Positions 1 through 39,340 of a stretch of DNA of 39,340 nt are shown here, piece by piece. Within the stretch, counting starts at the first letter, position 1; the number at the start of each line of letters is the position of its first letter. The notes under the pieces are model-generated. The model did no database searches. It saw only the letters and a program-made list of their open reading frames with translations, and was not told the DNA's origin. A program made the translations under genes and the position numbers. Origin of the DNA: a virus; the IMG/VR virus record IMGVR_UViG_3300046515_000081, positions 1-39,340 of that record. One strand, given 5' to 3'.

Positions 1-333
1 GAATTCAACCTCGATCTCGACTTCTCGGTCATGGGCTACACCGAGCGCGAGCTCGATTTCATGACCAACGACCTCGGCGCGATGGATGAGAGCCTCTTCG
101 TCGAGGATATCTCCGAAGCCGTCCAGGGTCAGAAGGAAGACAACGAGAAGAAGGTCGAGGAGGTCGATGATATCGCAGCTCCGGTCGCCGACGCTCTTGG
201 CTTCAAGCGCGTGACGATCGCCGAAAGCCGCGTCCTGCGCGATCTCATGGGTCGAATGGAGCAGGCAACCGGCCTGCAGGGCGCTCCGGCGCTCATCGGC
301 TTCATCCAGTCGAGCCTGGATCGCGCTGCATGA
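1..333 (+). CDS. ParB-like protein, C-terminal part (5' end outside window)
   Basis: The frame is open from base 1 and ends at TGA 331-333, so only the last 110 residues are present. The first visible residues (EFNLDLDFSVMGYTERELD) match the segment that commonly follows a ParB/Srx-type nuclease domain in phage and plasmid proteins, where a phrase like 'DLDFSLTGFSEEELD' precedes the linker. The rest is an acidic linker and a small helical tail. The catalytic ParB domain would lie upstream and cannot be checked. It overlaps the next gene by ATGA. ParB-like proteins often accompany phage DNA-modification genes, which fits the ABC ATPase and GNAT-like neighbours. The family call is by recognition of a short segment, so it is tentative. 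Confidence 0.55.
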   Translation, partial: EFNLDLDFSVMGYTERELDFMTNDLGAMDESLFVEDISEAVQGQKEDNEKKVEEVDDIAAPVADALGFKRVTIAESRVLRDLMGRMEQATGLQGAPALIGFIQSSLDRAA

Positions 334-743
334 CCGATGTGATCGACATCAAGACTCGTCGCCCCTGGGCTTTGGCACGCGCTGAAGCCCAGAAGGCCAG
401 GCGCAAGGCCAAGCGCCAGGAGAAGAAGGAAGCCAAGGAAGGCATCGAGGAGCACAAGGCAGCCATGCTCGAGGTGCTCGATGGCGTGCGCAAACTCGTC
501 GAGGCAGGCCGTCTGGAAGGGCTGCTGCTGATCGCACGCGAGCCGAAGACCAAGCACTTCTTCACCGAAGTCGTCCTTGATGACCGCATCATCACGAACA
601 ATGACCTCCACTCGTTCGTCGGCTGCCTGGAAACCCTGAAGATCGAGCTGGCTGACGGCGCGGCAATGGCGCCGGCGCTGATGCTCGATGGCTCAACCAT
701 TGATCCGGAAATGGAGCCGCCGGAATACGAGGAATTCGAATGA
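330..743 (+). CDS. Hypothetical protein with basic N-terminal helix
   Basis: This 137-residue protein is not recognised. Residues about 10-45 are dense in Lys, Arg, Ala and Glu and should form a charged helix or coiled coil that could touch nucleic acid. The central part (LEGLLLIAREPKTKHFFTEV, about 63-82) looks like a small beta-rich domain, and the C-terminal end is acidic (EPPEYEEFE). The ATG overlaps the stop of the ParB-like gene (ATGA) and its own stop overlaps the start of the ABC ATPase gene, so the three are probably translationally coupled. Position suggests an accessory component of the modification module; there is no direct evidence of function. Confidence 0.75.
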   Translation: MTDVIDIKTRRPWALARAEAQKARRKAKRQEKKEAKEGIEEHKAAMLEVLDGVRKLVEAGRLEGLLLIAREPKTKHFFTEVVLDDRIITNNDLHSFVGCLETLKIELADGAAMAPALMLDGSTIDPEMEPPEYEEFE

Positions 744-1384
744 CCGTCTATACGATCAACAAATCCTTCACCTCATCGGTGGAGCGCACGGATCGCGTGC
801 TTGAAATGGCTGAGAGCTTCGGCCTGGGACTGACCGACAAAGAGTTCACGATCTACAAGGATCTGGAGCTCAACGTTCCGCAAGGCTCGATCGTCTACAT
901 CAACGGCCAATCTGGCTCCGGCAAGTCGCTGCTCCTGCGCGAGCTGTCGGCCGCCATGCGCGCCGGTGGTCTCAAGGTCGCCGACCTGAACGAGATTGAG
1001 CTGCCCGAAAAGCCGGTGATCGAGATTGTCGGCAAATCCACGAGCGAAGCGCTGCACCTCCTGGCGCTCGCCGGTATCTCTGACGCCTGGATCTATATCC
1101 GCAAGCCGTCGGAGCTCTCTGACGGGCAGCGCTACCGCCTGAAGCTCGCAGTCCTCCTTGAGCAAGACGCCGATGTATGGGTTGCCGACGAGTTCGGCGC
1201 CGTTCTCGATCGCGTCTGCGCCAAGGTGATTTCTTTCAATCTCCAGAAGGTCGCTCGCCAGCACGGCAAAACATTCATGGTTGCCACCACGCACACCGAT
1301 CTCGTCGATGAACTTGGTCCGGATCTGTCGATCTACAAGGAATTCAAGGAGCGCGTGCTGGTCAAAGAGAAGGCCGCGGCATGA
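740..1384 (+). CDS. Stand-alone ABC-type ATPase
   Basis: This 214-residue protein has a full ABC ATPase motif set: Walker A GQSGSGKS at 56-63, a signature-like SDGQRYRLKLA at 127-137, Walker B VWVADE at 146-151 with catalytic Glu151, and the H-loop His185 in ATTHTD. It has no membrane segments and no permease neighbour, so it is not a transporter. The closest known arrangement is the family in which an ABC ATPase is fused to a GNAT-like acyltransferase (COG2401 type); here the partner is a separate gene 380 bases downstream. Inference: it powers or gates a DNA-modifying acyltransferase. ATGA overlap upstream; the stop overlaps the Tad2-like start. Confidence 0.85.
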   Translation: MTVYTINKSFTSSVERTDRVLEMAESFGLGLTDKEFTIYKDLELNVPQGSIVYINGQSGSGKSLLLRELSAAMRAGGLKVADLNEIELPEKPVIEIVGKSTSEALHLLALAGISDAWIYIRKPSELSDGQRYRLKLAVLLEQDADVWVADEFGAVLDRVCAKVISFNLQKVARQHGKTFMVATTHTDLVDELGPDLSIYKEFKERVLVKEKAAA

Positions 1385-1671
1385 ATTACGGTCAGGCACT
1401 CGAATATCTGAAACGCGGCGGCACAGCCAGGCGCAAAGCCTGGCGCAGCGGTTTCGTCTACCTGGAGCTCGGCTCACGCGATCAGTCCAAGCTTTTCGGC
1501 CGCAGTCGGATCGAGGCTGTCCTCGATGCCGACCTCTTCGAGAAGGGCGCGAAGGGAACAACCACGCGCCTCCCGAACCTGAATTTGAAGAATGCCGACG
1601 GGACGACCATGACTGGCTGGCAGGCCTCTCAGGTCGATACCCTGGCTGATGATTGGGAGCTGATGGAGTGA
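1381..1671 (+). CDS. DUF2829 protein, Tad2-like (Thoeris anti-defence candidate)
   Basis: The 96-residue protein has the hallmarks of DUF2829: the opening MNYGQALEYLKRGGTARRKA followed by Trp21, a central aliphatic strand (LPNLNLKNADG), and the ending GWQASQVDTLADDWEL (79-94), matching the family phrase 'WxASQxDxLAxDWE'. Family members include Tad2, which sequesters the cyclic ADP-ribose-type signal made by Thoeris defence and so blocks host suicide. Whether this copy binds such a ligand cannot be judged from sequence. DUF2829 proteins are widespread in phages and not all were tested. The start overlaps the ATPase stop (ATGA) and the stop TGA overlaps the next ATG, placing it inside the putative modification operon. 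Confidence 0.82.
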   Translation: MNYGQALEYLKRGGTARRKAWRSGFVYLELGSRDQSKLFGRSRIEAVLDADLFEKGAKGTTTRLPNLNLKNADGTTMTGWQASQVDTLADDWELME

Positions 1672-1781
1672 TGGCGAAGTCGCTAATTCTATCTTTCGCT
1701 ATTTCGCTACTGGTGAGCACTTGCAGCGCGACAGCACCAGTCTTCGCAAAACTCGACGGAGCGCGCTGTGAGCGAATCTGA
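1671..1781 (+). CDS. Possible 36-residue secreted micropeptide
   Basis: ATG 1671 overlaps the last base of the Tad2-like stop (TGATG) and opens a 36-codon frame ending at TGA 1779-1781. The product is a textbook signal peptide: MAKS, then a hydrophobic core LILSFAISLLVSTCSATA, then a plausible signal peptidase I site after VFA (residue 26), leaving a 10-residue basic tail KLDGARCERI. Cys18 could instead be read as a lipobox, but Thr just before it is unusual. The frame fills the only gap in this operon and overlaps the next start by 14 bases. The ribosome site is weak (GGAG at 1666). It could be chance or merely a coupling leader. Confidence 0.4.
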   Translation: MAKSLILSFAISLLVSTCSATAPVFAKLDGARCERI

Positions 1782-2634
1782 AGCGATTGTGACGTATAAC
1801 AAGAACGCACGAGGGGTCTTTGCGCTCGCGAACGAAATGTTTGTTGAGCGAGGGGCGCGTTCGGATTGGGAATTGCTCCACGATCTCCATTACAAGGCAG
1901 AAGGTCTGCCGATTGGACCGCAGTTCTGGAAGCTGCATCTTCGAGGCGAAACCGTCGGCGTCCTGGTCATCGGCCAGCCGAAAGGCATGCTGAAGGAGCG
2001 CCATCGTGTGTTCCCGAACATGGCACCTGGCGCCAACGAGACGAAGCTGACCAACACCAACCGGTTCCGGCACATCAACCAGAACTTCCGGGTGATCTCG
2101 CGCTTCGTGATCGACACCAGGTTCCGCGGTATCGGCGCCGGCTACCGGATGATGAATCTGGTCAGCCGCATGGATGGGCATCGCTTCATCGAGATCCAGT
2201 CCTCGATGTCGAAGTTCAACATCTTCGGCCAGAAGGCAGGCTTCAAGTTCGTCCGACCGATGAACGCCAACAAGTTCGAGAAGGGCATGAAGTTCTTCCG
2301 CTCGCACTTTCAGGCATCACCCCAGGACTTCGAGGCGATCGTCAACGAGATCGAGATGTCGGCGAGCCGCGACAAGCTGTTTGCCGAGTGCAAGATCTTC
2401 TATCAGCGCCATTCGGCTCTGGAGAACACTGGTGCAGCTCGCGATCGTGCCGACGGCCGCGTTGCCTCGATGTCGATCCGCGATGTGGTGAAGGGCATTC
2501 AGCAGATGAGCCTCGCAAGCCCGATGTATGGCATCTGGGAAGCGCCTGATCTTGGCCGCGAGGTTCCAGCAGTCATGCCTCTGACGGCGTTTGACTGCCA
2601 GAAGCCGACTGAGCCGTTGCGGTGGAAGCCGTGA
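1768..2634 (+). CDS. GNAT-fold acyltransferase-like protein (candidate DNA base modifier)
   Basis: This 288-residue protein starts at GTG, with GGAG at 1758-1761. Residues about 33-165 carry a GNAT-like core: a strand (FWKLHLRGETVGVLVI), the basic stretch PKGMLKERHRVFPNMAPGAN, and the acyl-CoA-type loop RGIGAG at 120-125 followed by YRMMNLVSRM. It matches the acyltransferase half of ABC-ATPase/GNAT fusion proteins and recalls the fold of phage Mu Mom, which modifies adenine in DNA. The ABC ATPase two genes upstream would be its partner. Inference: it decorates phage DNA or a related substrate. Residues after 200 are family-specific and unassigned. Nothing in the sequence fixes the donor or the base. 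Confidence 0.72.
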   Translation: MSESEAIVTYNKNARGVFALANEMFVERGARSDWELLHDLHYKAEGLPIGPQFWKLHLRGETVGVLVIGQPKGMLKERHRVFPNMAPGANETKLTNTNRFRHINQNFRVISRFVIDTRFRGIGAGYRMMNLVSRMDGHRFIEIQSSMSKFNIFGQKAGFKFVRPMNANKFEKGMKFFRSHFQASPQDFEAIVNEIEMSASRDKLFAECKIFYQRHSALENTGAARDRADGRVASMSIRDVVKGIQQMSLASPMYGIWEAPDLGREVPAVMPLTAFDCQKPTEPLRWKP

Positions 2635-2876
2635 CGCTCATTCTGCGCACCAAGAAGCAGCGTGAGATCGCGGATATCATTCTTCGAGCCGCAGACCAGG
2701 GAACGTTTCTGAACGTGACCGAAATCTACGAAATGCTTTCGTGGAACAATGCCTATGGCTCACTCCGGAAGACGATCAAGTCTTTCGAGGACCGGAACCT
2801 AGTGGTGAAGGAACGAGCCGGAATGTGTGTTCTGATTAAGCCTACTCAGGCCCTCTATGACTGGTTCCGTAACTAA
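2622..2876 (+). CDS. Small winged-helix DNA-binding protein
   Basis: An 84-residue product if read from GTG 2622; GTG 2631, which overlaps the upstream stop as GTGA, gives 81 residues and is equally possible. The order helix (KKQREIADIILRAA), helix (NVTEIYEML), recognition helix (AYGSLRKTIKSFEDRNLV) and a short wing (VKERAGMCVLI) is that of a winged helix, as in MarR- or Rep-like small regulators. It is the last gene of the first block and lies directly before the 2879-2953 inverted repeat and the first 20-bp palindrome. It is the only stand-alone small DNA-binding regulator in the window and so a candidate, unproven, for recognising one of these sites. Confidence 0.7.
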   Translation: MEAVTLILRTKKQREIADIILRAADQGTFLNVTEIYEMLSWNNAYGSLRKTIKSFEDRNLVVKERAGMCVLIKPTQALYDWFRN

Positions 2877-2878
2877 AT

Positions 2879-2953
2879 CCGGAGCCGTCTTCTCACTAAT
2901 ATATCTACTTAGATATTTAGATATGTATTTATATTAGTGAGAAGATGGACCGG
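2879..2953 (+). repeat. Long AT-rich inverted repeat with a 20-bp sequence shared with 29972
   Basis: The arms CTTCTCACTAATATA (2889-2903) and its exact complement (2930-2944) are 15 bp each with a 26-base AT-rich middle. Both arms extend imperfectly outward to CCGG at 2879 and 2950. The stretch GCCGTCTTCTCACTAATATA (2884-2903) recurs exactly at 29972-29991. The surrounding DNA is much richer in A/T than the genes. It follows the winged-helix gene and precedes the small terminase gene, a usual place for a packaging (cos/pac) or regulatory site. Confidence 0.75.
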
Positions 2954-2974
2954 ATTGAAGCTACGTGCCATAAT

Positions 2975-2994
2975 GTCAGTAAATACTGATTGAC
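2975..2994 (+). promoter_or_regulatory. 20-bp palindrome copy 1, before terminase genes
   Basis: Reads GTCAGTAAATACTGATTGAC, a member of the intergenic 20-bp family. It is preceded by CATAAT (2969-2974), as in several other copies. It sits just upstream of the small terminase start. Confidence 0.75.
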
Positions 2995-3001
2995 AAATTG
3001 A

Positions 3002-3679
3002 ATGAAGATGGAAGCTGAAACAAACACTCCGGCTGAAGAAGAGACCGGCACGAAGGCGCAAGGACGCAGGCTTACGGAAGAAGAATTCGCCGAAGCGCGC
3101 GAGCTCTATGAGCTCGGTAAAGCGCGCCTGGCTGAGATCGCCGACAAGCTGAACGTCACGCGGCAAACCCTTTCGAAGAAGTTCAAGGACGCAGGCGTTG
3201 TTTGGGGCTCACGCGCTCACGAGACGCAAGCCGCGGTGTCTGCTGGTGTGAAGACTGCTGTCGCGGCAAACGCTGCTCAGACGGCTTCTGCGTTGATCGA
3301 CCGGTATGCGGAACGCCGCAACGACTGGATCGAGGAAACGCGCGTCCAGGGATACAAGTCTCTGAAGCAGGCCGACATGCTCGCCAAGAAGATCGTCGGC
3401 GAGGCGGTCAAGAACCGTGCTTCGATGGCCTCGATCGACGACGACCTGAAGGCTGTTCAGCGCTTCCAGAAGATTCTCGTCGAAAACACGCTCACGCGCC
3501 TCGATGTCCTGCGCGCCGACGAAGTGATCGACGAAGACGATCTGCCGCAGATCCACTTCGAGGATCTGACCGACGACGATATCCTGTCGCATCACCGCGA
3601 CAACGGTCTCATCCAGGAAGACGAGGACGCCGAGGAGATCCTGGCGTCCATCCATGCTTCCGAAGAGGAAAACCTCTGA
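3002..3679 (+). CDS. terS: Terminase small subunit
   Basis: 225 residues. An N-terminal helix-turn-helix is visible at about 42-61 (RLAEIADKLNVTRQTLSKKF), as expected for the packaging-site-binding domain of small terminases. A long helical central part (about 75-170) suits ring oligomerisation, and a very acidic C-terminal tail (EDEDAEEILASIHASEEE) is of the kind that contacts the large subunit. It is immediately followed by the large terminase with a TGATG overlap, the standard order. ATG 3002 is taken; ATG 3008 is an alternative, and neither has a strong ribosome site. It would bind phage DNA and present it to the motor. Small terminases diverge fast, so the call rests on layout plus HTH. 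Confidence 0.82.
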   Translation: MKMEAETNTPAEEETGTKAQGRRLTEEEFAEARELYELGKARLAEIADKLNVTRQTLSKKFKDAGVVWGSRAHETQAAVSAGVKTAVAANAAQTASALIDRYAERRNDWIEETRVQGYKSLKQADMLAKKIVGEAVKNRASMASIDDDLKAVQRFQKILVENTLTRLDVLRADEVIDEDDLPQIHFEDLTDDDILSHHRDNGLIQEDEDAEEILASIHASEEENL

Positions 3680-4953
3680 TGGGAGCCAATGTCATTCTGA
3701 AAGCCCACAAGGGGCAGAAGCTCGTCCTGAAGGACCGCCGGCGTTTCAAGGTGATCGTCGCCGGCCGCCGCTGGGGCAAGACGCAGATTTCTAAGATCGC
3801 GCTGATTAAGGCTGCATGCACGCGCCGCAATCAGCTCGTCTGGTATGTCGCGCCGACCTATCAGATGGCTCGACAGATCCTTTGGGAAGACCTGAAGCGC
3901 TGTATTCCGAAGAAGCTGATCGTCTGGAACGGCATCAACGAAACACGCATGACTATCCGGCTCATCAACGGCTCGCGGATTGAGCTGAAGGGCGCCGACA
4001 ATCCGGACTCGCTCCGCGGTGTTGGTATCAACTTCCTCGTCCTCGACGAATTCCAGGACATGAAGAAGGAGACCTGGGAAGAGGTTCTGCGTCCGACCCT
4101 GGCGTCCACCGGCGGCCAGGTCATCTTCATCGGCACGCCGAAGCAGTTCAACCACCTCTACGACATGTATGTCCTGGGTCAGCGTGGCGACACCTATGTC
4201 GACGAAAAGGGCAAGGTCGTCATCAACCAGTGGAAGAGCTGGCAGTTCCCGACGATCATGTCGCCATTCATTCCGCGATCGGAAATCGAGCACGCTCGCC
4301 GCGAAATGGATCCGAAGACCTTCCGCCAGGAGTTCGAGGCAAGCTTCGAGAGCATGTCCGGCCGCGTCTACTACGCCTTCGAGCGTCGCGAGCATGTGAA
4401 GCGCTGCGAATTCGATCCGCGCAAGCCGATCATCATCGGCCAGGACTTCAACATCGACCCGATGTCCTCGGTCGTTATGCAGATCCAGGACAACGGCGAG
4501 ATCCATGTGATCGACGAGATCATCCTTTACGGCTCCAACACGCAGGAAACAGCCGACGAGGTGGCTCGTCGCTATCACCGCCAGATGAACCAGATCACAT
4601 TCTATCCAGACCCTGCCGGCAACAACCGGTCACATGGGCGAGGGGAGTCTGACCTCGACATCCTGCGCGATGCCGGCTTTAAGCGGATCATCTTCAAGCG
4701 CAAGCATCCGGCCGTCTCCGATCGCGTCAACTCGGTCAACCGATTGCTGCGCTCGGCCGAAGGCACGATCCGAATGTATTTCGATCCGAAGTGCAAGAAG
4801 ACGATCGAGGCGATGGAGCAGACGATCTACAAGCCTGGAACGCGTGAGGTGGATAAGAAGATGGGCGTCGAACACCCTGCCGACGCGCTCGGCTATTTCA
4901 CCGATTACGAATATCCAGTCCGCAAGGTCGAGATTCTTGGTGTCAGCCTTTAA
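3679..4953 (+). CDS. terL: Terminase large subunit
   Basis: 424 residues. ATG 3679 overlaps the upstream stop; the frame is open further upstream, but that part lies inside the small subunit gene. The ATPase has Walker A GRRWGKT (29-35) and Walker B FLVLDEF with Asp123 and Glu124. An RNase H-like nuclease follows, with a first acidic residue in GQDFN (Asp256), a middle one in FYPDPAGN, and a last one in HPADALGYF (Asp402). This two-domain order is that of the DNA-packaging motor, which pumps DNA through the portal and cuts concatemers. Length is typical of compact Terminase_6-type proteins. The last codons run up to the next promoter-like site. Confidence 0.95.
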   Translation: MGANVILKAHKGQKLVLKDRRRFKVIVAGRRWGKTQISKIALIKAACTRRNQLVWYVAPTYQMARQILWEDLKRCIPKKLIVWNGINETRMTIRLINGSRIELKGADNPDSLRGVGINFLVLDEFQDMKKETWEEVLRPTLASTGGQVIFIGTPKQFNHLYDMYVLGQRGDTYVDEKGKVVINQWKSWQFPTIMSPFIPRSEIEHARREMDPKTFRQEFEASFESMSGRVYYAFERREHVKRCEFDPRKPIIIGQDFNIDPMSSVVMQIQDNGEIHVIDEIILYGSNTQETADEVARRYHRQMNQITFYPDPAGNNRSHGRGESDLDILRDAGFKRIIFKRKHPAVSDRVNSVNRLLRSAEGTIRMYFDPKCKKTIEAMEQTIYKPGTREVDKKMGVEHPADALGYFTDYEYPVRKVEILGVSL

Positions 4954-4955
4954 GG

Positions 4956-4984
4956 TTGCGTGTCAGTAAAAACTGACTTACAAT
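4956..4984 (+). promoter_or_regulatory. Promoter with embedded 20-bp palindrome, before portal gene
   Basis: TTGCGT (4956-4961) and TACAAT (4979-4984) are 17 bases apart, a good sigma-70 promoter. The palindrome copy GTCAGTAAAAACTGACTTAC (4962-4981) fills the spacer and enters the -10 box. An extra half-site TTGACTGAC lies at 4990-4998. A protein bound here would block polymerase; that is inference. Confidence 0.7.
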
Positions 4985-5012
4985 TTCTGTTGACTGACAC
5001 GAAGGCCTCATT

Positions 5013-6599
5013 ATGCAAGATTACGTCCTCCGCAATTTTTACGATCGCCGGCATCCAGACTATGCCCGTTCGATTGCGCATTGGCGTTTTCTGGAGAAGA
5101 CCTACGAGGGCGGCCGCGACTGGTTTGAAGACAACATCTTCAAATACGTCAAGGAGGGCGCGAAGGAATTCAAGGCTCGCAAGGCTCGTGCCTACCGCTT
5201 CAACCATACACGCGAAGTCGTCGACCTGGTTGTGAAGTATCTATTCAAGGGCGCCATCATCCGCAACACCGATGCGGCGCCGCAGTCCGTGCAGGATTTC
5301 TGGAAGAACTCCACCCTGCAGAACATGAACATCGCCCAGCTCATGCGCACCGGCACCACCTCGTCCTCGCAGAAGGGCAGGGTGGCGATCGTCGTTGATA
5401 ACAACGTTCGTCAGGACTCGATCTCTGTCGCCGAAGCCAAGCAATCCAAGATGCGCATCTACGCCTATCCGGTCGATGTGACGGATCTGCTTGACTACGC
5501 CTTTGACGAAGATGGCGACGGCGGCCTGCTTTGGGTGAAGATCCGCGAATACGTGCGCGACGACATCGATCCGCTCAACGGCTCTGGTGACGTCATGGCG
5601 CGCGTTCGCCTGTGGACGCGCACCGGCTGGCAGCTTTATGTCGAGACCGAAGAGACGTTCGAAGCGATCGGGGCTGACGGCAAGCGCTATCAGCAAAAGA
5701 AGATCAAACTCGAGGATTCGGGTGAGCACAAGCTCGGCAAGGTGCCGGTGATCTTCCTCGATCACATCATTACCGACAATCCGTATCGCACGCCTGGTCT
5801 GATTGACGATATCGCCTATCTCGACCGCGCCGTCGCAAACTACCTGTCGAACCTGGACGCCATCATCCAGGATCAGACCTTCTCGCAGCTCACCATGCCG
5901 GCGCAGGGACTGCTGCCAGGCGAGGAAGCTTACAACAAGCTGGTCGAACTCTCGACCAAGCGCGTCCTGATCTATGACGGCGGCACTGGCTCCAACGCAG
6001 CGCCCGAATTCATTTCGCCCGATCCGAAGCAGGCGCAGATGATCCTCACGGTGATCAACAAGATCATCGGCGAAATCTACAACACAGTTGGCCTGGCCGG
6101 CGAACGCACCAAGGAAGACAACTCCGTCGGTATCGACAACTCGTCCGGCGTTGCCAAGGCCTACGACTTCGAACGCGTCAACTCGCTCCTGACCTCGAAG
6201 GGGCAGTCGATGGAGAAGGCCGAAAACGAGATCGTTGAGCTGGTCTGCCTCTGGGCAGGCGATACCGTTCCGGATGAGCGCCTGGTCAAGTATCCGGAAA
6301 CCTATGACGTCATGCGTCTCATCGACGACCTGGCGATCGCAGAACAGCTCGCAACCGTGGACGCTCCGAAGGAAGTCCGCCGCGAGCAGATGCGCAACAT
6401 CATCGACAAGATCTTCCCGCGTCTCAAGAAGGACATCCGCGCGAAGATCGAGAAAGACATCGATGACTGGCTGGAAGGTGACGAACTTCTTCCGGTCCCT
6501 ACCACCTTCGGCAAGCCTTCAGCGACCAAGTCGCCAGTCGCACCTTCCCGTCAGGGGCAGGTGACGAAGTCCTCGCCGAACAAACAGGCCGCCAAGTAA
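5013..6599 (+). CDS. Portal protein
   Basis: 528 residues starting at ATG 5013, with GAAGG at 5001-5005. The opening resembles portal proteins of siphophages (RHPDYARSIAHWRFLEKTYEGG), followed by a long alpha/beta body and a helical C-terminal half (about 290-480) containing the stretch GEIYNTVGLAGERTKEDNSVGIDNSSGVAKAYDFERV, typical of the portal stem and crown helices. The tail end is rich in Ser, Pro and Lys. It sits directly after terminase and before scaffold and capsid, the canonical place. The dodecameric portal forms the DNA channel at one capsid vertex and docks terminase, later the neck. There is no sign of a fused protease or head-maturation domain. Confidence 0.9.
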   Translation: MQDYVLRNFYDRRHPDYARSIAHWRFLEKTYEGGRDWFEDNIFKYVKEGAKEFKARKARAYRFNHTREVVDLVVKYLFKGAIIRNTDAAPQSVQDFWKNSTLQNMNIAQLMRTGTTSSSQKGRVAIVVDNNVRQDSISVAEAKQSKMRIYAYPVDVTDLLDYAFDEDGDGGLLWVKIREYVRDDIDPLNGSGDVMARVRLWTRTGWQLYVETEETFEAIGADGKRYQQKKIKLEDSGEHKLGKVPVIFLDHIITDNPYRTPGLIDDIAYLDRAVANYLSNLDAIIQDQTFSQLTMPAQGLLPGEEAYNKLVELSTKRVLIYDGGTGSNAAPEFISPDPKQAQMILTVINKIIGEIYNTVGLAGERTKEDNSVGIDNSSGVAKAYDFERVNSLLTSKGQSMEKAENEIVELVCLWAGDTVPDERLVKYPETYDVMRLIDDLAIAEQLATVDAPKEVRREQMRNIIDKIFPRLKKDIRAKIEKDIDDWLEGDELLPVPTTFGKPSATKSPVAPSRQGQVTKSSPNKQAAK

Positions 6600-6617
6600 G
6601 GCCAACCACTGAAGAAA

Positions 6618-6703
6618 CCGCCGAGATACTGGCGGCCTGAAGACGTGCATACCCGAACGGCCAAGATACCGGCCAACCCCAAAGATCGCCCGAGATAATG
6701 GGC
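6618..6703 (+). repeat. Three tandem hairpins with a conserved 8-base loop
   Basis: Hairpin 1: CCGCC, loop GAGATACT, GGCGG (6618-6635). Hairpin 2: GGCC, loop AAGATACC, GGCC (6659-6674). Hairpin 3: GCCC, loop GAGATAAT, GGGC (6688-6703). The loops share RAGATA, all are 8 bases, and the stems differ yet stay paired. The third ends directly at the AAGGAG ribosome site of the scaffold gene (6704-6709). This 116-base gap has none of the 20-bp palindromes. Confidence 0.75.
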
Positions 6704-6715
6704 AAGGAGTAAGAC

Positions 6716-7624
6716 ATGACTGACGTGCTTAAGAAGTATTCCGCTGGTCGCGCATTCGGCGCCTTTGCAGCGATGAACATGCCCCATATGCCGCGCATCG
6801 CATTCGAAAAGCCCGACGATCTGGGCAATGGCGCTGGCGACAACAACGGTGGTGGCTCTGATGACAATTCTGGTTCCGATGATTCCACTGGCGGTTCTGA
6901 CGATGACGCTGCTGGTGATGACGACACTTCCGGCTCCGACAAGAGCGAGGCGGACAAGGCTCTCCTGCGCGAAGTCATGGAAAAGAAGGGCAAGATCAAG
7001 GATCTGACCGGCGAGGTTTCGACGCTCAAGGCTGAGCTGAAAAGGTTCGAAGGCATCAACCTCGATGAAGTCCGCGCGCTGATCGACGAAAAGAAGAATG
7101 CCGAGCTGCAGGCTGAAGAAGCCAAGGGCAACTTCGACCGCGTCAAGCAGATGATGGTCGAGGCGCACGAGAACGACAAGAAGACGCTCACCGACACGAT
7201 CGCCGATCTGCAGACGCAGCTCCAGAAGGCCAACGGCCAGATCGATGAACTGACGGTCGGCCGCTCGTTCTCCGAGTCCAAGTATATCGTGGATGAACTC
7301 GTGCTGACGCCGGCCAAGGCTCGCCAGCTCTACGGCGCTCACTTCGGTATCGAAGACGGCCAGGTCGTTGCTTACGACAAGCCGACAGGTGCCGACGCTC
7401 GCACGGTCTATACCGGTGGTGACGGCAAGCCGCTCGCTTTCGAGGATGCCATGAAGAAGCTGATCGAAGCCGATCCGGATCGCGATCGCCTGGTCAAGTC
7501 GAACATCAAGCCTGGCGCTGGTTCGGCCACCAAGAAGGTCGAAGACAAGACCGACAAGACCGGCGCCGACAAGACCTATGGCGTGTCGCGCATCCTCTTC
7601 TCCCTCAACAAAGAAGACAAATAA
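6716..7624 (+). CDS. Capsid scaffolding protein
   Basis: 302 residues with a strong ribosome site (AAGGAG, 6 bases before ATG). Residues 35-80 are a low-complexity Asp/Gly/Ser stretch. About 85-190 is a long charged coiled coil (EVMEKKGKIKDLTGEVSTLKAELKRFEGIN, continuing through QTQLQKANGQIDEL). A short basic-acidic C-terminal region ends in ILFSLNKEDK. This build, acidic linker plus coiled coil plus small capsid-binding tail, and the place between portal and major capsid gene, are those of assembly scaffolds, which template the procapsid and then leave. No protease domain is seen. The unusual three-hairpin leader may control how much of it is made relative to portal. Confidence 0.82.
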   Translation: MTDVLKKYSAGRAFGAFAAMNMPHMPRIAFEKPDDLGNGAGDNNGGGSDDNSGSDDSTGGSDDDAAGDDDTSGSDKSEADKALLREVMEKKGKIKDLTGEVSTLKAELKRFEGINLDEVRALIDEKKNAELQAEEAKGNFDRVKQMMVEAHENDKKTLTDTIADLQTQLQKANGQIDELTVGRSFSESKYIVDELVLTPAKARQLYGAHFGIEDGQVVAYDKPTGADARTVYTGGDGKPLAFEDAMKKLIEADPDRDRLVKSNIKPGAGSATKKVEDKTDKTGADKTYGVSRILFSLNKEDK

Positions 7625-7641
7625 TCAGGTTTAGCCTGATT
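7623..7641 (+). other. Small hairpin overlapping the scaffold stop codon
   Basis: AATCAGG (7623-7629) and CCTGATT (7635-7641) pair over a 5-base loop. No T tract follows directly. It may aid termination or RNA stability together with the next hairpin. Confidence 0.4.
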
Positions 7642-7646
7642 TATGG

Positions 7647-7677
7647 ATGTCAGTCAACAATTACTGACATTTTTTTC
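7647..7677 (+). terminator. Terminator-like hairpin containing a 20-bp palindrome copy
   Basis: ATGTCAGT (7647-7654), an 8-base loop and ACTGACAT (7663-7670) are followed by a run of T from 7671. The same bases form the palindrome family copy GTCAGTCAACAATTACTGAC (7649-7668). It could end scaffold transcription, act as an operator, or both. The stem is AT-rich and only moderately stable. Confidence 0.5.
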
Positions 7678-7738
7678 TTGCGTAGTCCAAGGTCGTCGGG
7701 TTAACATTATGTCAATCAATTTTGACTGACACCCGACG
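7678..7738 (+). promoter_or_regulatory. Promoter and operator-like palindrome for the major capsid gene
   Basis: TTGCGT (7678-7683), 18 bases, TAACAT (7702-7707) resemble a sigma-70 promoter. The palindrome GTCAATCAATTTTGACTGAC (7711-7730) lies at the expected start point. CGTCGGGT (7694-7701) and ACCCGACG (7731-7738) form an 8-bp inverted repeat around -10 and palindrome. The layout recurs before the tail tube gene. Confidence 0.65.
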
Positions 7739-7762
7739 GCCTGATTTCGTAAGGAGAATACA

Positions 7763-8665
7763 ATGCCGCTACTCGTGCAAGAAGCCGCGAAACTGTCCCA
7801 GGAGGACAAGGCTCGTGGCGTAATTGAGGAAATCATCGAACGCGATGATCTCTTCGCGCTGCTCCCGTTCCAGCATGTGAACGACAAGGTTTTCAGCTAC
7901 GTCCGCGAAGGCACGCTGTCTGAAGGCGAATTCCTGGACGCCTACGAAGAAGTCCCGGAAGGCGCTGCAACGTTCGAAGAAGTCACTGGCAAGCTCAAGG
8001 TGCTCGCTGGCGACGTCGACATCGACAAGTTCACGGCTTCCACGCAGTCGAACCTCAACCCGCAGATTGCTATCCAGCTCGCTGCGAAGGCAAAGGGTAT
8101 CGGCCGCAAGTATCGTCGCACGCTCGTCAACGGTGACTCCTCGGTCAACGCCAAGAGCTTCGACGGTATCAAGAAGCTGACGCCTGCCGCCCAGACGCTC
8201 GTCGCTGGTGCCAACGGTGCTGCTGTTTCTCCCGAAATGCTCGATGAGCTGCTCGACGCCGTTACCCTCGGCGCCGACGTGCTGATGATGCGCAAGGGCA
8301 CCTGGCGCGCTATCCGCTCCATCATGCGCTCCTTCGGTGGCAACACCGGCGACATGATCCAGATCCCGAACTTCGGCAAGCCCGTTCCGGCTTACGACGG
8401 TATCCCGGTCATCATCAACGACTACATCCTGGACGATGAAGTTCAGGGTTCGGCGAACGAGACGACCTCGATCTACGCTCTGCGCCTCAACGAAGCTGAC
8501 GGCTTCCACGGCGTTTACGGTGGTCCTTCCGCCGGCGTTCAGTTCGAAGACATCGGCACGATCCAGAACAAGGACGCGAGCCGGTTCCGTCTGAAGTGGT
8601 ATTCGGCGACTGCCCTCAAGGCAACTCACGCCGTTGCACGTCTGAAGGGCGTCCTCAACGTCTAA
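7763..8665 (+). CDS. Major capsid protein
   Basis: 300 residues with the strongest kind of ribosome site (AAGGAG, 6 bases before ATG). It has the general look of an HK97-fold coat protein: an N-terminal helix (LSQEDKARGVIEEIIERDDLFALLPF), an extended arm, the spine-helix and P-domain region (TPAAQTLVAGANGAAVSPEMLDELLDAVTL as one recognisable stretch), MMRKGTWRAIRSIM, and an A-domain loop around GKPVPAYDGIPVIIND, a phrase common in this fold. No N-terminal delta domain is needed because a separate scaffold gene precedes it. It has its own promoter and is followed by a terminator, consistent with very high late expression. Confidence 0.92.
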   Translation: MPLLVQEAAKLSQEDKARGVIEEIIERDDLFALLPFQHVNDKVFSYVREGTLSEGEFLDAYEEVPEGAATFEEVTGKLKVLAGDVDIDKFTASTQSNLNPQIAIQLAAKAKGIGRKYRRTLVNGDSSVNAKSFDGIKKLTPAAQTLVAGANGAAVSPEMLDELLDAVTLGADVLMMRKGTWRAIRSIMRSFGGNTGDMIQIPNFGKPVPAYDGIPVIINDYILDDEVQGSANETTSIYALRLNEADGFHGVYGGPSAGVQFEDIGTIQNKDASRFRLKWYSATALKATHAVARLKGVLNV

Positions 8666-8667
8666 TC

Positions 8668-8696
8668 TTGTTTGTCAGTAAAAACTGACTTACTAT
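8668..8696 (+). promoter_or_regulatory. Promoter with embedded 20-bp palindrome, after the capsid gene
   Basis: TTGTTT (8668-8673) and TACTAT (8691-8696) are 17 bases apart, with the copy GTCAGTAAAAACTGACTTAC (8674-8693) in the spacer. The predicted start point falls inside the left arm of the next terminator hairpin. Confidence 0.65.
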
Positions 8697-8724
8697 AAGG
8701 GGCAGGGTCATTCCTGCCCCTTTT
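8697..8724 (+). terminator. Rho-independent terminator after the capsid gene
   Basis: AAGGGGCAGG (8697-8706), loop GTCATT, CCTGCCCCTT (8713-8722), with the T run 8721-8724. A 10-bp GC-rich stem followed by T residues is a classic intrinsic terminator and would end the abundant capsid transcript. Confidence 0.85.
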
Positions 8725-8754
8725 GCTGTTTCCTCCAACCATGATTGGCGAAGA

Positions 8755-9840
8755 ATGAACTACCTCAAACTCACGTCCAAAGGATTCGAGACCTACAATG
8801 GACACCTCAACATCATCCTCTTCCGCGACGGTATCTCGACCACGCCCGTTCCTGAGCGGATTGCCGACCGCATTGCTGCGGCTACGGCTTGCGTTGCCTG
8901 CGACGAGGATGGAAATACCGGCGAGACTCTCCAGCACGTCGGTATTCAAAATCGTCTCATCGATGACTCCAAGAACCGTGCTCCGGTAGCAAAGCGTCTA
9001 GCTCGTCAATCCGACAGCGAGCGCAGCGTCGAAGAGCGCGTCGATCTGTCCAAGGCTCTGAAGGCTCCGAGCGAAACACTCTACACGCGTCAGGATCTTG
9101 AACTGCTCGCTGACAAGGCCGGCATCAAGGGTCTGCGCGACATCGGCAAGAACTGGAAGGTCACTGGCCGCGCCATCCCTGAGCTGATCGAGAAGATCCT
9201 CAATGCCCAGGCGAAGTTCCTCAAGCAGCGCGAGCAGGCGCTCGAAAGCCGCGGCGCTACCAAGAACCGCGTCACGACGATCGCCCAGGAAGAAAAGGCT
9301 GTCGAAGTTGTCGAGGAAGTTCCGGCCGCCGCAAGCATCGAGGGACTAGCCGAAGCTTACACTGCCAATGGCGAAGTCGTTGTTACTGGCGTCCAGCTCG
9401 TCGAGCGTGCCCTGAAGAACTCCGGCAAGTCGCTGACCGGCTGGAACACGCTGACCGACAAGGAGCGCAAGCCCTTCATCGATCGCGAGATCACCGCCCT
9501 TGAAGTCTTCAATTCCGCTCGCCTAAAGCCTGTCGTCACCGAAGCTTCGGCTGAAGAGAAGTCTGCTGAGCCCGAAAAGGCCGTCGAGCCTGAGAAGGCT
9601 GCCGAAGAGACCAAGCAGGAAGCTACTCCGGAAGGGGAGGGCGAGAAGCAGCCTGAAAGCACCGAGACGCCGGAAGGCGAAAAGGCGCCTGAAGACGAAA
9701 CGCCTTCGGCCGACCAGGACGACGCTGACGAGGACAACGCCTCTGATGCCGACGACGAAGACGATGGCGTCGATTTCATCGATGAGGACGAAGAGGCCGG
9801 CGACAAGCCTGCCGACGAAGACGCCAAGAAGGACGCATAA
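8755..9840 (+). CDS. Head-region structural protein of unknown function, acidic C-terminus
   Basis: 361 residues; GAAG just before ATG 8755 is the ribosome site. Residues about 109-152 (LYTRQDLELLADKAGIKGLRDI, continuing to IPELIEKILNAQ) form a small helix-extended-helix unit like SAP/HeH folds. A second small helical unit is at about 215-262 (GKSLTGWNTLTDKERKPFIDREI). From about 265 on the chain is low complexity, built from Glu, Lys, Pro and Ala, then strongly Asp/Glu-rich. Genes of this kind lie between capsid and neck genes in related phages, but I know no proven role. Capsid-associated or DNA-mimic roles are possible. Two Cys in CVAC (46-49) are notable. Confidence 0.7.
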   Translation: MNYLKLTSKGFETYNGHLNIILFRDGISTTPVPERIADRIAAATACVACDEDGNTGETLQHVGIQNRLIDDSKNRAPVAKRLARQSDSERSVEERVDLSKALKAPSETLYTRQDLELLADKAGIKGLRDIGKNWKVTGRAIPELIEKILNAQAKFLKQREQALESRGATKNRVTTIAQEEKAVEVVEEVPAAASIEGLAEAYTANGEVVVTGVQLVERALKNSGKSLTGWNTLTDKERKPFIDREITALEVFNSARLKPVVTEASAEEKSAEPEKAVEPEKAAEETKQEATPEGEGEKQPESTETPEGEKAPEDETPSADQDDADEDNASDADDEDDGVDFIDEDEEAGDKPADEDAKKDA

Positions 9841-9843
9841 CCA

Positions 9844-10647
9844 ATGCTGAAGCTCTACCCCGAGAACTATGACGTCGCCGTGGACGTTCTCTTCACCGAT
9901 CTGAATGGAGCGCCGGTCACTGTGACCGGTGTTGACGCGGTTCTGTATGATGGCGATGACGAGATCGTTGCCAGCTTCATGAACCTGCCGTTCGACCAGC
10001 CAGACGGCAAGAAGACGATCACGATCCCGGCTGCATTCAACCTTCTCGGGGAGAGCGATCTTTCGGTCGTGCGCGTGCTGCGCTCGACCCTTCACGCTGC
10101 AGCCGGCGATATCAACCGTTCGTTCGGCTATATCGTCGAAGGCGAGTCCCGCCTGGAGCTCCTCAACAATTCCTTCACGTCGCTTGAAGCTGCCGAAGCG
10201 GCAGCTCGCGACCTTCCAAACGTAAAGGCCTGGCTGGCTGCCAGCGACGAGCAGAAAGCAGCCGCTCTGATCCAGGCCTATTCGCGCGTCTCGCGCATCC
10301 AGGTTCGTTTCCCGCTGACACCTGAAGAGACGGACACTCGAGACTTTGACGAGCGCCAATATTGGATCGTTCGACCTGGTCAGTGGACCGAGATCCCGAA
10401 AGACCAGTTCCTCGGCTTCCCGAAAGACTTCCGCCGTGCGCTGCGCGCCGCCCAGGTCTCCGAAGCCAACGTCATCCTCACCGACAATCCTGTCACGCAG
10501 CGCCACCGCTCCGGCATTATCTCCGAGACGATCGGCGAAAGCTCTGTGATGCTGCGCGGCGGCAAGCTCGAGCTCGGCGTCGATAACGAGACGCTGCGCT
10601 GCCTCTCAGGCTATGTCTATTACGATGTGCGAGTTGTCCGCGGATGA
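9844..10647 (+). CDS. Head-tail connector (adaptor) protein
   Basis: 267 residues. The first 105 or so look like a small beta-sandwich with repeated strands (VAVDVLFTDLNGAPVTVTGVDAVLYDGDDEIV). The rest, beginning at LPNVKAWLAASDEQKAAALIQAYSRVSRI, is the helical phrase found in gp6/gp15-type connectors, which dock under the portal ring. The C-terminal half ends in a beta segment (SVMLRGGKLELGVDNETLRCLSGYVYYDVRVVRG). Its place, third after the capsid gene and before the stopper and tail-completion genes, agrees. The Ig-like N-terminal domain is larger than in minimal connectors. It starts 3 bases after the previous stop and overlaps the next start (ATGA). Confidence 0.7.
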   Translation: MLKLYPENYDVAVDVLFTDLNGAPVTVTGVDAVLYDGDDEIVASFMNLPFDQPDGKKTITIPAAFNLLGESDLSVVRVLRSTLHAAAGDINRSFGYIVEGESRLELLNNSFTSLEAAEAAARDLPNVKAWLAASDEQKAAALIQAYSRVSRIQVRFPLTPEETDTRDFDERQYWIVRPGQWTEIPKDQFLGFPKDFRRALRAAQVSEANVILTDNPVTQRHRSGIISETIGESSVMLRGGKLELGVDNETLRCLSGYVYYDVRVVRG

Positions 10648-11414
10648 TTACCAATCTTCTGTCTGACAAGGCCGGCGCCGCCTATAATCGATATGGCCTC
10701 TTTACCGACGGCCTGAAATCCATTCACCGCGGCGCTTTGCTGCGCTCCGACTTCGGCTCTGCCTCGCTTACCGATCAACTGCGCAAGCACGCAATGCACC
10801 AGGGCTCCACCTTCCTGGATAGCGAGCTGGTTCAGATGCGGACCGACATTCAGGAAATCGCTGAGATTGCGCGCACAGTGACGTTGCGCGAAATTCAGAG
10901 CAACGACACGTCAAATCTGACGGACGCGATTGTCGAGCATACTGACGCGTCTTACGACTATTTCCAGACTGAGCTTGTGGTGCAGCAGACGCGTGACATC
11001 GCAACGCTGCAACGCGCGATGCAAAGGGCAGGGCTGGAAGTTAGCATTGCAGCTCGCTCGCGCGGCAAGTCCCACCGATCGGCACTGATGGAATACACCT
11101 TCGGCAACAAGGCCGACGTCGAGTTCTTCTTCCACGACCGCGCCTCGAGGAAATACGAAAGCCGTCTGTTCGTGCGCTCGCTCTACCGCCAGACGCTTCT
11201 GTCCGTTTACAACGAGACGGTTCTCTTCACGCTGGCCGATCACGGCATGACGCATGCGGTTGTCGAGCATCATTCGCCCGAATCCGAATTCCACGGCCTG
11301 ATGATCGCGCTGTCATCCAGCAATGAGCTGCCGACCTATTCAGAGATCCGCGACAAGGTCTTTCACCCGAACGCCAATGCTTATCTGAGGATGGACACTG
11401 ATGTTTCTGCCTAA
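10644..11414 (+). CDS. Hypothetical neck/head protein
   Basis: 256 residues, mostly helical (about 40-140: EIAEIARTVTLREIQ, YDYFQTELVVQQTRDIATLQRAMQRAG), then a mixed C-terminal domain. The order RSLYRQTLLSVYNETVLFTLADHGMTHAVVEHHSPESEFHGLMI and later KVFHPNANAYLR vaguely recalls the C-terminal region of Mu F / SPP1 gp7 minor head proteins (a helix, then a small domain ending in a 'HPNC' loop), but the Cys residues are missing. It has ATGA overlap upstream and a 14-base overlap with the stopper gene. I treat it as a virion neck or inner-head protein with unproven family. The minor head reading is only a suggestion. Confidence 0.55.
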   Translation: MITNLLSDKAGAAYNRYGLFTDGLKSIHRGALLRSDFGSASLTDQLRKHAMHQGSTFLDSELVQMRTDIQEIAEIARTVTLREIQSNDTSNLTDAIVEHTDASYDYFQTELVVQQTRDIATLQRAMQRAGLEVSIAARSRGKSHRSALMEYTFGNKADVEFFFHDRASRKYESRLFVRSLYRQTLLSVYNETVLFTLADHGMTHAVVEHHSPESEFHGLMIALSSSNELPTYSEIRDKVFHPNANAYLRMDTDVSA

Positions 11415-11748
11415 TGGCTCCTGCACGCTGCGCCGCAAGGCTGGTCGCGACAAGTTCGGCCAGGCAAAGCTCTCCGATCCTGTGACGATCAGCTACGCGC
11501 CGGTCGATATGAACATGACCGTCGAGAAGACGTCCGTCCGCTCCGATAGCTCGGCGACGCGCGGCCAGGCAGAACAGTTGGTCTCGGCCAATGCCAAGAT
11601 CCTCGTTCCAGCCAAGACCGTCGTCGGCGCTGGCGACCAGCTTGAGATCGATGGTGAGAACTATCGCGTCTCTGGCCGGCACGCTCGCAAGAACGTCTTC
11701 GGCAATGTCGATCACATCGAACTGCTGTTGGAGGTCTTCCCGGCATGA
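11401..11748 (+). CDS. Head closure / stopper protein
   Basis: 115 residues, predicted mainly beta (GSCTLRRKAGRDKFGQAKLSDPVTISYAPVDM, then QLEIDGENYRVSGRHARKNVFGNVDHIELLLEVF). Small beta-barrel proteins with an 'IDG..YRVSGR' strand near the end are typical head-closure (SPP1 gp16-like) proteins that seal the connector after packaging. It sits between the connector pair and the tail-completion gene, as expected. It overlaps the upstream gene by 14 bases and the next by 4 (ATGA). Family membership is inferred from fold pattern and position. Confidence 0.65.
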   Translation: MFLPNGSCTLRRKAGRDKFGQAKLSDPVTISYAPVDMNMTVEKTSVRSDSSATRGQAEQLVSANAKILVPAKTVVGAGDQLEIDGENYRVSGRHARKNVFGNVDHIELLLEVFPA

Positions 11749-12179
11749 TCGAAATGAAGGTGACAGGTGTCGCTGATACGATCCTGGGGCTGCGCAACAC
11801 CGGCGAGCGCGTGGCAGCCAACGCCCGTAAGGTCATGCACCGCGCCGCCGACAAGATTGTTGAGCGCGCACGCCTGATGGCGCCTGTCGACAAGGGCAAC
11901 CTCGAGGACGCGATCCAGAAGCAAGTGACCTACGAAGGAAAGCGCAACCGTCTGGCGATCGACATTGTGCTCCTCGATAGCGTCAACGGCGTCGATATCA
12001 CCGATTACGGGCGCGAAATGCACGAGGGGATCTACAATCTCGGACCTCTGTCCGAAGAGAAGCAGTCCAGGACCGGCGTCCAGGTCGGACGCGAATTCAT
12101 CACGCGTGCAGCCAAGGAACAGAAAGACAAGCTCGAGCCGGCTGTGCTCGCGGCCATCAAGGACGGAGTAAAGATTTGA
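11745..12179 (+). CDS. HK97 gp10-like tail completion / neck protein
   Basis: 144 residues. The opening EMKVTGVADTILGLRNTGERVAANARKVMHRAADKIVERARLMAPVDKGNLEDAI is the standard gp10-family pattern: strand, two long helices and the 'AP.D.G.L..SI' turn. The C-terminal part adds beta strands and a Lys-rich end. Members cap the head-proximal end of the tail or join it to the head. The gene order stopper, gp10-like, terminator, tube is canonical. ATGA overlap upstream; its stop overlaps the TTG start of the next gene. Confidence 0.85.
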   Translation: MIEMKVTGVADTILGLRNTGERVAANARKVMHRAADKIVERARLMAPVDKGNLEDAIQKQVTYEGKRNRLAIDIVLLDSVNGVDITDYGREMHEGIYNLGPLSEEKQSRTGVQVGREFITRAAKEQKDKLEPAVLAAIKDGVKI

Positions 12180-12595
12180 TCTGGGACATCATCACCGACA
12201 AGATCGTTGCGGCAGGCCTCGCCTCGGTCGAGCAAGATCAGGAAGACATTTTCATCCAGGACTTGCCGGCTGACATCAAGCGCGGCGTCGGTCTGTTTGC
12301 GCCGCTCAACGGCATTCAGATCAGCCCTTATCTGCCTGGCTTCTACAAGCCGGATCTTCGGATCATCGTGCGCGACTATGAGGTAGCGTCTGGAACAGCC
12401 AAGGCCAATCGGATCATGAAGATCCTGACGATCGACGCCGAGGAGATCTATGAGGCGACCGACGAGCGTGGCCGCGTCATGCTGAAGGTGTTCTATCCGA
12501 AGCAGCTCCCAATCCAGTTTCCGCGCCAGGACGGCAATGGAATCGAATGGGCGCTGAGCTTCCAGACCGCATTTTCGATAAACGAACAGCCATAA
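12176..12595 (+). CDS. Tail terminator protein
   Basis: 139 residues starting at TTG 12176, fixed by the TTGA overlap with the upstream stop and by GGAG at 12165-12168. It is an alpha/beta protein: an N-terminal helix (IITDKIVAAGLASV), strands including DLRIIVRDYEV, a helix (AKANRIMKILTIDAEEIYEA), then MLKVFYPKQLPIQFPR, resembling lambda gpU-type terminators that stop tube growth and make the joining surface. It is the last gene before the tail tube promoter, as expected. The rare TTG start and coupling may keep its level low. Confidence 0.75.
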   Translation: MIWDIITDKIVAAGLASVEQDQEDIFIQDLPADIKRGVGLFAPLNGIQISPYLPGFYKPDLRIIVRDYEVASGTAKANRIMKILTIDAEEIYEATDERGRVMLKVFYPKQLPIQFPRQDGNGIEWALSFQTAFSINEQP

Positions 12596-12613
12596 ACCCG
12601 TTCGGGTTGGCTT

Positions 12614-12633
12614 GTCAATAAATACTTACTGAT
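12614..12633 (+). promoter_or_regulatory. 20-bp palindrome copy, upstream site of the tail tube pair
   Basis: Reads GTCAATAAATACTTACTGAT, a degenerate member of the family. TTGGCT (12607-12612) and GATATT (12631-12636) flank it at 18 bases and could be a weak promoter. A short hairpin AACCCG/CGGGTT (12595-12608) overlaps the preceding stop. Confidence 0.55.
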
Positions 12634-12638
12634 ATTAC

Positions 12639-12691
12639 TTGCTTACGGCAGGCGATATGCGTTACCATTATGCCAATCAATTTTGACTGAC
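12639..12691 (+). promoter_or_regulatory. Promoter and operator-like palindrome for the tail tube gene
   Basis: TTGCTT (12639-12644), 18 bases, TACCAT (12663-12668), then the palindrome GCCAATCAATTTTGACTGAC (12672-12691) at the expected start point. It has the same arrangement, and nearly the same bases from -10 onward, as the major capsid promoter at 7678. Confidence 0.68.
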
Positions 12692-12709
12692 ATCTGTAAG
12701 GAGAATTCC

Positions 12710-13225
12710 ATGCCTTCGAGCACCGAAAATGTGAAGCTTGGCGTTTGCAACGTCCTCTTCGACGCTTTTGACCTTGGCTTCACCAAGGGCGGCGTTGAAG
12801 TCGAAGTTGCAACCAACACCCACGAAGTTACCGTCGATCAGCTCGGCGAAACTCCGATCGACGAAATTATCATGGGCCGCACGGTCAAGGTCACGGTCCC
12901 GATGGCCGAAACGACCCTTGAGAACCTGGTCAAGATCATGCCTGGCTCGCGCCTGGTTACGGATGCCACCACGCCGACCAAGAAGAAGGTCGTTGTTGCC
13001 ACCGGCACCTCGATCTCGCTGCTCAAGACCGCAAAGACTCTCGTCCTGCGTCCGAAGGGCACCAACGGCGAAGACGACTTCACGGTTCTGAGAGCCATGA
13101 CCGCCGGTGCGATCCAGTTCGCCTACCAGACGGACCAGGAACGCGTCTTCAACGTTACCTTCAAGGGTTACGCTGACGAAGAAGGCGACCTGTTCTCTGT
13201 CGGCGACGACACCGCAGCCGCTTAA
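12710..13225 (+). CDS. Major tail tube protein
   Basis: 171 residues from ATG 12710, chosen for its AAGGAG site at 12698-12703; the frame is open slightly upstream, but that part is promoter DNA. The protein is beta-rich: MPSSTENVKLGVCNVLFDAFDLGFTKGGVEVEVATNTHEVTVDQLGETPIDEIIMG is the typical tube-protein opening, in which a loop precedes the first sheet, and the end (FKGYADEEGDLFSVGDD) is also typical. Hexameric rings of this protein stack on the tape measure to form the tail shaft. Its own promoter and strong ribosome site match the high copy number required. Confidence 0.9.
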   Translation: MPSSTENVKLGVCNVLFDAFDLGFTKGGVEVEVATNTHEVTVDQLGETPIDEIIMGRTVKVTVPMAETTLENLVKIMPGSRLVTDATTPTKKKVVVATGTSISLLKTAKTLVLRPKGTNGEDDFTVLRAMTAGAIQFAYQTDQERVFNVTFKGYADEEGDLFSVGDDTAAA

Positions 13226-13230
13226 TGTTC

Positions 13231-13267
13231 TTGCTTCGCGGCTAATTGTAAGTCAAAATTGACTGAC
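13231..13267 (+). promoter_or_regulatory. Promoter-like site with 20-bp palindrome, before tail chaperones
   Basis: TTGCTT (13231-13236), 17 bases and CAAAAT (13254-13259) are spaced as a promoter. The copy GTAAGTCAAAATTGACTGAC covers 13248-13267. The right half of the copy also belongs to the hairpin that follows. Confidence 0.55.
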
Positions 13268-13291
13268 TATCTGAAAGGGTAGTCAGTCAAT
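13258..13291 (+). terminator. 12-bp hairpin between tail tube and chaperone genes
   Basis: ATTGACTGACTA (13258-13269) pairs with TAGTCAGTCAAT (13280-13291) over a 10-base loop; TCTTGTTTTA follows. It may be a terminator or attenuator lowering expression of the chaperones relative to the tube. Both arms are palindrome half-sites. Confidence 0.5.
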
Positions 13292-13315
13292 CTTGTTTTA
13301 GGGAACCCCTCACAC

Positions 13316-13669
13316 ATGTCCGAACAATTCTATCTCGACCTCGACGCCGTATCGCCGAACGTGGAATTCACGATCAAGCTGGCCGGCGTTGAACATAAGG
13401 TCAAGGAATCGTCTGTCGAAGATTTCATCGCCAATGCGCGTGCAATCGAGAAGCTGGCGCTGAATGCCTCGCCGATCGATGAGATCGAGCTGATCCTGTC
13501 CATCATCACGCGCGCTCTGCCCACCTGTGACGCTGCAGTGCTGAAGAAGATGAGCCTCGGCCAGCTCATGACCATCCGCGACTTCGTCATGACCGCCAAT
13601 GGCGAGAAGGCTGAAGAAGTCGGTCCCGCAACGGCGAGTGCAGAGGGAAACGAACCGGCGGCGAAGTAA
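13316..13669 (+). CDS. Tail assembly chaperone (G-like)
   Basis: 117 residues. The opening YLDLDAVSPNVEFTIKLAGVEHKVKESSVEDFIANARAIEKL and helical rest fit the short tail assembly chaperones encoded between tube and tape measure. Such proteins bind the tape measure during tail assembly and are absent from the virion. The canonical slippery heptamer GGGAAAC at 13645-13651, in the correct phase (G GGA AAC), lies 15 bases before the stop TAA, so a fraction of ribosomes should shift -1 and make the longer GT-like protein. An 8-bp stem (13668-13675 with 13682-13689) follows and may stimulate slipping. Confidence 0.85.
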   Translation: MSEQFYLDLDAVSPNVEFTIKLAGVEHKVKESSVEDFIANARAIEKLALNASPIDEIELILSIITRALPTCDAAVLKKMSLGQLMTIRDFVMTANGEKAEEVGPATASAEGNEPAAK

Positions 13670-14043
13670 AGGGGATCGACTTCCCCTTTCTTTGGGCAAA
13701 GGTCATCAAGACCTACCACTTCGCCCATAGTGAACTCATGAAGATGCCGCTCAAGTTCTTCTGGCTCTACGTCCGGATGGTTGAGCGGCTCGAAGCAGAC
13801 GAAGATATCCGGATGCTCGCCCTGATGACCTACTCTCAAACGGGCGAGGGGATCAAGGAGATCCACGAAAGGCTCTCGGAGCTGCGTGGTCAGATCCAGG
13901 TCTACCAGCCGGAAGTTCAGACGCTCAACCTCGACGATGACAGCCTCGATCCGACGTTCGACAAGGCTGCCCTGGATGCTCTCAAGGCCTCCATTCGCCG
14001 CGGTAAACCGAAGAAGGAAACTGAAGACGATAGCCAGGCGTAG
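13651..14043 (+). CDS. Frameshift extension of the tail chaperone (GT-like)
   Basis: This is the -1 frame portion, open from well before 13651 to the stop at 14041-14043. A shift at GGGAAAC would join residues 1-112 of the short chaperone to 130 residues here, about 242 in all. The extension contains DFPFLWAKVIKTYHFAHSELMKMPLKFFWLYVRMVERLEADEDIRML and a Lys/Asp-rich tail; the T domain normally contacts the tube and tape measure. An internal ATG at 13738 could start a 101-residue protein, but it has no good ribosome site and the first 29 codons would be lost. The fusion reading rests on the heptamer, its phase and the gene position. Confidence 0.8.
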   Translation, partial: RTGGEVKGIDFPFLWAKVIKTYHFAHSELMKMPLKFFWLYVRMVERLEADEDIRMLALMTYSQTGEGIKEIHERLSELRGQIQVYQPEVQTLNLDDDSLDPTFDKAALDALKASIRRGKPKKETEDDSQA

Positions 14044-14050
14044 TGCGCGC

Positions 14051-14079
14051 TTGGCTGTCAGTCAAATATGACTGATTGA
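14051..14079 (+). promoter_or_regulatory. 20-bp palindrome copy before the tape measure gene
   Basis: TTGGCT (14051-14056), 17 bases, then GATTGA (14074-14079); the -10 box is poor. The copy GTCAGTCAAATATGACTGAT spans 14057-14076 and ends 12 bases before the ATG, so it could also affect translation. Confidence 0.55.
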
Positions 14080-14088
14080 AGGACGAAG

Positions 14089-17000
14089 ATGGCAATTAAG
14101 GTTGAACTGGAACTCGTAGACGGCTCTTTCACGACGCGCATGCTTCATGCCGGCGAGACGGTAGCTCAGTTCAACAGGAACGTTGCGCGCTCCTCGCCAG
14201 AGCTGCGCCGGCTTGCCGCAGACGGTCAGTCCGTCGTTCGCTCCATTGGCAAGGCTGAAGAAGCCTCGCGCGGCTTCCTGGCGACCATGCGCGATGTCTC
14301 CATCGTCGTTGGCACCGCCTCGATCGCGCTTAACAAGCTCATCAACGTCCAGGACACTTGGATCGGCTCGATCGTCAAGACGAACGCCGAATTCGAGCGC
14401 CTGGTCTATCTCATGCGTGGCATGTCTGACGCTGCAGATCCGGTCAAGGATGCGGCCAACCAGGTCAACTATCTCGTCGAGGCAGCCAAGAAGTCACCTT
14501 ACTCGATGAACGCGCTGACACAGGCATTCGTCAAGCTGAAGGCGACTGGCACCGATCCGATGAACGGCTCGCTCCAGGCGCTCGAAGACGGTCTGGCTGC
14601 ATTCGGTGGCAATGACGAATCTCTCCAGCGTGTCGCACTCGGTCTGTCGCAGATGTCTGGTAAAGGCGTCGTGCAGATGGAAGAACTCCGTCAGCAGCTC
14701 GCAGAAAGCATCCCATCGGCCATGAACCTCATGGCTCAGGCAATGGGCACCTCCGTTGCCACGCTGACGTCGCGGATCTCGACCGGCACGGTCACGGCTA
14801 AGGACGCCCTTGAGCAGTTCTATCGCCAGCTCGACCTGTCGTTCGGCGGTTCGGCTGCGCGCATGATGGACACATTCAACGGCCAGCTCACCATCCTGCA
14901 GTCCAACTGGCAGCAGTGGCAGCGCCAGGTCGGCGGCCTCGATGAAGAGACTGGTCTTGCTGCGAAGGGTGGTTTCTTCGATACGCTGACGACGAAGCTG
15001 CGCACCTTCAACGAAGCGCTCTCCGGTGTGAGCGGCCAGAACTTCGCACGCGAACTCGGCCAGGATCTAACTTCGCTCCTGAACGTGCTGACCGCTGTCA
15101 TCACGAAGGCCTGGGAGTGGCGCGACGTCATCGTCACGGTTGCTGGTCTGACGATCTTCGGCAAGACGATGGCCGCCGGTGGTCGCGCTTTCATCGGCAT
15201 GATCGACAACCTGAAGGCATCGCTGACGATGTATCAGGCGACGATGGCGAACTCTGTTCGTGCCGCAAATCTTTTGGCGGCCGCGCAGGATAGGGCAGGG
15301 GTCTCCGCAGCAAGTCTCGGCCGCCTGGCTGAAATGCGTGCCGCTTACGGTCTGCGCGCGCTCATGGGACTGGCCGGTTCGCTCGCTGGTCCGCTCGGCC
15401 TGCTCGGTATCGGAATTCTCGCTGTCGCCGATCACTTCGACCTCTTCGGTCGCAAGGCAAAGGGTGCGATTGAGGAGCTGCGCGAATTCGGCCGCGCATC
15501 GAACGAGCAGCTTGGTCTGGCACAGAAGTTTGTCGAAGGCCAGCAGCAGAAGCTTGCCAACCTCTATGGCATTCGTGATCGCGCCGTTCGCGCCGCCAAG
15601 AACTTTGGCCTGACGCCGGCTCAGGACGAAGCGAACGTCAAGCAGGCGCTGATCGAGTTCGAAAAGGAATACGGCGACGAGGTTCGTCAGATAGAAGCTC
15701 AGCTCTCCAAGGACCGCCAGTCGATCAACAAGGCGCGCATCTTCAACATGGAAGAAGATGGCCGCAAGTATGTCGAGGATCAGATCCGCGAACTCGATCG
15801 CACGCTCGCCGTCGAACAGGTTGCCTACCGCAAGCGCCAGGAGCAGTTCGCCAAGGACGCGGAGGCTCGCCGCGCCAACATGAAGACCTCCGGCGAATCC
15901 GCCGCGAAGATCGAAGAAGATCTGAACGAGCGCCTCTTCAAGAACAGCAAGGAATGGCTGGAGACGCAGGCAAAGACGGTGTCGAGCTATATCGACAGCC
16001 TGAACGCCAAGGCCAACAAGGGTCCGCTGACGCAGGGCGACACTGCACTCCTCGATACCATGCTGCAGAAGATGGAAGAGATCCGTCAAAAGCAGGCGCA
16101 GCTCCGACCTGGCTTCATCCCGAATAGCGGCAAGGGTGACACCACCGCTCAGGATCTCGCGAAGGCGCAGAAGCAGCTTGCGGATGTGAAGGGTGATGTG
16201 AAGTCGCTCGGCGAACAGCTTTACACGGCCAACAAGGAACTCGCGGACTTCCAGGGCAAGTTCGCGCAGGGCGCCTTTGGCGACCAGTCGGTTACGGAAG
16301 TTCGGGAACTGAACGCTGCTATGACCGAGCAGCTCACCATCAAGAAGGCGCTCGATGACGTTGTCGAGGGCAAGAAGGATATCGAGAAGGATCTCGAGAG
16401 CGCCCGTATCAAGCTGATCCAGGAGCGCATGGAGCTCCAGTCGAAGGCAATGGGTCGCGAGCTGACTGAAGGCGAGAAGATCGCCATGCAGATCAAGGAG
16501 GGATACTACAAGGGCTTCGGCAAGAACTCTCCGGCTCTGGATGCGATCAAGCTCACCAATCAGGGCTTGAACCTACAGGCACGCCAGGCGACCAACGCCG
16601 GCGATATCATGCGCCGCAACCTCTTCGGTCAGCAGACCGTCGGTCGCATCCAGACTGTCATCGACAAGCTGAAGGAAATGGCCGGCATCATGACCGGTAT
16701 TTCCCAGGTTGCTTCTAACCCGCTCGGCTTCTCGGCGCAGGGTCTTGCAGCAGGCACGGCTCTGACCGGTGGATACGGCGGCGCTGCGAGCCTGAGCGCG
16801 CCTGTCAGTGCCAATGTCGAGCAGCTCATGGCAACCGCCATGCAGCACCTGATCTCGAAAGGCTTCAGCCAGGTCGCAGCATCCGGCATTGTTGGCAACC
16901 TGGTCGGCGAGAGCAAGCTGAACGTCAACGCGCGCGCAGTCGGTGACGGTCGCGACGGTTCTGACTCCATCGGTATCGCTCAGTGGAACTCCGATCGCGC

Positions 17001-18819
17001 TCAGAGGCTCATGGGTTTTGCTCAGCTTCAGGGCAAGAGCTGGAACGATCTGACCGTCCAGCTCGACTTCCTCGTCCACGAGCTTCAGACGTCTCACCAG
17101 GACGCCAAGTCCGCGATCAACTCCGCGCAGTCGCCGGCAGAAGCTGCTCGCGCCTTCATGAAGCTCTTCGAGCGTCCGTCCGACGAGTCCATGCGCAAGT
17201 CTGGTCCGTATCGTGCTGGCTATGCCGAGAAGGCATTCGGCATGGGCAACGGCACTGGTCCGCTGGCTTTCAAGGCTCCGGCCGCCGCGGCTGCTAATTC
17301 GAATGTCGACACTGGCGTTATCCCGACTGCAGACCCTGCACTGCAGAAGGAAATGCTCGACTATGAGCAGCAGCGTCTGAAGCTTCAGGATGACTATCTG
17401 AAGAAGGCCGCCGATCTCGACGCGCAGCAGAAACAGCTCCAGGGCGACGAGAAGGTCCAGGCCGGCAAGGATTATATCGAGACGCTAAAGGGCAAGATCG
17501 ACGCTGCCAAGCAGAGCCTCGACGGTCTCGACAAGAACTATCGCGCCACGATCAAGCTGATCGAGAAGGGCGATATCGGCACGTCCAAGGACTACAAGGA
17601 TCCGCAATACGCGGAAATGCTGCGCATCGCCAAGGAGACCGACAAGGTCGAAAACGATATGGCCGAGCGCAAGAAGGCCATGACGAGCCTTGAAAGCGGC
17701 AATGAGAAGATCAAGGAGCGCCAGCTCGAGATCGAGAAGAGGATCGCCGAATACCAGGCGAAGACCAAAGATCCGACCGCGCGCCTCGACAGCTCAGGCT
17801 TGCAGGAAATGCGCCGGCTGATGGATGACCAGGTGCGCGACACCGAGACCGTCTACGGCAAGGGCACTGAGCAGTATAAGGCAGCGATCGCACAGCGCAC
17901 ATCGATGCTCCAGCAGTTCCAGCGCCAGGAGATCTGGGCTGAGACGGCGGCCGGCGCCGAGAGATCGCAGCAGGTTCGCGTCTCACTGATGACTGAGCGC
18001 CAGCAGCGCCAGTTCGCGATGGAGCAGGAGCTTCGCGAGATCGACCAGCGTGTCGAAGCCGCTCGCAAGGCCGGTATCCTCGACGTCGAGCTGACGCGCC
18101 AGGCTGAAGCCGAGAAGGCCGCCGTTCGTCAGAAGTATGCTGCCGAAACCCCGATGACCAAGCAGATGCGCGAGTGGTCGGATCTGTCGGGCAATTTGGA
18201 AAAGGCAACGACCGGCTGGATGGACTCGATGGTGGACGGCATGGCCGGTCTCATCAACGGCACTGGCGATCTGCGCTCTGCGATCAACGGCATTGCGAAC
18301 GACCTCATCAAGATCAGCCTAAAGGCAATGATTGGCCAGATGAAGTCCGGAACGTCCGGATCTGCTGCTGCAGGTGCCGCGCCCGCCAATGGCTTCAAGG
18401 CGCTCTTCTCCAAGGTCGGCGTGCGCCACTCCGGCGGTCTGGCTGGCGAGTTCGGTGCGTCGCGCCTGGTCAATCCACAGGTGTTCAAGAACGCACGCAA
18501 GTTCCATAGCGGCGCGACGCAGATCGGCGGTCGTCGTCTGGCTCCTGGTGAGGTTCCGATCATCGCCAAGCGCGACGAAGGTATCTTCACGCCTGAGCAG
18601 ATGAAGGCTCTCGGAAGTGGCTCTATGGGCGGTGGCAACGCGATCACCATCAATGCGCCGGTCACGGTCAACTCCAGCGGCGGCACGCCTGAGCAGAACG
18701 CCGATCTTGCCAAGCAGACGGCAAAGGAAATGGAAGGAACGCTCCGCGGCGTCGTTGTCGACGAAATGCAGAAGCAGATGAAGGTTGGAAACATGCTTAA
18801 CAACGGAAGGAGGGGCTGA
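14089..18819 (+). CDS. Tape measure protein with internal tail lysozyme domain
   Basis: At 1576 residues it is by far the largest gene. The N-terminal third holds the tape-measure domain (NYLVEAAKKSPYSMNALTQAFVKLKATG through MSGKGVVQMEELRQQLAESIPSAMNLMAQAMG). Hydrophobic segments lie near 425-450 (LMGLAGSLAGPLGLLGIGILAV), and long coiled coils fill 470-860 and 1085-1400. Residues about 909-1052 form a phage tail lysozyme domain: IVGNLVGESKLN with likely catalytic Glu941, SIGIAQWNSDRAQRL, and a helical end. It sets tail length (at about 1.5 Angstrom per residue, roughly 230 nm if fully used) and is ejected into the cell wall, where the lysozyme part would open peptidoglycan. Confidence 0.93.
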   Translation: MAIKVELELVDGSFTTRMLHAGETVAQFNRNVARSSPELRRLAADGQSVVRSIGKAEEASRGFLATMRDVSIVVGTASIALNKLINVQDTWIGSIVKTNAEFERLVYLMRGMSDAADPVKDAANQVNYLVEAAKKSPYSMNALTQAFVKLKATGTDPMNGSLQALEDGLAAFGGNDESLQRVALGLSQMSGKGVVQMEELRQQLAESIPSAMNLMAQAMGTSVATLTSRISTGTVTAKDALEQFYRQLDLSFGGSAARMMDTFNGQLTILQSNWQQWQRQVGGLDEETGLAAKGGFFDTLTTKLRTFNEALSGVSGQNFARELGQDLTSLLNVLTAVITKAWEWRDVIVTVAGLTIFGKTMAAGGRAFIGMIDNLKASLTMYQATMANSVRAANLLAAAQDRAGVSAASLGRLAEMRAAYGLRALMGLAGSLAGPLGLLGIGILAVADHFDLFGRKAKGAIEELREFGRASNEQLGLAQKFVEGQQQKLANLYGIRDRAVRAAKNFGLTPAQDEANVKQALIEFEKEYGDEVRQIEAQLSKDRQSINKARIFNMEEDGRKYVEDQIRELDRTLAVEQVAYRKRQEQFAKDAEARRANMKTSGESAAKIEEDLNERLFKNSKEWLETQAKTVSSYIDSLNAKANKGPLTQGDTALLDTMLQKMEEIRQKQAQLRPGFIPNSGKGDTTAQDLAKAQKQLADVKGDVKSLGEQLYTANKELADFQGKFAQGAFGDQSVTEVRELNAAMTEQLTIKKALDDVVEGKKDIEKDLESARIKLIQERMELQSKAMGRELTEGEKIAMQIKEGYYKGFGKNSPALDAIKLTNQGLNLQARQATNAGDIMRRNLFGQQTVGRIQTVIDKLKEMAGIMTGISQVASNPLGFSAQGLAAGTALTGGYGGAASLSAPVSANVEQLMATAMQHLISKGFSQVAASGIVGNLVGESKLNVNARAVGDGRDGSDSIGIAQWNSDRAQRLMGFAQLQGKSWNDLTVQLDFLVHELQTSHQDAKSAINSAQSPAEAARAFMKLFERPSDESMRKSGPYRAGYAEKAFGMGNGTGPLAFKAPAAAAANSNVDTGVIPTADPALQKEMLDYEQQRLKLQDDYLKKAADLDAQQKQLQGDEKVQAGKDYIETLKGKIDAAKQSLDGLDKNYRATIKLIEKGDIGTSKDYKDPQYAEMLRIAKETDKVENDMAERKKAMTSLESGNEKIKERQLEIEKRIAEYQAKTKDPTARLDSSGLQEMRRLMDDQVRDTETVYGKGTEQYKAAIAQRTSMLQQFQRQEIWAETAAGAERSQQVRVSLMTERQQRQFAMEQELREIDQRVEAARKAGILDVELTRQAEAEKAAVRQKYAAETPMTKQMREWSDLSGNLEKATTGWMDSMVDGMAGLINGTGDLRSAINGIANDLIKISLKAMIGQMKSGTSGSAAAGAAPANGFKALFSKVGVRHSGGLAGEFGASRLVNPQVFKNARKFHSGATQIGGRRLAPGEVPIIAKRDEGIFTPEQMKALGSGSMGGGNAITINAPVTVNSSGGTPEQNADLAKQTAKEMEGTLRGVVVDEMQKQMKVGNMLNNGRRG

Positions 18820-19175
18820 TGGCTCTGCTCTCGTTTTACCCGCCGATCGACCCATCGCCCTCCACAGGGCGAAAGGTTGAGTTCAAGATCCTCGAGGCCG
18901 ATTTCGGGGAGGGCTATTCTCAGCCGACGCGCGATGGTGTGAACCATCGCCGACGCACGCTGACACTCACCTGGGATGCTCTCACCGACGAGCAGGCCGA
19001 GGAGATCTCCGGCTTTCTGTTCGACCGCGGCGGTGACGAAACCTTCTACTACACACCACCGCGAGAGACGAAGCCGGTGAAGTGGACGTGCAAGGACTAC
19101 AGTGACGATGTTCAGAGCGGCGGCTATCGCAAAATCAGCGCGACCTTCGTCCAGAGCTTCACACTGCAAGTTTAG
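18819..19175 (+). CDS. Minor tail protein, lambda gpM-like
   Basis: 118 residues starting at ATG 18819 on the tape measure stop (TGATG). The pattern EFKILEADFGEGYSQPTRDGVNHRRRTLTLTWDALTDEQAEEISGFL followed by ETFYYTPPRETKPVKWTCKDY is that of the Phage_min_tail (lambda M) family, a small beta-sandwich of the distal tail. In lambda it acts with L to build the tail tip ring on the end of the tube. Order after the tape measure (M, L, K, I, J) is conserved here. The end is close to the next palindrome. Confidence 0.87.
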   Translation: MALLSFYPPIDPSPSTGRKVEFKILEADFGEGYSQPTRDGVNHRRRTLTLTWDALTDEQAEEISGFLFDRGGDETFYYTPPRETKPVKWTCKDYSDDVQSGGYRKISATFVQSFTLQV

Positions 19176-19177
19176 GC

Positions 19178-19206
19178 TTTTATGTCAGTAAAAACTGACT
19201 TACAAT
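19178..19206 (+). promoter_or_regulatory. Promoter-like site with embedded 20-bp palindrome, before the L/K/I/J genes
   Basis: The copy GTCAGTAAAAACTGACTTAC (19184-19203) is identical to those at 4962 and 8674. TACAAT (19201-19206) is a good -10 box; the -35 position reads TTTTAT (19178-19183). Confidence 0.6.
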
Positions 19207-19225
19207 TTCACTTCAATCCTATGAG

Positions 19226-19942
19226 GTGAAATTGGTCACGATCTATCAATCCGCGCAGAGCCTGACGCCTGGTGAAGCAGTCTCCCTGTTCCGTATCGAC
19301 GTGTCGTCGGTCGGCGGTGGACTGCTTTATTTCGTCCAGGGCTCGGAATTTTCCGAGAAGATCAAGTTCGGCGGTATCGAGTATCAGCCGATGGACGTCG
19401 AGTTCGATGGTCTTGAGGTGACAGGGCAGGGCGCTCTGCCATCTCCCTCGATCCGATTGTCGAATACCGACGGCATTGCCCAAGCGATGATTAACACCTT
19501 CGGCGACCTTCTCGGTTGCGAGGTGCGCCGCATTCGCACGTTTAGGCGCCACCTGGACGGCCAGCCGGACGCAGATCCTTCCGCCTTCTTTGGTCCCGAC
19601 GTCTTCCTTGTTGAGCGCAAGGTCTCGGAGAACCCTGTCTACATCGAATGGGAGCTCTCGGCTTCGATCGACCAGGAAGGTCGAATGATTCCTGGTCGTG
19701 TGGCGATCCGTGACACTTGCCTCTGGCGTTACCGCGTCTGGAGCTCCGGTCAGGGCGCCTTCGACTACTCCAAGGCGCAATGCCCTTACACCGGCAATCG
19801 CTACTACGACATCAACAACCTTCCCACCACAGCATCAAAGGACCGTCCGTCGCGGACGCTGGCCTGCTGCAAGTTGCGCTTCGGAGAGAACGCAGCCTTG
19901 CCGTTCGGCGGCTTCCCAGGCGTCGGGCGTGTGAGCGCATGA
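19226..19942 (+). CDS. Minor tail protein, lambda gpL-like with cysteine cluster
   Basis: 238 residues from GTG 19226; TTG 19232, preceded by GAGGTG, is an equally plausible start and shortens it by two residues. The N-terminal part (EAVSLFRIDVSSVGGGLLYFVQGSEFSEKIKFGGIEYQPMDVEFDGLEV) is the usual L opening. Near the C-terminus Cys165, Cys186, Cys214 and Cys215 sit in the order CLWRYR...CPYTG...ACCKLRFG, matching the motif that holds a 4Fe-4S cluster in lambda L. It joins M and I/J in the tail tip. ATGA overlap with the next gene. Confidence 0.9.
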   Translation: MKLVTIYQSAQSLTPGEAVSLFRIDVSSVGGGLLYFVQGSEFSEKIKFGGIEYQPMDVEFDGLEVTGQGALPSPSIRLSNTDGIAQAMINTFGDLLGCEVRRIRTFRRHLDGQPDADPSAFFGPDVFLVERKVSENPVYIEWELSASIDQEGRMIPGRVAIRDTCLWRYRVWSSGQGAFDYSKAQCPYTGNRYYDINNLPTTASKDRPSRTLACCKLRFGENAALPFGGFPGVGRVSA

Positions 19943-20688
19943 TCCTGACAGAAGCAATTCGCGTTGCTGCTCGCGAGCACGCACGCGCCGAATACCCGAA
20001 CGAGAGCTGCGGCCTGGTCGTCAACGGTTTCTATCTGCCCTGTCGCAATGTCGCGGCCGATCCCGCGCAAGACTTCGCGATCCATCCGCAGGACCAGGTG
20101 AAGGCCTTGAGCCGCGGCAAGATTCAGATGGTGATCCACTCGCATCCGAATGGTCCAATGTCGCCTACGCAGCTCGACATGGAAGGCCAGGTCAAGTCGG
20201 GTGTTCCGTGGGCGATCATCCCGCTCGATGAGGATCGGATTGGCGAGGCGCTCATCTGGGGTGACGACACCGATATTCCGCCGCTACTTGGTCGATCCTT
20301 CGTCCACGGCATCACCGATTGCTATTCCGTCGTGCGCGACACCTACCGGCTTGGCCGCAAGGGCTGTGCTGCGCAGGGTATCGAGTGGCCGCTTGATCCG
20401 ATCATTCTCGGTGAAGTGCCGCGCGGCGATCAGTGGTGGGCTGAGGGACAGGATCTTTACTCCAAGTTCGAAGAGTTCGGCTTCCGGGCGATCAACTTCT
20501 CCGAGATCCGCCCAGGCGACGCCTTTCTCATTAAGGTTCACTCGCAGGTTCTGAACCATGCCGGCGTGCTCGTCGGTGGCGGCATGATCCTGCAGCACTT
20601 CCCGAACCGCCTGTCTTCGCGCGTTCCTGCTGGCCTCTGGGCTCGCAACGCAAACGTCTGGCTTCGGCATGAGGCAGTCAATGCGTAA
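19939..20688 (+). CDS. Tail tip peptidase, lambda gpK-like (JAB plus NlpC/P60)
   Basis: 249 residues from ATG 19939; the frame is open farther upstream, but only within the L gene. Residues 1-115 are a JAB/MPN metalloprotease domain with Glu22 (NESCGLVV) and HSHPNGPMSPTQLD giving His67, His69, Ser75 and Asp80, the full zinc set. Residues 120-249 are an NlpC/P60 cysteine peptidase with Cys128 (ITDCYSVVRDTY), His207 (LNHAGVLV) and a third polar residue near His220. Together they are lambda K. It is used in tail tip assembly and possibly peptidoglycan cleavage during entry. Both active sites look intact. Confidence 0.93.
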   Translation: MILTEAIRVAAREHARAEYPNESCGLVVNGFYLPCRNVAADPAQDFAIHPQDQVKALSRGKIQMVIHSHPNGPMSPTQLDMEGQVKSGVPWAIIPLDEDRIGEALIWGDDTDIPPLLGRSFVHGITDCYSVVRDTYRLGRKGCAAQGIEWPLDPIILGEVPRGDQWWAEGQDLYSKFEEFGFRAINFSEIRPGDAFLIKVHSQVLNHAGVLVGGGMILQHFPNRLSSRVPAGLWARNANVWLRHEAVNA

Positions 20689-21268
20689 GGTCTATCTGCA
20701 CGGCGCCCTTGGCGAGAAATACGGCCACGAGTTCGATCTGGAGGTTGAAACCGCCTCTGAGGCCGTCCGTGCGCTCGGTGTCAATTTCCGAGAGTTCGCA
20801 ACCGACATTCGATCGGGTGAATGGCATGTCATCCGCGGCGATCTCGACGGCGGCATGGATCTGGACATCGACATGTGCGTCGGCTTTCGGCTTGGCGCTG
20901 CACCGCTGCATATCGTGCCTGTGATCGCAGGCTCCAAGAACAATGGGCTGCTCAAGATTGTGCTCGGCGTCGCCCTGATCGGCGCTGCCTTCCTGGTGCC
21001 TGGTGGTATGGCGGCTGCCGTTCCGTTCACCGGCGGCATGCTGAAGGCAGGCAACCTCGCCATGATCGGTCTGGCGCTCGCTGCATCCGGCGTTTCGACC
21101 ATGCTGACCCCTGAGAGCAAAAGCGAGGACAGCGAGGAGAGCTACATCTTCTCCGGTCCCGGCAACAACTACGCCAACGGCTCCACCATCCCGATTGTCT
21201 ACGGCGAAGTCATCACCGGTGGCGTGATGATCTCGGCTGGCATCGACGTCGAACAGCTCGGAAACTAG
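20681..21268 (+). CDS. Tail assembly protein, lambda gpI-like
   Basis: 195 residues from ATG 20681, chosen over ATG 20669 because GAGG at 20671-20674 is well spaced and the protein then opens MRKVYLHGALGEKYGHEFDLEV, the usual I/K start with a ubiquitin-like first domain. A hydrophobic helical pair follows (LLKIVLGVALIGAAFLVPGG and NLAMIGLALAASGVSTML, about 90-145), then a Ser/Glu linker and the end phrase SGPGNNYANGSTIPIVYGEVITGGVMISAGI, a hallmark of this family. It overlaps the K gene by 8 bases and precedes J by 3. In lambda, I is needed for tail tip formation but is not in the mature tail. Confidence 0.9.
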   Translation: MRKVYLHGALGEKYGHEFDLEVETASEAVRALGVNFREFATDIRSGEWHVIRGDLDGGMDLDIDMCVGFRLGAAPLHIVPVIAGSKNNGLLKIVLGVALIGAAFLVPGGMAAAVPFTGGMLKAGNLAMIGLALAASGVSTMLTPESKSEDSEESYIFSGPGNNYANGSTIPIVYGEVITGGVMISAGIDVEQLGN

Positions 21269-21271
21269 CCC

Positions 21272-24200
21272 ATGTCCTTTCACTTCTCGTTCGAAAATCT
21301 CATCCGCGGTTCGAAGGGTGGCGGCAAGGGCAAGGGCGGCAGCTCTGGCAGTGACGCAAGCAACACGCTGCGCTCGAAGGCGCGCGCTCGCATTATCGAG
21401 GCAATCTCGGAAGGCCCCTGCGTCGGTCTCGTGAATTGGGATAAGTCCGTCTACTACGAAGAGACGCCGATCACGAACCCTGACGGCACGGTCAATTTCA
21501 AGAACGTCATTCTGCAGCAGCGTCTCGGCACGCCTGACCAGGAGCACCTGACGGGCTTTGCGACCGCCGAGATTCCGTATGATGTCAACGTCAAGGTCGG
21601 CTACAACACCGGACCTGTTCAGCGCACGGTCATCGAGCCGAACGCGACCGCTATCCGCGCGGTCGTCAATATTCCCTCGCTTGCGAGCCAGAACAAGAAG
21701 TCCGGCGCGATCGAGACGGCTAGCGTCTCCTACGCTTTCGAAGTGCGTGGCTACAACGGTGGTTGGCAGCGTGTAGTCACCGAAAACCTCGTCAACCAGA
21801 AGACCACGTCCGCAGTCCAGCGCGCGCATCGCATCGATCTTCCCGACGGCGGTGCTCCCTGGGATGTGCGCATGGTGCGCCTCACGCCGGACTCCGACAA
21901 CGAGCGCCTGCAGAACGACACGACCTGGGAAGGTTATGCTGTCCTCATCGAGGGCAAGTTCATCTATCCGCACACGGCGCTCGTAGCGACCGAAGTCAAC
22001 GCGGAAGACATGGGTAACTCGATCCCGGCGCGCAAATACCGCTTCCGCGGCCGCATCATTTCGGTTCCGTCGAACTATGATCCGATCGGGCGCATCTACG
22101 CCGGTATCTGGGATGGCACGTTCAAGCAGGCTTGGACCAACAATCCTGCCTGGATCTTCTACGATATCCTCATCAACGACCGCTACGGCCTCGGCGAGTT
22201 CATCAATCCCGAAACGGTCGACAAGTGGACGCTCTATCAGATCGCTCAGTATTGTGACCAGATGGTCAAGTCTGGCTTCAAGAACGCTGACACCGGCCAG
22301 GATATCTACGAGCCGCGCTTCACCTTCAACGGCGTCCTGCAGTCTCGCCAGGAGGCCTACAAGGCGCTCCAGCAAATCACGACGACCTGGCGCGGCATGT
22401 GCTACTGGTCGCTCGGCCAGGTCTTCGCTACCGCCGACATGCCGGCCGATCCGGTCAAGCTCGTCACGCCTGCCAACGTCATTGGTGGCGAGTTCAACTA
22501 TTCCGGCACGGCCAAGAAGGCGCGCAGCTCGGTTGTTCTGGTCAAGTTCAACAACAAGGACAATTTCTATCAGCCCGAGCCGGAGCCGGTCACGAGCGAT
22601 ACGGCGCTTGCTCGCTTCGGCTGGCGCGAAAAGACTGTCGATCTTCTCGGCGCGACTACGCGCGGCGAGGCGCATCGCTATGGCAAGTGGATCATCGACA
22701 CCGAAGAGAATGAAACCGAGACGGTCGAATACACGGCGTCCTGGGATCATGCCGATGTTCGGCCTGGCGACCTGATCGCAGTTGCGGATCCTCGCAAGGC
22801 GCAGATGCGTCTCGGCGGCCGCCTGGCATCGGCTGGCACGGACTACGTGACGCTCGACCAGCCGTTCGAACGGGCTGAAGGTGAGCTCTACAGCCTCATG
22901 ATTGCTATGCCCGACGGCACGCTACACAAGGCGCCTGTCGATACCTGGGCTGACGAAGTCCTGGATGGCGACGGTAACAGCCTCGGCTTCCTGCGCGCGA
23001 ACCTCGGCGAAGTGCTGCCGCAGCAGCCCGACGTCAATACGATGTGGCTTGGCACCGGCACGGATATCCAGCCGCGCCAGTATCGCGTCATTGCCATGTC
23101 GGAAGAGAAGAAGAACCAGTTCAAGATCACCGCTCTCTTCCACGATCCGAACAAGTTCGCGCGCGTGGAGGAGGGTATCTCCCTCGAGCCGATCACCTAC
23201 ACGCGTCCGAAGGGTCAGGTGGCGCCACCGACCGGCCTGAAGGTGCGCGAAGTCTCCTACGTCAACAATGGGCGTCAATACGCGCGGCTCACGCTGTCGT
23301 GGGAGGTGCTGAACGACTATACGGTTCGCGAATACGAGGTCGGCGCTCTGCATCCGACGAAGGGCTACATCAAGCTCGGCACAACCGAAAACAGCTATAT
23401 GGATCTCGATGATGCCGAGATCGGCCAATACACCTTCTACGTCTACGCGATCGGCTACTCGACGCAGCGCTCGGCGCCGGCGACGTTCGACTACGAGTAT
23501 GTCGGCTTCAATGGCCTGGCAGCGCCTTCCGTTACGGAGCTGAAGCTCGTCGATAACCCGAACGGGACCGAGTTCACCGGTCGCGACGTGATGATCTTCT
23601 GGAAGAATAACTTCCCGTCGTCCACGTCTATTCTGGCTGATGACGCTTCGCCGACCGACGAGCAGAGCCCGTTCTATGCCGGTAACACCATCAAGGTCTA
23701 CCACGCAGACAATGGCCAGCTACTGCGCCAGCAGCTCGTAACGGGCTCCGGCTTCACCTATAGCTACGAAATGAACAAGAACGACAGCACAGTTGCTGGT
23801 CTTGCTCATCCAACGCGCAAGCTGCGCTTCGAGGTTACGGTCTCGGCGACCTACAACAGAACGTCGGCTCAGGCGACTCTGACCGTGAACAACCCCGTTC
23901 CTGGTCTGGTGACGCTGCGCGCTTACGCCGACGGCAAGAACATTCTCCTGAATTGGGATAACCCCGCCGAGAGCGACTTCGCCGGCGTCAAGGTTTGGGT
24001 CGAAGAGAACAACACGTTCGATCCCGACGCCACCGTCCCGTTCTATATCGGCCGCAATGATGCCGTCATCTATCCCGCCAAGGAAGTGACGATCTATCAC
24101 GTTCGCATTGGCGCCTTCGACACGTTCGACCAGGACATGCTGATTAGCGCGCCGCTCCAGGTCCAGACCGGTCGCATTCTCGACAGCACGCCGCCGGTCG

Positions 24201-25594
24201 TTCCGACTGGCCTGGCGCTGGAATCGGCGATGGATGTTGGTCCTGACGGCACGCTGCGCGCGGTCGTTAAGGCAACGATCAACGCCAACACGGAAGATGA
24301 TCTTGGCGGCTACCAGTTTCAGATCAAGGAAGATGATGGCAACTACATCACCTTCCCATCGAGCGAACCCGACTACGAATGGACGGTCACGCCTGGTCGC
24401 ACCTATACGGTTCATGTTCGCGCGACCGATCGTTACAACAATCCGTCGGACTACTGCGCTCCGGTCTCGATCGCTGCTGCGGTTGACGATGTTGCTCCGT
24501 CGACCCCGCAAAACGTCGGCGCCGTTGGCCTCTTCCGTTCGAATTGGGTGGATTGGGATCTTGTGCCTGATGCAGACACAAGCTTCTACGAGGTCGAGAC
24601 CACCAAGAGCGGCCTGACGACGATCATGTCTTGCGCCGCGCCCGCCTTCATTCACTCGAACCTAGTCGTAGGCGAGGAGTGGATGTATCGCGTTCGCGCC
24701 GTCGATACCTCGGGCAATCGTTCCGACTGGTCCGAAGTGGCAATCGCAACTGTCGGCGCAATCAACCCTGGCGATCTTCCGCCTGACGCGATTATCTCCA
24801 GCTTCGCGCTGATCGACGAGGCATTCATCGAGAGTGCTCATATCGTCGAGATCGACGCCGCCAAGATCAAGGCAGGCACGGTCATCGCCGGTAACGTCAT
24901 CGTGGCGACCAGTGGCGGAAATATTCCGCTGGCTGACATTGGCGCTGCTGGAGATCCGGCTGACACGATCAATCATGGCGCAACGCAGATCGAGCCTGGC
25001 AAGATCAAGATCGCCTCTGGCGTGACGCTGGCTGACTGGCGCTATGGTCCCGATCAGACGACGATCAACGGCGGCTCGATTGCAGCAAACACCATTGCAG
25101 CCAACTCGCTATCGATCGGTATGCGCGGTATCTCGACGGACGGCCTGATCTTCGAACACAACAAGCCGGCGATCAACAACGTTTCCTGGACCGCCGGCAC
25201 GGTTCGCTACATCGGCGACGATGGCAATGTAGCAACGCGTGCGATCTCGGCCGGCAGTGCCGTGTGGAGCGGCGGCTATATGTATCTGATCTGGATCAAG
25301 GGTGCCAACGCCCTGACCGCCACGACAGATGGAGCCGTCGCGTTTGGTTCGAACGCGGTCATTCTGTCGATCTACGCAGGCGGCAAGGATCTGACGACCA
25401 ACTACGGTCGCACGGTCATCGATGGCGATCAGATCAAGACCGGCTCGATCCAGGCCTCGGCGATCTCCGTAACATCGCTGTCGTCCCTCACGGCCAATAT
25501 CGGCACGCTGACGGCTGGCAAGATGCAGTCCACTGATGGCCTGATGGTTGTCGATCTTGACCTTAAACGCATCCTGATTGCGGATTTAACATAG
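21272..25594 (+). CDS. Central tail tip / host specificity protein, lambda gpJ-like
   Basis: 1440 residues. The N-terminal half is the conserved hub: ARARIIEAISEGPCVGLVNWDKSVYYEETPI, DVRMVRLTPDSDNERLQNDTTWEGYAVLIEGKFIYPHTALV, and GTFKQAWTNNPAWIFYDILINDRYGLGEFI. From about residue 650 come at least three fibronectin-type III-like modules (starting near 650, 977 and 1075: APPTGLKV, VPTGLALE, APSTPQNV). The C-terminal 250 residues (from DEAFIESAHIVEIDAAKIKAGTVIAG) form a triple-helical stalk and a terminal domain likely to touch the receptor. A trimer of J ends the tail and decides host range. The gene starts 3 bases after I. Confidence 0.93.
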   Translation: MSFHFSFENLIRGSKGGGKGKGGSSGSDASNTLRSKARARIIEAISEGPCVGLVNWDKSVYYEETPITNPDGTVNFKNVILQQRLGTPDQEHLTGFATAEIPYDVNVKVGYNTGPVQRTVIEPNATAIRAVVNIPSLASQNKKSGAIETASVSYAFEVRGYNGGWQRVVTENLVNQKTTSAVQRAHRIDLPDGGAPWDVRMVRLTPDSDNERLQNDTTWEGYAVLIEGKFIYPHTALVATEVNAEDMGNSIPARKYRFRGRIISVPSNYDPIGRIYAGIWDGTFKQAWTNNPAWIFYDILINDRYGLGEFINPETVDKWTLYQIAQYCDQMVKSGFKNADTGQDIYEPRFTFNGVLQSRQEAYKALQQITTTWRGMCYWSLGQVFATADMPADPVKLVTPANVIGGEFNYSGTAKKARSSVVLVKFNNKDNFYQPEPEPVTSDTALARFGWREKTVDLLGATTRGEAHRYGKWIIDTEENETETVEYTASWDHADVRPGDLIAVADPRKAQMRLGGRLASAGTDYVTLDQPFERAEGELYSLMIAMPDGTLHKAPVDTWADEVLDGDGNSLGFLRANLGEVLPQQPDVNTMWLGTGTDIQPRQYRVIAMSEEKKNQFKITALFHDPNKFARVEEGISLEPITYTRPKGQVAPPTGLKVREVSYVNNGRQYARLTLSWEVLNDYTVREYEVGALHPTKGYIKLGTTENSYMDLDDAEIGQYTFYVYAIGYSTQRSAPATFDYEYVGFNGLAAPSVTELKLVDNPNGTEFTGRDVMIFWKNNFPSSTSILADDASPTDEQSPFYAGNTIKVYHADNGQLLRQQLVTGSGFTYSYEMNKNDSTVAGLAHPTRKLRFEVTVSATYNRTSAQATLTVNNPVPGLVTLRAYADGKNILLNWDNPAESDFAGVKVWVEENNTFDPDATVPFYIGRNDAVIYPAKEVTIYHVRIGAFDTFDQDMLISAPLQVQTGRILDSTPPVVPTGLALESAMDVGPDGTLRAVVKATINANTEDDLGGYQFQIKEDDGNYITFPSSEPDYEWTVTPGRTYTVHVRATDRYNNPSDYCAPVSIAAAVDDVAPSTPQNVGAVGLFRSNWVDWDLVPDADTSFYEVETTKSGLTTIMSCAAPAFIHSNLVVGEEWMYRVRAVDTSGNRSDWSEVAIATVGAINPGDLPPDAIISSFALIDEAFIESAHIVEIDAAKIKAGTVIAGNVIVATSGGNIPLADIGAAGDPADTINHGATQIEPGKIKIASGVTLADWRYGPDQTTINGGSIAANTIAANSLSIGMRGISTDGLIFEHNKPAINNVSWTAGTVRYIGDDGNVATRAISAGSAVWSGGYMYLIWIKGANALTATTDGAVAFGSNAVILSIYAGGKDLTTNYGRTVIDGDQIKTGSIQASAISVTSLSSLTANIGTLTAGKMQSTDGLMVVDLDLKRILIADLT

Positions 25595-25613
25595 TCAGTC
25601 AATATTGACTTAC
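25594..25613 (+). promoter_or_regulatory. 20-bp palindrome copy before the small tail protein cluster
   Basis: GTCAGTCAATATTGACTTAC, one base from the ideal palindrome. TACTTC (25611-25616) could be a -10 box, but no good -35 is seen. Confidence 0.6.
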
Positions 25614-25638
25614 TTCGGATAGAGGATAGAATTCGAGA

Positions 25639-26070
25639 ATGTCAAATCGCCTCGTTCTTGGCTCTTTCGATAACACGTATCTGCTCCGGGTCTCGCGACC
25701 CGGAGCGAACGTGCTCAACCCGAGCCTGCCGGTCGAGTCCCTGGCGTTCGACAGTCGCTGGACCAATATGTTTACGGTCGTCCAGAGCGGCAACATTCGC
25801 GGCATTATGGATAACGTCGATATGGTGGGCTGGATGTGGTATGCGGAGTTGGCTATCCCTGCCAGCTATTCCGGCCTGCCGCTGATCTTGCTTTCCGGAC
25901 GCCCGGAATACAGCGCCAATTACAAGGCTGCGACCGTTGTAGGCGATCTCTTTGGTGGCTACGATTCTTCCACCCGCGTTCTGACGATCAGCGGTAATAG
26001 CGCCTGGTGGCCGAATGCCTCGGATTATCTTCCCTGGGGCTACTTCTACTATCATCTGTTGCAGGTCTGA
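25639..26070 (+). CDS. Small tail protein, paralogue 1 of 3
   Basis: 143 residues from ATG 25639. It opens MSNRLVLGSFDNTYLLRVSRPGANVLNPSLPVESLAF, a module repeated in the next two proteins (NRVLFG...ISKPGVNVLTA; NRVLLN...VSRPGVNVLTA). The rest is beta-rich and aromatic (MVGWMWYAELAI, WWPNASDYLPWGYFYYHLLQV). No known domain is recognised with confidence. The cluster follows gpJ and shares its late position, so a role as tail tip decoration, fibre or receptor-binding head is likely but inferred. The stop overlaps the next start (TGATG). Confidence 0.75.
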   Translation: MSNRLVLGSFDNTYLLRVSRPGANVLNPSLPVESLAFDSRWTNMFTVVQSGNIRGIMDNVDMVGWMWYAELAIPASYSGLPLILLSGRPEYSANYKAATVVGDLFGGYDSSTRVLTISGNSAWWPNASDYLPWGYFYYHLLQV

Positions 26071-26474
26071 TGGCAAACCGTGTTCTCTTTGGCGCTCGCG
26101 GAGCCGAGCTGGGTCTGTGGATCTCCAAGCCTGGGGTGAATGTGCTGACGGCTGCCGACTCCGGCCTGCTGTTCAAGGCGAGTATGCGCGCCGCGCAGAT
26201 AATCCAGTATGGTCGTATCGCGCAGCCTGGTGGAGCATTTATCAACACGGCGGTTAATATTCCGAACCTCGGATATCGTCCGATCATCGAGCATGAAAGC
26301 GTCGGTTGGCCGGCTGTTGTCTTTCAGTGGGTGTCCGCAACTCAGATCGTCTTCATGCAGGCGCCAAACCTGCCTGACGGTTCGCTCGGCAATCCCTTCG
26401 GAAACGGCACGGTCGATGGCGCGCCGTCCCAGCGCTTTGTCTATTATCGCGTTTGGAGCCTGCCCTGTGAGTAA
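26070..26474 (+). CDS. Small tail protein, paralogue 2 of 3
   Basis: 134 residues from ATG 26070, overlapping the previous stop by one base. The opening MANRVLFGARGAELGLWISKPGVNVLTAADSGLLFKASMRAAQIIQYG aligns with both neighbours across about 40 residues, after which the sequence diverges (PGGAFINTAVNIPNLGYRP, FQWVSATQIVFMQAPNLPDGSLG). A conserved N-terminal anchor with variable beta-rich C-terminal part is what one expects of exchangeable binding modules on a common docking point. There is an eight-base overlap with paralogue 3. Confidence 0.75.
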   Translation: MANRVLFGARGAELGLWISKPGVNVLTAADSGLLFKASMRAAQIIQYGRIAQPGGAFINTAVNIPNLGYRPIIEHESVGWPAVVFQWVSATQIVFMQAPNLPDGSLGNPFGNGTVDGAPSQRFVYYRVWSLPCE

Positions 26475-26841
26475 TCGCGTTCTGCTTAATACCAGCGGTC
26501 TGAAGGTGTCACGTCCCGGTGTGAATGTCCTGACGGCTGGCAATGCCGATCTCAACTTTAATTCCGATTGGTCCGGCGTGAACCTGCTCATCAGCGGTCA
26601 GGTGAGGGTGGAGAACGGCGGAACGCAGATCATTTACTTCGGCAAGACCTTTGACCAGCCGCCTGTTTGCCGAATTCCTTATCTGCAGGATGGCTTTGGC
26701 TGGTGGTTTTATCTGACATTCGGCGCCGCCAACTTAAACCTCGCGAGCGTTGCGCAGATCTACACTAACCGCCTCGAATTTCGAAACACCAGTGGCAGCG
26801 GCTATTGGGCCGGCTACTTTATTTGGAACTACAGCGCATGA
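26467..26841 (+). CDS. Small tail protein, paralogue 3 of 3
   Basis: 124 residues from GTG 26467 (reads SNRVLLNTSGLKVSRPGVNVLTAGNADLNFNSDWSGVNLLISGQV). The frame is open upstream, but only within paralogue 2, and the N-terminal match to the other two fixes the start. Like them it ends in an aromatic beta-rich region (FGWWFYLTFGAANLNL, SGYWAGYFIWNYSA), and the aromatic last strand (YFYYHLLQV, FVYYRVWSLP, YFIWNYSA) is shared by all three. ATGA overlap with the next gene. Confidence 0.75.
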   Translation: MSNRVLLNTSGLKVSRPGVNVLTAGNADLNFNSDWSGVNLLISGQVRVENGGTQIIYFGKTFDQPPVCRIPYLQDGFGWWFYLTFGAANLNLASVAQIYTNRLEFRNTSGSGYWAGYFIWNYSA

Positions 26842-27254
26842 TTATCGAGCATAATTCCGAAGGTATGATTACCCACGTCGTCAACGATCCAATCCCCGCT
26901 GGATTGGTCGAGGTCATGGATGAGAATGGAGCGACCTACCTGAATTTTCCTCCCGTCAAGAAGGGTGACGAGACGGTCTTTGTCGAGTGCGATATCCAGT
27001 TCGACTATATCCGCGACGGCAAGATCACGCGCCGCCCGACGTTCGACCTACCGACCGAGCTTGACCTGAAGGTTGGCGAAACCAAGATCTTCCAGCTTCC
27101 GGCCGGAACCAAGGTTTATGTTGACGGCGAGCCTACGACGCTCGAAGATGGCGAGCTTGAGATCGGCGCAGAAATGCCGGCCGAATACCAGCTCTACATC
27201 ACCAATTTCCCCTATGTCGAAGTCTTCCTGAAGGTGACTGTCCATGAAGCTTAG
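26838..27254 (+). CDS. Hypothetical tail-associated protein
   Basis: 138 residues from ATG 26838, coupled by ATGA to the triplet. It opens MIIEHNSEGMITHVVNDPIPAGLVEVMDENGATYLNFPPVK, and the later part is regular beta (TELDLKVGETKIFQLPAGTKVYVDGEPTTLEDGELEIGAEM, a probable Ig-like or beta-sandwich unit). It is acidic overall. Position after the triplet suggests a tail or fibre component; the family is not recognised. It overlaps the next start by 11 bases. Confidence 0.65.
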   Translation: MIIEHNSEGMITHVVNDPIPAGLVEVMDENGATYLNFPPVKKGDETVFVECDIQFDYIRDGKITRRPTFDLPTELDLKVGETKIFQLPAGTKVYVDGEPTTLEDGELEIGAEMPAEYQLYITNFPYVEVFLKVTVHEA

Positions 27255-27627
27255 TCTGAAGAAGGATTTGACGCCGATCCGTGAGAAGTTTCTCGCGCAG
27301 ATCGACGCTGACGCGAACCGTGCGCTTGAGAGCTATCGCACGTCAGGAAACTACGCGGTCGCTGTCTACGCGCAAAAGCGCGCTGAACTGAGCGCATATG
27401 ATTCAGGTGAGAAGTCGGCCGAAGAGCTTGTCATGCTGTCGACCGAAGCGCTTGCGCTGAAGGAGCGCCCCGAAGTTATTCTCGATAGCTGGCGCGCAAA
27501 GGTCGCCGCGGAAGATGCAGCTCTTCCGAAGATCGAAGCCTATCGCCAGGTCGCCAAGCAGAAGGTGAGGGATGCTCAGACTCCGGCCGAGATCGAAGCG
27601 GTCGTTGCTGATCTGGTTTGGCCGTGA
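27244..27627 (+). CDS. Hypothetical helical protein, possible tail assembly factor
   Basis: 127 residues, almost entirely helical and rich in Ala, Lys and Glu (REKFLAQIDADANRALESYRT, AEELVMLSTEALALKERPEVILDSWRAKVAAEDA, YRQVAKQKVRDAQTPAEIEAVVADLVWP). Helical proteins at this place, last in a block of tail tip genes, are often assembly helpers, but there is no clear family match. It overlaps the upstream gene by 11 bases and is followed by a palindrome copy that begins the lysis block. Confidence 0.6.
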   Translation: MKLSLKKDLTPIREKFLAQIDADANRALESYRTSGNYAVAVYAQKRAELSAYDSGEKSAEELVMLSTEALALKERPEVILDSWRAKVAAEDAALPKIEAYRQVAKQKVRDAQTPAEIEAVVADLVWP

Positions 27628-27663
27628 TTTAGACTGGATTTGCGGATTCTCGTCTGGCATAAT

Positions 27664-27683
27664 ATCAGTAAAGATTGACTGAC
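27664..27683 (+). promoter_or_regulatory. 20-bp palindrome copy before the lysis cassette
   Basis: ATCAGTAAAGATTGACTGAC, preceded by CATAAT (27658-27663) as in copy 1. TTGCGG (27640-27645), 17 bases, TATCAG (27663-27668) is a possible weak promoter. Confidence 0.6.
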
Positions 27684-27704
27684 ACTTATCCCACGAGGCG
27701 CGAT

Positions 27705-28046
27705 ATGGCTACTCCAAAGGCAACGTTCGGCCTTTCCGACGCGCAAGCACGCGTCGGCTTCTTTCTATCGGTGATCGCCGCCGGCATGTTCTTTTGGAAC
27801 ATCGCTGCCTGGAAGAACACCAAGGACTTCAATGACGAGCAGCTCATCAAGGCTGACCAGAAGCAGTCCGAACAGGTCGATAAGCTGGTGGGCAGCGTGG
27901 ACAATCTCAAAGTCACCGTGACCGAGCTTGTGACCGAAATGAAGGTTGAGCGCGAGGTTCGCCAGAGGGCAGGGGACTTCGGTCCTTTCCCGCAACAGGT
28001 GAAGTCTGGCTCCAAGCTCACTCTCAATGATCTGGGGATCCACTAG
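27705..28046 (+). CDS. Membrane protein with coiled coil at head of lysis cassette
   Basis: 113 residues from ATG 27705, after a GAGG site (27694-27697); in-frame upstream codons overlap the palindrome and are unlikely to be used. There is one transmembrane helix at about 16-36 (RVGFFLSVIAAGMFFWNIAAW), followed by a coiled coil at about 38-95 (EQLIKADQKQSEQVDKLVGSVDNLKVTVTELVTEMKVE) and a short polar tail. It lies directly before a two-helix holin and shares its stop with the GTG start, so it may be a second holin, an antiholin or a membrane-tethered regulator of lysis. Topology alone cannot decide. Confidence 0.65.
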   Translation: MATPKATFGLSDAQARVGFFLSVIAAGMFFWNIAAWKNTKDFNDEQLIKADQKQSEQVDKLVGSVDNLKVTVTELVTEMKVEREVRQRAGDFGPFPQQVKSGSKLTLNDLGIH

Positions 28047-28288
28047 TGCGGCAGTATCTCGACGCGCATTTGCATCCCGATTGGGAGCTCATTCTGAAGA
28101 AGGCACGGTCGATCCGCTGGATGGCAGCCGCCTTCGTGTTCACCGTCCTCGAGGCGGTCTTTGCCTATTACGGCGCACCCTTCGGCATTCCGAAAGGGCT
28201 GTTCGCTGTTCTGTCCGGCATCACAACGGCTTTCGCCTTCTACTCCCGAATGAAGGCTCAAAAGGAATTCGAAAATGCCAATAAATAA
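28046..28288 (+). CDS. Holin
   Basis: 80 residues from GTG 28046, which overlaps the upstream TAG by one base. Two transmembrane helices are clear: about 24-43 (IRWMAAAFVFTVLEAVFAYYG) and 50-68 (KGLFAVLSGITTAFAFYSRM), with charged ends. The phrase 'P.G.FA.LSG..TA.AF..R...QK' is familiar from small holins of alphaproteobacterial phages (DUF7940-like by recollection). The gene overlaps the lysozyme start by 14 bases. It would form pores, or collapse the membrane potential, at the programmed time and so activate the signal-anchored endolysin. Confidence 0.8.
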   Translation: MRQYLDAHLHPDWELILKKARSIRWMAAAFVFTVLEAVFAYYGAPFGIPKGLFAVLSGITTAFAFYSRMKAQKEFENANK

Positions 28289-28925
28289 GCTTGTGCCATC
28301 CAAGCGCGCGGCCGCTGCGATCGCCGCCGCCATTGCGACCGCCAGTGCTGCTGGCTGGCACTCGACCAAGGATACCGATCCGGTCAAGCACGTCTACCCG
28401 CCGGCCGTCATCCTGGCGTCCGAACACCTGATCAAGACCTGGGAAGGTGTTGTGCTGAAGACGCACTACGATCCCTTCGCCAAGATCAACGATATCTGCT
28501 ACGGCAAGACGCGCATCAACGGAAAGCCAATTCCGGCTGGCATGACCGTGACGCTCCAGCAGTGCCAGGATTGGCTGCGCGAGGATCTCTTCGCCGGCTA
28601 TTACCAGCCGCTGACCAAGAAGATCACTGGCTACACGTCCTTTCCGATCGGCAACCAGGCATCTCAGCTCTCCGGCGGCTACAATTTCGGCGTCGGCGCC
28701 ATGTCTAAGTCCACCGCCGCCAGGCTGGCAACGGAAGCCTATCTCCTCTCGCTCAAGGGTGAGACCGCCAAGGCTACCGCCAAATATCTCGCATCCTGTG
28801 AAGCACAGCGCGCATTCGACAAGGCTGGTGGCCAGAAGGTCCGCGGTCTCGAGCTGCGCCGCGGCATGGGCGACAAGCAACGCATGGGCGAAGGTGAGGT
28901 CTGCGTCACCGGCCAGGTCAAGTAA
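28275..28925 (+). CDS. Endolysin, GH24-type lysozyme with signal-anchor N-terminus
   Basis: 216 residues from ATG 28275. The N-terminus has a weakly hydrophobic Ala/Ile segment at about 11-27 (RAAAAIAAAIATASAAGW), typical of signal-arrest-release lysozymes. The catalytic region reads TWEGVVLKTHYDPFAKINDICYGKTR: Glu57 and Asp66 are at the right spacing, but the Thr of the usual Glu-Asp-Thr triad is replaced by Asn72 or Asp73, with an apparent one-residue shift before ICYG. The phrase GNQASQLSGGYNFGVGAMSKST follows the family. It cleaves peptidoglycan after the holin triggers. Cys75, Cys105, Cys175 and Cys210 might take part in disulfide control. Confidence 0.88.
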   Translation: MPINKLVPSKRAAAAIAAAIATASAAGWHSTKDTDPVKHVYPPAVILASEHLIKTWEGVVLKTHYDPFAKINDICYGKTRINGKPIPAGMTVTLQQCQDWLREDLFAGYYQPLTKKITGYTSFPIGNQASQLSGGYNFGVGAMSKSTAARLATEAYLLSLKGETAKATAKYLASCEAQRAFDKAGGQKVRGLELRRGMGDKQRMGEGEVCVTGQVK

Positions 28926-28934
28926 GGAATAGAA

Positions 28935-29363
28935 ATGACGAAAGCGATTCAATCCGTAATTAGCGAAATCGCTCTTTCGCTAGTGTCCGATGGCAAGCCT
29001 GTCTTCGGTATCACTGAGCTCCAGGCCAGGCTCGATGGTGTTCCGGTCGAAGGCATCGAGGTCGATCCTGAAGATCTTCAGGATCTGCTCGGAGCCGAGC
29101 TCTTCGAGGCTAATGGCTATGACGAGCTTCCGGACGAGGTCCAGGCGCAGATGGTCCGCAACGCCTACGATCTCGGCGAGACGCGCGCCAACATTCTCCT
29201 CCAGGCTGCTCTGACACAGGTGACATCGGCTCTGCACATCACCGGCACGCTCGAAAAGGCCGACTTCGACTTCGCGCACCAGATTGCCAACGAGCAGCCA
29301 GGTCTCCTGTCGGATTGCCTGACGCAGCGCCGGACCATCCTCATGAAGAGGATCGAGGCATGA
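28935..29363 (+). CDS. Hypothetical protein in lysis cassette
   Basis: 142 residues, helical and acidic (SVISEIALSLVSDGKPVFGITELQARLDG, DPEDLQDLLGAELFEANGYDELPDEVQAQMVRNAYDLGE, ILLQAALTQVTSALHITGTLEKADFDFAHQIANEQPG). There is no signal peptide or membrane segment, so it is cytoplasmic. It starts 9 bases after the endolysin stop with AAGGA as ribosome site, and overlaps the Rz-like gene by ATGA. It is not recognised. Because the cassette is otherwise pure lysis, regulation of lysis timing or a moron role are possible, neither shown. Confidence 0.7.
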   Translation: MTKAIQSVISEIALSLVSDGKPVFGITELQARLDGVPVEGIEVDPEDLQDLLGAELFEANGYDELPDEVQAQMVRNAYDLGETRANILLQAALTQVTSALHITGTLEKADFDFAHQIANEQPGLLSDCLTQRRTILMKRIEA

Positions 29364-29749
29364 TTTCGCTGACAGCCATCAAGGCCAACGCCAAGCTCAT
29401 CGGTGCGGCGATCAGCGGTTTGGTCATCATAGGCCTGTTCGCTACGGTTTTGATCCAGCACGCCAACCTGAAGGCAGCCGAAACCGCGCTCACCTCCGAG
29501 AAGGACAAGCGCCTGGCCGCGGAGTTCGCACTGACCGACACGGTCAAGCGCCAGAACGCCCAGCTCGAAAACATCAAGATCCTCGAGGAGCAGCGCCAGG
29601 CAATCCCGGCTGCAGTCGAGCCCTTCTATCTGCGCCTCGATGCGCTCCAGACCAAGGATGAAACTACCGATGCGCAAAGCACTCTTGCTGACCGCCTTAA
29701 TGGTCTCAACGCTGACGCTAACCGGCTGCTTGAGCAATCGAGCCGCTGA
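29360..29749 (+). CDS. Inner-membrane spanin, Rz-like
   Basis: 129 residues from ATG 29360 (ATGA overlap). A single N-terminal membrane anchor lies at about 10-33 (KLIGAAISGLVIIGLFATVLIQ), followed by a long periplasmic coiled coil (NLKAAETALTSEKDKRLAAEFALTDTVKRQNAQLENIKILEEQRQAI), then a Leu/Asp-rich end. Topology, length and the overlapping lipoprotein gene identify an i-spanin. With the o-spanin it bridges the envelope and fuses the membranes after wall degradation. The last 92 bases are shared with the Rz1-like gene in another frame. Confidence 0.85.
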   Translation: MISLTAIKANAKLIGAAISGLVIIGLFATVLIQHANLKAAETALTSEKDKRLAAEFALTDTVKRQNAQLENIKILEEQRQAIPAAVEPFYLRLDALQTKDETTDAQSTLADRLNGLNADANRLLEQSSR

Positions 29750-29987
29750 TCGCTACGTCGCGGCACCTGTCGTCGAGGAATACAAGCCGAAACGGCCGGC
29801 AACCCTGAAGCTCGAAAACGAGACGTTCCGGATGTGTGAGCACGAGGACACGACGACTGTTGTCTGCATGGGTATCGACGACGCCAAGAAGATCATCCGG
29901 AATAAGGTGAAGATCACCTCGTATGTAAAGGAAACCAATGCGGTTTTAGACTTTTACGAACGTTCCGGAACGCCGTCTTCTCACTAA
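29658..29987 (+). CDS. Outer-membrane lipoprotein spanin, Rz1-like
   Basis: 109 residues from ATG 29658 (AAGG just upstream); ATG 29670 would give 105. The signal peptide MRKALLLTALMVSTLTLTGC ends in lipobox LTGC, so the mature chain starts at the Cys. It starts inside the Rz-like gene in a different frame, the nested pattern known from lambda Rz/Rz1. The mature part is longer than usual and less Pro-rich, with two further Cys (RMCEHEDTTTVVCMG). The stop codon TAA lies inside the 20-bp repeat at 29972-29991. Its predicted partner is the i-spanin just upstream. Confidence 0.8.
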   Translation: MKLPMRKALLLTALMVSTLTLTGCLSNRAADRYVAAPVVEEYKPKRPATLKLENETFRMCEHEDTTTVVCMGIDDAKKIIRNKVKITSYVKETNAVLDFYERSGTPSSH

Positions 29988-30035
29988 TATAAGATACATA
30001 GAAAGATAGATTATTATGTATGAAGACGGCTCCGG
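29961..30035 (+). repeat. Second copy of the AT-rich inverted-repeat element
   Basis: The stretch GCCGTCTTCTCACTAATATA (29972-29991) is identical to 2884-2903. CGTTCCGGAACG (29961-29972) is a perfect palindrome at its left edge. GAAGACGGCTCCGG (30022-30035), already inside the next gene, is the exact complement of CCGGAGCCGTCTTC at 2879-2892 and can pair with the left arm here. The region 29985-30015 is very AT-rich and may contain a promoter (TATAAG at 29988). Confidence 0.7.
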
Positions 30036-31881
30036 AAAGACTTCTTCCTCTCATGCTTCGGATCTTAGATTTGCTGAGGTTTATAACGACCTTGCGACGT
30101 ATCCTTTCCTCGCAGACGTAGCCTACGAGCTCGATATCTCCTATCAAACAGTCCGGAACAAAGCTGCGGTCCTGCGTGGTCGTAAGCGCCATGGAGAAGA
30201 CGTTCCGGATCTGATCTCTCGTGTCGGTGTCAAAGCACCTGGCAAGGAGAAGGAATTTGTCGATCCGATCGTTCACGCGAACGCACGCGCCGATCATCTG
30301 CGCGAGCAGCTCCACGACCTCCTGACCTCGTCGCGCTATCCAGTGACCAACCCTGAAGCCGTGATGGTCGAGGGAACGCTGAACGACCGCTACAACAGAA
30401 CGTCGGGCTCGCGTGAGAAAACCGAAGGTGTTCCGCGCACCTGGTTGACCGATAAGCTGCGCGGCGAAGGTGTCGAGGATCCTCGAGGCCGCAAGTTCCT
30501 GTTCACCGGCGCACAGAACGATTGTCCGGTCGATCCCGATTTCTGGCTGAACCTACAGGCCTACGCCGAATATCTCGACGCCGATATCGTCATTGGTCCA
30601 GGCACCTATGAAACGCAGTGGTGGGCTGAAAACAATCCTGCCGTCCGCTCTTACGCTCCGGAGATTCAGGAGTTCCTTTGCTTCGGCCAGATGGAGATCG
30701 GAAACGAGTTCGTCTTTGCAGGCGAAATGAACATGCTGCCGACGGCAAACAGGCCGGTGTCTGACCTGGCGAATTACTCGGCCGGCAAGTGGACCGTGTT
30801 TCCGCATGCCAAGCGCCAGCTCCAGTCCATCGCCTCGCTCGATCCACACAAGCAGGCTCACCAGATCATGACGACTGGCCTCGTCACGCGTCCGAAGATC
30901 ATTCCGCGCAAGGCCGGCATCAAGTCGCTCGCCTATCACACGATCGGCGCCACCATCGTTGAGTTCGACCAGGATGGCGATCTCTTCTGTCGGCAGATCA
31001 CCGCCGGTCCAAATGGCGCATTCTATGACCTCGAATACTTCGTCTCTGATGGCGTCGTAGACCTCCATGACGGTGTCGATCTGATCGTCGCCGCCGACTG
31101 GCACCTTCGCAAGTTCCACAAGGAGAACTCGAAGGCTGTCCTCCACCGATCGACCGGAATGATTGCGGTCCTGCAAGCGAAAGAACTGGCTGTTCATGAC
31201 ATCTTCGACAACGAAACGCGGAATCACCACCACGTCCACGACAACGCCCATTCCTACGAAATGGCTATTCGAGGAAGAGAGAGCGTCTTCTCCGAGATTT
31301 CCGACGTCGCGGAATTCCTCGCTGAAGTCTCGCAGGCCGTAAAGGTCACGGTCGTCGAAGCCAACCACGATATCGCGCTTGAGCGCTATGTAAGGGAAGG
31401 GCGCTATCGCAACGACGGCATCAACATTCGGCTCGGCTTGCAGCTCGAGGACGCCTACCTGGAAGCGCGCGAGCGCCAGGCTAACCAGCTCGATAGTGGC
31501 GAGCCGGTCGATAGCTTCAGTCTTCTGGAATACGCCGTCCGCACAATTGGGGACCGAGCCGATCTGGATCTGGGCAATGTGAATTGGGTCCACGATGGCT
31601 ACTCCTACACGGTCAATGGTGTCGAGGTTGGCAATCACGGCTTCCGCGGTGCGAACGGAGCTCGCGGCACAATGGCAGGCTTTGCCGCGCTCGGCCGCAA
31701 GATGACGATCGGCGACAAGCACACGCCAGGCATTCTGGATGACGTGTTCTGCGTCGGCGCCATGAACCTTCGGCACGGCTACAATAAGGGGCCGAGCGGC
31801 TGGGCTGTCACTCAAGGCGTTCACTATCCAGATGGCAACCGCACGCTCGTTACCTTCCAGAACTCGAAATGGCGTGGCTGA
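30016..31881 (+). CDS. Helix-turn-helix plus metallophosphoesterase protein (A1-like)
   Basis: 621 residues. An N-terminal helix-turn-helix lies at about 32-55 (LADVAYELDISYQTVRNKAAVLRGR). A middle alpha/beta domain (about 158-300: KFLFTGAQNDCPVDPDFWLNLQAYAEYLDADIVIGPG) is followed by a calcineurin-type domain with Asp361 and His363 (VAADWHL), a His-rich stretch NHHHVHDNAH (403-412), an NHD motif at 450-452, and His541 (VGNHGF) and His569 (GDKHTPG). This is a near-complete two-metal site. Several phages carry such proteins, annotated as transcription regulators or T5 A1-like; A1 halts host DNA functions early in T5 infection. The function here is inferred. Its own leader differs from all late blocks. 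Confidence 0.7.
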   Translation: MYEDGSGKTSSSHASDLRFAEVYNDLATYPFLADVAYELDISYQTVRNKAAVLRGRKRHGEDVPDLISRVGVKAPGKEKEFVDPIVHANARADHLREQLHDLLTSSRYPVTNPEAVMVEGTLNDRYNRTSGSREKTEGVPRTWLTDKLRGEGVEDPRGRKFLFTGAQNDCPVDPDFWLNLQAYAEYLDADIVIGPGTYETQWWAENNPAVRSYAPEIQEFLCFGQMEIGNEFVFAGEMNMLPTANRPVSDLANYSAGKWTVFPHAKRQLQSIASLDPHKQAHQIMTTGLVTRPKIIPRKAGIKSLAYHTIGATIVEFDQDGDLFCRQITAGPNGAFYDLEYFVSDGVVDLHDGVDLIVAADWHLRKFHKENSKAVLHRSTGMIAVLQAKELAVHDIFDNETRNHHHVHDNAHSYEMAIRGRESVFSEISDVAEFLAEVSQAVKVTVVEANHDIALERYVREGRYRNDGINIRLGLQLEDAYLEARERQANQLDSGEPVDSFSLLEYAVRTIGDRADLDLGNVNWVHDGYSYTVNGVEVGNHGFRGANGARGTMAGFAALGRKMTIGDKHTPGILDDVFCVGAMNLRHGYNKGPSGWAVTQGVHYPDGNRTLVTFQNSKWRG

Positions 31882-31883
31882 TG

Positions 31884-31912
31884 TTGTCAGTCATTATTGA
31901 CTGACATATAAT
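31884..31912 (+). promoter_or_regulatory. Strong promoter overlapped by a 20-bp palindrome, before the fibre genes
   Basis: TTGTCA (31884-31889), 17 bases, TATAAT (31907-31912) is one mismatch from the sigma-70 consensus. The copy GTCAGTCATTATTGACTGAC (31886-31905) overlaps the -35 box and spacer. It is the best promoter seen in the window. Confidence 0.8.
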
Positions 31913-31936
31913 TGCTGCTCAAGTAAGGAGATCCGC

Positions 31937-32287
31937 ATGGCGTCGCAGAAGTTCAAGGGAAAGATCATCACGGCAGGATACGATTGGAGTATCCGGCTGA
32001 GCTTCGCTAACTCGGCGATTACCTTTCCTGCAAACTCAACGTTCACCAGCCAGGTCCGACGCGATCCAGAAGTGGATGACGTCATTGCGACACTGACGAC
32101 GGCGAACGGCGGCATCGTCCGGATAGACGAGAAGACCCTTGAGATCCGGGTTGCTGGTGCATCGAGCGCCAACTGGCCGAACCGTGTCGCCTATATCGAT
32201 GTGGTCCGCACCGACACCAATCCGAAGCAGCACCTCGGCTTTGAGCTGAAGGTTCCTGTTCGTCGCGCCATCACGCGGGGTCTGTAA
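31937..32287 (+). CDS. Small fibre-attachment or baseplate-like protein
   Basis: 116 residues after AAGGAG (31924-31929). It is beta-rich: GYDWSIRLSFANSAITFPANSTFTSQVRRDPEVDDVIATLTTANGGIVRIDEKTLEIRVAG. This 'range of allowed values' pattern (FTSQVRR...TLTT..G.I...D...L.I.V) is common in small beta-sandwich proteins encoded just before tail fibres, related to the N-terminal domain of BppU-type proteins. It probably helps dock the fibre on the tail. Its stop overlaps the fibre start (TAATG). Confidence 0.7.
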   Translation: MASQKFKGKIITAGYDWSIRLSFANSAITFPANSTFTSQVRRDPEVDDVIATLTTANGGIVRIDEKTLEIRVAGASSANWPNRVAYIDVVRTDTNPKQHLGFELKVPVRRAITRGL

Positions 32288-35247
32288 TGGATACGATTGT
32301 CATTGAGGTCGGCGATGTCGACGTAAAGTTCCCATATGTGGCTGATGGCGTCGTCATCAGTGGCGATGATGCTGAGATCGAGATCGTGCAGCTCGGCGAG
32401 ATCGTCGTTCCTGAAGTCGTCGGCTTTGCCGTTGGTCCGAAGGGCGATCCTGGTATCATCCACTACACGCCGGAATTCGAGGAGGCGCGTGACGAGGCGA
32501 TCGCCGCTGCTCAAGCTGCCGCAGCTTCCGAAGCCGCAGCCGCCCAGAGCGAACACAATACCGATCTCAGTGAGACTGCGGCTGACCAATCGCGCGCAAC
32601 CGCTGCTCAGAAGGCAATCGACGCTGCGACGTCCGCACAGGAAGCCAAGGACGCTCGCGATATCACCATCCAGGCAAAGAACGACGGCGTCATAGCAAAG
32701 GATGCGGCTGTCGCTGCTCAAGGTGTTACCGAAACCGCACGCGATGCGGCGATCACCGCCAAGAACGATGCTCAGACGGCCAAGATCGGCGCCGACGCTG
32801 CGCAGATTGCTGCTGAAGCCGCGCAAGCACTTGCCGAAGGCGAACATGCCGCGGCCGAGCTCGAAGCTGATAGAAGCGCACAGAGCGCATCCGACGCCCT
32901 TGCATATAAGAATGCTGCTGCAACTAGCGCGAACGCAGCCAGTGACTCTGCTACGGCCGCTGACGCGTCTGCTGGTGCTGCTTTGCAGTCGAAGAATGAC
33001 GCTGCGACCTCTGCAAGCGATGCAGCGACGACAAAGGGCGACGTTGACCAGGCAAAGACCGACACAGTCGCGGCCAAGAATGCCGCCCAGACTGCACAGA
33101 CGGCGTCTGAGACGGCCCGTGACGGCGCGCAGTCGGCCAAGGCCGCTGCTGAAACCGCCCGTGACGTCTCACTGCAGGCAGTAACAGACGCTCAGACGGC
33201 TCAGACAGGTGCCGAGACCGCGCAGACTGCCGCGGAAGCTGCACAGGCTTACGCTGAGACGACGCGTGAGGTTATCGAGGAGCTCGTCGGCGATCTCGAT
33301 GGCGTGGATCTCACGGCCTTCGCGACCAAGGGTGCCAATGGCTCCGACTTCACCGATCCGGCTCAGTTCCGCATCAACCTCAATCTGCAGGTCGCGTTGC
33401 CGACTGTTGATGACGCTGCTGCGTCTACCGGCTCGTCTCTCGATGTCGGCCTCTGGTCGCCGGCTGCTGTTCGTCTGAATGTCAGCACCTACGCTGCTCA
33501 GAAGGTTCACACGCATCCGACCAGTGATATCGATGGTCTCGACGACTATCTGACCGCTTTCGTTCGCAAGGATCAGAACGGTTCGGATTTCGATGATCCT
33601 AACCAGGTGCGCGTGACCATCGGCGCTCATGCCTCTATGGATCTCGTGACGCAGGAAGCTGCGGAAGCAGGCACAGAAACCGTCGAGCGCTCCTGGACTG
33701 CCAAGCGCGTTGCCCAGGCGATCAATGCGCAGGCGACCGGCGCGCTCACACCCGTCCTCGAGACCAAAGCGCCAAAGGATTCGCCGTCGTTTGTTGGCAG
33801 CCCGACTGCGCCAACACCTGCGCAAGGTGATTTCGGCCCCGCGATCGCGACGACCGAGTTTGTCCAGATCGCGATCGGCGATCTGAAGGTCGGCGCTCCG
33901 GAGCTATACGACACACTCGCCAAGATCGGCACCTGGCTTGAAGCAAACGATACCGAACTGGCGTCCGCGATCTCGTTCAAGGCGGATGCGTCCCAGGTCT
34001 ACACGAAGGCGCAGGTCGACGCGGCGATCGCAAACGCCCCGCACGCTGACGCTACGCCGGTTGGCACGCTAATCTTCCGCACCAAGAGTGATACGCCGCT
34101 TGGATACCTGCCCGCTGAAGGCGGCACCTTTGACCAGGCGGTCTATCCTGATCTCTATGCCTTCCTGGGCACGAACGTCCTTCCGGACATGCGCGATCGC
34201 GTTCCGCGTGGCACTGGCACCCTGGCTGGTGCTGCTGGAACCACGCAGGAAGACGCCCTGCAGAATATTACGGGTAAGTTCAAGGTCGCAGGTCAGGTCG
34301 GTGGTATCGACGGCGCATCGGGTGTCTTTGCCATCAGTGATACGCCGGGATATTACCCTAACTCCTGGACGTCCACGACGAACGCCGCTGTCGGTTACGG
34401 CAACTTCGACGCTTCTCGCGTGGCTCGCACCGCGACGGAAACTCGCGTCAAGTCGGCTGTCGGTCGCTTCTTCATCAAGGCATACTCTGCGGTCACTAAC
34501 CCTTCGACTCTGGACATGGAGGCGCTGGCGCAGAAGATCAACGCGCTGCCGGCTATCAGCGCCACCTGGCCGATCGACGTTACCAAGCTCGGCGGCGTTG
34601 TAGCGGCAAACTATGCGCTCAAGACTGATCTTACGCCGTATTTCCCCGTCGCAGGCGGCCTCTTTGGCGGTGCAGTGACCTTTGCGGGTATACAGGGTAA
34701 CTCCGCACAGGGCGATGCGACTGGCAATGTTACTATCCAGAACCTGACGAATGCGTCGACGGGCGACAGCGCCATGGCCGTCCTGAAGTTCCTCTGCAAT
34801 GGCACCTACGGTATCAAGATGCATCTTCGCCCTGATGGCTACTTCGGCCTTGGTGGCTGGTCATCTGCGGCATGGCGCTGGTATTCTGCAGCAGACGGCA
34901 CGATGGTCGCTTCGGGCAACATCGCCGCTTACTCCGATCCGCGTTTGAAGGACGACGTGGAAGAGATCGACGGCGCGCTCGATATCATCAAGAGCCTGCG
35001 CGGCGTTCGCTTCACCTGGAACCACAGGACTACGCTTATCGGTCGCCCTGGTGAACGCGACATAGGTATCCTCGCTGACGAAGTTGAGGCTGTTCTGCCT
35101 GAGATCGTCGGTCGCTCCATTCCTGACCCGACGAATGATGACGAGCGGTGGAAGATCGTCGCTTACGACAAGCTGACGCCCGTTCTGATCCAGGCCGTCA
35201 AGGAGCTTTCGGCGCGCATCGAGCAGCTTGAGGGAAGGGTGGTCTAA
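32287..35247 (+). CDS. Side tail fibre with collar domain and S74 intramolecular chaperone
   Basis: 986 residues. After an N-terminal head (1-65), residues about 70-340 are an Ala-rich heptad stalk (AAAQSEHNTDLSETAADQS and many like units). Then come short repeats with NGSDFDDP motifs (about 350-460), a tail-collar domain near 590-640 (LIFRTKSDTPLGYLPAEGGTFDQAVYPDLYAFLG), a receptor-facing domain, and the C-terminal peptidase S74 chaperone. In SDPRLKDD, Ser883 and Lys888 form the expected catalytic pair, so about 104 residues should be cut off after trimer folding. The end is a coiled coil (AVKELSARIEQLEGRVV). It binds the host surface. Confidence 0.92.
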   Translation: MDTIVIEVGDVDVKFPYVADGVVISGDDAEIEIVQLGEIVVPEVVGFAVGPKGDPGIIHYTPEFEEARDEAIAAAQAAAASEAAAAQSEHNTDLSETAADQSRATAAQKAIDAATSAQEAKDARDITIQAKNDGVIAKDAAVAAQGVTETARDAAITAKNDAQTAKIGADAAQIAAEAAQALAEGEHAAAELEADRSAQSASDALAYKNAAATSANAASDSATAADASAGAALQSKNDAATSASDAATTKGDVDQAKTDTVAAKNAAQTAQTASETARDGAQSAKAAAETARDVSLQAVTDAQTAQTGAETAQTAAEAAQAYAETTREVIEELVGDLDGVDLTAFATKGANGSDFTDPAQFRINLNLQVALPTVDDAAASTGSSLDVGLWSPAAVRLNVSTYAAQKVHTHPTSDIDGLDDYLTAFVRKDQNGSDFDDPNQVRVTIGAHASMDLVTQEAAEAGTETVERSWTAKRVAQAINAQATGALTPVLETKAPKDSPSFVGSPTAPTPAQGDFGPAIATTEFVQIAIGDLKVGAPELYDTLAKIGTWLEANDTELASAISFKADASQVYTKAQVDAAIANAPHADATPVGTLIFRTKSDTPLGYLPAEGGTFDQAVYPDLYAFLGTNVLPDMRDRVPRGTGTLAGAAGTTQEDALQNITGKFKVAGQVGGIDGASGVFAISDTPGYYPNSWTSTTNAAVGYGNFDASRVARTATETRVKSAVGRFFIKAYSAVTNPSTLDMEALAQKINALPAISATWPIDVTKLGGVVAANYALKTDLTPYFPVAGGLFGGAVTFAGIQGNSAQGDATGNVTIQNLTNASTGDSAMAVLKFLCNGTYGIKMHLRPDGYFGLGGWSSAAWRWYSAADGTMVASGNIAAYSDPRLKDDVEEIDGALDIIKSLRGVRFTWNHRTTLIGRPGERDIGILADEVEAVLPEIVGRSIPDPTNDDERWKIVAYDKLTPVLIQAVKELSARIEQLEGRVV

Positions 35248-35639
35248 TGCCCGTCCCCTCGTCCGGTATCCTTTATATGAGCTATTTCAATACCGAGTTC
35301 GGCCTCGGCTACAGCTTTGCGTCCTATCGTGGCAGGGGTTCCGTGCCTGCTTCCGGGACCATCTACTTCTCGCAGATGTATGGGGCCGCGAACCGCGATC
35401 CTGTCAGCGGTGACTACTACACCCTCAATAGCTGGGAATGGGCCATGAACCCGACGGGTGGTGGCGACGGCCAGGGGCACCTGCAGCTACGCTGGAACGG
35501 CGCCATGGCCTACACCAACGGTATCCATGCCAATGTGACATCGATCACTTGGGGCGACGGCTGGACTTACTACCGCAGCACCTGGCGAGTGAAGTCAGGC
35601 TTATATGATCGTTACGGCGTTTATAGGATAAAGAATTGA
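35247..35639 (+). CDS. Small fibre-associated protein with internal repeat
   Basis: 130 residues; the ATG overlaps the fibre stop (TAATG). Two related segments open the protein: PSSGILYMSYFNTEFG (4-19) and PASGTIYFSQMYGAAN (34-49). Such 'SSG.I..S....E.G' units are frequent in small phage tail proteins next to fibres. The rest is rich in Gly, Tyr and Trp (SWEWAMNPTGGGDGQGHLQLRWNGAMAY, WGDGWTYYRSTWRVKSG), suited to carbohydrate contact. It may cap the fibre or bind receptor; no activity is shown. Its stop is in a TTGA overlap with the next gene. Confidence 0.7.
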   Translation: MPVPSSGILYMSYFNTEFGLGYSFASYRGRGSVPASGTIYFSQMYGAANRDPVSGDYYTLNSWEWAMNPTGGGDGQGHLQLRWNGAMAYTNGIHANVTSITWGDGWTYYRSTWRVKSGLYDRYGVYRIKN

Positions 35640-36205
35640 ACAAGAACTACACCATTTCCCGCATCTTCCTTGATGGCGACAGCAAGATCACTGCTGTCGA
35701 GTTCCGGCTTGCGTTTACCCTTGATGAGTATCCCGGCTTTGCGTCGGTTCATCAGGCCACTCAGTCCGTTCCCGAAACGCTCAGTGCCGACGCTACGGAC
35801 GAGGAGATCATTGATCTGCTGCAGCCGGAGCTAATGCCGATCATCGGGCAGCTTGAGCTATACCACGGCAATCAGATCATGTGGCAACACAAGCTGGCGA
35901 CTTCTACCGTCGTCCAGAAGGAAGAGCAGCCTGTCGCTTACGAGCCGCTATGGCCGGTTGACTTTAAGCTCGGCATGATGCGCCTCAATGTTACGCCTGA
36001 CATGGTTGACGCTGCGATCTCCCAGCTCGACGAGCCCGATCGGACCATTGCTCAGATCTACTGGACTTCGGCCAATCAGTTCATGCGTGACAATCCGCTG
36101 ATCGACCAGATTGCCGGAGCCTTTGGCAAGACGGCTGCCGAGGTCGATGCGGTTTGGCTGCAGGCGCAGGACAACGCCAAACAGAGTGCAAATTTGTCGG
36201 CTTAA
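35636..36205 (+). CDS. Hypothetical protein, possible tail fibre assembly factor
   Basis: 189 residues from TTG 35636, fixed by the TTGA overlap. The first half is mixed (ISRIFLDGDSKITAVEFRLAFTLDEYPGF, then LMPIIGQLELYHGNQIMWQHKLA) and the second half helical (DMVDAAISQLDEPDRTIAQIYWTSANQFMRDNPLIDQIAGAFGKTAAEVDAVWLQAQ), a layout seen in small fibre-assembly or fibre-cap proteins. No family is recognised with certainty. It is the last gene of the fibre block, before another palindrome and the replication genes. Confidence 0.6.
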   Translation: MNKNYTISRIFLDGDSKITAVEFRLAFTLDEYPGFASVHQATQSVPETLSADATDEEIIDLLQPELMPIIGQLELYHGNQIMWQHKLATSTVVQKEEQPVAYEPLWPVDFKLGMMRLNVTPDMVDAAISQLDEPDRTIAQIYWTSANQFMRDNPLIDQIAGAFGKTAAEVDAVWLQAQDNAKQSANLSA

Positions 36206-36227
36206 TTATCAGTCAGTATTTACTGAC
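36194..36227 (+). promoter_or_regulatory. Promoter-like site with 20-bp palindrome, before the phoH-like gene
   Basis: TTGTCG (36194-36199), 17 bases, TATTTA (36217-36222) is a possible promoter. The copy ATCAGTCAGTATTTACTGAC (36208-36227) covers its -10 box; its inner 16 bases from 36212 also form GTCAGT-4-ACTGAC. Confidence 0.6.
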
Positions 36228-36277
36228 AAGATGAATTCAGCGATACTGGTGACATTCGAAATACCGGAGTTCAACGA

Positions 36278-37138
36278 ATGTCCCAGGCTCGCCGCACCTC
36301 TAAGTCCGATAACAGGAAGGGGCGTCGCGACGCCCGTAATCGTTCGGACAAGCATAACAATCTCGTTCAAGCCGTCATCGAAGAGCGTGCCGCTCGCACG
36401 CAGAAGCCGAAGACCAAGACCGGCCTCGTTGTCGCGCTCAATCCAGGTCAGAAGGCCTATGACGCCGCAATCCGCAGCTCCGACGTTGTATTCGGCATTG
36501 GACCGGCAGGAACCGGCAAGACCTGGTTCGCTGTTCAGCGTGCGGTCGAAGCCTATAAGGCAGGCCTCATTGAAAAGATCTACGTCACCCGACCGGCTGT
36601 CGAGGTCGAGCGCGGCATGGGCTTCCTGCCAGGTGAGCTGGATGAGAAGTTCGATCCATACCTGAAGCCGCTCGAAGAAGCGTTCATCGAAGCCTTTGGT
36701 GGCGAGGCTCAATACGGATGGGCGGTCGAGGCTGGCGTCATTGATCCGCGACCGCTCGCCTTCATGCGCGGCTGCACACTCAAGAATGGCTGGCTGCTAG
36801 CTGACGAAATGCAGAATGCCACTCAGACCGAGTTCAAGATGCTCCTGACGCGTTTCGGTGAAGCCGCCAAGTTCATCATCAATGGCGACCCGCGGCAGAT
36901 CGACCAGAACATCCGCTCCGGTCTGCAAGACGCGGTCAACCGCACCAGCACGATCGCCGGCGTTTCGACCGTCACCTTTGCCAAGACCGACATTGTCCGA
37001 CACGGTCTCGTGCAGAAATTTGTAGAAGCTTACGAAGAGCCTTCGAATTCTGACTATTATGCTGACAACGAAGACAGCACGAGTGGGCTAAACAGGTTTC
37101 TTAATGCAAGCAGCGCAAACATCGGACGCACGTATTGA
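36278..37138 (+). CDS. phoH: PhoH-like P-loop ATPase
   Basis: 286 residues; GGAG at 36266-36269 precedes ATG 36278. After a basic N-terminal tail (to about 45), the PhoH domain shows Walker A GPAGTGKT (75-82), the family phrase TRPAVEVERGMGFLPGELDEKFDPYLKPLEEAF (105-136, taken in parts), Walker B LLADEMQNAT with Asp176 and Glu177, and GDPRQID (203-209). PhoH-like proteins are very common in phages and belong to the superfamily 1-related helicases/ATPases. They are thought to act on RNA or in replication, but the role in phages is unsettled. It overlaps the next gene by 35 bases and heads the replication block. Confidence 0.93.
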   Translation: MSQARRTSKSDNRKGRRDARNRSDKHNNLVQAVIEERAARTQKPKTKTGLVVALNPGQKAYDAAIRSSDVVFGIGPAGTGKTWFAVQRAVEAYKAGLIEKIYVTRPAVEVERGMGFLPGELDEKFDPYLKPLEEAFIEAFGGEAQYGWAVEAGVIDPRPLAFMRGCTLKNGWLLADEMQNATQTEFKMLLTRFGEAAKFIINGDPRQIDQNIRSGLQDAVNRTSTIAGVSTVTFAKTDIVRHGLVQKFVEAYEEPSNSDYYADNEDSTSGLNRFLNASSANIGRTY

Positions 37139-37817
37139 TCCAATTGACGACGACATCGTAGCGTTCAAATACCTAGACAAGAAGCTCCAGGCTCTCGAGC
37201 CGGAGCTTTTTCGCTCCAAGTGGTTCGACTATCGGATGATGACGCCGGTCCAGGCGACCAGGCTCTATATCGAGGCCTTCTCCGAGATCTATCGCTCCTA
37301 TTTCGCGACCGAGATCAACAAGAAGGCAGCACCCTTCATCAAGCTCGTCACCGCCGACAAGATCATGGCAGGGCTTGAGGCCGACGATCGCAAGGCGAAG
37401 TCGATGTTCTCCAGCTACTCCAGAGGCCGCCAGGTCGCAGACGCGATCGGCATGCCATACAAGCACTATATCCATATCACGATGGGCTACAGGCTCCGTT
37501 TCTGGCAGCAACGCGGCCTTCCGCAGCCGCACCAGCTCTATGCGAGCGTGGATGTGGAGAAGACAATCGCACGCTGGGAAGAAATGCAGGCTGGCGAATT
37601 GTTTCTGTCTGAACATCCGGCATACATGCTCCAGAACTATCACGGCCTGGCTCACCAGGACGACTATCACGAGTGGCTCATCAAACAGGCCGGTATCCGG
37701 TCTAACCCTGCGCAAGCGTTCGCGCGCTTCATTAATGATGATCTGCTGCCGCTCGACAAGGTGAGCGCTCGCCTCGACCCTGACATGGTCATGCGCGTTC
37801 ACTCGTATCTCCGATAG
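37104..37817 (+). CDS. Hypothetical protein between PhoH and helicase
   Basis: 237 residues starting at ATG 37104 inside the PhoH gene (35-base overlap). Mostly helical: FRSKWFDYRMMTPVQATRLYIEAFSEIYRSYFA, KAAPFIKLVTADKIMAGL, then YKHYIHITMGYRLRFWQQRGLPQPHQLYASVDVEKTIARWEEMQAGELF, and a His/Tyr-rich turn YMLQNYHGLAHQDDYHEWL. There is no nucleotide-binding motif and no membrane part. The family is not recognised. Neighbours suggest DNA replication or recombination. The conserved-looking Trp, His and Tyr content marks a real folded protein. It is followed by a terminator. Confidence 0.75.
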   Translation: MQAAQTSDARIDPIDDDIVAFKYLDKKLQALEPELFRSKWFDYRMMTPVQATRLYIEAFSEIYRSYFATEINKKAAPFIKLVTADKIMAGLEADDRKAKSMFSSYSRGRQVADAIGMPYKHYIHITMGYRLRFWQQRGLPQPHQLYASVDVEKTIARWEEMQAGELFLSEHPAYMLQNYHGLAHQDDYHEWLIKQAGIRSNPAQAFARFINDDLLPLDKVSARLDPDMVMRVHSYLR

Positions 37818-37828
37818 CAACCCAAATC

Positions 37829-37873
37829 AGTCGCGCATATTCTCTGAAACAAGAGATAGCGCGACTTGCTTTT
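37829..37873 (+). terminator. Terminator-like hairpin before the helicase gene
   Basis: AGTCGCGC (37829-37836) pairs with GCGCGACT (37859-37866); inside it TCTCT (37841-37845) pairs with AGAGA (37852-37856) over a 6-base loop. TGCTTTT follows. The stem is GC-rich at its base; the T run is short. The end overlaps the next -35 box. Confidence 0.65.
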
Positions 37874-37903
37874 GACTAAGCATGTAAGTAAATACTGACT
37901 GAC
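37866..37903 (+). promoter_or_regulatory. Promoter with 20-bp palindrome, before the helicase gene
   Basis: TTGCTT (37866-37871), 17 bases, TAAATA (37889-37894) is a plausible sigma-70 promoter. The copy GTAAGTAAATACTGACTGAC (37884-37903) overlaps the -10 box and start point. AAGG lies before the helicase ATG. Confidence 0.65.
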
Positions 37904-37920
37904 ACTGAAAGGTAGGCGCA

Positions 37921-39291
37921 ATGGCACTCGCAGCACAACAGACCGAAGAAGAATACGAGACACCGGTCGGCGGCGAAGAGGCGACTGCGCAATTCGAGTT
38001 CGACGAGGGCTTTCAGAAGAAGACCTTGGCGCTCTTCATGCGTGACAGCCGTTTTGCAAACACGACGAAGGATCTGATCGAGCCTTCCTATTTCACGAAC
38101 GAAGCCAATGGCACGCTCGTTCGCATCATTCGTGACCATGTGCGCGTGCATCGAGCACCGCCGGATCTGCGAATCCTCACACAGCTTATCAAGGACGAGA
38201 AAGCCGCCAAGCGCATCCGCGACGATCAGATCGAGGATATCAAGACAGCGATCAAGGATAGCGTAAAGGCCGATCTGTCGAACGCCACCTACGTCCAGGG
38301 AAAGGTCATCGACTTCGCCAAGCATCAGGCGATGGAGCAGGCGATCCTGAAGAGCGTCGAGCTCCTGCAGAAAGGCGACTTCAAGGGCATTGAGAAGCTG
38401 CAGAAGCAGGCGCTCGCGATAGGCTCGGTCGATGATGACGACGACTACGACTACTTCCGCGAGATCGACAGTCGCACGCAGCTCCGCGAGGACTTCAAGG
38501 CCGGCAAGATCGTAAAGCGCGGCATCACGACCGGCTATGCCGAGATTGACGAGAACCTCTACCACTACGGTTGGGGTCGCAAGGAAATGTCGCTCATGAT
38601 GGGCGCTGCGAAGGCCGGCAAGTCCCTATCGCTAGGGGAGTTCACCAAGAACGCCTCGCTGATCGGCTTCAACACCGCTTATCTGTCGTGCGAAGTCTCG
38701 AAGGAAATCATCGCCGACCGCCTTGATGCGAATATTGCTGACACCGCCATGCGTCTGCTCAAAGACGATCCGCAGGTCGTGCGCAATCGCATCAAGGCGG
38801 CTGAAGCAAAGGCCGGCGCTCTTAAGATCCGTGACTTCGCTTCAGGCACGCTGAAGCCGAACAGGGTCCGCCAGATCATCGAGCGCTACCGTGCCGATGG
38901 CATCGTGCTCGATCTCCTGACTGTCGACTACGCGGACATCATGGCGGCTGAATACCGCTCGGACAACCAGATCGACAATATGCGCTCGATCTATATCGAT
39001 CTCCGCGCGATCGCCCATGAATACGACCTGGCGATGCTGACGGCCACGCAGACCAACCGTGCTGGCGCTGCCGCTCACACGTCGAAGATGACCGACGTCG
39101 CCGAAGACTTCAACAAGATCCGAACCGCCGACGTGGTCATTTCGATCAACGCGACCGAGGCTGAGAAGCAGTCCGGTGAAGCGCGTCTGCATTGGGTTGC
39201 ATCCCGTAACACCGAAGACGGCTTCTCGCTGCGCATCCGCCAGGAGCGCGACAAGCTGAAGTTCCTTACGAAAGTTCTTGGCCGCGCATGA
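37921..39291 (+). CDS. Replicative DNA helicase, DnaB-like
   Basis: 456 residues. The N-terminal helical part (25-165) corresponds to the DnaB collar domain, with a linker DDDDDYDYFREI near 171-182. The RecA-like motor follows: TTGYAEIDENLYHYGWGRKEM, Walker A GAAKAGKS (228-235), CEVSKEIIADRLDA (257-270), Walker B LLTVDYAD with Asp336, sensor TATQTNRAG (374-382, Gln377), and an arginine-finger region near the C-terminus (RLHWVASRNTEDGFSLRIRQERDKLKF). It unwinds DNA at the fork as a hexamer. It lies after the terminator with its own promoter, and its stop overlaps the next gene (ATGA). Confidence 0.92.
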   Translation: MALAAQQTEEEYETPVGGEEATAQFEFDEGFQKKTLALFMRDSRFANTTKDLIEPSYFTNEANGTLVRIIRDHVRVHRAPPDLRILTQLIKDEKAAKRIRDDQIEDIKTAIKDSVKADLSNATYVQGKVIDFAKHQAMEQAILKSVELLQKGDFKGIEKLQKQALAIGSVDDDDDYDYFREIDSRTQLREDFKAGKIVKRGITTGYAEIDENLYHYGWGRKEMSLMMGAAKAGKSLSLGEFTKNASLIGFNTAYLSCEVSKEIIADRLDANIADTAMRLLKDDPQVVRNRIKAAEAKAGALKIRDFASGTLKPNRVRQIIERYRADGIVLDLLTVDYADIMAAEYRSDNQIDNMRSIYIDLRAIAHEYDLAMLTATQTNRAGAAAHTSKMTDVAEDFNKIRTADVVISINATEAEKQSGEARLHWVASRNTEDGFSLRIRQERDKLKFLTKVLGRA

Positions 39292-39340
39292 GCGACAATA
39301 TCTTCCAGGAAATCACGGAAGAGCTCGATCTGGAGTTCTT
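39288..39340 (+). CDS. Start of next replication gene, possibly primase (3' end outside window)
   Basis: ATG 39288 overlaps the helicase stop, and 17 codons are visible (MSDNIFQEITEELDLEF) before the window ends. Phage primases with a zinc-binding N-terminus often open with a similar 'ITEELDLEFFLDR' helix and follow the helicase gene, so a primase is my best guess. Seventeen residues cannot support more. Confidence 0.4.
   Translation, partial: MSDNIFQEITEELDLEF

Follow-up and report, generated by a model that had tools for sequence, protein, structure and literature searches.

Dispersed palindromes of a probable Rhizobium phage-plasmid as predicted operators of a Cro/C1-type lysogeny repressor

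The window analysed here is a 39,340-nt stretch of viral DNA carrying TerL, portal, major capsid, tail, tape measure and DnaB-like helicase genes, together with 15 copies of a 20-bp palindrome (Table 1). All 15 were found exactly where the preliminary description of this DNA had placed them, matching GTCAGTCAATATTGACTGAC at 15-19 of 20 positions. A 22-bp matrix built from these copies scored each of them at 29.4 bits or more; the next-best window position reached 11.0 bits, and block-shuffled windows gave a mean of 0.5 matches at 8 bits or above with the same matrix. After refinement the half-site is RTMARTMA and the symmetric full site RTMARTMA-N4-TKAYTKAY. The flanking T and A described earlier are present at 25 of the 30 half-site ends. 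No copy lies deep within a gene, again as described: every copy either falls between genes or shares no more than 9 nt with a gene at its mechanically predicted start or stop, in a window that is 95% coding by an ORF set of our own choice with some hand-entered boundaries. An additional match with two mismatches, at 6705, is probably due to chance. The two members of the major capsid pair are spaced 62 bp apart, likewise in Y2_11 and N1_10, and those of the tail-gene pair 58 bp apart, compared with 48 bp in Y2_11, N1_10 and RHEph10.

Table 1. Predicted operators and associated features, in window coordinates (a dot marks features without strand).
Feature	Position	Strand	Remarks
Operator (predicted)	2975..2994	.	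-10-like CATAAT (2969-2974) abuts
Operator (predicted)	4962..4981	.	Between TerL and portal genes; fills spacer of TTGCGT (4956-4961) - 17 nt - TACAAT (4979-4984); G013 103860
Operator (predicted), upstream member of major capsid pair	7649..7668	.	Precedes major capsid gene
Operator (predicted), downstream member of major capsid pair	7711..7730	.	
Operator (predicted)	8674..8693	.	8 nt past major capsid stop; fills spacer of TTGTTT (8668-8673) - TACTAT (8691-8696); G013 107572
Intrinsic terminator of capsid gene	8697..8722	+	Directly downstream of the 8674 operator
Operator (predicted), upstream member of tail-gene pair	12614..12633	.	Spacer-class match; G013 111512
Operator (predicted), downstream member of tail-gene pair	12672..12691	.	
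Operator (predicted)	13248..13267	.	
Weak copy, 2 mismatches	13282..13301	.	Left arm can pair with right arm of 13248
Operator (predicted)	14057..14076	.	Precedes tape measure gene
Operator (predicted)	19184..19203	.	In spacer ahead of -10 TACAAT (19201-19206); G013 2654
Operator (predicted)	25594..25613	.	Right arm is -35 TTGACT; promoter-like 25605-25632
Operator (predicted)	27664..27683	.	
Operator (predicted)	31886..31905	.	Inside promoter-like TTGTCA-17-TATAAT (31884-31912)
Operator (predicted)	36208..36227	.	First base A; G in near-identical G013 (19678)
Operator (predicted)	37884..37903	.	Precedes DnaB-like helicase gene

The window covers part of a 115-kb phage whose full-length record (G013) is more than 99.9% identical. 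G013 contains 43 sites at one mismatch or fewer, compared with 0.0 in shuffled sequence. Reversed sequence was uninformative as a control in a separate scan, since reversing a dyad leaves a dyad. The full-length genome has about 45 palindromes, mostly ahead of genes. It encodes repC and ParA homologs, as do phage-plasmid relatives, and the Rhizobium phage of the window is probably able to live as a plasmid. The preliminary description had proposed scanning whole genomes and relatives. In Y2_11, 40 of 42 sites are intergenic by the deposited annotation and two fall inside genes. This annotation was preferred to a count of 32/48 intergenic sites in G013, which was set aside because 49 of the 156 ORFs accepted by a simple gene caller there were on the minus strand, many of them probably false. 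The dyad is also kept across a broad phage lineage. G036 has just four sites at one mismatch or fewer vs 0.6 when shuffled. G040, a 48-kb fragment, constitutes a weak negative, since it has a dyad of its own (TAACTAA-N4-TTAGTTA) and its XRE gene (see below) may lie off the fragment.

The most likely reader of the sites, judged from sequence and its distribution, is a 139-aa Cro/C1-type (XRE) protein encoded 7 kb outside the window, next to repC. In G013 its gene (L038:9977-10396) adjoins repC and a small RHH gene and has a palindrome 124 bp upstream. The G013 protein matches the HTH_3 profile at E 0.0022 (18.4 bits, below the 23-bit cut-off) and its B1VFA ortholog at 30.1 bits, above that cut-off. 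The structure model (pLDDT 89) has a 434 Cro-like fold, with 2cro matched at TMt 0.77 and E 0.014; the structure search returned no match at E 0.001 or better. By profile and fold, the protein belongs to the Cro/C1-type (XRE, HTH_3) DNA-binding proteins. Its neighbourhood varies: the gene adjoins parA and parB in G014, integrase and AlpA in G009 and integrase in Escherichia phage Cyrano (pLF82), and lies far from the integrase in G011 and G012.

XRE and the motif occur together among relatives. We kept the best 80 of at least 576 TerL relatives and searched 24 records for XRE, picked from these by size and including four larger zero-hit records; the zero-hit L147 and L157 (short) and the 50-53 kb records L176, L182 and L184 were left out, and six further large records in which an earlier search had found XRE (L129-L131, L139, L142 and L145) stand outside the 24. 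Twenty of the 24 encode XRE and all 20 have motif matches near terL; the four without XRE have no motif matches near terL, and three XRE-less records of 104-112 kb contain 0, 1 and 0 sites genome-wide at one mismatch or fewer. A kinship-corrected test of this association (2 pairs, p=0.5; motif states entered by hand) is without power because XRE presence changes just twice on the TerL tree.

The preliminary description had also suggested that plausible sigma-70 promoters overlap the palindrome at about ten loci, some with the palindrome in the spacer. The spacer class and the overlap of promoters with some sites stand, but the number exceeds what our tests support. A strict sigma-70 scan of both strands of the window gave no excess over shuffles (6 vs 4.9; 5 vs 7.4); of its four plus-strand matches, one abuts site 2975 and two overlap sites 25594 and 31886. 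A scan for -10 elements by offset only was weak in the window's own group (group 1; 28% vs 14-26%) and was resolved by pair scoring against flank-shuffled controls, without which pair scoring is confounded by the letters of the site itself. In this scoring, with sites of G004, G006 and G013 all read on the plus strand, the spacer class accounts for a fraction of 0.185 vs 0.032 in controls in group 1 (81 sites) and 0.293 vs 0.179 in group 2 (116 sites). Sites 4962, 8674, 12614 and 19184 fall in this class, which is enriched over flank-shuffled controls in G013 and Y2_11. Sites abutting a -10 element form a class in group 2 (0.267 vs 0.068) that is weak in group 1 (best offset 0.086 vs 0.021). 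The site just past the major capsid stop codon, by the terminator, has the same placement in 21 of the 23 XRE-bearing genomes examined, and is absent from G027 and G036.

Expression evidence is available from Cyrano. Of the 168 Y2_11 proteins, 49 have Cyrano homologs at E 1e-3, including TerL, portal, MCP, CobT, CobS, PolIII and XRE, and the gene order XRE-small gene-CobT-CobS-...-PolIII is common to both. By these shared core genes and gene order, Y2_11, a relative of the window phage, falls in the SSU5-like phage-plasmid lineage. Cyrano differs in that RepA replaces repC, in carrying an integrase and in a half-site of about ATARGTAA; it has 9 sites at one mismatch or fewer, and 27 when scored to 15 bits with a Cyrano-specific matrix. 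Its XRE, annotated as 'putative repressor', corresponds to CYRAN_45, which is expressed 10-fold over prophage background in lysogens (PMC9928086; the word 'operator' is absent from the main text). None of the 14 genes expressed in lysogens has a site within 200 bp upstream, against 25 of the 109 other genes (p=0.034), and no site lies directly upstream of the Cyrano XRE gene.

Taken together, these comparisons make it quite probable that a phage-plasmid lysogeny (immunity) repressor uses the palindromes as dispersed operators. XRE would bind as a dimer, one recognition helix on each RTMARTMA half, and in the lysogen would block RNA polymerase at some 30-50 promoters, sitting either in the 17-nt spacer between -35 and -10 or over the start point beside the -10. 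Acting at the palindrome 124 bp ahead of its gene, it would probably also tune its own expression, and its loss would turn on the lytic genes together. The paired operators at the capsid and tail genes would fit strong promoters needing tighter silencing. Past the capsid stop codon, an operator-bearing promoter would overlap the capsid-gene terminator; a transcript from this promoter would start inside the 5′ arm of the terminator and therefore escape it. The previous proposal of one dimeric regulator, reading dispersed sites at structural (capsid, tail and fibre), lysis and replication genes, gains support.

The layout had been likened to the stoperators of mycobacteriophage L5. The likeness holds for the dispersed arrangement but not for the sites, which are palindromes, some overlapping promoters; according to PMC9283540, an L5-type repressor binds as a monomer to an asymmetric sequence, with sites that are oriented, and also ends elongation. 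A bound repressor that mainly stops elongating polymerase between genes appears unlikely here. Many sites do lie in small gaps near stop codons, and the one just ahead of the capsid terminator is widely kept within a dispersed layout, but the symmetry of the sites and the alignment of a fraction of them with promoter hexamers above flank-shuffled controls argue against it, and a -35/-10 pair accounts for the terminator-side site too. It is less probable still that XRE, reading the sites, activates the lytic cycle or regulates its timing rather than serving as a lysogeny repressor. While replication, structural and lysis genes alike are preceded by sites and B1VFA was isolated from plaques, the palindrome occupies spacers or start points, where occlusion is expected, Cyrano XRE is transcribed in lysogens whose 14 expressed genes include none bearing a site, and plasmid-borne relatives retain both the XRE gene and the sites. 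Against the lysogeny-repressor reading, mitomycin C did not induce the plasmid pLM21S1 (PMC5537653).

Reading by one of four other phage proteins considered as candidates is very unlikely. An RHH protein by repC (079), an RHH protein by parA (021), a sigma factor (084) and the winged-helix protein at 2622-2876, which the preliminary description had put forward for binding, are all encoded in Y2_11 and G013, 079 and 084 within 6 kb of XRE. At E 1e-3, however, homologs of 079 are absent from G009, G010, G011, G003 and G014, of 021 from G009, G011, G003 and G014 and of 084 from G003 and G014 (G003 being a 28-kb fragment, its absences cover that fragment), and all four lack homologs in Cyrano; these genomes nevertheless keep the motif, and in the TerL sample it is XRE that follows motif presence. 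The RHH proteins and the sigma factor were rejected as universal readers on this patchy distribution among site-bearing relatives. The winged-helix candidate did not hold up: it matched no Pfam family above cut-off, only phrog_900 (unknown function, E 5e-4), and its Y2_11 ortholog has no homolog in the site-bearing G009, G011, G014, G003 fragment or Cyrano. That the sites are RNA hairpins or partition or packaging marks is hardly credible. Palindromes can form stems and phage-plasmids need centromeres, but over 124 sites the arms lack covariation (66 paired vs 66.1 expected at positions 3/18; 62 vs 74.2 at 7/14), this independent variation being the ground for rejecting a hairpin; sites are also retained where an integrase is present and ParA goes undetected, as in G009 and G011, and their placement is promoter-linked.

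For the lysogeny repressor, phage P1 offers a nearer working model than L5, by analogy. According to PMC8546580, P1 C1 silences lytic genes of a plasmid prophage from 22 operators dispersed over the genome; one repressor with many operators over a plasmid prophage is likewise what the 43 sites, repC and ParA of G013 suggest. The P1 operators are 17 bp and asymmetric in the same source, whereas those described here are symmetric 20-mers, some 30-50 per genome, whose reader is probably an HTH protein of the Cro/C1 type. A 42-kb Roseobacter phage-plasmid with a C1-type repressor is another near system, although the phage is much smaller; neither 'operator' nor 'palindrom' occurs in the main text of its paper. 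XRE matches 242 plasmid records (186 Escherichia, 27 Acinetobacter), of which only 10 span 80% of the protein, the other listed ones covering mainly the HTH part. From these matches, phage-plasmids of this kind look widespread, and their silencing is hardly described in the literature examined. With a named repressor and known operators, regulons, immunity groups (mutual exclusion) and inducibility would become predictable from sequence.

We lean towards a broader proposal, in which one repressor family with a readable code silences up to about 50 promoters per genome across the phage-plasmid lineage, whether a genome is maintained through repC, parAB or an integrase. The lineage would extend from Rhizobium phages to those of E. 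coli and perhaps, on an XRE match only, to Acinetobacter, and the silenced promoters would include the conserved one whose operator lies against the terminator of the major capsid gene. In this code, one residue of the XRE recognition helix tracks position 7 of the half-site, C accompanying K or R, and A accompanying N (p=0.0006 by Mann-Whitney test, 10 genomes against 9, uncorrected for kinship; the helix position was chosen post hoc, and there are few independent changes among genomes). The test left out the one-site N genomes G024, G033, G034 and G038, genomes with other residues, and G005 and G007. There are two exceptions: G011 has N yet reads C (0.85), and G022, left out of the pair test only, has K with a C fraction of 0.5 from two sites. 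This correlation makes repressor-operator co-evolution directly testable. Two classes of operator, RTMARTMA and RTAAGTAA, occur among Rhizobium phages. Among six K/R genomes newly read (G019, G021, G022, G025, G026 and G027), the C fraction is 1.0 in all except G022.

All 15 palindromes claimed in the preliminary description were recovered at exactly its coordinates, all of them between genes as it had held, and 18 bits of matrix score separated them from the next best window sequence. The generalised consensus is RTMARTMA-N4-TKAYTKAY, each half being two RTMA tetramers. The phage is represented at full length by an IMG/VR record of 115,555 bp (G013; 99.991% identity over window 16531-39340 and 100% over 1-16657), whose 127-bp end overlap indicates that it is probably circular and complete. 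The named relatives are the 115-122 kb Rhizobium phages RHph_Y2_11, N1_10, RHEph10 and B1VFA, which carry repC and parA; further relatives are borne on the plasmids pLM21S1, pRlX6 and p5. Whole-genome scans found the dyad conserved in related phages, with 43 sites (≤1 mismatch) in G013, 39 in Y2_11, 37 in N1_10 and 34 in RHEph10 (shuffles 0-0.1); in Y2_11, 40 of 42 sites at ≤2 mismatches were intergenic. B1VFA, pLM21S1 and pRlX6 carry the shifted motif RTAAGTAAG-NN-CTTACTTAY, and farther-off records have half-sites of the ATAAGTCA type or mixed halves. Across 124 sites the arms varied independently, which fits a dimer on DNA, not an RNA stem. One of the two differences between the window and G013 in their 22,810-bp match is the first base of operator 36208 (A and G, respectively; the motif's R allows both).

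In G013, repC (27962-29086, minus strand) is followed by a small RHH gene and the gene for XRE, a 139-aa Cro/C1-type protein, with a site 124 bp upstream of the latter. This order is common to Y2_11, N1_10, RHEph10, B1VFA and pLM21S1. The predicted XRE structure (pLDDT 89) resembles 434 Cro in the model (2cro, TMt 0.77); Foldseek gave no match at E ≤0.001 (top, ClgR, E 0.005), and by sequence the closest solved structure was 8bny (E 8e-5), whose chain is named 'Immunity repressor protein'. On support that is throughout inference from sequence, XRE is the putative reader of the palindromes.

Because the first distant genomes had been found via the XRE gene, relatives were resampled by terminase. 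At least one motif match (≤2 mismatches) was present at 74 of the best 80 of at least 576 TerL loci, although a lone match in AT-rich records may be chance. Among 24 larger records, all 20 with XRE had motif matches near terL and the four without it had none there, a split expected once in 10,626 by count of arrangements, kinship ignored. Three XRE-less genomes of 104-112 kb (G030, G031 and G035) had 0, 1 and 0 sites genome-wide at ≤1 mismatch; the fourth record, G040, is a 48-kb fragment. The TerL tree requires two changes of XRE presence, with sites lost at each, so few that a kinship-corrected test is without power. G040 (L284-L286) carries eight copies of a different dyad, TAACTAA-N4-TTAGTTA.

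The base at half-site position 7 tracked one recognition-helix residue of XRE (p=0.0006, kinship uncorrected), as predicted for a protein-DNA contact. The C fraction was 0.5-1.0 in the 10 genomes with K or R at this residue and 0.03-0.85 in the nine with N and at least two sites (<0.4 in seven); G011, with N and 0.85, was the clear exception. With S, Q, T, L or A the fraction fell anywhere from 0 to 1. The helix position was selected after half-sites of distant genomes had been viewed; in six K/R genomes newly read thereafter, the fraction was 1.0 in five and 0.5 in one.

The Escherichia phage-plasmid Cyrano (SSU5-like) bears on lysogeny and on the other candidate readers. Its genome has nine sites at ≤1 mismatch, compared with 0.4 after shuffling; a Cyrano-specific matrix finds 27 (0-1 after shuffling). 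Its XRE is CYRAN_45, adjoining an integrase. Homologs of the Y2_11 repC, both RHH genes, sigma factor and winged-helix gene were absent from it, which speaks against the winged-helix protein (window 2622-2876) suggested earlier. Passages of the Cyrano study (PMC9928086) list CYRAN_45 as a putative repressor, with lysogen transcription 10-fold over prophage background, and state that ciprofloxacin induced Cyrano 39-fold. None of 14 lysogen-expressed genes had one of the 27 sites within 200 bp upstream, compared with 25 of 109 others (p=0.034).

Scoring of -35/-10 pairs against flank-shuffled controls revealed two site-promoter architectures. In the spacer class, the 17 nt between -35 and -10 are taken up by the palindrome, whose final three bases begin the -10 (e.g. 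TAC+AAT); this class comprised 18.5% of 81 sites in group 1, the window's own phage group (3.2% shuffled), and 29% of 116 in group 2 (18% shuffled). In the abutting class, the -10 adjoins the palindrome and the start point falls within the latter (in group 2, 26.7% vs 6.8% shuffled; weak in group 1). Of the promoter overlaps proposed earlier, those at 4962 and 8674 fell in the spacer class, and that at 31886 lay within a promoter-like pair of a strict scan that overall gave no excess above shuffles. We infer how XRE would act, whether it represses, activates or roadblocks, from this geometry and from Cyrano. Sites are paired at the capsid and tail genes, 62 and 58 bp apart in the window and 62 and 48 in Y2_11. 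By eye, many sites of non-structural genes in B1VFA and pLM21S1 (L010-L015) follow a recurrent element, TCC and 10-15 nt on CGCTATAA, whose end adjoins the palindrome; such elements could be one kind of promoter recognised by the phage's own sigma factor.

Of the 23 XRE-bearing genomes examined, 21, E. coli Cyrano included, have a site (≤2 mismatches to a permissive pattern) 4-8 nt past the capsid stop, just ahead of a GC-rich hairpin and T's; it is absent from G027 and G036 (5 mismatches each). The XRE-less G030, G031 and G035 retain the hairpin, with best matches of 4, 2 and 5 mismatches, that of G031 starting 1 nt past the stop. A start ~7 nt downstream of the capsid-site -10 would land in the terminator 5' arm, so that the promoter's own transcripts would escape the terminator.

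Coordinates of promoter-associated sites, the XRE gene and a second palindrome
Feature	Coordinates	Remark
Spacer-class sites, window	4962, 8674, 12614, 19184	
Abutting-kind site, window	2975	strict scan
Site within promoter-like pair, window	31886	strict scan
XRE gene	L038:9977-10396 = G013 29948-30367	7.1 kb past window right end
Second palindrome, Cyrano	81, 29258, 32079, 58594, 80548, 81277, 93113, 93164, 96285, 97189, 98424	

The proposed way of working, through dispersed operators, is like that of P1 C1, for which passages of PMC8546580 describe 22 bound operators. P1 operators and L5-type sites (PMC9283540) are asymmetric, whereas those here are palindromes. The announcement of B1VFA and V1VFA-S suggests that these phages may be prophage-plasmids and notes a DNA-binding regulator, predicted from sequence, but no operators. 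No description of this operator network was found in the literature searched (mostly outside subscription journals).

Maintenance modules are a frequent location of the XRE gene: repC in the Rhizobium group, and in G014 parA, parB and palindromic repeats, together with a further HTH_36 protein, possibly a Rep. Its neighbours in G009 are AlpA and an integrase (frames overlap); G011 and G012 have integrases distant from XRE. Five near-copies of TTGTCGTACCGGTACGACAA, likely a centromere, occupy L039:12677-13035, at a parB gene's end and just past it. In the prophage plasmid pRlX6 (L016, L017), many genes are annotated as shortened or split (repC, portal, tape measure); the XRE frame is still open, and the two stretches hold 29 motif matches. 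Rhodobacteraceae homologs of XRE (L045, L048, L052, L061, L066, L069) have by eye a different imperfect dyad upstream, ~GCAGCAC-N-GCTG, shortly after a CGCTATA element, and may be members of this family that use a different operator. A second dispersed palindrome, ~TAAACAA-N-TTGTTTA, has 11 copies in Cyrano (L304-L306) and nine in G032 (shuffles 2); its Cyrano copies are all intergenic, and the 200 bp upstream of the lysogen-expressed genes contain none of them. A second regulator may use this palindrome.
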